Positions 1 through 42,277 of a stretch of DNA of 42,277 nt are shown here, one piece after another. A program made the translations under genes and the position numbers. The stretch is from assembly GCA_022510525.1 (NCBI GenBank), contig JAFLTH010000020.1:1-42277 (forward strand). Direction: 5' to 3'. The notes beneath the pieces are model-generated. The model did not search any database. It was given only the letters and a program-made list of their open reading frames with translations, and had not been told where the DNA came from. The first letter of the stretch is position 1; each line of letters opens with the position of its first letter. The DNA comes from Lachnospiraceae bacterium. Its GTDB lineage: Bacteria; Bacillota; Clostridia; Lachnospirales; Lachnospiraceae.

Positions 1-2
1 GT

Positions 3-104
3 ATTGAAAATGAACTTGAAATGCTTGAAAATAAAGAGTATGACAAGCTCAAAAAGAAACTAGAGTGTGATTTGAAAAGAGTCAGAGACAGTTTACAGGA
101 CTAA
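3..104 (+). CDS. C-terminal fragment of an unidentified gene
   Basis: An open frame enters from the left edge and stops at the TAA at 102-104, giving 33 residues. The fragment is highly charged (many Glu and Lys, ending VRDSLQD) and looks helical or coiled-coil. It is too short to name a family. A non-coding stretch with a sigma-28-type promoter follows, so it probably ends the preceding operon, although no clear terminator hairpin is seen after it. Confidence 0.45.
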   Translation: MENELEMLENKEYDKLKKKLECDLKRVRDSLQD

Positions 105-196
105 TAATGAAACTGGTACACATAGACAAGGTGTAAAGCTTTTATTGAGTTATTAAGGCTATACACTTATACACTCATCCGAGGGATACAGTATAT

Positions 197-223
197 TAAG
201 AAATTGTACAAGATGTCCGATAT
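197..223 (+). promoter_or_regulatory. Putative sigma-28 (FliA/SigD) promoter
   Basis: TAAGAAAT, 11 bases, TCCGATAT resembles the flagellar sigma consensus (TAAAGTTT, 11 bases, GCCGATAA). The spacing is exactly canonical and the -10 differs from the Bacillus SigD -10 (GCCGATAT) at one base. It would drive the CDP-glycerol-transferase-like gene at 440. Confidence 0.55.
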
Positions 224-249
224 AGCTTATAGACTGTGTTTACGTCAAG

Positions 250-264
250 CGGAAGGGGATTCCG
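250..264 (+). promoter_or_regulatory. Leader hairpin with GGA loop, CsrA-like site
   Basis: CGGAA, GGGGA loop, TTCCG forms a perfect 5-bp stem with GGA in the loop, downstream of the sigma-28-type promoter. CsrA proteins bind GGA in hairpin loops of leader RNAs. It lies far from the start codon at 440, so a regulatory role is only inferred. Confidence 0.25.
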
Positions 265-439
265 TTAAAAAATTGCAGGGAGGCAGCTATAGAGATGATT
301 AGGCTGCTTGATATTGATTAAATGAACATTCTGTGTGTATATGAAGAGTATGCACGCAGATTTTCGCGCTGATAAATGAGCTCACAGAAGCAACAAACAC
401 ATGATACCCTGAAAAATGGATTAAGTGAAGGAAAATGCA

Positions 440-1798
440 ATGAGAAAAATGCATCAACAGCAGGCAGTTGAATTCATAAAGCTGCTTGAACAAGCACATA
501 GTGAGATTAAAAATTCTATTGAGAAGAAAGATTTTTCAGCAGCCCAGGGTCTGCTTGCGGACTGTCAGGAGGGAGCGATCCAGCTAGGTAATCTGATTGA
601 AGCTACAGAGGGAGAGGGCTTTGTGACCATTTCCCTGCTGGAGGAGTACTGTGAGCTTGTCTACCAGTTTCATGAGAGTCTGGCCGGAGAAGAGGACGTT
701 GCAGCCGGTAAGGTGTACAAGCTTCTGCGGAATCAAGCAATTAAGATTGGAAATAGTGTGAGGAATGATATCAAGATCCGCAAGGAGGTTGTATTTTTGC
801 CCTATAAGGCATCCATGTGGGACAGTTTGGAGAGTGTCTGGAAAGCTGCTGACGAGGATCCGGACTGTGATGCTTATGTAATTCCCATTCCCTATTATGA
901 CAAGAATCCGGACGGTAGCTTCCGTGAGATGCACTATGAGGGGAATTTATATCCGAAGGATGTGCCAGTGACAGGGTATCAGGATTATGATTTTGCGGAG
1001 CGCAGGCCGGATATAATCTTTATCCATAATCCTTACGATGAATTTAATTATGTGACCAGTGTGCATCCGGACTTTTATTCCTATAAGTTAAAAGAATATA
1101 CAGATAAGCTGGTATATATTCCTTACTATATTTTGGCTGAGCCAGACCTGGATAATAAAGATGATCTGGAAGGTATGGCACATTTTTGTATTGCATCGGC
1201 AGTGCAGCATGCAGACCGTGTCGTTGTGCAGTCGGAAGTGATGCGGGAGGCTTATATTAAAATCCTATCAGAAGCCTACGGTGAGGATACCAGGGCGCAT
1301 TGGGCGAAAAAAATACTGGGAACCGGATCGCCAAAGGTGGACAAGGTATTAAATACCAGGAAAGAAGATTTGGATATTCCAGCGGAATGGCTGAAAATTA
1401 TTCAGAAGCCGGACGGAAGCTGGAAAAAGATTATCCTATATAATACCAGTGTCACTGCGCTGTTAAAACATGACAATAAAATGCTGGAAAAAATGCGGTA
1501 TGTGTTTCGCGTATTTAAAGAAAATCAGAATGAAGTGGCTTTGCTCTGGAGACCTCATCCGCTGATTCAAGCAACTATAGAGTCCATGCGGCCGAAGCTT
1601 TGGGTGGAGTATAGGAAGCTGCGGGAGCAGTACCGGGAAGAGGGCTGGGGAATTTATGACGACTCGGCGGATTTGGACAGGGCGATAGTAGTGAGTGATG
1701 GATATTATGGTGATCCGAGCAGTGTGGTTCAGCTATGCCAAAAGGTTGAAAGGCCTATTATGATGCAGAATGCAGATATTTTGGAATATTACAATTAG
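440..1798 (+). CDS. CDP-glycerol glycerophosphotransferase-like protein
   Basis: The product is about 452 residues. Residues 1-85 are predicted helical and acidic; the rest resembles the GT-B-like CDP-glycerol:poly(glycerophosphate) glycerophosphotransferase superfamily. The C-terminal half has the LLWRPHP signature followed by a D/S-rich segment (VVSDGYYGDPSSVV) that fits the nucleotide-binding end of the family. It would transfer a phospho-polyol or sugar-phosphate unit from a CDP carrier in the cytoplasm. An upstream GTG at 425 is in frame, but AAGGA at 428-432 lies 7 bases before the ATG at 440, so 440 is preferred. It sits alone between a sigma-28-type promoter and the next promoter. The same domain recurs at the C-terminus of the gene at 13068. 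The exact donor and acceptor are unknown. Confidence 0.75.
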   Translation: MRKMHQQQAVEFIKLLEQAHSEIKNSIEKKDFSAAQGLLADCQEGAIQLGNLIEATEGEGFVTISLLEEYCELVYQFHESLAGEEDVAAGKVYKLLRNQAIKIGNSVRNDIKIRKEVVFLPYKASMWDSLESVWKAADEDPDCDAYVIPIPYYDKNPDGSFREMHYEGNLYPKDVPVTGYQDYDFAERRPDIIFIHNPYDEFNYVTSVHPDFYSYKLKEYTDKLVYIPYYILAEPDLDNKDDLEGMAHFCIASAVQHADRVVVQSEVMREAYIKILSEAYGEDTRAHWAKKILGTGSPKVDKVLNTRKEDLDIPAEWLKIIQKPDGSWKKIILYNTSVTALLKHDNKMLEKMRYVFRVFKENQNEVALLWRPHPLIQATIESMRPKLWVEYRKLREQYREEGWGIYDDSADLDRAIVVSDGYYGDPSSVVQLCQKVERPIMMQNADILEYYN

Positions 1799-1852
1799 TA
1801 ATCCTTAAACAATTTTGCAAAGTGTTCTTTCTTCTAAAATTTTCTAAAAAAC

Positions 1853-1881
1853 TTTACATCGGTCTAAATTAATGTTATACT
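1853..1881 (+). promoter_or_regulatory. Strong sigma-A promoter
   Basis: TTTACA, 17 bases, TATACT is a near-consensus vegetative promoter. Initiation would fall near 1888, giving a leader of about 35 nt to the ATG at 1922. This rules out the in-frame ATG at 1883 as a start on this transcript. Confidence 0.75.
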
Positions 1882-1892
1882 TATGTCGATAA
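1865..1892 (+). promoter_or_regulatory. Possible overlapping sigma-28 promoter
   Basis: TAAATTAA, 12 bases, GTCGATAA overlaps the sigma-A promoter. The -10 matches the flagellar sigma consensus at seven of eight bases and resembles the -10 of the flagellin promoter at 41900 (GTCGATAT). The spacer is one base longer than ideal. Confidence 0.35.
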
Positions 1893-1921
1893 ATAAAACA
1901 GATGAAAATAGGAGTTGTAAT

Positions 1922-2506
1922 ATGCAAAACACAAAGCGTCCTGATGATGGAAAGGGACGGAGATTAGCTGTCATTGGTATCATAGCAGCAGTAATTATCA
2001 TAATATTATTGGTGGTATGTATTGTTCTCTTGATTACCAGACCAGGCAGCTCATCGGAAAGCTCTGATGCATCTCAATCTGGATATCAAGCTGGATCTCA
2101 ATCTGGCGATGCATCGTCGGTATTGGACAGAGGATTTGTAGACAATACCAATACAAATGATATTGTAACCGACATGGCTGAACAGGTGAAGGAAGGAATG
2201 TTTCATTGTTCAATGACTTTTGACTGGACTTTTGAGAATTCAAATTCCGTATCACCGAACGCATATGTGGCGAATGCTGAGGACAACAGATATACATTAT
2301 ATTTCGATGTATATGAAAAGGAGACGAACGAGCTGCTTTTTTCTTCACCGTTGTTGCCCGTGGGTTCCGAATTTAAGGAGGTCAAATTGGAAAAAGCGTT
2401 GGCCCCGGGTGATTACAAAGCAATTGTTATGTATACATTGGTGAATGAGGATTACGAAGAGGTGAGTTCGGCAGGTTTTACCATTACAATTTCTATTTTA
2501 CACTAA
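1922..2506 (+). CDS. Membrane-anchored extracytoplasmic protein
   Basis: The product is 194 residues. A short basic N-terminus is followed by one long hydrophobic helix at about residues 16-39 (I, V, L rich), then a Ser/Gln/Gly-rich linker (about 40-65) and an extracytoplasmic beta-rich domain to the end. The likely topology is a signal-anchor with an outside C-terminal domain. The start is set by AGGAG at 1910-1914, 7 bases before ATG 1922. It lies 27 bases before the secreted repeat protein and shares its promoter, so the two probably act together at the surface. I do not recognise a named family. Confidence 0.7.
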   Translation: MQNTKRPDDGKGRRLAVIGIIAAVIIIILLVVCIVLLITRPGSSSESSDASQSGYQAGSQSGDASSVLDRGFVDNTNTNDIVTDMAEQVKEGMFHCSMTFDWTFENSNSVSPNAYVANAEDNRYTLYFDVYEKETNELLFSSPLLPVGSEFKEVKLEKALAPGDYKAIVMYTLVNEDYEEVSSAGFTITISILH

Positions 2507-2533
2507 TTAATTTCATTTCAAGGAGGAAAGAAA

Positions 2534-3931
2534 ATGAAACACAAAAACATGAAAAGGATCCTGGCAACTGCGCTGAGTGTAACAATGGTGATGGGCATGT
2601 CCGCAACAGCTTTTGCAGATGGCACATCAGTGGATGCCCCTATTTACAGCCTGAATGTTACGGATGTCATTGTTCCCACTACCTATAAGGTTGCGTTTAA
2701 TCCGCAGGAATTACCGGTGAAAGTGGGAGACAGTTCTTCTTCAGATCAGATTCTTTCTCTGAATTATGGTATTGTCAACAGAAGCAGCAAGGATAAGGTT
2801 GTATCTGTAGCTCTTACGGTTACAGACAAGAACAATAAGGTTACTTTTGTGGATTCTGAGGAGGCTCTGGCAACGGCAGAGGCTGATGACTATGCTATTT
2901 ATTTAGAAGCAGTTGCAGCAGAGACTGCTGCTTCGGTTCAGGTAGGAAGTGCTGCTGTTGGCAAAGATACTGCTGCCGCTGCACTTGGAGACGTTGCGAT
3001 GACAGAATCAACTGATTCAAAGGTGGCGTTGTCTGCCGGTGAGAATGTGATTGGTTTCAAACTGGATAAAGCCACCTATAGTCCCAAAACTGGTTCGGAT
3101 ATTACTCTGGGCACATCAAACAATAACGATGTAAAGGATAGTTTTGAGATTTCCGCATTGGGTAGTAAGGGAGTAACGGCGTTTACTTTCAAGGGTGCGA
3201 TGAGTGATAAGTCTGATTGGAGCAAGTTGACTCAAGGGATTACAATTGCTGCTGTTTATACTTTTGAGGATGTAGTAGGGGATGAAGCAGCGATTGGTAG
3301 TTCTGATACGATGATTCGGGTTGATATTGCGCCTACATTTGCAACAGGAATTAATGTAGGTTCGATTACCTATAATAAGGGTGCAGGAAATACAGCATTA
3401 AAGAAAATTGTATCTATTAAGTTGACAACTGCTGCAGGTAAATCATATGATGGATACAATGCTGTAGCAAATACATGGGCAGCAGCAAAAGATACTGGAA
3501 ATGAAATTACCTTTGATGCAAAGTTCGTAAGTGCTTTCACTGCAAAAGCAACCGCAGAAGGTGTAATTACTTACCTTGATCAGCTGGATCAGCAGCATAC
3601 AGCTACAATTACTGTAATAACGCTTGAGTCGGCTCCTACATTTACAATGGGAAGTAATGTAGGTGAGATTATCTATACTAAAGGCGCAGGCAGTTTAGCA
3701 TTAAAGAAAATTGTAACTATTAAATTGACAAATAGTCAAGGTAAATCATATGATGGATATAATGCTTTAGCAAATACATGGGCTGCAGCAACGGATGATG
3801 GGAGTGTAATTACCTTTGATTCAAAATTCATGGCTTCTTTCACTACAAGTACAACAGCACCAGCTGTAATTACTTACATCGATCAACAGGATCAGGAGCA
3901 AACGATGTCAATTGATGTAAGGACAAAGTAA
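2534..3931 (+). CDS. Secreted surface protein with two tandem repeats
   Basis: The product is 465 residues with a classical signal peptide (MKHKNMKRILATAL..., cleavage probably after AFA at residue 28). Residues 29-265 form a beta-rich domain that starts with a VPTTYKV-type motif common to secreted repeat proteins of Clostridia. Residues 266-366 and 367-465 are two copies of a 101-residue repeat, each starting APTF and sharing GKSYDGYNA and NTWAAA. There is no LPxTG motif, C-terminal helix or SLH domain, so retention may depend on the membrane partner encoded just upstream. A strong AAGGAGGAA ribosome binding site precedes ATG 2534. A terminator follows. The role could be adhesin, fibre subunit or sheath protein; none can be proven here. 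Confidence 0.7.
   Translation: MKHKNMKRILATALSVTMVMGMSATAFADGTSVDAPIYSLNVTDVIVPTTYKVAFNPQELPVKVGDSSSSDQILSLNYGIVNRSSKDKVVSVALTVTDKNNKVTFVDSEEALATAEADDYAIYLEAVAAETAASVQVGSAAVGKDTAAAALGDVAMTESTDSKVALSAGENVIGFKLDKATYSPKTGSDITLGTSNNNDVKDSFEISALGSKGVTAFTFKGAMSDKSDWSKLTQGITIAAVYTFEDVVGDEAAIGSSDTMIRVDIAPTFATGINVGSITYNKGAGNTALKKIVSIKLTTAAGKSYDGYNAVANTWAAAKDTGNEITFDAKFVSAFTAKATAEGVITYLDQLDQQHTATITVITLESAPTFTMGSNVGEIIYTKGAGSLALKKIVTIKLTNSQGKSYDGYNALANTWAAATDDGSVITFDSKFMASFTTSTTAPAVITYIDQQDQEQTMSIDVRTK
3329..3931 (+). repeat. Tandem 303-bp coding repeat, two copies
   Basis: Copy 1 begins at 3329 and copy 2 at 3632; the period is 303 bases (101 codons). Long stretches are nearly identical at DNA level, for example around 3404-3420 against 3707-3723 and 3438-3455 against 3741-3758, which suggests a fairly recent duplication inside the gene. 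Confidence 0.85.
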
Positions 3932-3963
3932 TAAGATTATGAGCTGAAACACATTATAATAGA

Positions 3964-3995
3964 CTGCCGCACTAATAATTTAGTGCGGCAGTTTT
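3964..3995 (+). terminator. Rho-independent terminator
   Basis: A perfect 11-bp stem (CTGCCGCACTA / TAGTGCGGCAG) with a 6-base loop is followed by TTTT. It closes the two-gene surface-protein operon. Confidence 0.92.
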
Positions 3996-3996
3996 A

Positions 3997-4482
3997 CGCG
4001 CGCCTAACTACGTGCATTCAAATGGGCGAAAGTTGCTAATATGACCGGAATTGCGAAGAAATATGAGATGTATAGCATGAAGCATTGTGATATTAGTGCA
4101 TAATATATGGATAAAAATGCCACAGGAATTTATTAATGGCTTAATGTGAATGCTTGAAGCGAAAATAAAGAAAATTTGTGACAGAAATGCGTGGAAGAAC
4201 TGGAGAAATCTCTGACAAAATTGGACAGATTTGGCATGCATTGACAGTGGCTGATCAATTAGGCATATTGCTTTTTGGCATGATTTATATTAAAATAGAT
4301 TTAGCTATTTCGCGCTAATAAATTGTTTGAAAGATGCCGATATAACATAGTGTAAATCTTGTTAATAAAATGTAGCAGGGAAGCTGCAGCGGGATAAAAG
4401 TGAGGAAAGAGTCTTTTGTTGCTGATGCGGCGGTAAAAGGCTCCTTTTTCATACGAGAAAATATTACCGGAGGAATCCGCAC
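3997..4482. other. Intergenic region before the glycan operon
   Basis: No convincing gene is present. A 43-codon frame at 4187-4318 begins with ATG and has coding-like residue use, but lacks a ribosome binding site and may be a remnant. A possible sigma-A promoter (TTGACA at 4241, 17 bases, CATATT at 4264) precedes the better supported sigma-28-type promoter at 4316-4343. The leader then carries a small GGA-loop hairpin (GCAG, GGAAG, CTGC at 4375-4387) before the start at 4483. Confidence 0.5.
4316..4343 (+). promoter_or_regulatory. Putative sigma-28 promoter of the glycan operon
   Basis: TAATAAAT, 12 bases, GCCGATAT. The -10 is identical to the Bacillus SigD consensus. The next gene starts at 4483, so the leader is about 130 nt. 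This would put the long glycosyltransferase operon under flagellar control. Confidence 0.6.
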
Positions 4483-5811
4483 TTGAAAAAAATAGATGAT
4501 GTGGCTGTTTCAGTCATACTGCCTTCCTTAAATGTGGGGACGTATATTGATGCATGTTTAAAAAGTGTGGTAAGCCAGTCACTGAAAAAGATAGAAATTG
4601 TATGTGTGGACGCAGGCTCCACGGATGGCACTTTCGAGATACTAAAGAAATACGAACAGGGTGACAGCAGGATAAAAGTGCTGACATCACAAAAGAAAAG
4701 CTATGGCCATCAGGTAAATCTGGGAATGCAACAGGCGTTAGGAAAATATGTGGCCATTGTAGATACTGACGACATGATCCGGCAGGATATGTATGAAATC
4801 CTGTACCAGATAGCAGAGGATAATAATGCCGATTTTGTGAAGGCAAATTATGAAGAAATTTCAAAGAAAAAAGGCGATATTCGGATCGGAAGAACTGTCA
4901 GGATTCTGGAAGATGACAAATGCTATCACCGCCTGCTGAACATGGAGGAGAACCCGTTCTGCTTCCTGTCGCATATTACAGCTACATGGAGCGGTATTTA
5001 TAAGCGGGAGTTTTTAGAAGAAAATCATATTTTGCATAATGAAACTCCCGGCGCTTCCTACCAGGATACGGGATTTTGGTTTCAGACTTATATGTTTGCG
5101 AAAAGGGCATATTTTGTAAACCAGCCGTTTTACCGATACAGAGTTGACAATCCCGGTTCGTCGGTAAACAGCAAAAGCAAGGTATACAGTATCTGTGATG
5201 AATTTGACTTTATCTTGCGGAGGATAAAGGAATGCGAGTTGACAGAGGCCTTTCAGGATATCTTTTGCTATGTCTTTTACAGAAAATATAAACGTAATTT
5301 GGAGCGCATTGCGAAAGAATACCATATTGTTTTTTTAAAACGTTTTTCTAAGGATTTCAAGGGACTTTTTCAAGAAGGACTGTTGCATACAGAAAAATGG
5401 ACCTCGAACAGCAGAGAAGAAATAAAGGAAATTTTAGATGGTCCGGAAAGCTATTATGAAAAGATATTGCACCGGAGGACGCAGTTTCTGAACGAAGTCC
5501 AGCAGTCCGAACAGATTATTCTATATGGTTTCGGAAAAGTTGGGAAGCTTTTGTATGACAATATTGAGCGCAAGGACAAAATCGTTTCTTTTGCCGTTAC
5601 TTCCTTACCGGGCGGTTCTGATAAGGAATCGGTGTCATACCAGGGTATTCCTGTCCGCGAACTGAAGGCATTGCAGGATTATTGCGAATCGGCATGTTTG
5701 GTCATTGCTGTGAAAACACCGGAATACGAGGCGACGATGGAGAAGGAAGCTGGGAAGTATGGATTTCGGAATGTTGCGAGAATGCCTTTTGGGATTTTTG
5801 ATTTTGAATGA
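4483..5811 (+). CDS. GT2 glycosyltransferase with C-terminal Rossmann module
   Basis: The product is 442 residues. Residues 8-110 are a GT2 (GT-A fold) catalytic core with the VSVILPSLN start, the CVDAGSTDGT loop and the DTDD metal-binding motif at 94-97. It should transfer a nucleotide-activated sugar on the cytoplasmic side. Residues 341-442 are a separate Rossmann-like module starting IILYGFGKVGK, of the same type as seven others in the window. The start codon is TTG: GGAGGA at 4469-4474 lies 8 bases upstream and no ATG is available nearby. It is the first gene of the long operon, and the next gene starts within a few bases of its stop. Confidence 0.85.
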   Translation: MKKIDDVAVSVILPSLNVGTYIDACLKSVVSQSLKKIEIVCVDAGSTDGTFEILKKYEQGDSRIKVLTSQKKSYGHQVNLGMQQALGKYVAIVDTDDMIRQDMYEILYQIAEDNNADFVKANYEEISKKKGDIRIGRTVRILEDDKCYHRLLNMEENPFCFLSHITATWSGIYKREFLEENHILHNETPGASYQDTGFWFQTYMFAKRAYFVNQPFYRYRVDNPGSSVNSKSKVYSICDEFDFILRRIKECELTEAFQDIFCYVFYRKYKRNLERIAKEYHIVFLKRFSKDFKGLFQEGLLHTEKWTSNSREEIKEILDGPESYYEKILHRRTQFLNEVQQSEQIILYGFGKVGKLLYDNIERKDKIVSFAVTSLPGGSDKESVSYQGIPVRELKALQDYCESACLVIAVKTPEYEATMEKEAGKYGFRNVARMPFGIFDFE

Positions 5812-5823
5812 GGAGAAATGAGG

Positions 5824-7140
5824 ATGGTGCCCAAGGTTTCCGTTGTGATGGCAGTATACAACGCCGCCCCATATTTAGAGCAGAGTCTTGAGAGTATTTT
5901 GAACCAAAGTCTTTATGAGATAGAAGTGATCTGCGTGGATGATGGTTCAACGGATAATTCTTTGGAATTATTAGAGTCATTTGCGGAAAAAGACACGAGA
6001 ATTAAAGTCATTTCACAGACAAATCAAACAGCAGGAGCTGCCAGAAACAGAGGGATAGAAATTGCTTCGGGGGAATATCTGTCCATACTTGACGTTGATG
6101 ATTTTTTTGAAAAAGATATGCTGAAAAACTGTTACGAAAAAGCCGAACGGGCGGACGCAGATGTTGTAGTGTACAGAAGTGACAGATTTGATATGAACAA
6201 GCAACAGTTCACGGAAAGTAATTGGACAATAAAGCGGGAATATCTGCCAGAAAAAGAAGTCTTTTCTCATAGGGATATGAGTAATATTTTCTACTGTTTT
6301 ATTGGGTGGGCGTGGGATAAGCTGTTTCGTAGGAGTTTTATTGTCGAGAATGGAATTACTTTTCAGCAGCAAAGAAGTATAAATGATTTAGCCTTTGTAT
6401 TTTGTGCGTTGTCAAAAGCCGAGAGAATAACCGTAATAAATGAGATTTTTGCCCATAAAAGGCATAATACCGAAAATGCTATTACAACAAATTATCATAA
6501 ATCGGGAGATTGGCATTGTTTTTACCAGGCACTTATGGCTTTAAAACAACGATTGGAAATGTGGCAGATTTATGATGAATTGAGGATAGATTTTGTAAAT
6601 TATGCCCTGTACTTCTCTTTTTGGAATTTAAAAAAGTTTGAAGGAATACGGGATTTTAATGTGTTTTATGAAACCCTGAAAAATCAATGGCTGCGAGAGC
6701 TGGATATCCTGAATAAAGGGGAAGAATTCTTTTTCGATAAAGAAGATTATTTGAAATTGACACAATTATTAAATATGGATGCAAAGCAGTATCTGTATTA
6801 TCAATCATTAACCGGGAAAGACGGAACATATTTATTTCCGTTTGAGGCTGTTGAAAAAGGTGCAAAAATTGTCCTTTACGGTGCAGGAAATGTAGGACAA
6901 GCTTTTTATCGGCAGATAGTGTTTAGTTCTTTCTGCCATATTGTAGCATGGGTTGATTGTAACTACATGGACAAAGGAGAATGGGTGAGTAATCCAACGG
7001 CAATTTTTGAAGAATGTTTTGACTATTTAGTAGTTGCAATTAATGATTCATTCAACGCAGAGAAGATTATTCATAATCTGGTCCAACAAGGAGTCATGAG
7101 AAACAAAATAATTTGGAGAAAACCTGAAGTATGTATATAA
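5824..7140 (+). CDS. GT2 glycosyltransferase with C-terminal Rossmann module
   Basis: The product is 438 residues. The N-terminal GT2 core shows VSVVMAVYN, CVDDGSTDNS, a GAARNRG stretch and the DVDD motif at about residues 90-93. The last 94 residues (from about 345) form a Rossmann-like module with IVLYGAGNVGQ and a second strand ending in VD. ATG 5818 is also in frame, but AGGAG at 5811-5815 is 2 bases from it and 8 bases from ATG 5824, so 5824 is chosen. The next gene overlaps by 10 bases, indicating translational coupling. Sugar specificity cannot be told. Confidence 0.85.
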   Translation: MVPKVSVVMAVYNAAPYLEQSLESILNQSLYEIEVICVDDGSTDNSLELLESFAEKDTRIKVISQTNQTAGAARNRGIEIASGEYLSILDVDDFFEKDMLKNCYEKAERADADVVVYRSDRFDMNKQQFTESNWTIKREYLPEKEVFSHRDMSNIFYCFIGWAWDKLFRRSFIVENGITFQQQRSINDLAFVFCALSKAERITVINEIFAHKRHNTENAITTNYHKSGDWHCFYQALMALKQRLEMWQIYDELRIDFVNYALYFSFWNLKKFEGIRDFNVFYETLKNQWLRELDILNKGEEFFFDKEDYLKLTQLLNMDAKQYLYYQSLTGKDGTYLFPFEAVEKGAKIVLYGAGNVGQAFYRQIVFSSFCHIVAWVDCNYMDKGEWVSNPTAIFEECFDYLVVAINDSFNAEKIIHNLVQQGVMRNKIIWRKPEVCI

Positions 7141-8723
7141 ATAAACAAATTTTGGATGAAGCCACAAGAGCGGATATATTAAAACCGCAAAATCTTACTG
7201 AAATAGATTTTAAAAAGGATACATGCTATACCGTTTTTGGCGCTGGAAAGGCGGGAAAAATAATCGCTTCTTATGTTATAAACGCGATAAATGAAAAAGT
7301 GATTTTTTGTGATAACAATACAGCAATCCAAGATGATGATTTGAATATTCCAATTTATCCTGTAGAAAAGGCAGCACAAATTCCAAATAATATATTTTTA
7401 TTAGGATTTATGAACAATGATACCGAAAAGTTAAGATCTGCTCAAAGAGATTTAAAAGATAATGGAGTAAATGAGGATAATATTTTTGTTATTGATATGG
7501 CTTCGGGGATTATTGATGAGGCATATTCCTTAGAATTGCAAAAAGTAATGAACATGTTTAATACCATAAAAATACCAATAAAAAGGCAGTTACAAAGGAT
7601 AGAAGAAATTTGCTTTGTTTCATATGGATTTAACGAGTCTAAGGAGAAAAATATTACTGGTGGCCCCAGTGGTGCGATATGTATGCAAAAACATCATTTA
7701 AGGGACTGTTATAAAGGAATTAAGTTATGCTATCCCTATTTTGATGATACTAAGGAACAACTATTGGCGGATAGATTTCCTCATATTACGGACGCTGTTA
7801 TTAAAGCAAGACGCTTGGGACAGAAAAAACAAAATGCGATTTACATAGTGAACGATATATTCAGTGCCTTTGGATTATTTTTAGCTGGGGTTAATTACCT
7901 GTTGATTTTTCATGCGCAGGGTGATATAGTGCGAGAAATGGTGAGGTGGGGTACAAATTTATCAGAGCTGGAAAAAAAACTATTCCATGATGTAGAGATA
8001 ACTACAGTGAGATACGCGAATAGGGTTCTATTTCCCAGTATAGGTGCGGAGAAATATTTTCGAGAGAGTTTTAGTGATGAGCTGGAATTTCGGACAGGCT
8101 TACCACTTTACAATACAATTAATGAAATTCCTACCATTGAGCCAATGGAGGGGATCGTAAGAGATGACTCATATATCACCTTTTTAAGTATAGGACAGAT
8201 GACAGTTTTAAAAGGAATGGATCGGATTCCGGATTTTATAAAAGAATATGCAGATTATTCAGGAAAGAAGGTACGGTGGATATGTGTTGCAGACGGTGTT
8301 TTAAAGAATCAAGTGAGAAACCAAATGGAAGGTATTATGAAACAAAACAGACAGATTGATTTTGTTAATATAGACAGTAAGGTTTCTCATGGAAAAATTT
8401 TTTATTTAATGAACATATGTGATGTATATCTTATGCTTCACAGGGTGAGTATATTTGACTTTTCAACGCTGGAGGCAATGTATAATCGGAAGCCGATTAT
8501 TTTGTCCAATATTTCTGGAAATGATGAATTTAATAAAGAAGACAATATCATGCTACTTGAGGATGACCACGATATGGAACGTGTTGGGCGATATATAGAT
8601 AATCGGCTGTATTTTGGAAATTTGAATTACCAGGTATATCAAAAGTACTTTTCAGAAGAGCCATTTAAAACACGTTATTTTGCTTGCATGGATGAATTTA
8701 TTCAAGATGTGGAGATCGGGTGA
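7131..8723 (+). CDS. GT-B glycosyltransferase with N-terminal Rossmann module
   Basis: The product is 530 residues. Residues about 30-125 are the Rossmann-like module (YTVFGAGKAGK, then a strand ending FCDNN). The remainder resembles GT4-type retaining transferases of GT-B fold: a donor-domain start TFLSIGQMTVLKGMD around 345-360 and a late segment FDFSTLEAMYNRKPII in the position of the E-x7-E-type nucleotide-sugar motif. Here the module is at the N-terminus, unlike its neighbours, so it behaves as an independent domain. It overlaps the previous gene by 10 bases, and the next gene starts 1 base after its stop. Confidence 0.78.
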   Translation: MYINKQILDEATRADILKPQNLTEIDFKKDTCYTVFGAGKAGKIIASYVINAINEKVIFCDNNTAIQDDDLNIPIYPVEKAAQIPNNIFLLGFMNNDTEKLRSAQRDLKDNGVNEDNIFVIDMASGIIDEAYSLELQKVMNMFNTIKIPIKRQLQRIEEICFVSYGFNESKEKNITGGPSGAICMQKHHLRDCYKGIKLCYPYFDDTKEQLLADRFPHITDAVIKARRLGQKKQNAIYIVNDIFSAFGLFLAGVNYLLIFHAQGDIVREMVRWGTNLSELEKKLFHDVEITTVRYANRVLFPSIGAEKYFRESFSDELEFRTGLPLYNTINEIPTIEPMEGIVRDDSYITFLSIGQMTVLKGMDRIPDFIKEYADYSGKKVRWICVADGVLKNQVRNQMEGIMKQNRQIDFVNIDSKVSHGKIFYLMNICDVYLMLHRVSIFDFSTLEAMYNRKPIILSNISGNDEFNKEDNIMLLEDDHDMERVGRYIDNRLYFGNLNYQVYQKYFSEEPFKTRYFACMDEFIQDVEIG

Positions 8724-8724
8724 G

Positions 8725-9996
8725 ATGGAAAGTATCTTGGCTAGTATTGTCATTCCTGTTTATAACAAAGGCCAATATTTGAAGGAATGCTTGGATAGTA
8801 TACAAAGACAGACATATAAAAACTTGGAAATAATTTGTGTGGATGATGGCTCCACTGACAATTCTTATGAAATATGTTTAGAGTATACTCGGACAGATAA
8901 ACGTTTTCGTATTATTAAGCAGAAGAATTCGGGCGCAGCAGCCGCTCGCAATAGAGGTTTGGATAATGCGCATGGGGAATATATAGTGTTTTTGGATGCG
9001 GATGATTCTTTTGACGAGAAGATGATAGAAAAGGCGTGCTTGGCTGCAACTGAGAACAACGCAGATGTTGTTGTATGGGGATACAATGAAGTGGGTATGG
9101 AATCGAATAATACTTCCGTTGTATGTAGAATTCCTAACTATGAAGTTGTTGATCATGATGAGGTAGATTTTGAGGTGATGGAATCTGCCCGTACTGTACC
9201 TTGGAATAAATTAGTGCGCAGGGAACTGTTGATAAGAAAAGCAATTCGCTTTCAAAATATACCGACAGAAAATGATGTGTTTTATTCCAATGCGGTCATA
9301 TTGAGCGCTAGTAAGATTTTTTTTGTAAGAGAGGCGCTGGTAAATTACTCTCGTGGATTACAGGGAAGTATTTCAGTAAGCAGAACTTTGAAAAAAAGTC
9401 ATGCATTGCTGGCATATGATCAAGTGTATCAGTTCATTAAAGAGAATGAAGAGAAATTTGTTGTTCCGTATATTGATAAAACTTTAGATTGGATTATGGG
9501 AAATATTATTAAAGAAAATAATTTTGTAAGAGTCAAGAGCATTAGTGAAAATTACAAAAAATGCAAGGCACTGAAAAACGCATTTCTTGAAAACGAAAAT
9601 AATCCATCTATTAAATTCAGAAACAGAAATTTAATAAATTTGTTGAAGAGTATGGACTTAGTAAATTTACCATCAAATATATATATTTATTCAATGGGCA
9701 TTTTGCAGCAAATAGTAGAAAATGCACATAGACACAACAAGAAAATAGCTTTGTGGGGGTGCGGTGTAAAAGGAAAAAAATTTATTGATGCAATGAAAGA
9801 GTGCGGTATACAGATTGACTATGTTGTTGATATGGATAAGTCTAAACAGGGAACCCTTTACAAATCATACCTGATTCATAACTATTTGGATATTCAGGAT
9901 GTAATTCAAATTATTATAATACTGACCAGTTCTATTTTGGAGGAAATTTCAGAATTGTCCCAGAATAAAGAGATTATTGATTTTACAAAATTTTAA
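8725..9996 (+). CDS. GT2 glycosyltransferase with C-terminal Rossmann module
   Basis: The product is 423 residues. The GT2 core is clear: ASIVIPVYN at the start, CVDDGSTDNS at 39-47, AAAARNRG near 71-78 and DADD at 91-94. Residues 339-423 form the recurring Rossmann-like module (IALWGCGVKGK, then YVVDMDKS), here slightly shortened. A longer TTG-initiated frame from 8680 is possible, but ATG 8725 follows GGAG by 10 bases and comes directly after the upstream stop (8721-8723). It is part of the same tightly packed operon. Confidence 0.85.
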   Translation: MESILASIVIPVYNKGQYLKECLDSIQRQTYKNLEIICVDDGSTDNSYEICLEYTRTDKRFRIIKQKNSGAAAARNRGLDNAHGEYIVFLDADDSFDEKMIEKACLAATENNADVVVWGYNEVGMESNNTSVVCRIPNYEVVDHDEVDFEVMESARTVPWNKLVRRELLIRKAIRFQNIPTENDVFYSNAVILSASKIFFVREALVNYSRGLQGSISVSRTLKKSHALLAYDQVYQFIKENEEKFVVPYIDKTLDWIMGNIIKENNFVRVKSISENYKKCKALKNAFLENENNPSIKFRNRNLINLLKSMDLVNLPSNIYIYSMGILQQIVENAHRHNKKIALWGCGVKGKKFIDAMKECGIQIDYVVDMDKSKQGTLYKSYLIHNYLDIQDVIQIIIILTSSILEEISELSQNKEIIDFTKF

Positions 9997-10010
9997 AGGA
10001 GAATGCCGAT

Positions 10011-11240
10011 ATGCGACATATTCCGGTGGTCTTTGCTACAGACAATAATTATAAGTTTTTCTTGATAACTCTGACTTCCTTGGTCTCTCATGCAGCGTCA
10101 GATACTTTTTATGATATTTATATACTTGTGGACAATGATTTTTTGGCTGAATCTGAACAAGAGATTAGAGAATATTTGAAAAACAAAAGTCATAATTGTG
10201 ATTTGAAATTTATCAATGTAGGAAACATTTTTAATGATGTGACCATGCAGCTTAAAACTGTTACGAGGCCTACATTTTTCCGATTGCTGGCACCTCAATT
10301 ATTGTCTGAAGATAGATGCATATATCTGGATACAGATGTTGTGGTTTTGGCTGATTTGCAAGAATTGTATGATTTTTCTTTAGCTGATAACTATGTTGCC
10401 GGAGTTAAGGCACCAGGATATATACTAATGTCTTTTAAAGAAGAATACTGCAAGCAAGCATTATTACCTGATTTGGATCAGTATATAAATGCAGGAGTCT
10501 TGCTGATGAATTTAGACAAAATGCGACAGGATGAAGTAGTCGTACAATTTTTAAATAGACTGCCAATGAATATGGAGTTCCAAGATCAAGACATTATTAA
10601 TAGTGTGTGCTATGGGAAAATAAAGTTTTTGCAATTCAAATATAATGTGATGTCAAAGTATGCCCACTGGTCTGTAAAAGATTATAATGGAATCTATTCT
10701 GAGACAGAATTGCGCAGTGCATGGAATGAGCCGAAAATAATACATTATGCGGATAGATTTAAGCCTTGGAAAAACTTGAATTGCGCATTAGGTGAGTTTT
10801 GGTGGGATATATGTAAGAGGACTTCGTTGTGGGAATATTTTTATAATAATTTACAAAACGAATTTTTTTCCAAAGCAATATACCAGTCACCAGGTAGTAC
10901 AATAACTACAAAAAAGGTTGCTAAATTATTTGATATTGCATTTGATCGGAAGTACGTGATTTATGGAGCGAAGGATAAAGCGAGAGATTTAGTTGCATAT
11001 ATGATTGAAAAAGAAATAAATATTGAATTTATAGTTGTTTCAGAAATGACGGATAATCCTTTGGAAATAGAGGGCATAAAAGTTATAGATCTACTAGAAG
11101 CACAAGACAAAATGTATGACAAAACAATATTAATTGCTACTAGAGAACGATTTCATACAGATATTATTTCAAATTTATTGAAGTACAAATATAAAGAGTG
11201 TATACCAATTTCAGACGAATGGAAAGCGAGTGAAAGCTAA
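10011..11240 (+). CDS. GT8 glycosyltransferase with C-terminal Rossmann-like module
   Basis: The product is 409 residues. Residues 1-270 match the GT8 family (LgtC/GspA-like retaining transferases): IPVVFATDNNY at the start, the DTD metal-binding motif at 107-109, NAGVLLMNL, and an IIHYADRFKPW segment that supplies the second metal or acceptor motif. Residues 313-409 form a degenerate copy of the local Rossmann-like module, starting KYVIYGAKDKAR, in which the last glycine of the GxGxxG turn is lost. AAGGAG lies upstream of ATG 10011. The acceptor is unknown. Confidence 0.82.
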   Translation: MRHIPVVFATDNNYKFFLITLTSLVSHAASDTFYDIYILVDNDFLAESEQEIREYLKNKSHNCDLKFINVGNIFNDVTMQLKTVTRPTFFRLLAPQLLSEDRCIYLDTDVVVLADLQELYDFSLADNYVAGVKAPGYILMSFKEEYCKQALLPDLDQYINAGVLLMNLDKMRQDEVVVQFLNRLPMNMEFQDQDIINSVCYGKIKFLQFKYNVMSKYAHWSVKDYNGIYSETELRSAWNEPKIIHYADRFKPWKNLNCALGEFWWDICKRTSLWEYFYNNLQNEFFSKAIYQSPGSTITTKKVAKLFDIAFDRKYVIYGAKDKARDLVAYMIEKEINIEFIVVSEMTDNPLEIEGIKVIDLLEAQDKMYDKTILIATRERFHTDIISNLLKYKYKECIPISDEWKASES

Positions 11241-11263
11241 CAGGAGGATTGTAGGAGCTGGCT

Positions 11264-12514
11264 ATGAAAGAGAATATTGATAATATCCGGTATTTGTTAT
11301 CCGATGCCGTTTGGTACGAGGATGACCAAATTTGGGTATCAGCAATGGGATTTAACGGGTTATTCCGATATGATATAAATGACAATAAAACGGAGTTTAT
11401 TGGGAGTTTTCCGAATGAGGAGAGATTTGAAAAAAGCTTACATGGCAAAGCAATTAGAGTACAAGACGAGATTTATTTTCTGCCTGACAGATCAAAATAT
11501 GTACATGTTTATAATTTAGGTACAGGTGTGTTTTCATCCTACGATGTAAAAATGGAAGGTAGGATGAGATGTGGGAATGGTTTCTATTATGAGGGAAAGC
11601 TATATTTTATTTGCGGTGGATCTGAAATCGTATTTTGTTGTATTGATACATTAACGAAGAAGATAGATAAACATAAGATAGATATAGCGAATTATAAATA
11701 TGGGATAAGTAAAGATATTGTTTTGTTGGGGGATAAAGTTTATTTTACCTGTCGGTATCCCAATGTTGTTGTGGAATATTCTTACAGGAATAACACATAT
11801 AAAAAATATTTTGTAGGAAAAGAGCAGGATGGATTTTCAACGATCTGCCATGATGGAAATGTTTTTTGGCTTTCTGGGAAAAAGGGGATTGTACGATGGG
11901 ATACATATTCATCAGAGGTAATTGATTTTAACATGTTTCCCAAAGGATTTGGTATGTGCATAGTTCCTAGCTCGGAATCGAAGCAAATAGAATTTGTACA
12001 TGGTTTTAGTAGTAAATATTTTGAGGCAGAAGTACCATTTTGGTTTAGTGCATTTTTTGCTGGAAAGGTGTGGCTATTCCCGTTTAGAACTAATATGATT
12101 ATTTGTGTTGACGTATTGACTAGAAGCGTCACGGAGTTCTACTTACAGGATGAGCAGGAAGACGAGGAATCTCTGCAGGCTAAATATAGGTATACTCACT
12201 GTCATTATTTAGGAGAAATGCAGAATAATAAGCTTGTTTTTTTCTCCACTAAATCAAAGAAAATTAGAGTAATTGAGCAGGAGAGTGAACCTGTTGTAAG
12301 AGAATTTGTTCTAAGATGTAAAGAACCAGAAGACATGATCTCATATTTAAATGGTGATAAAACTTATACATGTTATGAAGATGGGGAACTATATAACCTT
12401 GAGGATTTTTTGACTACAAAATTAGAAGGAAATATAGGTGATTCTTCTAATAAAAAAAGTGTTGGCATGTTAATTTATGAAACTATCAGGAGTGAAAGTA
12501 ATGAAAGAAAATAG
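11264..12514 (+). CDS. Cytoplasmic beta-propeller-like protein
   Basis: The product is 416 residues with no signal peptide or membrane helix. Roughly seven units of 40-55 residues repeat a pattern of hydrophobic strand, Gly/Asp turn, IYF/VYF/VWLF strand, then a YD/VD-containing turn and a T-x2-hydrophobic strand; examples are EIYFLPDRSKYVHVYNL and KVWLFPFRTNMIICVDVL. This is typical of kelch/WD-like propellers, usually binding platforms. A related protein is encoded at 24696. AGGAG precedes ATG 11264 by about 7 bases. The next gene overlaps its last codons. No catalytic motif is recognised; it may scaffold the glycosyltransferases or recognise the acceptor. Confidence 0.6.
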   Translation: MKENIDNIRYLLSDAVWYEDDQIWVSAMGFNGLFRYDINDNKTEFIGSFPNEERFEKSLHGKAIRVQDEIYFLPDRSKYVHVYNLGTGVFSSYDVKMEGRMRCGNGFYYEGKLYFICGGSEIVFCCIDTLTKKIDKHKIDIANYKYGISKDIVLLGDKVYFTCRYPNVVVEYSYRNNTYKKYFVGKEQDGFSTICHDGNVFWLSGKKGIVRWDTYSSEVIDFNMFPKGFGMCIVPSSESKQIEFVHGFSSKYFEAEVPFWFSAFFAGKVWLFPFRTNMIICVDVLTRSVTEFYLQDEQEDEESLQAKYRYTHCHYLGEMQNNKLVFFSTKSKKIRVIEQESEPVVREFVLRCKEPEDMISYLNGDKTYTCYEDGELYNLEDFLTTKLEGNIGDSSNKKSVGMLIYETIRSESNERK

Positions 12515-13007
12515 AAGGAAAAAATTTTTAATTATAGCAATCTTTGAATGTATTGTAATTATAATGCTTATAATCCTTTACCGCTGGAGCAAAAAAAAAT
12601 ATACGAGAGAAATAGAAGAAAAAGATGCCACAACTAAAAAAGACAGCTTGATTAAGGAGTCATTAACACAATGGGTTCGAATTGAGCATGAGAGAAAAAA
12701 CATTGCCGCCTTATTAAATCAAATGGGCTATAGAAAGGTTGCTATCTATGGATATGGTTTTTTGGGAAAAGCATTGGAAAGGGTATTGCAAGGCGATGAT
12801 ACCGCGACATTATCCTGCGTCATTGATAAAAATGCTCATTTCAGGGAACATGGAGAAAAAATATTGCAACTCAAGGATGAGTTACCAGAACTTGATGTTA
12901 TCATTGTCACCAGCCTTTTTTATTATGAGGAAATTAATGAAGAATTGAAAAATTTGGGAATACAAGCTGATATCATTTCCCTTGATGCGCTTTTATTTCA
13001 GTTATAA
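12501..13007 (+). CDS. Membrane-anchored stand-alone Rossmann module
   Basis: The product is 168 residues. A basic N-terminus (KENRRKK) precedes one membrane helix at about residues 9-27, followed by a charged helical linker (30-70) and a Rossmann-like domain (75-168) with VAIYGYGFLGKAL and a second strand ending CVIDKN. By the positive-inside rule the anchor would leave either end possible, but RWSKKK after the helix suggests a cytoplasmic C-terminal domain. ATG 12477 is in frame, but AGGAG at 12488-12492 sits 8 bases before ATG 12501, which is preferred. It overlaps the propeller gene by 14 bases. It is the only copy of the module not fused to an enzyme. Confidence 0.65.
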   Translation: MKENRRKKFLIIAIFECIVIIMLIILYRWSKKKYTREIEEKDATTKKDSLIKESLTQWVRIEHERKNIAALLNQMGYRKVAIYGYGFLGKALERVLQGDDTATLSCVIDKNAHFREHGEKILQLKDELPELDVIIVTSLFYYEEINEELKNLGIQADIISLDALLFQL

Positions 13008-13067
13008 AATTTGAGAAACTCGTTTGAAAGTATTAATGTTATCAAGATCTAATGGAGAATTAAGAAA

Positions 13068-15458
13068 ATGAAAAAGCATAAATTTAATATTCTGGTAACA
13101 ATAAACACGCGATATGCAAATTATTTACAGGTCATGCTAACTTCATTGTTTATGAACAATCAAGCAAACTTTTGCGTATATTGTCTGTATGCCGATTTGA
13201 ATGATGGAATCATGAGGCAATTAAGGGAGCATGTCCAGAAATATGGAAATGAAATTGTTTTTTTACCAGTTGATAGCTCGCTTTATCAAAATTTTCCTAC
13301 CACAGAAAATCTGACGACAGAATGTTATTTTATCCTGTTGGCCCATCTCATGCTGCCGCAAGAGTTAGATAGAATTTTGTATTTGGATTCAGATTTGATC
13401 ATAGACGATGAAATTGATGAATTATATCATACAGATTTTGAAGATCAATACATGGTAGTGTGTGGACAGTCTTATAAACTGATAGAAGGAAACTATTTTA
13501 AAATTGGCGCAAGGCCGGAGCGAGGAGAGTATTTTAATTCGGGTGTTATTTTGTTTAACTTACCTAAATTCCGGGGAAACGTGAATGAAGAAACCTATCT
13601 GGATGCTGTCGCAGAATTTGGGTACAATTTTATGATTGATCAGGGAATTTTGAATATTGTGTTCGCTGATAAGGTCAAATACATAGATACTTTAAAATAT
13701 AATTTTAGGATTAGTATGTATGAAGATTATGTAAAAGACGGGAATAAAAAACTAAAAGAAAAACCAGTAATAATTCATTATGTCATGCGAGATTATTACA
13801 AGATCGGTCGCGTAAATAAGCCGTGGAATCTGACCATGAATGAATATGAATATTATTTTCTTCAGTTTGTTGGCATTATACCGCAGAGATATGAGTTCCG
13901 GGAAGCTGATGCAATGAATATTTGGATGCAAAACCGATGGTGGTATTATGCCAAACAGACCGGAATATATCCTATTTTAAAAGAACAATTGAAACAAAAT
14001 AAGAAGCAAGTACTTTACCCGCTTATGAAGAGAGCTATAGGAGAAGTCAATACTTACCGAAAGAAAATAAATCTCTTTAGAAATATTACGAAGGGTATTT
14101 TTCCTGAAAATGTCAGTGATTTAAAAACAATAAAATATTGGGAATTAGAAAAGTACATAGACTCTCTGGAAGCAAACAAAGCAGTTGACACTATGAAGCA
14201 TTTGTTTGATTTGAATTGTAGCATATTAAAGACAGAAAAGGTTATAAAAGTTGCATTTTTAGTGTATTCGTCAGCAGAGTGGCAGTGCGAAGAATTATAT
14301 CGGATGCTTGAACAGGATAGTCGGTTTGAACCTGTAATTATACTATGTGGATACGCGCATGGAACACCGGAATCGAAAAGAGAGACTTATGTCAATACAT
14401 GTGCATATTTCAGGGATTCAGAGCGGAAATATAATCTTGAATACGCAGGGTACTGCAACAGGAGTTATACAAATCCTGTATTTAACAAATTTCATATAAT
14501 GGTTTATTTTTTACCATTTGATAATTTATATCCAACGGAAATAAATTGTTCCAATAGAAATATTACGCAGTTATTTATCCATATTCCATATGGGTTTTAT
14601 ATAGTAAACAAAGAAGATGCGTATTATAAAGATTCATATTATGATCAAACTATTTTTAAGATGTGCTGGTTTTATTTCTGCCCACTCAAATTAAATGCGA
14701 AACGGGGAGAATATATGGGAAGGTTGGGAGGGTATAACTGGAAAGTAAGTGGTCACCCAAAGATTGATGAGCTATTGCAGCATACATACAACTCCCGAAG
14801 TGATTTATGGAAAAACGAGCAGAAAAGCAAACTGAAATTGATTTGGGCTCCTCATTTCAATTTGAGTAAGGGAAAGAATGGGACATTTCATGAGAACTAT
14901 AAATGGTTATATGAGTTTGCACGCACGCACCAGGAAATTTCCTGGATAGTCAGACCGCATCCCAGGATGGAATGGGGTGCACTGGAATACGGTGTCTTTA
15001 GTTCTAGTGCAGAATATAGGGAATATATGATGGCCTGGGATAACTTGCCCAATGCTTCTGTAGTAGAAGGTGGTGGGTATTATGATATATTTGATTCTTC
15101 TGATGCAATGATTTTGGATAGTCTCTCTTTTTTGGTGGAATATCAATTTACAGAGAAACCATTATTATTTTTATTGCCTAAAGAGCCAAGAAGATTAAAT
15201 GATTTGGGAGAGAAATTGCTTTCCGTTTTATATAAAGTGAGAGGAAATGATTTTGTCGGGATTGAAAGATTCATTGACGATATGGTGGCTGGAAGGGATT
15301 TGCTGAAAAATGACAGAATTTCTTTTAAAAACAAAATGCTTCAGGAGGTTGAAACTGAAGGGTATAATGCAACAGAATCAATATATAAGATAATTAGTGA
15401 CCAAATCGATGGGAAAGGTGAAAGAAAATATATAAATATAAATTCTATGACCCATTAG
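13068..15458 (+). CDS. GT8 and CDP-glycerol-transferase-like fusion
   Basis: The product is 796 residues with two transferase domains. Residues 5-300 are GT8: FNILVTINTRY at the start, DSD metal motif at 107-109, FNSGVILFNL, and an IIHYVMRDY segment. Residues about 395-780 resemble the CDP-glycerol glycerophosphotransferase-like domain, with LIWAPHF, WIVRPHP and a late ILDSLSFLVEY segment in the nucleotide-binding region. One protein could therefore add a sugar and then a phospho-polyol unit, or alternate them. The second domain is homologous to the gene at 440. A GGAG lies upstream of ATG 13068. The end of the frame may be altered, since remnant coding sequence follows. Confidence 0.78.
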   Translation: MKKHKFNILVTINTRYANYLQVMLTSLFMNNQANFCVYCLYADLNDGIMRQLREHVQKYGNEIVFLPVDSSLYQNFPTTENLTTECYFILLAHLMLPQELDRILYLDSDLIIDDEIDELYHTDFEDQYMVVCGQSYKLIEGNYFKIGARPERGEYFNSGVILFNLPKFRGNVNEETYLDAVAEFGYNFMIDQGILNIVFADKVKYIDTLKYNFRISMYEDYVKDGNKKLKEKPVIIHYVMRDYYKIGRVNKPWNLTMNEYEYYFLQFVGIIPQRYEFREADAMNIWMQNRWWYYAKQTGIYPILKEQLKQNKKQVLYPLMKRAIGEVNTYRKKINLFRNITKGIFPENVSDLKTIKYWELEKYIDSLEANKAVDTMKHLFDLNCSILKTEKVIKVAFLVYSSAEWQCEELYRMLEQDSRFEPVIILCGYAHGTPESKRETYVNTCAYFRDSERKYNLEYAGYCNRSYTNPVFNKFHIMVYFLPFDNLYPTEINCSNRNITQLFIHIPYGFYIVNKEDAYYKDSYYDQTIFKMCWFYFCPLKLNAKRGEYMGRLGGYNWKVSGHPKIDELLQHTYNSRSDLWKNEQKSKLKLIWAPHFNLSKGKNGTFHENYKWLYEFARTHQEISWIVRPHPRMEWGALEYGVFSSSAEYREYMMAWDNLPNASVVEGGGYYDIFDSSDAMILDSLSFLVEYQFTEKPLLFLLPKEPRRLNDLGEKLLSVLYKVRGNDFVGIERFIDDMVAGRDLLKNDRISFKNKMLQEVETEGYNATESIYKIISDQIDGKGERKYININSMTH

Positions 15459-15566
15459 AAGTTACTATAGAGGAATTAAAACGTATACTGATATAATTAT
15501 GAATTGTATTACCATGAGCCGATAGAAGTTGGAAGTCATGGCTACATATTTAAAAATAATGATTGA
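15434..15566 (+). pseudogene. Short coding-like remnants
   Basis: Two short frames lie between neighbouring genes. One (15434-15496, out of frame with the preceding gene) reads KYKFYDPLEVTIEEL and the other (15495-15566) reads NYELYYHEPIEVGSHGY. They resemble each other around the Y-x2-Y...P-(L/I)-EV core, as if one segment was duplicated or both derive from a lost gene. Neither has a start codon with a ribosome binding site. I cannot name the parent gene. Confidence 0.3.
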
Positions 15567-15578
15567 GGTAGGTATATT

Positions 15579-16316
15579 ATGAGATTAAGGAGAGAAAAGA
15601 TTGAAATAAACTATAAAGAAACTCAGCATTTTTTTCAAAAAAGGGCGCAGAAATATAATATGGAAAACCCTTATTCTGTAACAATGTATCAGGATAATAA
15701 TCCTGAATTAGTGAAAGAAAGGAATAAGGTAGAAGTTTCAAGACTCCGTCCATTACTGCATTTGACTGCTGAATCGAGAGTTCTGGATGTGGCATGTGGA
15801 ATTGGCAGATGGGCGGATGCAATATTGGAAGATATTGACGAGTACTGTGGAGTGGACTTTAGTAAGGAACTTATAGAAATAGCAAACAAACGAAATAACA
15901 GAAATAATTTTGCGTTCTATGAGGGGTCTATAAGTGAGATTGATAAAGTTCTTTTAGCAAATGGAAAGGGAAAATATAATACGGTATTAATGGTAGGAAT
16001 TGTTATGTATTTAAATGACAATGATTTATTTAGCACCTTGAACGCTATTGAGAAAGTCTGTGAAGAACATACTGTTTTATGTGTGAGGGAACCAATAGGG
16101 ATTTCTGAAAGGCTCACGTTAAAAGACTTTTATTCGGATGAATTACAGGATAATTATAATGCTATTTACCGCACAAGAGAAGAATTTAAAGAAGTTTTCG
16201 AAGCCACTTTATTTAAGAGGGGATTTTCTATTACCAAAGAGGGATTTGTATTTAATGAACCGTCACTAAATAACAGGAAGGAAACCTCTCAGTACTACTA
16301 TATAATTGAGAGATAA
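15579..16316 (+). CDS. SAM-dependent class I methyltransferase
   Basis: The product is 245 residues. The SAM-binding motif I is VLDVACGIGRW at 68-78, with an acidic residue ending the second strand (CGVDFS) and a post-motif region at about 115-140. It resembles small-molecule or sugar methyltransferases of the Methyltransf_25/11 type. In this setting it may methylate a sugar of the glycan or a nucleotide-sugar precursor. GAGGTAGG lies upstream of ATG 15579. The next gene follows after 29 bases with its own GGAGG site. Confidence 0.75.
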   Translation: MRLRREKIEINYKETQHFFQKRAQKYNMENPYSVTMYQDNNPELVKERNKVEVSRLRPLLHLTAESRVLDVACGIGRWADAILEDIDEYCGVDFSKELIEIANKRNNRNNFAFYEGSISEIDKVLLANGKGKYNTVLMVGIVMYLNDNDLFSTLNAIEKVCEEHTVLCVREPIGISERLTLKDFYSDELQDNYNAIYRTREEFKEVFEATLFKRGFSITKEGFVFNEPSLNNRKETSQYYYIIER

Positions 16317-16345
16317 ATAATTGTTAATAAATTGGAGGATAAACT

Positions 16346-18193
16346 ATGCAGGCGGTTATCTTAGCAGCAGGAATGGGAAAAAGATTAAAAGATTTAACAT
16401 ATGATAACACAAAATGTATGGTTAAGGTAAACAATGTTGCTCTTATAGATAGAATGCTTCATCAGTTGGAAAACCTTCACTTATCCAGAATAGTAATTGT
16501 AGTTGGATATAAAGGACAAAAACTTATAGACTATATTAATACATTAAATATTTCCACACCTATACTGTTTATTAATAATCCAATTTACAATAAAACGAAT
16601 AACATATATTCTTTAATGCTTGCGAAAGACTATTTAATAAAAGAAGACACAATACTTTTGGAGTCGGATCTTATTTTTGAGGACAGTGTTCTTAAAATAT
16701 TAATGGATGATCCTCGTGAGACTATTGCACTTGTTGATAAATATGAAAGCTGGATGGATGGAACTTGTGTAAAAATAAAAGAAGATGACAGTATTGAAGC
16801 ATTTATACCGGGCAAAAAATTTGTTTTTGAAGATATTCCCGAATACTATAAGACAGTCAATATATATAAATTCAGCAGGCACTTTCTGATTACTCATTAT
16901 GTTCCATTTTTGGAAGCATATTCTATGGCACTTGGAAATAATGAATATTATGAACAGGTTTTACGAGTTATTGCATTACTTGATGAACCGGAAATCAAAG
17001 TAAAGAAACTTGATGGGCAGCTATGGTATGAGATTGATGATATACAGGATCTGGATATTGCCGCTTCAATGTTTGCTACTGATGATGAAAAAGTGACTTT
17101 AATAAGTTCTCGGTATGGCGGATATTGGAGATATCCCAAGTTGGTTGATTTTTCTTATCCAACAAACCCTTGGTTTCCACCACAGAAATTAATGGATGAA
17201 ATAAAAGCCAATTTTGAACCGCTTCTTATACATCAACCATCAAGTGTGGAGGTCAATAGTTTGTTGGCATCTAAAAATTTTGGAATTCAGCAAAAACATA
17301 TTATGGTTGGGAATGACGTTGTGGAATTGATTAAATCTTTATTAGAGGAGATACGTGGAAAGATAGGTTATGTCCAATCTGCTTTTATGGAATATCCAAA
17401 TTGTCATGACGACAGTAAAAGTGTAATATTTGTTCCTGATAATGCTGATTTTACATATACAGTTGATGATTTGACACAGTTTTTTGAAAGTAAAGATATA
17501 AATACCTTGATATTGACCAATCCTGACAATCTCAGTGGAAACTATGTCCCATATTCTGGAATAATGATTTTGGTCAACTGGGCTAAGAGCAGGAAAATAA
17601 ACATAGTCATAGATGAGACCTTTACAGACTTTGCAGATACGTACGAGACAAATTCTTTGATGGTGGAGGATTTTCTTGCCTTATATGACAGACTGTATGT
17701 TGTAAAGAGCATATCTGAATCATACGGCGTACCTGGACTTAGGTTGGGTGTATTGGCGAGTTCGAATACAGAAACGATAACAAGATTAAAAAAATGTGTA
17801 CCTATTTGGAATATTAATTCTGTTGCTGAATTTTATTTGCAGATTTATGAAAAGTATGAGAAGGATTACCGAATATCGCTGGAAAAAATTATACAGAGCA
17901 GAAAGCAAATGATGAAACTTCTGGAGAAAGTGCCATATCTTAGGGCAATGCCCACGCAGGCAAATTACATCTGCTGCGAAGTGCTGTATGGGATGAAAAG
18001 TAGCGAACTGGCAAAGCAACTGCTTGAAAAGGGTATATTGATCAAATGCTTTACATCAAAAATATCTAATGGAAGAGAGTACATAAAGGTAACTGTGAGG
18101 ACGGAGAAAGAAAACGAACAGCTTATTGAAGCATTGATGGCTATGCAAGGAGGGATATCAAGACAGCAGGAGGAAGATGATGAAAGTGATTAA
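16346..18193 (+). CDS. Nucleotidyltransferase and aminotransferase-fold fusion, PLP lysine missing
   Basis: The product is 615 residues. Residues 1-240 are a sugar/choline-phosphate nucleotidyltransferase resembling LicC: AVILAAGMGKRL signature, TKCMVKV, NKTNNIYSL and the LLESDLIF metal site. Residues about 255-605 are a fold-type I PLP aminotransferase domain of the HisC/CobD type, with NPDNLSG and VIDETFTDF motifs. At the place of the Schiff-base lysine (S-x-S-K-x-x-G) the sequence reads SISESYGVPGLRLG, so residue 458 is Glu (GAA, 17717-17719). The domain may therefore be catalytically dead as a transaminase, or retuned. LicC-like activation suggests a CDP-linked small amine or phosphate decoration. 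GGAGG precedes ATG 16346. The tail overlaps a decayed wecB remnant. Confidence 0.8.
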   Translation: MQAVILAAGMGKRLKDLTYDNTKCMVKVNNVALIDRMLHQLENLHLSRIVIVVGYKGQKLIDYINTLNISTPILFINNPIYNKTNNIYSLMLAKDYLIKEDTILLESDLIFEDSVLKILMDDPRETIALVDKYESWMDGTCVKIKEDDSIEAFIPGKKFVFEDIPEYYKTVNIYKFSRHFLITHYVPFLEAYSMALGNNEYYEQVLRVIALLDEPEIKVKKLDGQLWYEIDDIQDLDIAASMFATDDEKVTLISSRYGGYWRYPKLVDFSYPTNPWFPPQKLMDEIKANFEPLLIHQPSSVEVNSLLASKNFGIQQKHIMVGNDVVELIKSLLEEIRGKIGYVQSAFMEYPNCHDDSKSVIFVPDNADFTYTVDDLTQFFESKDINTLILTNPDNLSGNYVPYSGIMILVNWAKSRKINIVIDETFTDFADTYETNSLMVEDFLALYDRLYVVKSISESYGVPGLRLGVLASSNTETITRLKKCVPIWNINSVAEFYLQIYEKYEKDYRISLEKIIQSRKQMMKLLEKVPYLRAMPTQANYICCEVLYGMKSSELAKQLLEKGILIKCFTSKISNGREYIKVTVRTEKENEQLIEALMAMQGGISRQQEEDDESD

Positions 18194-18596
18194 AACAGCC
18201 ATCGTCTTCAGCACCAGCCTTGAGGTGATCAAAATGTGTCCGTTGATATTGGAGATGTAAAAGTATGAACGAATCGATTGCTGAGTGTATCTTACAGGAC
18301 AACATCGGGAAATGTCAGTTCAGGTGATGGATTTTTTCGAGATTCGTGCGGATCGAATGGATTCACCCTATCCGGGGGTACCAAGGCAGGAGTAAAAAAC
18401 TTTTCGTGGAACAAGCTGACGAGTTCCCTGTACAACCGCAATATGATTTTGTTATATCAGGAGGGGTGTTTGGTTATCTGGGTACAGAAGAAAAGACATA
18501 AGCAACGAGCCAGATTACGAAGAAAAATATAAAGATTTATCTAAGTTGTATCTTACAAAAAGTTTTTTGAAAAGTATAGCACCCCTAATAACTTAG
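18180..18596 (+). pseudogene. wecB: Decayed wecB-like (UDP-GlcNAc 2-epimerase) remnant plus unknown C-terminus
   Basis: AGGAGG at 18168-18173 precedes ATG 18180, which opens a 26-codon frame ending EVIKMCPLILEM; this matches the RPEAIKMAPL start of UDP-N-acetylglucosamine 2-epimerases. After a frameshift, 18264-18395 reads VYLTGQHREMSVQVMDFFEI, the next conserved WecB block, interrupted by an in-frame TGA at 18282 and ending at 18395. A different tail follows: FPVQPQYDFVISGGVFGYL in one frame, then EPDYEEKYKDLSKLYL in another, stopping at 18596. The tail does not look like WecB and may come from another gene. The gene is clearly non-functional; recombination joining two truncated genes is likely. 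Confidence 0.7.
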
Positions 18597-18622
18597 GGCT
18601 GAACAGAATAGGAAGGAAAAAA

Positions 18623-19804
18623 ATGACGCTTAAGAAAAAAAGAATAGGAATATTTGGTGCAGGTAACTTTGGTCAATATGTGTACGATGTAATGAAACAC
18701 CACAGTAATAAAGAAATAATTTGCTTTCTGGATAATAATGCTGGTAATATATTAAGAGAAATTCCCGTTTGGTCTGTAAGTGAATTGAAAGTACATATGT
18801 TGGAAATTGACCAAATATGGTTGGCTGTAAAGAACTTTTATCAGATGGGTGACATTGTTTTACAACTGCATGATATTGGTGTTAAAGAAATTTGGATTAT
18901 AAAACCCGATCTGTGGAATAAAAGGATGCTGGAGCAATCCATTTTTGAAATAGAAAACAGATATATGTATTATTTAGATATTTCAAAGAAAGCTGTTATT
19001 ACGAAGCTAGAATTTGACGTATGTAATGTCTGTAACTTAAATTGCAGGGGATGTGGACATTTTGCTCCTATCTTTAAGGGAGAGTATGTTCGGGTTGAAG
19101 ATTTTCAGAAACAGATGGATCTACTTTCACGGAGGTTTGCAAATGTATTTCGTTTTAGACTGATGGGAGGAGAACCATTTTTACACAAAGAATTTGATAA
19201 ATTTATTAAGATTGCAAGGGAAAAGTTGCCATATACCCATTTGGAAATTGTGACTAATGGATTACTTTTAAAGAATGTGCCAGATTACATATGGCAAGCA
19301 ATTATAGAGAATGAGGCAGTTTTAAATATTTCTCTATATCCGCCCACATTTAGGATAAAAGATGAAATAGTTGCAATGCTAGGTGAGAAGGGAATTGAAT
19401 ATAGCTTTGGCAGTGGTCTTGAGCAATATAATGAAGATGGGATTATTGAAGAATTTCATAAATGTTTTACAGAAAACAAAACTCACAATCCTATAATAGC
19501 GTTCCGTCATTGTATGTTTAAAAGTTGTCATTATTTGCGGGATGGAAAAATATCAAAGTGTTCATATCCATTGCTCTCTTATAGTATTAATGACTATTAT
19601 CAAAAAAAATATATTGTTGAAGAGGCAGATTATGTGGATTTGGAAGATACAAAAATTCTCCCTTGGGATATGGTGCGCAGACTTCGTGCAGCAACACCTT
19701 TTTGTGCGTATTGTATAGAGGATGCTCCTGTGAGATTTTCCTGGCAAACAGGGGGAGATTACCGTTTTGAAGACTATATTATAGAAGAGGGGGAAGAGAA
19801 ATGA
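18623..19804 (+). CDS. Radical SAM protein with N-terminal Rossmann module
   Basis: The product is 393 residues. Residues 5-100 are the recurring Rossmann-like module (IGIFGAGNFGQ, then CFLDNN at 34-39). Residues about 125-300 are a radical SAM domain with the CX3CX2C cluster motif at C137, C141 and C144 (CNLNCRGC), followed by RLMGGEPFLH, the usual GGEP SAM-binding segment. Later cysteines (CMFKSCHYL, KCSYP, PFCAYC) suggest an auxiliary iron-sulfur cluster as in SPASM/twitch proteins. It would catalyse a radical reaction on a sugar, peptide or nucleotide-linked substrate. AAGGAA lies upstream of ATG 18623. The next gene overlaps by 4 bases (ATGA), so they are coupled. Confidence 0.8.
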   Translation: MTLKKKRIGIFGAGNFGQYVYDVMKHHSNKEIICFLDNNAGNILREIPVWSVSELKVHMLEIDQIWLAVKNFYQMGDIVLQLHDIGVKEIWIIKPDLWNKRMLEQSIFEIENRYMYYLDISKKAVITKLEFDVCNVCNLNCRGCGHFAPIFKGEYVRVEDFQKQMDLLSRRFANVFRFRLMGGEPFLHKEFDKFIKIAREKLPYTHLEIVTNGLLLKNVPDYIWQAIIENEAVLNISLYPPTFRIKDEIVAMLGEKGIEYSFGSGLEQYNEDGIIEEFHKCFTENKTHNPIIAFRHCMFKSCHYLRDGKISKCSYPLLSYSINDYYQKKYIVEEADYVDLEDTKILPWDMVRRLRAATPFCAYCIEDAPVRFSWQTGGDYRFEDYIIEEGEEK

Positions 19805-21042
19805 ACTTGACAGAATTCTTGAATCAGACCATATGGGGGGGCTTGAAATGGCAGTTGGCCCTGGAGAAAAGACTAGAGGATCCCAAATATTTAGAATCAT
19901 ATGGGTACAAGGTATATTCCCAAAATGATGAAGATGGAATAATACATGAGATATTTGAACGTATTGGTGTGACCAATAAAACATTTATAGAATTTGGGGT
20001 TGATAAAGGGATTGAATGTAACTGCCATTCATTGTTGCTGCAGGGGTGGAAGGGATTATGGATTGAAGGAAGAGCGCAGGCCTATGATCAGATATTAAGG
20101 CGATTTGCACCGGCTATACGACAAAAAAAATTAGATGTAATCAATAAATATGTTACTGTAGATAATATAAATGAAATATTAAGAGACTATGGAGAAGAAG
20201 AGCCAGATATTTTAAGTATTGATGTAGATGGTAATGATTGGCATATATGGAATGCCATAAACGGAATAAATCCAAGGTTGGTGATTATAGAATACCAAGG
20301 GAAATTTCCGCCGGAAATTGATTGGAAAATGGCATACAATAAAGACCACATTTGGGATAGATCTGATCGGAGTGGGGCATCGCTAAAAGCGATGGAGAAG
20401 TTGGGTACCCAAAAGGGATATCAATTAGTGGGAACTAATATTACGGGCGCAAATGCTTTTTTTGTAAGATCAGATTTAACCAAAGATTTATTTAGCCTGC
20501 CTGCAACCGCAGAAAACCTGTACAATCCTACGCGGTTAAATGTTGGAATACATCGCAATGGACATCTGGCATTAAATTATGTTGGTCAAGATATAGAAGG
20601 GATGGTAGGAGTATTTGAGTATTATCCTGATTGGAATTGCTTGTCTTCTTTTGGCTTTTGGAAAGTGGAGGTTTTGGATGGATTTAGAAGAAATATAATA
20701 AGAGAATTAGAGGCGAAACTGTTTATACGTTTTATGCCGTCTGCGGCAAATTATATACAAGTACATTATAATGTAAATGTGCCATTGGCAATGTTGGAGG
20801 GCCCTTTGACCATAAAATTTGATGTGGGAGGTTTGGTAGAATCGAATTTCACCATCACTGAACAAAAGGGCTTGCTGACAATTCCTATTGGCGGAGTGAG
20901 GTTTGAAGAGGAGATTATTCCTGTACTAATCAGGACTAACAAATTGTGGGTCCCCGATTTGATGATACATAATCATGATGCACGGTTACAGGGAATTGCC
21001 ATTGATAAAATTGAGTATATAGAGGATGGAAAGGAAGTCTGA
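19801..21042 (+). CDS. FkbM-like methyltransferase-fold protein with extra C-terminal domain
   Basis: The product is 413 residues. Residues about 35-230 resemble the FkbM-like methyltransferase fold: YSQNDEDGIIHEIFERIG, TFIEFGVDKGIECN (SAM-binding loop region), GLWIEGR, and SIDVDGNDWHIW, where FkbM enzymes have their second acidic motif. Residues about 270-413 are an additional beta-rich domain I do not recognise (HRNGHLALNYVG near its start). It is translationally coupled to the radical SAM gene by a 4-base overlap, so the two may act on the same substrate. O-methylation of a sugar is the simplest idea. The degree of motif conservation is uncertain by eye. Confidence 0.6.
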   Translation: MNLTEFLNQTIWGGLKWQLALEKRLEDPKYLESYGYKVYSQNDEDGIIHEIFERIGVTNKTFIEFGVDKGIECNCHSLLLQGWKGLWIEGRAQAYDQILRRFAPAIRQKKLDVINKYVTVDNINEILRDYGEEEPDILSIDVDGNDWHIWNAINGINPRLVIIEYQGKFPPEIDWKMAYNKDHIWDRSDRSGASLKAMEKLGTQKGYQLVGTNITGANAFFVRSDLTKDLFSLPATAENLYNPTRLNVGIHRNGHLALNYVGQDIEGMVGVFEYYPDWNCLSSFGFWKVEVLDGFRRNIIRELEAKLFIRFMPSAANYIQVHYNVNVPLAMLEGPLTIKFDVGGLVESNFTITEQKGLLTIPIGGVRFEEEIIPVLIRTNKLWVPDLMIHNHDARLQGIAIDKIEYIEDGKEV

Positions 21043-21121
21043 TAGATAAGATTACAATATTTACATTAAAAAGCCTATCAAAAAGGATTTTTATGAGGAA
21101 TACGAGGAGGACATTGGGGAT

Positions 21122-23929
21122 ATGCTTAATAACTCTCAAAATGATAGTCATAAAGACAATAATTCCAATGTTGCAATTTTAGGTCGTTATAACAACGCAA
21201 ATCTTGGAGGAAAACTTACAGTTTTATCCACATACTCTACTGTAACGGAGCTTGGGTTTAATGCAACGATTCTAAGGCTTAAAGAGCATGATGACAATCC
21301 GGAACTTATATATAACAAACTCTGTAAATTTACGAAGGATTGTGTAAATAACCCTGAGCCGCCATCAAGCTGGAATAATTATTTTGACAATTTTTTGCTA
21401 TGTTCGGATTGGACATTTAGTAAGACATGGTTTCTCCCGTTAAATATACGCCTTTTTGATTGGGTAAAAGACGGTAAGAATATCATCAGCTTCGCCGCAA
21501 GCTTCGGAACTGCAACAGGCGGCTATTTAGAGTCAGATTATCCCTTGTTGGCAAAACAGTTGAACCGTTTTACATCATTATCAATAAGAGAGCAAACAGG
21601 CGTAGAAATGTGCAAAAAAATCGGGGCTGTTCATGCCGAGCAGGTGGCTGATCCTGTTTTTTCTCAAAGAAAGGATTTTTATTTAAATATAGCTAACCTT
21701 TCAGTTCATAAAACTGTAGGGTATAGATATGCTGCGGTATATTTGCTCGATATGAATGCCGAAGCGATTAAGATCGCAATAAAAACGGCAAAAAGAGCAA
21801 ATTTAATTCCTTTTTTTGTTATTGCATTCAAAGATCGCGAATTGGTTCACTTAGTACAAGATTATGACTATGCGTCGGTCGGTCAAGACGGCGTATCGGA
21901 TTGGCTTTATTATTTGAATAATGCAGATTACATAATTACAAATTCTTTTCACGGTTTGTGTATGTCATACATTTTTGGAAAAAATTTTTCAGTGATTGAT
22001 CGAAAGGGTTTTCCAAACGTGAGGGTGAAGTCTATTCTCACTCAATTTGGCACAGAAAACAAATTTATTTTAACCGAGGAGGATATCTCAACCTCTGTTG
22101 AAAGCGCTATAAATATGCCTTATGTCAATTTACAACTTGACGAAATGTACAAAAAAACACGGGAATTTGTTATTAATGCACTAAATAATAAAAAAAATGA
22201 TAACAAAAAGGTCACATGTACCGATTTACTGTCTCGTGATTTATGTACAGGCTGTTTTGCTTGTGTGTACTCATGTCCCAAGAACTGTATTGTCCCTGAT
22301 AGTGATAAGAAAAGCGGTTTTATATATCCGCAGATAAAGAGAGAGGACTGCATTAACTGCGGATTATGCGCAAAAGTTTGTCCGATATTGCAAAACAAGA
22401 AACCTGAGAAGGAAAACACTTACGTTTACTGTGGATACAGCCTTAACAAAGAAATACGTTACAAATCCACAAGCGGGGGGTTTTTCACTGAGTTGGCGCT
22501 AAGCTTGTTGGAAAAAGGCAATACTGTTGTATTCGGTGCAGCTTATGAAACCCCATTTAAAGTATGCCATATTGAGATTACCTCTCCCGAGGATCTTCCG
22601 AAAATCAGACAATCCAAATATGTTCAAAGTGAAATATGTGGCGCATACCCCAAAATTGAAAATCATCTGAACATGGGTAGAACCGTAATGTTTTGCGGCA
22701 CACCCTGTCAATGCGCAGCAGTAAAGCAGTACATGGAGTTAAAAAGAATAAATACGGAAAAATTATATCTTGTTGATTTTATTTGTCATTCTGTAAACAG
22801 TCCATATGCTTATTCTGCTTATCTTCATGATATTGAACATCAATACGGAAAAACAATAAAACAGGTATGGTTTAAAAACAAGGAGAAAAGCTGGAAGCAG
22901 TTCTCTACACGCATAGATTTCAACAATTCCGATAATTATTATTTGAAGGATCGATATGAGGATAGCTTTTACAAAGGATTTTTAAAATATCATCTTTTCT
23001 CTAGACCAAGCTGCATGGATTGTCAATTTAAAGGAATGGAACGGATAAGCGATATCACCCTTGCAGACGCATGGGGAATAAATATGCAAAGCGGCGATGA
23101 CTGTCATGGTATCAGCACCGCAATATTACATTCCGAAAAGGGAAAAGAATTATTCGATTCTATAGAGAACAAAATATATTGTGAAGAAAAAACGATGGAT
23201 ATGGTAACGAAAGGAAATGTGAATTTGAATAATTCCGTAAAGCCCGGACAGTTTTCGGATTATTTTTATCAGAGATTGGCTCAGAAGATTCCGTTTTCAC
23301 AGATAATAGAAGAAATTGATTCCGGAAATTTAGCTAATGGAAGCACCGACTCAGACACCATGGTGCAGAATCCCTATCCGAATGTTGTTGTGAACGGTGC
23401 AATTATAAGAGCACACCCTACCGCACAAATTATAGTTCAAAACGGTGGCGAGCTTATTCTTAACTATGGCTGTTTCCCCTGCAGTAACGCCGAGTGCTTT
23501 ATAGATTTACGGGAAGGTGCTAAGCTGCTTGTCAACGGGACTTATAAGATTTACTATAGCTGTCGTATCGTTGTTCATAAAAATGCAACACTTATTTTGG
23601 GAAACGGATATATGAATACCGGCACAAAGGTAATCAGCCAAAAAAGTATTACAATAGGAGACGCATATATTGGTCCCGATTGTTATATTATTGATAGCGA
23701 CTATCACAGGATATTGGATAAGGAAGGAAATGTGATAAACCCTCCTGCTCCCGTGAAATTTGACGGTCATGTATGGCTCGGACAAAACGTAACCATTTTA
23801 AAGGGAGTTACAATCGGAAAGGGTTCTTGTATAGGCGCTAAAAGTCTTGTTACAAAGGATATTCCTCCAAACTGTCTTGCGGCGGGAAATCCGGCTAGGA
23901 TCATAAAATCGGAAATCTGTTGGGAATAA
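21122..23929 (+). CDS. Pyruvyltransferase, FrhB-like and hexapeptide acyltransferase fusion
   Basis: The product is 935 residues with three domains. Residues about 15-355 match polysaccharide pyruvyl transferases (VAILGRYNNANLGG start, late ITNSFHGLCMSYIFG motif). Residues 370-425 hold two 4Fe-4S motifs (C375, C378, C381, C385 and C410, C413, C416, C420), leading into an FrhB-like coenzyme F420 hydrogenase/dehydrogenase beta domain (about 430-735) with TSGGFFTEL and FCGTPCQCAAVK. Residues about 750-935 are a left-handed beta-helix acyltransferase of the maltose O-acetyltransferase type, with DSDYHR and the closing GNPARIIK. Such pairs (PssK/CsaB-like plus FrhB-like) are common in polysaccharide loci, but a three-part fusion is unusual. 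AGGAGG lies 11 bases upstream of ATG 21122. Confidence 0.85.
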   Translation: MLNNSQNDSHKDNNSNVAILGRYNNANLGGKLTVLSTYSTVTELGFNATILRLKEHDDNPELIYNKLCKFTKDCVNNPEPPSSWNNYFDNFLLCSDWTFSKTWFLPLNIRLFDWVKDGKNIISFAASFGTATGGYLESDYPLLAKQLNRFTSLSIREQTGVEMCKKIGAVHAEQVADPVFSQRKDFYLNIANLSVHKTVGYRYAAVYLLDMNAEAIKIAIKTAKRANLIPFFVIAFKDRELVHLVQDYDYASVGQDGVSDWLYYLNNADYIITNSFHGLCMSYIFGKNFSVIDRKGFPNVRVKSILTQFGTENKFILTEEDISTSVESAINMPYVNLQLDEMYKKTREFVINALNNKKNDNKKVTCTDLLSRDLCTGCFACVYSCPKNCIVPDSDKKSGFIYPQIKREDCINCGLCAKVCPILQNKKPEKENTYVYCGYSLNKEIRYKSTSGGFFTELALSLLEKGNTVVFGAAYETPFKVCHIEITSPEDLPKIRQSKYVQSEICGAYPKIENHLNMGRTVMFCGTPCQCAAVKQYMELKRINTEKLYLVDFICHSVNSPYAYSAYLHDIEHQYGKTIKQVWFKNKEKSWKQFSTRIDFNNSDNYYLKDRYEDSFYKGFLKYHLFSRPSCMDCQFKGMERISDITLADAWGINMQSGDDCHGISTAILHSEKGKELFDSIENKIYCEEKTMDMVTKGNVNLNNSVKPGQFSDYFYQRLAQKIPFSQIIEEIDSGNLANGSTDSDTMVQNPYPNVVVNGAIIRAHPTAQIIVQNGGELILNYGCFPCSNAECFIDLREGAKLLVNGTYKIYYSCRIVVHKNATLILGNGYMNTGTKVISQKSITIGDAYIGPDCYIIDSDYHRILDKEGNVINPPAPVKFDGHVWLGQNVTILKGVTIGKGSCIGAKSLVTKDIPPNCLAAGNPARIIKSEICWE

Positions 23930-23968
23930 TCTGAAAGTAAGTTATACAAACAAAAGGAGGTATTTTTA

Positions 23969-24706
23969 ATGAACTATAAACTAAGAGTATCAAGGGTTTT
24001 AGTAACAGGAGGAGGTTCGGGAATAGGACTTGCCATTACTAAGGCACTGCTGGGCGAAGGCTGTCATGTGTGTATCTGCGGCAGAAGCATCGAAAAACTG
24101 AACAAGGCAAAGGAAGAAATAGGAAGCGAACGACTTTCCGTAATGCAGTGGGATATCCGTGATGTTTCGATTATCAGAGAGAAAATCAACGAAGCGGCGG
24201 CACTTACAGGGGGGTATTTAGATGGACTGGTAAATAATGCAGGGGTGTTTTTGCCTCACAACGATTGGAAACCGTGGAATGAAACAAGCGAGCAATGGGA
24301 TAGTGTATGGGACACAAATTTAAAAGCTCCCATGTTTCTTATAAGACAGTTTTCTACTTACCTCCATCAAAATAATCTTAAAGGAAATATTTTGTGTATT
24401 TCATCAATTGAATCGTTACGTTATGAGGTGTTGGGAAGCTATACTGGCAGCAAGTACGCATACTCCAGAATGATACGAAGTCACGCAAAACAGGTTTTAA
24501 ATCTAGGAATTGTAATAAATGGAATAAATCCTGGTGTTACAGTATCGGATATTCACCCGTCACCAATCTATAATGGTTGTGAAATAAAAAGAGCAATTAA
24601 GGCTGAAGAAATTGCCGAATGTGCACTTTTTATGATGTCCGAGCAAGCGGCGATCTGCTGTGGCGCTATGCTGAATGCTGACGGAGGATATTATAATGCA
24701 ATTTGA
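23969..24706 (+). CDS. Short-chain dehydrogenase/reductase
   Basis: The product is 245 residues, a typical length for a classical SDR. TGGGSGIG at 13-20 is the cofactor-binding turn, LVNNAGVF is the structural NNAG motif, and the catalytic set is Ser in CISSIES with Y158-x3-K162 (YTGSK). It would oxidise or reduce a hydroxyl or keto group with NAD(P)H, probably on a sugar nucleotide. AAGGAGGT stands 8 bases before ATG 23969. The following propeller gene overlaps its last bases, suggesting coupled translation. Confidence 0.85.
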   Translation: MNYKLRVSRVLVTGGGSGIGLAITKALLGEGCHVCICGRSIEKLNKAKEEIGSERLSVMQWDIRDVSIIREKINEAAALTGGYLDGLVNNAGVFLPHNDWKPWNETSEQWDSVWDTNLKAPMFLIRQFSTYLHQNNLKGNILCISSIESLRYEVLGSYTGSKYAYSRMIRSHAKQVLNLGIVINGINPGVTVSDIHPSPIYNGCEIKRAIKAEEIAECALFMMSEQAAICCGAMLNADGGYYNAI

Positions 24707-25805
24707 TATGCATTCTTATCAGGCAATAATGCAAAATGTTTTTTCTGCAAACAAAGACATGAATGTGATTGGGGTACATGTACGTCGGCTTATTTCTAAT
24801 GTGTCTTCCGAAAAGTATATAGGTTGTGTGTATTGCAAAAATCAACATGGTGAAGAAGTGTGTGTTAATATAAATAATTCTGCGTCTCAAACTATGTTGT
24901 ATTATCCTGAAACACAAAAGACAGAATTTATTGGAAGTCTTCCCAATTTGAAATTTTCCTACACCTGTGGTGCTTATTATGAGAAAAACGGATATGCGTA
25001 TGGATTTCCGAGAAACTCCAATAAACTGCTTAGAATCAATATAAACGAAAAGACGGTTGAAGAAATAGATATAGGTCTGGATCATTTTAAAATTGCTGAT
25101 AAAGAAATTTTATATGGGCATCATTACGGCGGAGCTTTGATCAATGACAAAATAATACTGCCTCCAAGAGTAGGCGCAAATTATATCTTATGTATAGATT
25201 TAAACAACTACACTTGTAAAAAAATTTTTAGTCCGGTTTTGGAAACTAACAGGTTTAACGGAGCAATTCTTCACCCTAATGGCAATATTTATTTTATGCC
25301 ATCCAATAAATCATCTGTAATAGAATTTGATCCGCTGACTGAAAATGTAGGAATAATCGGCCAGCCCGTTCCTGTAAATTTATTTGGCGGAACAGTTTAC
25401 TTAGATGGCTGTATTTACAGTTTTTCTCAGAAGGAGGGATTGTATCGAATTGATATAGCCAATTCCAAAACCGAGCTTGTAACAGACAAAGCGGGAGATA
25501 CTCCAATAGGCGGCTGTTACGGAACAATTACTCATTTTAATGGTAAAATATACGGGATACCCGGAAATTTCAGTAACTTATGTGAATATGATCCTGTCAC
25601 CGAAAAAGCGCGCATATATTGTACCTTTGACGATGGAAGATTTAATAAAGATAAGTGGGCAGGAGGTCAGCTACTTACCAACGGAAATATTTATATGGTT
25701 CCGGCATTTGGGAGATTTGTGGCAGAAATAGTATTTGACGGTGAGCCGGTTATTTCTGAAGAAATGCGTGGACTGATTTTTTCTGGTAAGTTTAAAGGTA
25801 TGTGA
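24696..25805 (+). CDS. Cytoplasmic beta-propeller-like protein, second copy
   Basis: The product is 369 residues with no signal peptide. About seven repeats of 45-50 residues show the pattern Gly-Gly/Gly-Ala, hydrophobic strand, Asn-Gly turn, IYF/IYG/IYM strand, then FDP/YDP or IDI and T/S-x2-hydrophobic; examples are NGNIYFMPSNKSSVIEFDP and NGKIYGIPGNFSNLCEYDP. It is a propeller fold, like the product at 11264, with cleaner repeats. ATG 24675 is in frame, but CGGAGGA at 682-688 of the 24000s lies 8 bases before ATG 24696, which is preferred. It overlaps the SDR gene by 11 bases. Lack of catalytic motifs suggests a binding or scaffold role. Confidence 0.62.
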   Translation: MQFDMHSYQAIMQNVFSANKDMNVIGVHVRRLISNVSSEKYIGCVYCKNQHGEEVCVNINNSASQTMLYYPETQKTEFIGSLPNLKFSYTCGAYYEKNGYAYGFPRNSNKLLRININEKTVEEIDIGLDHFKIADKEILYGHHYGGALINDKIILPPRVGANYILCIDLNNYTCKKIFSPVLETNRFNGAILHPNGNIYFMPSNKSSVIEFDPLTENVGIIGQPVPVNLFGGTVYLDGCIYSFSQKEGLYRIDIANSKTELVTDKAGDTPIGGCYGTITHFNGKIYGIPGNFSNLCEYDPVTEKARIYCTFDDGRFNKDKWAGGQLLTNGNIYMVPAFGRFVAEIVFDGEPVISEEMRGLIFSGKFKGM

Positions 25806-25878
25806 ATTTTGTAAGGATGCTGTTGTTGATTTCAAGAATCACGCCGCATCGGAATATAGGACGGATTTGAATATTTAG
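25801..25878 (+). other. Short coding-like tail between genes
   Basis: In a frame different from the propeller gene, 25 codons ending at TAG 25878 read CEFCKDAVVDFKNHAASEY and so on. Residue use looks coding but there is no start signal. It may be the C-terminal scar of a deleted gene. It could also be chance. Confidence 0.2.
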
Positions 25879-25892
25879 AGGAGAGATGATTG

Positions 25893-27431
25893 ATGGAGTA
25901 TATCGTTGTTCAGGCGGGAGGGAAAGGAACCAGACTTCAATATCTGACAGAGAATAAGCCAAAGGCTTTAGTGCCAATAGATAACCTTCCGATGTTGTTT
26001 CATCTGTTTAGAAAATATCCGGATAAGAGATTTGTGATCATTGCAGATTATAAAAAGGCGGTAATGAGAGAATATCTAGACGTGTTTGCTGATGTGAAGT
26101 ATAATATAGTGGATGCACTAGGAACAGGTACCTGCTCTGGCATAAAACAGGCGATCGATTTGATTCCGGATAAAGAACCTTTTATGCTGGTATGGTCTGA
26201 CCTGATTCTGCCGACAGATTTAATGCTTCCGGAGGGCTATGAAGATAATACGGGTGATCCGTCAAAGGATTATGTGGGTTTATCTCAAACATTTCCGTGC
26301 AGATGGAAATATGAAAACGGGCAATTTTCTGAAGAAAGATCTGTCGAATGTGGCGTAGCAGGATTCTTTCTTTTTACAGATAAAGCAAAGATCGAGGATG
26401 TGCCTGAGAGCGGTGAGCTTGTCAGATGGATGCAGTCAAAGGGAAAGAACTATGAAACGGTTGGACTTGCTGGCACCAGAGAATTTGGCCTGCTGGAAGA
26501 ATACGAGAAATTAGAAACTGCAAAGTGCAGACCCTTTAACAGGATAACGATAGACGGTGACATCCTGATAAAAGAATCAGTAGACACTCAGGGAGAAAAG
26601 CTGGCAAAGAGAGAATGTGCCTGGTACGAAAAGGCAAAGGATCTTGGAATAGGGATACTGCCGAAGATATATACCACGGACCCTTTGAAGATGGAGTACA
26701 TCCAAGGCCGAAATATATATGAATGCGACTTGGGATATGAGCAGAAGCTGTATATCCTGAAAAGCCTGGTGTCATCCTTGGACAAACTTCATGAAGCGGA
26801 GAAGGTGCCAGCAGATTCCTTCAGTGTAAAGGAAGCGTATTTTAACAAGACCTTCGACAGATTGGCTAAAATACAGGATTTGATTCCCTTTGGCAGAGAT
26901 CATTACATAACTGTCAATGGCAGGAAGTGCCGTAATGTTTATTACCACAAAAGAGAACTGGAGAGAGCGTTGGACAAGCTGGTCCTTACTTGTAAGGAAT
27001 TCTCTTTTATTCATGGTGACTGTACCTTTTCTAATATGATGGTGAGAGAAAGCGGAGAACCGGTTTTGATAGATCCGAGGGGTTACTTTGGATATTCAGA
27101 GCTTTACGGAGATGTGAGATATGACTGGGCAAAGATCTATTACTCGATAGCAGGCAATTATGACCAGTTTAATCTGGGAAGGTTCAGGCTACATATTGGG
27201 GAGGATCCTGAGACAGGAGTGAAGCTTGAAATAGAATCTAATCACTGGGAAACTCTGGCGGATGAATTTATAAAGATGACAGGGTCAAACGAGCAGGAAA
27301 TAAAGCTGTTACACGCAGTTATCTGGTTATCACTTACCACATATGCGTGGCAGGATTATGACTCCATATGTGGAGCGTTTTACAACGGACTTTATTATTT
27401 GGAGGATTTTGTAGATGACTACCTATTTTGA
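25893..27431 (+). CDS. Nucleotidyltransferase and APH-type kinase fusion
   Basis: The product is 512 residues. Residues 1-225 are a sugar nucleotidyltransferase (VVQAGGKGTRL signature, NKPKALVPI, then a VWSDLIL metal site). Residues about 240-512 are an aminoglycoside-phosphotransferase/choline-kinase-like domain: FIHGDCTFSNMM near 370 supplies the catalytic HxDxxxxN pattern with Cys following the Asp, and VLIDPRG the metal-binding Asp. The protein could phosphorylate a sugar and then activate it as a nucleotide sugar. A TTG at 25890 is in frame; GAGGAG at 25878-25883 lies 9 bases before ATG 25893, which is preferred. The SIS isomerase gene overlaps its end by 17 bases, tying isomerase, kinase and nucleotidyltransferase into one pathway. 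Confidence 0.82.
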   Translation: MEYIVVQAGGKGTRLQYLTENKPKALVPIDNLPMLFHLFRKYPDKRFVIIADYKKAVMREYLDVFADVKYNIVDALGTGTCSGIKQAIDLIPDKEPFMLVWSDLILPTDLMLPEGYEDNTGDPSKDYVGLSQTFPCRWKYENGQFSEERSVECGVAGFFLFTDKAKIEDVPESGELVRWMQSKGKNYETVGLAGTREFGLLEEYEKLETAKCRPFNRITIDGDILIKESVDTQGEKLAKRECAWYEKAKDLGIGILPKIYTTDPLKMEYIQGRNIYECDLGYEQKLYILKSLVSSLDKLHEAEKVPADSFSVKEAYFNKTFDRLAKIQDLIPFGRDHYITVNGRKCRNVYYHKRELERALDKLVLTCKEFSFIHGDCTFSNMMVRESGEPVLIDPRGYFGYSELYGDVRYDWAKIYYSIAGNYDQFNLGRFRLHIGEDPETGVKLEIESNHWETLADEFIKMTGSNEQEIKLLHAVIWLSLTTYAWQDYDSICGAFYNGLYYLEDFVDDYLF

Positions 27432-28011
27432 ACGGCAGTTGAAGGAGTTTGAACATTCTATTCATTCTATGGATATGACAATGTTTGAAAGATGGGTGGA
27501 TGAAGGAGTTAGAACGCTTCAATCCGGCAATAAAATCATTGCTTCAGGATTGGGTAAAAATGTACCGGTATGTGAGAAGTTTGTTGGGTCGATGCAATCG
27601 ATGGGGCTTGATGCATATTATCTTAATACAAATTCTGCTGTTCATGGAGATATGGGCGTAGTTAAAGATGGAGATATGGTCATTATCCTTACGAAGAGTG
27701 GAGAAACCGAAGAATCAATATACCTTTCCAGATTGTTGGAAAAAAGGAAAATAAATAAATGGTTGCTTACTTTTGAAAGAGAAAGTACATTAACTAGAGA
27801 AATACCCAATAGTATTGTGCTTGACCTTATGCATGAAGGTGATATGTGGAACATCATGCCTAACAATTCTACCACAATTAATTTGATTGTCTTGCAAGGA
27901 CTGGCTATGAAGATTGCAAGTAGTATGGAATTGACACTGGAAGATTTTAAGAGAAACCATCCTGGTGGTGCGATAGGAAAAATGAATAATATTACAAAAA
28001 GTTATAGATAG
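27415..28011 (+). CDS. SIS-domain phosphosugar isomerase
   Basis: The product is 198 residues, a single SIS domain. KIIASGLGKNVPV, ILTKSGETEES (phosphate-binding Ser/Thr loop) and FKRNHPGGAIGK near the C-terminus are hallmarks; the last motif is typical of KdsD/KpsF arabinose-5-phosphate isomerases, but the CBS pair usually found there is absent. GmhA (sedoheptulose-7-phosphate isomerase) is the other family to consider. It would interconvert a ketose and an aldose phosphate. It overlaps the nucleotidyltransferase-kinase gene by 17 bases, so its product probably feeds that enzyme. Confidence 0.82.
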   Translation: MTTYFERQLKEFEHSIHSMDMTMFERWVDEGVRTLQSGNKIIASGLGKNVPVCEKFVGSMQSMGLDAYYLNTNSAVHGDMGVVKDGDMVIILTKSGETEESIYLSRLLEKRKINKWLLTFERESTLTREIPNSIVLDLMHEGDMWNIMPNNSTTINLIVLQGLAMKIASSMELTLEDFKRNHPGGAIGKMNNITKSYR

Positions 28012-28048
28012 GGATGAATGATTTGGATTGTAAGAGAGGGATGAACCG

Positions 28049-29089
28049 ATGGATCAACCTATAGACTTGGTCCTCCCATGGGTGGATTCAAATGATCCCG
28101 AATGGAGAGAACAAAAAAATTTTTATGAAAGTCAGCAAGCTATAATAAAAGAAGGAAATTCTGAGATACGGTATCAAAATTGGGATAATCTCCAGTATGT
28201 CTTTCGAGGAATTGAGAAATTTATGCCTTGGGTGAACAGAGTATTTTTTGTTACATGCGGCCAAAAACCGGATTGGCTGAATGAAAAATGTGAAAAATTA
28301 GTGTTGATTGATCATTCAGATTATATACCCCCAAAATATTTGCCGACATTTAATTCCAATGTCATTGAAATGAATTATTTTAGAATTCCGGAATTAAGCG
28401 AAAACTTTATATTATTTAATGATGATCTGTTTCCTGTTAGTCCAATTGAAGAAGAATACTATTTTTTGAATGATAAGCCTTGCGCCGAAGCAATTGAAAC
28501 TCATTTTACATTAAAAGGCGAAATGAATATACAGATGTTATATTCGGCAATCAACAATATGGTGTTGATAAATAAATATTTTGACAAGAAAAAAGTATTA
28601 AAAGAAAATTGGGAAAAATGGTTAAGTCCTGTCTATGGGGAAAGAGTGAAACAGAATATCGAATTATTGTATTGGCAGAATTTTGAATCCTTTGTGTATC
28701 CCCACGAGGCAAAACCCATTAAAAAATCAATTTTAGCTGAAATTTGGAATAAAGAATATGATTTGATGGATAAATTTTCTTGTAATAAATTTCGATCATA
28801 TTCGGACTTTACACAACAATTGATTACAATATGGCAGATTTGTTCAGGTGAATTTGTTCCCCATAAGTTTAAAGGTAAGTTTTTTGAAACGGATTTAGAT
28901 AATTGCTATGAAATTGCAGATATCATAAAGGCACAGAAAGTACCGATTCTCAGTTTGAATGAAAGTACAGTAACTGATTTTGAAGAAGTAAAAAATGTTA
29001 TTACTTCTGCCCTGGACAGCATATTACCGGATAGGTCAATGTTTGAATACGAGGATGAATATGGATGTAACAGAAAAACAAATACTTGA
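28049..29089 (+). CDS. Stealth-family capsular polysaccharide phosphotransferase
   Basis: The product is 346 residues. The Stealth conserved regions are readable in order: IDLVLPWVDSNDPEW (CR1) at residues 5-19, then IRYQNWDNLQYVFRGIEKF and FVTCGQKPDWL (CR2), FNDDLFP (near 130), and later a Lys/His-containing C-terminal part. Stealth proteins are hexose-1-phosphotransferases that build phosphodiester-linked glycans from UDP-sugars, seen in capsules and in eukaryotic GlcNAc-1-phosphotransferase. Activity is cytoplasmic. AGAGGGA stands a few bases before ATG 28049. The 3' end overlaps the small gene that follows by 29 bases. Confidence 0.88.
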   Translation: MDQPIDLVLPWVDSNDPEWREQKNFYESQQAIIKEGNSEIRYQNWDNLQYVFRGIEKFMPWVNRVFFVTCGQKPDWLNEKCEKLVLIDHSDYIPPKYLPTFNSNVIEMNYFRIPELSENFILFNDDLFPVSPIEEEYYFLNDKPCAEAIETHFTLKGEMNIQMLYSAINNMVLINKYFDKKKVLKENWEKWLSPVYGERVKQNIELLYWQNFESFVYPHEAKPIKKSILAEIWNKEYDLMDKFSCNKFRSYSDFTQQLITIWQICSGEFVPHKFKGKFFETDLDNCYEIADIIKAQKVPILSLNESTVTDFEEVKNVITSALDSILPDRSMFEYEDEYGCNRKTNT

Positions 29090-29420
29090 GAGATTGGATC
29101 GTATCATACACGATTATAATAGAGTGATCATTATAAAAAAGAATAGTGACAGTCAATATTTAATCTCGAAACTTTCAAGGAAAATTCGGGAAGACAACGG
29201 AAATGTTTTGATTGTCACTAATGATATTTTTGTTGAAGATGTCTGCGTGAATGTTGTAACAGATCCTGAAATAGAACTATATTGCAAACTGTATTTTACA
29301 TATGAATTTTCAGACCGTTTTACGGTCATAACTGGCAGTGGTCAATATCCTAGTCTGTTCAATTATCTTTCTACCGGCATTTTAACGGAAGAGGAAATTT
29401 TGGAAGCGATTTTGCAGTAG
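29061..29420 (+). CDS. Small protein coupled to the Stealth transferase
   Basis: The product is 119 residues and is not recognised. It is soluble, with alternating helices and strands (RVIIIKKNSDSQYLISKL, then VLIVTNDIF, then VITGSGQYPS), suggesting an alpha/beta fold. No catalytic motif is obvious. The frame is open from 28995, but GAGG at 29051-29054 stands 6 bases before ATG 29061 (with ATG 29055 as an alternative). It overlaps the Stealth gene by 29 bases, so it is probably translated together with it and may be its partner or regulator. Confidence 0.55.
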   Translation: MDVTEKQILERLDRIIHDYNRVIIIKKNSDSQYLISKLSRKIREDNGNVLIVTNDIFVEDVCVNVVTDPEIELYCKLYFTYEFSDRFTVITGSGQYPSLFNYLSTGILTEEEILEAILQ

Positions 29421-29436
29421 AAAGGGATGAAAATTA

Positions 29437-30729
29437 ATGGACAAGCAGCATTATGAGGAAATGGTCTCGACTCTTTCTGATTTGGAGCAAGAGGGGAAAA
29501 TCCAAGGGAAAAGCATATATTTGTTCGGTCACTGCAACGCTACGGAAGAACTTGCAGATTTACTTATATCGCGGGGATATCATCCAGTGGCGATTTTGGA
29601 TAATAACAGGAATAAGCATGGAAATGATTATAAAGGAATTTCAATAGTCCCGCCGTCAGATATTTTGTCAAAGCAGCAGGAGGAAACATTGGTTTGTATC
29701 GCTGCCAGAGCTTATGCCGCCATGTCTGACCAGCTAAAGAGGTTGGGATATAAAGGACAGGTCAAGAAACTGGTGGATTATAATAGTTATGCTGACTATT
29801 CGCTTTCTGATGAAACAATTGCAAGAATGAGAGCAAGAGCTGCACGCGGGATGAAGGCGCTGGATTCGGTTACAGAAAAATATCCGGGCTATTTCAGAAT
29901 CCTTTGCCCGTTCCAGGCTCTTGGTGATATCTATTTTATGATGTCATACCTGCCATATTTTCTAGAGAAGCGTAAAAAAAAGAAATGTGTGATCTGTGTC
30001 ATAGGTAATGCTTGTAGTCAGGTGGTAAAGTTATATTTCAACAATGGAAACGGTAATGTCAAGGCGCTGGTGGGAAACTTTCAATATGCGGTTGAGATTT
30101 TTTCGCAGAAAGATATAGATGAACTGATCCAGGCAGCGATCTACACGCGGGACCAGGAGAGCTATATAGCTCATCAGGACAGACCATATGTGAATGATCT
30201 ATTTAAGGCTCTTTATAGAAAAAAGATCCCGCTGGAGCAGATTTATTGCTGCGGTGTGTTTGGACTGCCGAAAGATACGGCCCCGGTTTTGCCAACGGAT
30301 TTTGCAGAATATGAGGAGCTGGAGATCATCCCAAAAAATAATGCAGTCATCTTGTCTCCATATGCCAAATCAGTTACAGCTTTACCGATAGAGATTTGGA
30401 ATGATGTGGTTTCTTATTACAAGAATCTTGGAAAAGCATGTTTTACAAATGTAGTTGGTGATGAGAAACCCTTAGAGGGAACAATTGCAATTAGCCCTAA
30501 AATAAATGAAATTCGGTCGGTTGTTGAGAGAGCAGGATGTTTTGTGGGGATAAGAAGTGGAATGTGTGATGTGCTCAGAACAGCGGATGCTGAAAAAACA
30601 GCGTTATTCCCTGATTATAACTATTGCGATACCCAGTGGAAGTCCATAAATATGTATTATATGGATGGTTGGAACAATATTGTGGTTAAGGACGGTTTCA
30701 GATGGGAGGATGCAATATGTCTGAATTAG
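29437..30729 (+). CDS. GT9-like glycosyltransferase with N-terminal Rossmann module
   Basis: The product is 430 residues. Residues about 24-120 are the recurring Rossmann-like module (IYLFGHCNATEEL with degenerate glycines, then AILDNNRNK). Residues about 150-430 resemble GT9 heptosyltransferase-like GT-B enzymes: FQALGDIYFMMSYLPYFL resembles the GDxL..tPal start, VILSPYAKSVTALP the donor-domain start, and GCFVGIRSGMCDVL the G-x-R-S-G-x-x-D signature near the nucleotide site. With the SIS isomerase and the HAD phosphatase nearby, a heptose-like donor is plausible. The HAD gene overlaps its end by 13 bases. Confidence 0.72.
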   Translation: MDKQHYEEMVSTLSDLEQEGKIQGKSIYLFGHCNATEELADLLISRGYHPVAILDNNRNKHGNDYKGISIVPPSDILSKQQEETLVCIAARAYAAMSDQLKRLGYKGQVKKLVDYNSYADYSLSDETIARMRARAARGMKALDSVTEKYPGYFRILCPFQALGDIYFMMSYLPYFLEKRKKKKCVICVIGNACSQVVKLYFNNGNGNVKALVGNFQYAVEIFSQKDIDELIQAAIYTRDQESYIAHQDRPYVNDLFKALYRKKIPLEQIYCCGVFGLPKDTAPVLPTDFAEYEELEIIPKNNAVILSPYAKSVTALPIEIWNDVVSYYKNLGKACFTNVVGDEKPLEGTIAISPKINEIRSVVERAGCFVGIRSGMCDVLRTADAEKTALFPDYNYCDTQWKSINMYYMDGWNNIVVKDGFRWEDAICLN

Positions 30730-31085
30730 TATTATCTACATTGCCAAAGACATGGGTATTTGACCTTGATGGAACGCTGCTGAAACACAATGGGTATAAG
30801 ATTGACGGCAGGGATACAGTTCTTCCCGGTGTATTGGAGTATATGAGCACTATCCCTGCTGAGGATAAAATAGTCATATTTACATCCAGGACAGATGGGT
30901 ATAAACAGATGACTTTAGATTTCCTTGCAGAGCAGGGGATAAAGTATGATGAAATCCTTTTTAACATGCCGATGGGGGAGAGAATCCTGGTAAATGACAG
31001 AAAACCGTCAGGATTGGATATGTCTGTGGTAATCAATCTTAACAGAGATGAATTTGATCTGCCTGAAATTATTAGGCAGATGTAA
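30717..31085 (+). CDS. HAD-family phosphatase
   Basis: The product is 122 residues, a minimal HAD domain. WVFDLDGTLL carries the DxD nucleophile pair (D16, D18), IVIFTSRTD gives motif II, and ILVNDRKPSGLD the late acidic motif. It lacks a large cap, like GmhB-type or small sugar-phosphate phosphatases. It would remove a phosphate from a sugar phosphate made by the isomerase/kinase set. GGGAGGA at 30704-30710 sits 6 bases before ATG 30717, preferred over ATG 30702. It overlaps the GT9-like gene by 13 bases. Confidence 0.75.
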   Translation: MSELVLSTLPKTWVFDLDGTLLKHNGYKIDGRDTVLPGVLEYMSTIPAEDKIVIFTSRTDGYKQMTLDFLAEQGIKYDEILFNMPMGERILVNDRKPSGLDMSVVINLNRDEFDLPEIIRQM

Positions 31086-31178
31086 TAAAGAAATCTTAAG
31101 CGGTCTGAAAAGCATTAGGAATCGGAATGATTTCCTGTTTGAGTGAGAAAAACTGCGCGTTTTTAAGGAGGAATGAGT

Positions 31179-33416
31179 ATGAACAATAGTCTATTATCGG
31201 AGTATATTGACGGCGAACATAAAAACTTCTTTAATGTAGAGAAAGAATTTTTTTTAATTGATAACAATAATTTGACAGATATCCACTCACGATTATATGG
31301 ATTCTCAGTCCAAGATAGTGGTATTTATGAAAATGAAAATCTTACGCAGGGAGCGGTTGCTCAAATGGAGGGTTGTGGTTGTTATGTATATGTTGATGTG
31401 AAAGATGATGAAATTATAATTAAGCAAGATTTTAACGGAAGTTGGGGGATTTATTTTTTCCAATATGAGGATTATTTTGCAATCAGTAATTCTTTTTTTA
31501 GATTATTAGACCATATTAAAAAGGAATATCCTATCTCCTTAGATAGAGATTATTGCAATCACATTATTGTTGATAACCTTGCCAGTCTTACCTGCTCGGA
31601 AACCCCTGTAAAAGAAATAAAACTCATTGCCAAAAATGCCGTTATTAAAATTGATATTTTGAAAAAGCAGTTATATTTTGATTATATCGACTATAAAGAA
31701 GACAGTTTCTCACTAAACTCAGAAGAAGGACTAGCCGTTCTGGATCATTGGTTTGAACGATGGACTACTCTTTTTAAAAAGTTAAAGGAAAAAACCGGGA
31801 ATATAATGGCTACACTTTCAGGTGGTTTTGACAGTAGAATAACTTTTCTTTTATTGTTGTGTTCAGGAATTGACTTGAATGAAATATGTGTACATTCCAT
31901 TGACAGTAATTTAAAAACCTACGCGGAAGACTATAAAATTGCAACCTCAATTGCAGAATATTATGGCTTTAAGCTTAATTGTTTCAATTTTTCCAGTAGT
32001 GCTATACACTACAGTCTTCAGGACGTTATCAATATAGTATTTTACACTAAAATGGGATTTCATAAAGAAATGTATTTTAAATTGAATAAATTAGAAGAGA
32101 AAAGATATGTGATTGCTGGTGCTGGAGGGGAGTCTGTCAGAGCGCATTGGGATGTGCCGGCAGATAAATTTATTCAGGATCATGTTAATCGAGCCAATCG
32201 ATATTCTTCAAATCTTGCCAAGGAAATGGGGGATTCAATTGATAAACTGTTAGGTGAGGCTTATGAAATTATTGAAAATAATTTTCATATTAATGATGAA
32301 AATTCAATACAATATCCACTTTATATTCATAGGGAAAACAGATGCAGAAGTCATTTTGGCAAAGGGGCGGTAGAAGGCTATTTTGCTAATAAATATACCC
32401 TTCAGCCTTTAATAGATCCTGATTTAAGAAGAATTCGGTTATACGAACCCGAATGCCGAGATAACAATCTATTAATGGCAATGATTTATGTTAGATATTG
32501 TCCTAAACTTCTCGAATTCGAATTTGAAGGGAATCGGAGTATTTCAAAAGATACAATAGCGTTTGCAAATCAGATAAACAATAAATTTCCGTATTCCCCT
32601 CTTAAAGATGTGATACCTTCGGATGAGAATTTTAGTGTTATCACCAAGGACTCTAAAGTATCAGAATTATTAGAGAAGAATAACCTGTTAATAACTGCAG
32701 AAATGGTACGAAATTACCTTAAAGGAGCGTTTGATTCCGTTGGCTTTAGAAAACTTTTTGCAATGTATTTTGACGAGGAAATTTATCATTTTGCTAAACA
32801 ATCATATGAAATAGCTAACTATTATCCTATGCGGGAATGCTATTCTACACTTGCCATAGGAAAAGTCATTGAGGATATCTTTGTAAGCGAAAATACCAGA
32901 CACCCTATGATATCTCAAAATTTAGATTACTTTATAAAGAATAATTGCTATCAACCTAATTATGATAAAAAAATTGAGGTTTTAGATAAATTTAAGGATT
33001 ACTTAACAGCAAGGATTGATGTAAAATTTAAAGGCAATGAAAGATCTGATATTGAAATAGTAGATATTTCTGATCCTACAGCTAAAATATTAAAACCTAT
33101 TCGGCTTCAGCGAGAGGGGACATGTACTGTAATAGAGTCATATATGGGTAGTATTGACATAAGCCTAAAAGCAAAAATAGCCGGAGAAATATCGATAGAG
33201 TTAAAGGGCAGGTTTGTATGGGGACAAGATAAAGATACTGACAGAATTCCATATTGGATTGATTATCACTTTTGCCAGATTAATAATTCAGTTGAATTTT
33301 CCGAAATAAAGCCTGCATGGCATGACCGACCGATATGTTTTTCTCGTCTGATGGCTCAGGGAGATAATTTGACTCTGCGTCTGACATGGAGTCCGCATAG
33401 AAGCGATATGGTCTAG
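31179..33416 (+). CDS. Asparagine-synthetase-like protein with degenerate N-terminus
   Basis: The product is 745 residues. Residues about 200-430 carry the PP-loop ATP pyrophosphatase motif (TLSGGFDSRITF) of class B asparagine synthetases, so an ATP-activated carboxylate is expected. The N-terminal 190 residues resemble the beta-rich GATase II half but lack the Cys2 nucleophile (the start is MNNSLL), so glutamine cannot be the direct ammonia source; another amine may be used. The C-terminal 200 residues are not recognised. Such proteins in polysaccharide loci may amidate uronic acids. AAGGAGG at 31165-31171 gives a 7-base spacer to ATG 31179, whereas ATG 31173 would have only 1 base. Confidence 0.7.
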   Translation: MNNSLLSEYIDGEHKNFFNVEKEFFLIDNNNLTDIHSRLYGFSVQDSGIYENENLTQGAVAQMEGCGCYVYVDVKDDEIIIKQDFNGSWGIYFFQYEDYFAISNSFFRLLDHIKKEYPISLDRDYCNHIIVDNLASLTCSETPVKEIKLIAKNAVIKIDILKKQLYFDYIDYKEDSFSLNSEEGLAVLDHWFERWTTLFKKLKEKTGNIMATLSGGFDSRITFLLLLCSGIDLNEICVHSIDSNLKTYAEDYKIATSIAEYYGFKLNCFNFSSSAIHYSLQDVINIVFYTKMGFHKEMYFKLNKLEEKRYVIAGAGGESVRAHWDVPADKFIQDHVNRANRYSSNLAKEMGDSIDKLLGEAYEIIENNFHINDENSIQYPLYIHRENRCRSHFGKGAVEGYFANKYTLQPLIDPDLRRIRLYEPECRDNNLLMAMIYVRYCPKLLEFEFEGNRSISKDTIAFANQINNKFPYSPLKDVIPSDENFSVITKDSKVSELLEKNNLLITAEMVRNYLKGAFDSVGFRKLFAMYFDEEIYHFAKQSYEIANYYPMRECYSTLAIGKVIEDIFVSENTRHPMISQNLDYFIKNNCYQPNYDKKIEVLDKFKDYLTARIDVKFKGNERSDIEIVDISDPTAKILKPIRLQREGTCTVIESYMGSIDISLKAKIAGEISIELKGRFVWGQDKDTDRIPYWIDYHFCQINNSVEFSEIKPAWHDRPICFSRLMAQGDNLTLRLTWSPHRSDMV

Positions 33417-33430
33417 TTGGAGGTGTTAGT

Positions 33431-34792
33431 ATGCATTTTATGATGGCATTTGGTTGGGCCAGCATTATGCTGTGTCTTGGTATGTTACTTAGAGCAAAAG
33501 TTCCCTTCTTGCGAAATATGCTGGTTCCCGCAAGTGTGATTGCGGGCATATTGGGAATCGTGTTTATAAATGTTACCGGCGTTTTTGGAGTTGATGTTGG
33601 AACAAACGTGGGTATGTTTACGGATATCGTAAACAACTTGTTCACTGTATCGTTTATTTCTATTAGCCTTACTTCTACCCCAAAAGAAGAGGGGAATTCT
33701 GCGAAAAACACTTTAAAAGGTGCTTGGGGACTTGGCGTTGTATGGTGTTTCCTCTATGCCCTAACACCCCTTGTTGGCGCCAGTATTGTCGCTCTTTTAG
33801 GTAAGGGTGTCGGCATGGACAGCATTTATGGCATGCTGATTCAGTTTGCTTTCTGTCAGGGTCCTGGTCAGTCTGCTTCCTATGGCGCTCTGTTTGAACA
33901 GTTTGGCTGGGAGAATGCCTCTATGGTGGCAATCGCATTTTCTGCGGTAGGTTTTGTTGCAGCGTTTCTTGTTGGCATACCGATGGCAAAGGCCGGTGTC
34001 AAACGCAGCATTGCAAAACACTGCGGTAAGATTGATGATGCTATTCTGAAGGGCTATCTGAAAAAAGAAGAGCAGACGGAAGTCATGGTAAAGGATACTA
34101 CCTGCAACAGCAATATTGAAACCTTGGCGTTCCATTTTGCAATTATTGGTTTGTGCTATGTTCTGGCCGCTGGCATTGCGAATTTATTGTCCATGATTCC
34201 AGGTTTCCTTGGAACCTCTATGAGCGGCATGATGTTTATGAACGGTATGTACGCAGCTTATATTATGAAGTTTCTTTTGAAGAAACTGAAGCTGGATTTT
34301 CTTCTGGAAAATACTCTTCAAAGCAAGATTACTGGGTGGACAGCCGACTACCTTGTGGTATGTGCCTTCATGGCCGTATCAGTAGGTATTATTAAGGATT
34401 GGATTGTACCGATCCTGGTGGTTTGTATTGTCACAACGGTGATTACTGCAATTGTATGCTTCTATTTTGGTCAGCGATTTGGTGGAAGCAATGACTTTGA
34501 AAGAACACTAGGCTTGTATGGCACTTGTACTGGAACTGTGCCCAGTGGCATCGCCCTTGTCAGAATCGTTGATCCTAACTTCCAGACATCTACAGCGGTG
34601 GAACTTGGCGCCTGCAATCTGGTGATGATGTTGAGCACACCGATTTATATTATCCTGCTTGCGCTTGCAGCTGGTTCTATTGGAATGCCGATTGCCTTGG
34701 GCGGCCTTGCGGTATGCTGCGTGGTGTATTTGATTATTTTAAAAGTGTCCAAAATATGGGGCAAGCCGACTTTCAGTTGGAAAGGAAATTAA
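33431..34792 (+). CDS. GltS-like sodium-dependent carboxylate/glutamate transporter
   Basis: The product is 453 residues with about 10-12 hydrophobic segments. The architecture resembles GltS (ESS family): a central Gly-rich pore segment FCQGPGQSASYGALF and a late GTVPSGIALVRIVDP motif, equivalent to the second symmetrical half. It would import an organic anion, perhaps an amino acid, with sodium. GGAGGT precedes ATG 33431, and the next gene begins 3 bases after its stop, so the two form a transcription unit. Neither has an evident tie to glycan synthesis, and base composition appears less AT-rich than that of the flanking glycosyltransferase genes. Confidence 0.8.
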   Translation: MHFMMAFGWASIMLCLGMLLRAKVPFLRNMLVPASVIAGILGIVFINVTGVFGVDVGTNVGMFTDIVNNLFTVSFISISLTSTPKEEGNSAKNTLKGAWGLGVVWCFLYALTPLVGASIVALLGKGVGMDSIYGMLIQFAFCQGPGQSASYGALFEQFGWENASMVAIAFSAVGFVAAFLVGIPMAKAGVKRSIAKHCGKIDDAILKGYLKKEEQTEVMVKDTTCNSNIETLAFHFAIIGLCYVLAAGIANLLSMIPGFLGTSMSGMMFMNGMYAAYIMKFLLKKLKLDFLLENTLQSKITGWTADYLVVCAFMAVSVGIIKDWIVPILVVCIVTTVITAIVCFYFGQRFGGSNDFERTLGLYGTCTGTVPSGIALVRIVDPNFQTSTAVELGACNLVMMLSTPIYIILLALAAGSIGMPIALGGLAVCCVVYLIILKVSKIWGKPTFSWKGN

Positions 34793-34795
34793 GAT

Positions 34796-36391
34796 ATGGA
34801 GACCATATTTTATAATGGTACGATCATAACGATGGAAGAGAGTTCAGTGCCAGAAGCTGTTCTTGTCAGGGAAGGCAGTATTGCAGCGCTTGGTTCTCTG
34901 GAAGATGTTAAGAAAGCAGCGAAGGATCCGGAGATGTTTGATTTGGATGGCAAATGTCTGATGCCGTCTTTCATTGATCCGCACAGCCATATCTTAATGA
35001 ATGGACAGATGTCAATGTTTGCAAGGCTGGGAACTTGTGAATCGCATCAGGACATTATTGATGTGCTGAAGGCTTTTCTTGCGGAGCATGATATTGATGA
35101 AAGCGGTGCATTACTTGGGTTCGGCTATGATCACAATTTCTTAAAAGAAGGTTCTCATCCGAATAAAAGAGTGCTGGATCAGGTCAGCACAGAAATCCCG
35201 ATTCTTATTCTGCATGTATCAGCGCATCTGGCTTGTGCCAACAGCAAAGCGCTGGAATTGGCAGGTATAACCGGGGATACGCCAAACCCGCAAGGCGGTG
35301 TCATTGGACGGTTAGAGGGCACTATGGAGCCAAGCGGTTATCTAGAAGAAGCCGGCATGGGTATGGTTCAGACGGCGGTTACCGGTAGAATCCAACCGGA
35401 CTTCCAGGTAGTCATGTCTGGGATGCAGGATAATTACATTCAGAATGGTGTGACAACTATTCAGGATGGAGCGACAACAGAAAATGATTTAAATACTCTG
35501 AAGATGATTTCCGCCATGGGACAACTGAAAATAGATGTCGTGGCATATCCTTTGATGTCCAGTGGCGGTATTGATCTTCTTCATCAAAACCAGGATATTT
35601 GTCATAAATACAAAAACAGACTGAAGATTGGCGGCTATAAACTGGTTCTTGATGGCTCACCTCAAGGACGTTCTGCGTGGATGTCGAAACCATATTTGGG
35701 TGGCGATCCTGAGTATTGCGGCTATCCTTGGCTGCAGAATGAAACCGTGGAGTCCTATGTGAAAACAGCGGTGGAAGAAGGTCAACAGCTCCTTGCTCAT
35801 TGTAACGGTGATGCTGCTAGTGAACAGTATTTGAATGCGTATGAAAAAGCGATAAAGGAAACCGGTTGTCACACTAATCTTCGGCCGGTTATGATTCATT
35901 GCCAAACCATTAGAAATGACCAGCTTGACCGTATGGCGAAAATCAATATGATAGCATCGATTTTTGTAGGACATGTTTACTATTGGGGTGATGTCCATAT
36001 GAAGAATTTTGGCATTGAAAGAGGTAATCACATCAGCCCGGCAAGAGATGCGATAGATCGGGGCGTAAAAGTCAATTTTCATCAGGATACTCCTGTTACA
36101 CCGCCGGATATGATGCATTCTGTATGGTGCGCAGTCAACCGTATCAGCAGGACAGGTAAAGTAATCGGTGAAGACCAGAGTGTTTCTGTTTATGAAGCTT
36201 TAAAAGCGGTTACAATCGATGCTGCTTATGAATATTTTGAGGAAAATCTGAAAGGCAGCATTAAGGTTGGGAAGCTTGCGGATTTAGTTATATTGGATCA
36301 ATCTCCGTTGGCCGTTGATACAATGCAGATTAAAAGTATTAAAGTGTTGAGGACAATCAAAGAGGGCGTTACGCTTTATGTAAATGACTGA
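34796..36391 (+). CDS. YtcJ-like amidohydrolase
   Basis: The product is 531 residues, the usual size of Amidohydrolase_3/YtcJ-type proteins. FYNGTIITM starts the composite beta-sandwich; CLMPSFIDPHSHIL carries the HxH metal motif; later HCNG, MIHCQ and the FHQDTPVTPP segment supply further metal and catalytic residues. The sandwich closes at the C-terminus (GKLADLVILD). It would hydrolyse an amide, cyclic amide or carbamate; the substrate is presumably brought in by the transporter encoded 3 bases upstream. Members of this family are hard to assign from sequence. Confidence 0.8.
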   Translation: METIFYNGTIITMEESSVPEAVLVREGSIAALGSLEDVKKAAKDPEMFDLDGKCLMPSFIDPHSHILMNGQMSMFARLGTCESHQDIIDVLKAFLAEHDIDESGALLGFGYDHNFLKEGSHPNKRVLDQVSTEIPILILHVSAHLACANSKALELAGITGDTPNPQGGVIGRLEGTMEPSGYLEEAGMGMVQTAVTGRIQPDFQVVMSGMQDNYIQNGVTTIQDGATTENDLNTLKMISAMGQLKIDVVAYPLMSSGGIDLLHQNQDICHKYKNRLKIGGYKLVLDGSPQGRSAWMSKPYLGGDPEYCGYPWLQNETVESYVKTAVEEGQQLLAHCNGDAASEQYLNAYEKAIKETGCHTNLRPVMIHCQTIRNDQLDRMAKINMIASIFVGHVYYWGDVHMKNFGIERGNHISPARDAIDRGVKVNFHQDTPVTPPDMMHSVWCAVNRISRTGKVIGEDQSVSVYEALKAVTIDAAYEYFEENLKGSIKVGKLADLVILDQSPLAVDTMQIKSIKVLRTIKEGVTLYVND

Positions 36392-36557
36392 AGGAAGACC
36401 GGCAGCTACAAGCGGTTTCCACCGATTATTTACATGAACTTTCTATAGGAAATTCAGGTAAACTGTATTGCTTTTTCCTTATATTATTGTAGGCGTAAAA
36501 TAGCCCGTCTTTACCTCAGTTAATTTTTCTGCCATGCTTTAAAAACTTATAAAACTA

Positions 36558-36825
36558 GGCTCTTTGAGGGTAATGTTGGGTGAGAATCACCCATCCCCAG
36601 TATTTATGCTGATTAAACGGTTCGAAGTTTTCGATTGGGAAGTGGAACCCTCAAATTCGAGTACACCATTTCCAGCATGTTCTGGATATTCCGAAAGTCA
36701 TATGCCTTGCAGGTAATCAGCTTGATCTTTTGACAGAGTTCCTTAAAGGCCTTAATGCGACTATGACATGCCCACCACACGATACCTGAAACCAACTGAC
36801 AGATGAACCGATGTCGGTAACACAA
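36558..36825 (-). mobile_element. Truncated ISL3-like insertion sequence remnant
   Basis: GGCTCTTTGAGG at 36558 resembles the terminal inverted repeats of ISL3-family elements (GGCTCTT...). A 7-bp hairpin with a 3-base loop (TGGGTGA / TCACCCA, 36577-36593) lies just inside. On the - strand 36613-36825 encodes 70 residues ending in a transposase-like stretch (IKLITCKAYDFRNIQNML), similar to the conserved C-terminal (K)xYGFRN block of ISL3 transposases. Orientation fits: the transposase C-terminus points at the inverted repeat. No second repeat is found to the right, so the element is truncated. Confidence 0.5.
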
Positions 36826-36884
36826 TTGTTCATCTGTAAAATGCTATAAAATGGCCACCTCACTTAAATTTTTTACTAGCAATA

Positions 36885-36913
36885 TTGATTTATATGGGTC
36901 AGTAGATTATAAT
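36885..36913 (+). promoter_or_regulatory. Sigma-A promoter
   Basis: TTGATT, 17 bases, TATAAT: perfect -10, near-consensus -35, ideal spacing. It lies about 50 bases before the gene at 36963 and marks a new transcription unit after the IS remnant. Confidence 0.75.
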
Positions 36914-36962
36914 TACAATGTATATATTATTAAGATGATTTTATGTAAGTTTGGAGGATTAT

Positions 36963-39044
36963 ATGCTTTACACAGAGTACGATAAATTGACAATAAAAAA
37001 ATTAAAGAATGAAGTTAGCTGTCTCTCATTTGACGAACTTGGCAAAATATTGGAGGAATGTCCTGCTAATGTCATATATTGCGAACTGGACGGAAAGTTA
37101 TATGGTATTATAAGTACGGGGGATGTTGCCCGTGCTAGTGATCATGGTAAGAATGTAGTAAACATAAATAGAAAATTTACATCAGTAAAGTCAAATGAAT
37201 ATATGAAAGTCAGGCAGATATTTAAAGAAAAAGAAAGAATAAATGCCGTTCCTGTTATTGATGAAAATGGTAGATTGTTAGGTGATTATACAAGATGGGA
37301 TGATCTGCTTATGCTGGAGCGTCTAAACCTGTTTGATGAGTATACTTATTTTACTGATTTTCTGAGGAGGGGAGAAAACAATTATATCGCGCTTGTTAAG
37401 CCTCATGATGCCTTTGATGAGAAGCTAAGCCTTATGAAAAAATGGAAGTCAAAACTTGACCGGCTAGGAGTTCGTGTAAAGGTTATTGACAGAATGAGTG
37501 TGCCACAATATATAGATAAGGTTAATCTGGTACTTTTCACAGATGAAGATGAGTGGCGCGGCAGTATCACACTTATTGAAAAAATACATCATAAAAAACT
37601 TATAGATGATAAATTGTATACATATAAAGGAGCTTGGAGAAAAGCAAGGAAAGAAATAGAAGATAAAACATTAGATGAGTGTCTAGAATACATAAGAAAA
37701 AAAGGAGCACATATACTTAACATACATTTCAGTGATAATGGCAGTGAGTATTATGATCGGCTTGTGCGTAATGAAATACATCAAAAGTATGTCAATGAAG
37801 ATGTACCGCCCAGTAATTGGTTGCCATTATCTGCAATGGAAGATTTTTTCGAAGAACTGTATACAGAGGAATATGCAAATGCCGTATCATGGCCCCCATT
37901 CAAGGTTGAGAAATTTAATGAGATTACCAGGATTAAAGATATATCCAGCAAATACCATAATGCAAAAAACGGAGAAAGATTAACTGTGGGGAGTCCTCTC
38001 AAATATGACAGAACAATCTATTTTTATGGTTCCTGTTTTATTCGTGGTCATTATGTTGAAGACAAACACACTGTTGAAAGCTTTCTACAGGTTAAATGCA
38101 ACAGTGAGGGAAACTGTTGCAGAGTGGTTAACTTTGGTAGTGTGGATATTCAGGAAAACACAGTACAGAGAATACTTTCAACGCCCATTAAAAAAGATGA
38201 TATTATCGTTACTTATCTCAACAATAGGGAAATTCCATGTGTGGACAACCTAAACCTTACAAGCGCATTGGAAAAGAATGGTGCTCCGGCAAAATGGTTT
38301 GTCAATGTCATTCAACATGGCAATCATAAAGTCAATGAGATATGCGCAGATGCAATCTACGAGGCGATAAGACCATTGCTTGAGACACCCAATTTATCCG
38401 GGGATCTGATTGACATGGAAAATAAGTCTGTTGTTGACACATATTTTAACTGTTACTTTAATCATTTCAATTCAAGTTTATATGGCAAAATAGGTTCAAT
38501 TGTTATGAACTGCAACCCATTTACTAATGGTCATCGATATCTGATAGAAGAGTCACTAAAATATGTGGATTATTTGATCATTTTTGTTGTAGAAGAGAAT
38601 AAGTCTGTCTTTACATTTGATGAGCGTTTAGTGCTTGTCAAAGCGGGAGTTTCAGATTTACAGAACGTCATGGTTGTACCAAGCGGAAAGTTTATCCTGT
38701 CACAAATTACATTTCCAGAATATTTCCTAAAGGTCGAAGATGAGGATCTTATTAAAAATGTTGAATATGATATTAGTTTATTTGCGGAGCGGATAGCTCC
38801 GCGATTAAACATTACATATCGTTTTGTGGGAGAAGAACCGCAGGATGCAGTAACAAACGAGTATAATCAAGCGATGAAGCGAATTTTGCCACGAAAAGGA
38901 ATAAATGTTATTGAGATACCAAGAAAAGAAAACGATAACGACATTATAAGTGCCTCGCTTGTCAGAAAATACTTGGAAGATGATGATCGCACAAACCTAA
39001 AAGAACTGATACCAAAATCTACATGGAAAATTTTATTTGGGTAA
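36963..39044 (+). CDS. CBS, SGNH-like and citrate-lyase-ligase-like fusion
   Basis: The product is 693 residues. Residues 1-120 are a CBS-domain pair (LYGIISTGDVAR and INAVPVIDENGRLLGDYT are typical), normally a nucleotide sensor. Residues about 120-340 are not recognised. Residues about 345-490 begin YFYGSCFIRGHYVEDKHT, resembling an SGNH-hydrolase-like fold. Residues about 505-693 match the nucleotidyltransferase C-terminal half of CitC ([citrate lyase] ligase): SIVMNCNPFTNGHRYLIE with the TNGH variant of HxGH, then SASLVRKYL. It may adenylylate or cytidylylate a small molecule under nucleotide control. GGAGGA at 36953-36958 precedes ATG 36963; TTG 36951 lies on top of it and is rejected. 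Confidence 0.72.
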   Translation: MLYTEYDKLTIKKLKNEVSCLSFDELGKILEECPANVIYCELDGKLYGIISTGDVARASDHGKNVVNINRKFTSVKSNEYMKVRQIFKEKERINAVPVIDENGRLLGDYTRWDDLLMLERLNLFDEYTYFTDFLRRGENNYIALVKPHDAFDEKLSLMKKWKSKLDRLGVRVKVIDRMSVPQYIDKVNLVLFTDEDEWRGSITLIEKIHHKKLIDDKLYTYKGAWRKARKEIEDKTLDECLEYIRKKGAHILNIHFSDNGSEYYDRLVRNEIHQKYVNEDVPPSNWLPLSAMEDFFEELYTEEYANAVSWPPFKVEKFNEITRIKDISSKYHNAKNGERLTVGSPLKYDRTIYFYGSCFIRGHYVEDKHTVESFLQVKCNSEGNCCRVVNFGSVDIQENTVQRILSTPIKKDDIIVTYLNNREIPCVDNLNLTSALEKNGAPAKWFVNVIQHGNHKVNEICADAIYEAIRPLLETPNLSGDLIDMENKSVVDTYFNCYFNHFNSSLYGKIGSIVMNCNPFTNGHRYLIEESLKYVDYLIIFVVEENKSVFTFDERLVLVKAGVSDLQNVMVVPSGKFILSQITFPEYFLKVEDEDLIKNVEYDISLFAERIAPRLNITYRFVGEEPQDAVTNEYNQAMKRILPRKGINVIEIPRKENDNDIISASLVRKYLEDDDRTNLKELIPKSTWKILFG

Positions 39045-39288
39045 TATAACTGTTAATGACCATCTTTGTCAAAAATATATTTTATGACACACTATTTATT
39101 GATTCTGTGGTATAATGAATCGTGCATTTAATATGTGTAACTATTCAAAGCCATACAAATAGAATAAAATATAAAGTTATCACGGGAGTCTACTTAAACT
39201 CCGGAAGCAGCAGATTTTAGAGGATCATAAATGGTAAATATGCAGCAGACTTTTGCGGTGGAATCTTTGGTGAATGAGAGGTAAGAAA
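39045..39288. other. Intergenic region upstream of the CDP-pentitol module
   Basis: No gene is seen. A TGGTATAAT extended -10 lies at 39108-39116. A small inverted repeat (GGAGT / ACTCC, around 39184-39201) lies in the probable leader. Confidence 0.45.
39108..39116 (+). promoter_or_regulatory. Extended -10 sigma-A promoter
   Basis: TGGTATAAT is a perfect extended -10 (TGnTATAAT). No good -35 is found 17 bases upstream, which is usual for extended -10 promoters. It would start the three-gene CDP-pentitol operon with a leader of about 165 nt. Confidence 0.6.
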
Positions 39289-39951
39289 ATGAACTTTGAA
39301 TTAACAGCTTCCATGATGTGTGCCAACTATGGCCATCTGGAGAAAGAAGTACAGGATCTGGAGAAGGGCGGTATCGACTCCTTCCATATTGATATAATGG
39401 ATGGCCGCTATGTGCCTAATTATGCCATGTCCCTGAATGATATGCGCTATATAGCTAGCGCCACCGCAAAGCCGCTTGATGTGCATCTGATGGTCGAGCA
39501 TCCAAACAACACTATTGCGATATTTCTGGAAAATCTCCGCAAAGGCGATACAGTCTATATTCACCCGGAGGCGGAGTACCATCCATCTACGACCTTGCAG
39601 AAAATCATTAACGCGGGGATGATTCCAGGCATTGCCATCAATCCTGGTACCTCCGTGGAGACAGTGATGGAAATGCTGCGTATTGTTAAAAAAGTGCTGG
39701 TGATGTCCGTGAACCCTGGAAATGCGGGACAGATGTTCCTGCCCTATGTGGGAAAAAAGATCACAAAGCTTTTGGCTTTGCGGGAGGATATGGATTTTGA
39801 AATCTACTGGGACGGCGCCTGCAGTGCGGACAAGATTCTGGAATATGCGCCCAGAGGTGTTCAGGGCTTTGTATTGGGAACCACGCTCTTGTTTGGAAAG
39901 AAGCAGCCTTACGGAGAGACCCTGCAGAATATCCGGAATTTGAAGTTTTAA
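39289..39951 (+). CDS. Ribulose-phosphate 3-epimerase-like protein
   Basis: The product is 220 residues, the usual TIM-barrel length of Rpe. Conserved stretches are readable: the Ser of TASMMCANY, FHIDIMDGRYVPN with the metal-binding His and Asp, DVHLMVEHPNN, and VLVMSVNPGNAGQMF. The C-terminal DGG of typical Rpe is DGA here (YWDGACS), keeping the catalytic Asp, so it is a divergent member (Rpe, AlsE or similar). It would interconvert pentulose phosphates. AGAGG at 39277-39281 gives a 7-base spacer to ATG 39289, preferred over ATG 39274. Its neighbours suggest it supplies a pentulose-5-phosphate for CDP-pentitol synthesis. Confidence 0.78.
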   Translation: MNFELTASMMCANYGHLEKEVQDLEKGGIDSFHIDIMDGRYVPNYAMSLNDMRYIASATAKPLDVHLMVEHPNNTIAIFLENLRKGDTVYIHPEAEYHPSTTLQKIINAGMIPGIAINPGTSVETVMEMLRIVKKVLVMSVNPGNAGQMFLPYVGKKITKLLALREDMDFEIYWDGACSADKILEYAPRGVQGFVLGTTLLFGKKQPYGETLQNIRNLKF

Positions 39952-39980
39952 GTATATCAGAACTTACCAGAGGTATCGGT

Positions 39981-40700
39981 ATGAATGTTGCACTGATTTT
40001 GTCGGGCGGAACAGGCACAAGGCTGGGTTCCAATGTGCCGAAACAATACATAGAAGTCGGCGGAAGCCCGATTATTTGCTATAGTGTCAGATGCCTATCG
40101 AAACACAGTGGGATAGATGCAATCCAGATTGTGGCGGATCCCACATGGTATGAACAGATTGAGAAATGGCTGCAAGTATCTGAAACTAATTATAAATTGA
40201 AAGGATTTGCCATGCCGGGAGCAAACCGGCAGCTTTCTATTTATAATGGATTGGAAGCCATAAGCTCATATGTTGACAATGATGACTATGTGTTGATTCA
40301 CGATGCCGCCCGCCCGCTGTTGTCCCCGACGCAGATTTCAGACTGTCTGGAGGCAATTCATGGTCATGACGGTGTGCTTCCAGTTTTACCAATGAAGGAT
40401 ACGGTCTATTCCAGTACAGACGGCAAGACGATCAATTCACTGCTGAATCGAAAGGAAATATATGCCGGTCAGGCGCCAGAACTGTTCCGATTTGGCAAAT
40501 ACTATGAAGCCAACAGGCGGTTGCTGCCGGATCAAATCCTACAGATAAACGGCTCAACTGAACCGGCAATCCTGGCGGGTATGGATATTGCCATGATAAG
40601 CGGAGATGAAAATAATTTTAAAATTACCACGGGAGCAGATTTAGAGCGTTTCAGGCGGATTGTCGGTGAGAACGAAATGTTTGTGCCTCCATGGGTGTGA
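39981..40700 (+). CDS. IspD/TarI-like cytidylyltransferase
   Basis: The product is 239 residues, the usual IspD/TarI length. ALILSGGTGTRLGSNVPKQY is the nucleotide-binding signature, ANRQLSIYNGLE, VLIHDAARPL and NNFKITTGADLERF are conserved in the family. It would join CTP to a pentitol phosphate (ribitol-5-phosphate in TarI) or methylerythritol phosphate (IspD). The downstream dehydrogenase makes the TarI reading more likely, since TarI and TarJ are paired in ribitol teichoic acid and CDP-ribitol synthesis. AGAGGT lies about 7 bases before ATG 39981, 29 bases after the epimerase gene. Confidence 0.82.
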   Translation: MNVALILSGGTGTRLGSNVPKQYIEVGGSPIICYSVRCLSKHSGIDAIQIVADPTWYEQIEKWLQVSETNYKLKGFAMPGANRQLSIYNGLEAISSYVDNDDYVLIHDAARPLLSPTQISDCLEAIHGHDGVLPVLPMKDTVYSSTDGKTINSLLNRKEIYAGQAPELFRFGKYYEANRRLLPDQILQINGSTEPAILAGMDIAMISGDENNFKITTGADLERFRRIVGENEMFVPPWV

Positions 40701-40731
40701 TGCCCGCCATGGACGAGCAGGGGGAATATAA

Positions 40732-41790
40732 ATGAAAGCTTGGGTCTTACATGGAATCAATGATCTTAGATATGAAACCGTCGAAAAACCTACATTATCC
40801 AATGATGAGGTGTTAGTGGCTGTAAAGGCAGCAGGTATCTGTGGATCTGACATTCCACGGATCTACCGGACGGGAACCTATTCCTATCCCCTGATTCCGG
40901 GCCATGAGTTTGCAGGAGTTGTCGTGGATTGCGGCGAAGTCGTAGATAAAAGCCTGAAAGATGCCCGCGTGGGCGTCTTCCCTCTGATTCCCTGCGGGGA
41001 ATGCCGGCCTTGTCGCAACCGGCAGTATGAAATGTGCAGGAACTACAGCTATTTAGGGTCGCGCAGAGACGGCGGATTTGCGGAGTATGTGGCTGTGCCG
41101 GCCAAAAATCTGATCAGGCTGCCTGACAATGTAACATTTGAGGAGGCCGCCATGTTGGAACCGATGGCTGTGGCAGTCCATGCCATCAGACATGTCACGT
41201 TTTCTGATACAGATACCATAGTCGTCTGTGGGCTGGGGACCATAGGTTTGCTGGTGCTAATGTTTCTCATGGAAAAGGAAAATGGCTCTTCCCAAAGAAT
41301 ACTGGTGGTCGGCAACAAGGATTTTCAGTGGAGAACCGTGGAGCAGATGGGGCTGCAACAGGAACGCTATTGCGACAGCAGAAAGCAGGACGTTCATAAG
41401 TGGGTTATGGAGCGCACGAATGGGAAAGGCGCGGACGTATTCTTTGAATGTGTGGGAAAAAATGAGACTCTTGTACAGGCTGTGGGCACTGTAGCACCGG
41501 CTGGCAGGATCGTTCTGGTGGGCAATCCTTCTTCCGACATGACATTGGAAAAAAATGTTTACTGGAAACTTTTGCGGAACCAGATTACCGTCAAGGGCAC
41601 ATGGAATTCCTCCTTTGCCCGGGAAGCCGATGATGATTGGCATTATGCCCTTGATAAGCTTTCCGGGAAGCGGGTCACTCCTGCGGCGTTGATCACCCAT
41701 CGCTTTGCGCTGGGGGATCTGGAGCGGGGATTTCAGATCATGTTAAATAAGGAAGAGGACTATTGTAAGGTAATGGGGGTATTAGAGTAA
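40732..41790 (+). CDS. Zinc-dependent alcohol dehydrogenase, TarJ-like
   Basis: The product is 352 residues, a medium-chain dehydrogenase. Catalytic zinc ligands are C37 and the H58-E59 pair (IPGHEF); structural zinc ligands are C88, C91, C94 and C102. The nucleotide-binding turn is VVCGLGTIG (about 163-171). In TarI/TarJ systems this enzyme reduces ribulose-5-phosphate to ribitol-5-phosphate with NADPH. Here, next to the Rpe-like and IspD-like genes, it should make the pentitol phosphate that is then CDP-activated. Galactitol-1-phosphate or sorbitol dehydrogenase is the alternative reading by sequence alone. AGGGGGAA precedes ATG 40732. Confidence 0.8.
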   Translation: MKAWVLHGINDLRYETVEKPTLSNDEVLVAVKAAGICGSDIPRIYRTGTYSYPLIPGHEFAGVVVDCGEVVDKSLKDARVGVFPLIPCGECRPCRNRQYEMCRNYSYLGSRRDGGFAEYVAVPAKNLIRLPDNVTFEEAAMLEPMAVAVHAIRHVTFSDTDTIVVCGLGTIGLLVLMFLMEKENGSSQRILVVGNKDFQWRTVEQMGLQQERYCDSRKQDVHKWVMERTNGKGADVFFECVGKNETLVQAVGTVAPAGRIVLVGNPSSDMTLEKNVYWKLLRNQITVKGTWNSSFAREADDDWHYALDKLSGKRVTPAALITHRFALGDLERGFQIMLNKEEDYCKVMGVLE

Positions 41791-41880
41791 TGGGAACAGT
41801 GGAATTAACAGTTTTGGTTCCACGGTGTGAAAAATGGGGTTGAAAAATGAAAAATGGTTCAAAAAATTTTAATTTTACCC

Positions 41881-41907
41881 TAAAGTATTTTTGAAGTCAG
41901 TCGATAT
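41881..41907 (+). promoter_or_regulatory. Sigma-28 promoter of flagellin gene
   Basis: TAAAGTAT, 11 bases, GTCGATAT: seven of eight -35 bases match TAAAGTTT, with canonical spacing and a typical flagellar -10. It lies upstream of the flagellin gene, the classical sigma-28 target. Confidence 0.85.
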
Positions 41908-41971
41908 ATCTAATGTAAACATAGACGCAACCCTTTGAAACCACCAGTTGCATCAGGTTTACACAGGTTCT

Positions 41972-42120
41972 ATACCGCACAGCGGTAATAATCGGATGTG
42001 GAAGCACATCAGTCAGGGCCCGGCCGAAGGGCGGATGCATCCGGTTACTATATTTTAGGGAGTAATGCTTTCCCTAAGAAACAACTACATACCAGCAATA
42101 CTGACGCAAAAGGATTTGCG
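41972..42120 (+). promoter_or_regulatory. Structured flagellin leader RNA with GGA-loop hairpin
   Basis: Perfect small hairpins follow one another: TACCGC-ACA-GCGGTA (41973-41987), GATGTG-GAAG-CACATC (41995-42010), TTAGGGA-9 bases-TCCCTAA (42055-42077) and CGCAAA-AGGA-TTTGCG (42105-42120). The last presents GGA in its loop, the classical CsrA site. A second CsrA-like sequence (ACAAGGAGGT, 42129-42138) overlaps the ribosome binding site. In Bacillus, CsrA binds two such sites in the hag leader and FliW counteracts it. Whether a larger riboswitch-like fold exists cannot be told by eye. Confidence 0.5.
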
Positions 42121-42144
42121 CAGTAAAAACAAGGAGGTAAATTT

Positions 42145-42277
42145 ATGGTAGTACAACACAACTTAACAGCAATGAACTCCAACAGAATGTTGGGACTGAC
42201 AACTTCTTCTCAGGCTAAGTCCACCGAGAAACTGTCTTCCGGTTACAAGATCAACCGTGCAGCTGATGATGCAGCAG
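42145..42277 (+). CDS. fliC: Flagellin N-terminus, truncated by the window edge
   Basis: Only the first 44 codons are present. MVVQHNLTAMNSNRML followed by KSTEKLSSGYKINRAADDAA is the conserved D0/D1 start of flagellin, the part that forms the filament core and is recognised by TLR5 in many bacteria. AAGGAGG at 42131-42137 lies 7 bases before ATG 42145. Flagellin is exported by the flagellar type III apparatus and polymerises outside. The window stops too early to see glycosylation sites in the variable central region. Adjacent glycan genes suggest it is modified. Confidence 0.97.
   Translation, partial: MVVQHNLTAMNSNRMLGLTTSSQAKSTEKLSSGYKINRAADDAA

Follow-up and report, generated by a model that had tools for sequence, protein, structure and literature searches.

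A small Rossmann module recurs on diverse glycan enzymes and as a stand-alone protein in a Lachnospiraceae glycan island and related loci

Rossmann folds occur in SDR epimerases, and in NeuD/PglD-type enzymes a domain of the minimal Rossmann kind is part of the enzyme. Classical NeuD/PglD proteins end in a hexapeptide acyltransferase, the ligand of PglD is a uridine nucleotide, and the NAD(H)-binding domain of the redox repressor Rex is accompanied by a DNA-binding part. A domain of the CoA_binding_3 type is described in a study of WbaP as non-catalytic and common to two unrelated kinds of glycan enzyme; the study reports that UMP, UDP and UTP stabilise this WbaP domain (DUF) and that it mediates the dimer, assigns it a nucleotide-sensing role, and finds its sharing by functionally unrelated enzymes puzzling (PMC10942596).

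In the DNA analysed here, a stretch of 42,277 nucleotides from a Lachnospiraceae bacterium (the window), eight copies of such a module are encoded on the forward strand, four at the C-terminal end of a protein, three at the N-terminal end and one alone. The C-terminal copies belong to three GT2 proteins and one GT8 protein. The module of the GT2 protein 4483-5811 (5482..5784, E 5.5e-11) has an intact G-loop, YGFGKVGK, with the strand-2 acid replaced (FAVTS); that of GT2 protein 5818-7140 (6835..7125, E 1.6e-12) has YGAGNVGQ and VDCN, that of GT2 protein 8725-9996 (9709..9993, E 3.1e-13) has WGCGVKGK and VDMD, and that of the GT8 protein 10011-11240 (10923..11225, E 1.2e-8) has a degenerate G-loop, YGAKDKAR, and no strand-2 acid. 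The N-terminal copies sit on a GT-B protein, 7131-8723 (7191..7502, E 1.5e-10; FGAGKAGK, CDNN), whose glycosyltransferase part matches Glycos_transf_1 at E 9.4e-9, on a radical SAM protein, 18623-19804 (18623..18916, E 4.3e-14; FGAGNFGQ, LDNN), and on the protein 29437-30729 (29479..29781, E 1.3e-13), where the G-loop is degenerate (FGHCNATE) and the acid is kept (LDNN). The last was called GT9-like in the first-pass annotation, and has no Pfam match at 0.01. The eighth copy (12708-12995, E 2.2e-16; YGYGFLGK, IDKN) belongs to the stand-alone protein 12501..13007.

Judged by sequence comparison, these segments belong to one Rossmann domain family of about 100 residues. A profile built from 24 modules on other contigs of the same genome, with zero window sequences, picked from the 95 window ORFs exactly the eight proteins that had been named as carriers (E 2.2e-16 to 1.2e-8, for a search size of 100 sequences). 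All eight segments were confirmed at the ends of the proteins first described for them. The closest other real ORF scored 0.03, and among 680 shuffled proteins none did better than 0.06. A profile of the eight had served to recruit the 24 modules, so there is some circularity in their membership but none in their sequence. Several pairs of the eight segments also match unaided in phmmer (best 1.8e-5, for a search size of 8 sequences). The motif first proposed for them, hYGxGxxGK with a second strand ending D-x-N or similar, holds for its first glycine (8/8) and not throughout for the rest: the second and third glycines are each kept in 6/8 copies (lost in 10011 and 29437), and in the alignment 6/8 copies end strand 2 with an acidic residue, the exceptions being 4483 and 10011.

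By profile evidence, the enzyme-borne modules fall among the minimal Rossmann domains of the Rex / PglD_N / CoA_binding_3 group. Comparison of profiles gave 98.3% with Rex over 86 columns, 98.2% with NeuD/PglD over 88 columns, 95.7% and 82.7% with the N-terminal parts of CapD-like and WbaP-like proteins (the CoA_binding_3 domain, PF13727, of CapD/PglF-like dehydratases and WbaP) and 40.8% with the SDR control; the Rex alignment consisted of 12 rows, of which one is a NeuD, one is apparently a wrong ORF and four others tested are Rex by NCBIfam. A profile of the stand-alone modules only gave 60.2% with Rex, 30.6% with NeuD, 2.2% with CapD-like, 2.9% with WbaP-like and 6.8% with SDR proteins, the CapD- and WbaP-like values lying below the SDR control, and 99.1% with the enzyme-borne modules. 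Against the PDB, the module profile matched 3nkl at 2.9e-10, 2g6t as second-best hit, Rex 2vt2 at 3.7e-8 and WbaP at about 0.009 (residues 147-227). Chance or convergent likeness among Rossmann-like stretches might be suspected, in that Rossmann motifs are common and the seven other copies share no more than 14-25% identity with that of 12501 in the alignment, and yet it is hardly credible when a window-free profile finds only these eight ORFs, nothing in the 680 shuffles falls below 0.06, and the SDR epimerases score at 41% against 98% for Rex and NeuD and carry the module in 0/36 cases.

The likeness to Rex (PRK05472, NAD(H)-binding domain) lies in the G-loop, the strand-2 acid and a K-x-G...G-x-P-V stretch; none of the eight passes the Rex cut-offs, and the weak matches of two module parts, at 13.6 bits in 5818 and 14.9 bits in 29437, lie far beneath them. 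The modules differ from Rex in being fused to glycan enzymes. The resemblance to PglD_N and Methyltransf_14 noted at first pass was confirmed by profile searches, more weakly for the latter. For PglD_N (PF17836; TIGR03570 for NeuD), 18623 passes at 28.3 bits (cut-off 23.4), 29437 reaches 14.4 bits and the other six have no listed match; genome-wide, 15/32 modules match at E <= 0.1, and 6 of 11 matches are over the cut-off. For Methyltransf_14 (PF08484), the C-terminal domain of C-methyltransferases, the sole window match is 8725, at 18.7 bits against a cut-off of 23.5, and across the genome 6/32 modules reach E <= 0.1, the strongest at 6.7e-14. PF22674 (C2185-like_N) matches 4/32 modules (best 4.3e-17) and none of the eight window proteins. 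The eight also contain no Hexapep match of the kind found in NeuD/PglD acyltransferases and no match to the WbaP-type PGT catalytic domain, and the only hydrophobic segment over the cut-off among them is the one in 12501. In WbaP a four-helix membrane bundle accompanies the domain; in the present proteins the module is joined to one end or the other of a soluble enzyme, or follows a single hydrophobic segment.

The count of eight in the first-pass annotation was correct for the window and a large undercount for the genome, in which 43 matches are found at E <= 1e-4; spread evenly, these would give 0.5 per 42 kb, compared with the eight in the window. Another contig of the genome, C134, carries 13 module genes. 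Recruitment gave 34 domains, from which an IspD-like protein (L005) was excluded by eye as a false match, and the 32-row alignment left out one real match, the N-terminal domain of the C134 protein L002 5678-6925, which had been taken for LicD. In related loci, modules are carried by 39 partner clusters, defined by single linkage at E 1e-8; several clusters lie within one superfamily (methyltransferases, radical SAM, glycosyltransferases) and the 39 are therefore not 39 unrelated families. The sets of 46 and 80 loci overlap in several contigs, so that some genes are doubled in the cluster sizes. Modules were counted at 1e-3 in the loci and at 1e-5 for a set of 744 distinct modules, and the multi-genome searches scored part of the first-look candidates (33 and 25 for this genome, G000, against 43 in its own search). 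The domain itself is of a known kind; in the open-licence PMC literature (titles and abstract starts) no description was found of such a module array or of its deployment across glycan enzymes.

Carriage of the module differs greatly between enzyme families. In the 80 loci it is present on 44/45 FkbM, 97/141 GT2, 44/124 GT4 and 16/32 radical SAM proteins and on 0/53 proteins of three supply families (two empty seeds were skipped in this count). A pure rule by which chain-acting enzymes carry the module and supply enzymes do not is weakened by a cytidylyltransferase-like cluster, K19, whose 9 proteins all have a C-terminal module (CTP_transf_like in Pfam at 7e-15 in the one tested). A multi-pass fusion partner that could name an interaction partner was also sought: among 253 + 597 + 80 module proteins, a single one has at least two hydrophobic segments.

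It is conceivable that each enzyme family has simply kept a Rossmann subdomain of its own, for donor, acceptor or cofactor binding in its own reaction, with a fold but no job in common. The end of the protein that bears the module is constant in 565/600 proteins of the 39 partner clusters, the module tree follows the partner family (55 changes, against a shuffled mean of 139), pocket residues vary by class, FkbM carriage is nearly complete, and in NeuD/PglD-type enzymes the domain belongs to the enzyme. The same loci, however, hold GT2 proteins with (97) and without (44) the module, and GT4 proteins with (44) and without (80), so neither catalytic fold needs it; the GT2 modules require about 20 changes on the tree, not one; and the module, besides its concentration in glycan loci, also occurs unattached to any enzyme. 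We regard a purely family-specific part as unlikely, at perhaps one chance in a few. The first-pass annotation had set its proposal against an ordinary family-specific part found without co-occurrence: the first half of that description stands in part, through the constant end and the tree, and the second is clearly false, as modules co-occur massively in glycan loci.

A nucleotide pocket of the classical type appears to be kept in most modules and altered in some classes. Across the 744 distinct modules, the first glycine is present in 97%, Asp at the end of strand 2 in 82% and Asp or Glu in 84%; the acid is missing in 118/744, and the losses are concentrated in particular classes, with 12% of RgpF-type, 10% of cluster K8 and 68% of GT2 modules keeping it. 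The middle glycine is kept in 9% of stand-alone modules. Since these stand-alone modules mostly lack the middle glycine and 118 of the 744 lack the acid, one ligand for all modules is improbable, and the common ligand proposed at first pass does not find support in pocket residues that differ so much by class. Between NAD(H), as in Rex, and uridine nucleotides, as in PglD and WbaP, the sequences would favour neither.

Stand-alone modules preceded by a hydrophobic N-terminal segment form, from their alignments, a conserved family. In 12501 a strongly hydrophobic N-terminal segment (hydropathy 3.08) comes first, then a linker containing the W that is invariant across the family, then the module; 12501 is a divergent member, 23-32% identical to 49 relatives, and invariant columns of the 50-row alignment include G84, G89, I108-D109 and T137. 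Among relatives, 130 candidate stretches were found, of which the best 80 were used as loci; these contain 93 stand-alone proteins, 2 of them partial, leaving 91 complete. Measured by simple hydropathy averages, which are not a topology prediction, the N-terminal part reaches at least 1.6 in 79/91 complete stand-alone proteins and 50/504 other module genes, and at least 1.9 in 40/91 and 7/504 respectively; 12/91 lack even a weakly hydrophobic segment. The stand-alone protein is probably membrane-anchored.

An anchored copy of this kind could serve as a hub, the modules pairing with one another and with it and so gathering chain-acting enzymes at the membrane. Several observations fit: the stand-alone family is real and predominantly hydrophobic at its N terminus, 79/80 of its loci have one or more additional module genes (median 7 in the 58 full-length loci), all 14 genomes with a stand-alone family match have at least four modules, its own counted, compared with 17/136 others, and the related WbaP domain is reported to mediate dimerisation (PMC10942596). 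That family search, at 1e-25, misses the window's own 12501, so absence there is not absence of divergent forms, and 5 of its 19 matches are parts of longer frames, of 257 to 526 codons. For eight GT2 modules, moreover, the nearest relative is a stand-alone module (in two cases a fragment at a locus edge), and the two forms therefore exchange. Against a hub, 18 stretches from 13 genomes scored as anchor-negative hold 80 module genes, none of them stand-alone with a hydrophobic segment and the single short one without room for a helix before the module; no stand-alone gene was found on C134 despite its 13 module genes; and some stand-alone proteins lack the segment. An obligatory hub is ruled out by the arrays scored as anchor-negative, and the suggestion that 12501 might act as a membrane hub is not upheld by them.

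Locus-wise co-evolution was tried as a sign of pairing and gave no general signal in 23 class pairs, modules being as alike between loci as within them. In permutation tests three pairs had p < 0.05, namely FkbM with RgpF, GT4 with radical SAM and stand-alone with GT2; two were below 0.02, and the last showed a slight excess (0.143 within loci against 0.132 between, p 0.046, unadjusted). The proposal that the module ties the enzymes into one assembly is not borne out by these comparisons, and we consider a docking tag with a membrane hub about as doubtful as the family-specific reading.

The island in the window runs into a flagellin gene, the start of which (42145..42277, forward strand; Flagellin_N E 6.1e-6, over the cut-off) was read in the sequence, placed by tblastn and is cut by the window end. 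Flagellin genes also lie within module loci of three other genomes (G127, G142, G138), and flagellin may be the acceptor of this island's glycan. A role as general acceptor is not supported, since no flagellin gene was found in the 80 stand-alone-protein loci (up to 10 kb each side), which leaves the notion that all arrays are flagellin islands unsupported. Flagellin was present in 19/19 genomes searched, a result given by contig number only, from which no conclusion was drawn. Several hydrophobic segments occur in just one window gene product of 100 residues or more, the Glt symporter 33431. The C. difficile type A cassette CD0240-CD0244 is described as containing methyltransferase, cytidylyltransferase and glycerophosphotransferase-like genes (PMC10714395, PMC4441256), which the window broadly parallels, by protein family only, with methyltransferase 15579, nucleotidyltransferase-aminotransferase 16346 and Glyphos_transf protein 425; Geobacillus flagellin glycosylation islands are likewise reported to include FkbM genes (PMC5109656).

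The explanation we tentatively prefer, at a little short of an even chance, is an accessory nucleotide-binding, regulatory or oligomerising Rossmann module on glycan-chain enzymes. The eight segments would be copies of one accessory module from the Rex / PglD_N / CoA_binding_3 group, attached for the most part to enzymes that work on the glycan chain as it grows, in islands for surface glycosylation. It may bind a nucleotide in the classical pocket of G-loop and strand-2 acid, and binding might regulate the enzyme that carries it, in activity or in oligomeric state, by analogy with what is reported for WbaP and uridine nucleotides (PMC10942596). In some partner classes the pocket would have been changed or lost and a structural or contact role would remain, and the stand-alone version would place the module at the membrane if its hydrophobic segment is an anchor. 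A bolder form, somewhat less likely than either the family-specific or the docking alternative, is a lineage-specific assembly-line tag: a nucleotide-responsive module grafted onto very many kinds of glycan-touching enzyme, but absent from the main families that supply sugar nucleotides, by which its carriers would all be switched or gathered together, with the membrane-anchored copy as docking point at the site of glycan or glycoprotein assembly.

A single surface glycan takes many soluble enzymes to build, and how bacteria coordinate their work is an open question. With 43 matches in one gut bacterium, 39 partner clusters in related loci and a clear contrast between FkbM or GT2 and the three supply families, the hypotheses of a common ligand, a common partner and no common function become testable with a handful of purified modules, and the module profile helps to recognise such glycan loci in unannotated genomes.

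The eight window proteins that carry the module, named here by their start positions (4483, 5818, 7131, 8725, 10011, 12501, 18623 and 29437), are related at low identity. Aligned with the copy in 12501, the stand-alone module protein, the segments are 14–25% identical; all eight share a strand-turn-helix start, strand 2 ends in an acid in six of them, an I-x-x-x-L in a later helix is a common feature, and phmmer alone links several pairs. A profile of 24 modules from the same genome's other contigs, holding no window sequence, was run on 95 ORFs of the window and on 680 shuffles of its proteins, and picked exactly the eight ORFs (E 2.2e-16 to 1.2e-8), with the next real window ORF at 0.03 and the best shuffle at 0.06; the 24 modules had themselves been recruited by a profile of the eight and are therefore independent in letters only, not in choice. 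The first-pass annotation's claim of a module shared by these eight proteins is borne out.

In profile-profile comparison, the enzyme-borne modules matched Rex (98.3%), NeuD/PglD (98.2%), CapD-like (95.7%) and WbaP-like (82.7%) domains, against 40.8% for an SDR control. The stand-alone modules taken alone scored 60.2% with Rex, 30.6% with NeuD and 2–3% with CapD- and WbaP-like domains, and 99.1% with the enzyme-borne modules. PDB profile matches included 3nkl, 2g6t, Rex, VioB and WbaP, along with many other Rossmann proteins. Pfam labels single modules PglD_N, CoA_binding, Methyltransf_14 or C2185-like_N, and because its members are split in this way the module family is known piecemeal.

Across 744 distinct modules, the first, second and third glycines of the G-loop are kept in 97%, 79% and 65%, and strand 2 ends in Asp in 82%. 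By class, retention of a strand-2 Asp/Glu is high in stand-alone (99%), FkbM (97%), GT4 (94%) and radical SAM (100%) modules and lower in GT2 (68%), RgpF-type (12%) and partner cluster K8 (10%) modules; the middle glycine is kept in 9% of stand-alone modules. Retention of the pocket residues in most classes and their loss in some argues for nucleotide binding in most module classes and class-specific change in others.

Clustering of the proteins of 126 fetched loci (46 + 80, with some contigs in both sets), after removal of the module, gave 39 partner clusters with at least four members, several of them sharing a superfamily. Pfam-type matches of 20 cluster representatives, one of which is the stand-alone protein, comprise FkbM, GT4, radical SAM, CTP_transf_like, RgpF, TylF, other SAM methyltransferases, WbsX, a DXD-type GT, ATP-grasp TupA, GT11, hexapeptide transferase, TOD1/MUCI70, DUF1796 and, weakly, GT2; two of the 20 had no family match. 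When 100 of the 469 module genes were sampled at random, the commonest partners were GT2, GT4 and FkbM, with GT-D, DUF4422 and deacetylase also present. The end bearing the module is fixed within its partner cluster in 565 of 600 proteins, the main exception being the GT4 cluster (34 N-terminal, 22 C-terminal). One GT2-like protein (L156 13531-15216) has two modules in tandem on its C-terminal side, and loci L064 and L072 hold two further double-module proteins. A recurrent arrangement is a C-terminal module of one gene followed at once by the N-terminal module of the next, as at window 6835-7125 and 7191-7502, L002 8452-8754 and 8080-8385, and L001 12964-13239 and 13281-13565 as well as 16026-16307 and 16527-16832.

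Genome searches with a 32-row module profile gave 43 matches in the 3.5 Mb source genome, 31 of the 35 listed lying on the window's contig (C103) and two others, C104 and C134. Twenty-four other genomes of the genus hold 1 to 32 matches each; elsewhere in the order, 16 genomes from other families have 0 to 4 each. Family-wide, 128 of 150 genomes have at least one match at 1e-5, 97 of these with one to three only. Phylum-wide, 108 of 199 genomes have a match, and clusters also occur outside the family, in some genomes that total as many as 8; for 12 short-frame places from this search NCBIfam names five, four as Rex and one as NeuD. Most records of stand-alone relatives carry the name Lachnospiraceae or that of a genus such as Roseburia, Acetatifactor or Blautia, with a few under other names, including Muribaculaceae and Bacteroides.

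In a 203-module tree the partner class switches 55 times, against 139 (range 130–146) when shuffled; the stand-alone modules fall almost into a single group (2 changes), and the GT2 modules need 20 changes. The modules are thus inherited along with their enzymes, yet have been re-fused repeatedly. A stand-alone module is the nearest relative of eight GT2 modules, two of these being a fragment at a locus edge. Modules of the same locus are generally no closer than those of different loci (23 class pairs), so locus-wise matching is at most slight; two of the 23 pairs gave p <0.02 and the stand-alone/GT2 pair p 0.046, all unadjusted. That the module is a family-specific part, with no job common to all copies, seems rather unlikely.

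12501 is a divergent member (23–32% identity) of a conserved protein family, about 158 residues long, in which a hydrophobic N-terminal segment, often rich in Gly and Ala, is followed by a linker bearing an invariant Trp and then by the module. The segment of 12501 is strongly hydrophobic (hydropathy 3.08), that of the family moderately so (median 1.86); hydropathy is at least 1.6 in 79 and at least 1.9 in 40 of 91 stand-alone proteins, and at least 1.9 in 7 of 504 other module genes. On this hydropathy the stand-alone proteins are likely membrane-anchored. The genome collection has 130 stretches encoding stand-alone relatives; in the best 80 of the 130, taken as loci, such a protein scored within the cut-off used in 78 (exactly one in 66), and at least one further module gene was present in 79, the exception being a 3.5 kb contig. 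The 58 full-length loci hold a median of seven further module genes, and the module is found on 40% of their remaining genes of 100 residues or more. At least four modules occur in 14 of 14 family genomes with a stand-alone match versus 17 of 136 without (Fisher 1.5e-11, the stand-alone protein's own module being included in the counts). In the family-wide sample 5 of 19 stand-alone matches sit in longer frames, and are thus fused forms.

As to the proposal that 12501 is a membrane hub, the stand-alone family is conserved and its loci are module-rich, but there are arrays without it, which speaks against a general hub. No stand-alone hydrophobic-segment protein was found among the 80 module genes of 18 stretches from 13 anchor-negative genomes, nor on C134, which has 13 module genes. 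A docking hub, with the module as contact point, seems rather unlikely.

Module carriage differs between enzymes acting on the growing glycan and those of supply families. In the 80 stand-alone-protein loci the module is present on 44 of 45 FkbM, 97 of 141 GT2, 44 of 124 GT4 and 16 of 32 radical SAM proteins, and absent from SDR epimerases (0/32), IspD-like proteins (0/18) and nucleotidyltransferases (0/3); for GT2 and FkbM versus supply, Fisher gives 4e-26, the genes of related loci not being independent. Counter to a strict chain-only rule, nine cytidylyltransferase-like proteins (cluster K19) carry the module, which therefore marks chain-acting enzymes mainly, not only. The K19 module is C-terminal, as is that of K22, a cluster without a Pfam match in the one member checked, and the two co-occur in seven loci (L051, at 9441-11744 and 12975-14285, L059, L064, L036, L068, L141 and L062).

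The window breaks off 44 codons into a flagellin gene (ATG at 42145, forward strand). About 240 bases upstream of this start, a stretch TAAA-N15-GTCGATAT (within window 41881-42277, forward strand) resembles a sigma-28 flagellar promoter. Flagellin genes adjoin module genes in stretches of three other genomes, G127, G142 and G138 (the last with two module genes only), and in G142 they are joined by a homologue of window gene 425 (7e-157); none of the 80 stand-alone-protein loci has a flagellin gene. We infer that flagellin may be the glycan acceptor. A set of window genes (13068-18193 and 425-1798) comprises a GT8 with a long unmatched C-terminal part, a SAM methyltransferase, a nucleotidyltransferase-aminotransferase fusion and a Glyphos_transf protein; these broadly match the protein types in the Clostridioides difficile type A flagellin cassette, which 15579, 16346 and 425 resemble by protein family only (PMC10714395, PMC4441256). 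Among window genes of at least 100 residues a Glt symporter alone has several hydrophobic segments, so these genes showed no flippase or polymerase of the multi-helix kind.

Two window proteins (11264-12514 and 24675-25805) look propeller-like by eye, the first having no Pfam match; an 828-residue protein (L087 14018-16501) matches both 425 (3e-177) and 11264 (4e-12), a fusion linking the two. A 935-residue protein (window 21122-23929) joins pyruvyl transferase, Fe-S, FrhB/FdhB-type and hexapeptide domains. At 36951-39044 a CBS domain is fused to a citrate lyase ligase C-terminal domain, with ten matches in the fetched loci including the window's own copy.

Among tested precedents the closest is the WbaP domain: uridine nucleotides stabilise it, it keeps the dimer together, and a role in nucleotide sensing has been assigned to it (PMC10942596). 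For EpsZ of Myxococcus, control through dimerisation has been modelled (PMC12802240). On these analogies an accessory nucleotide-responsive module is tentatively preferred over a hub or a family-specific part. NAD(H) is, from the likeness to Rex, an equal candidate ligand.
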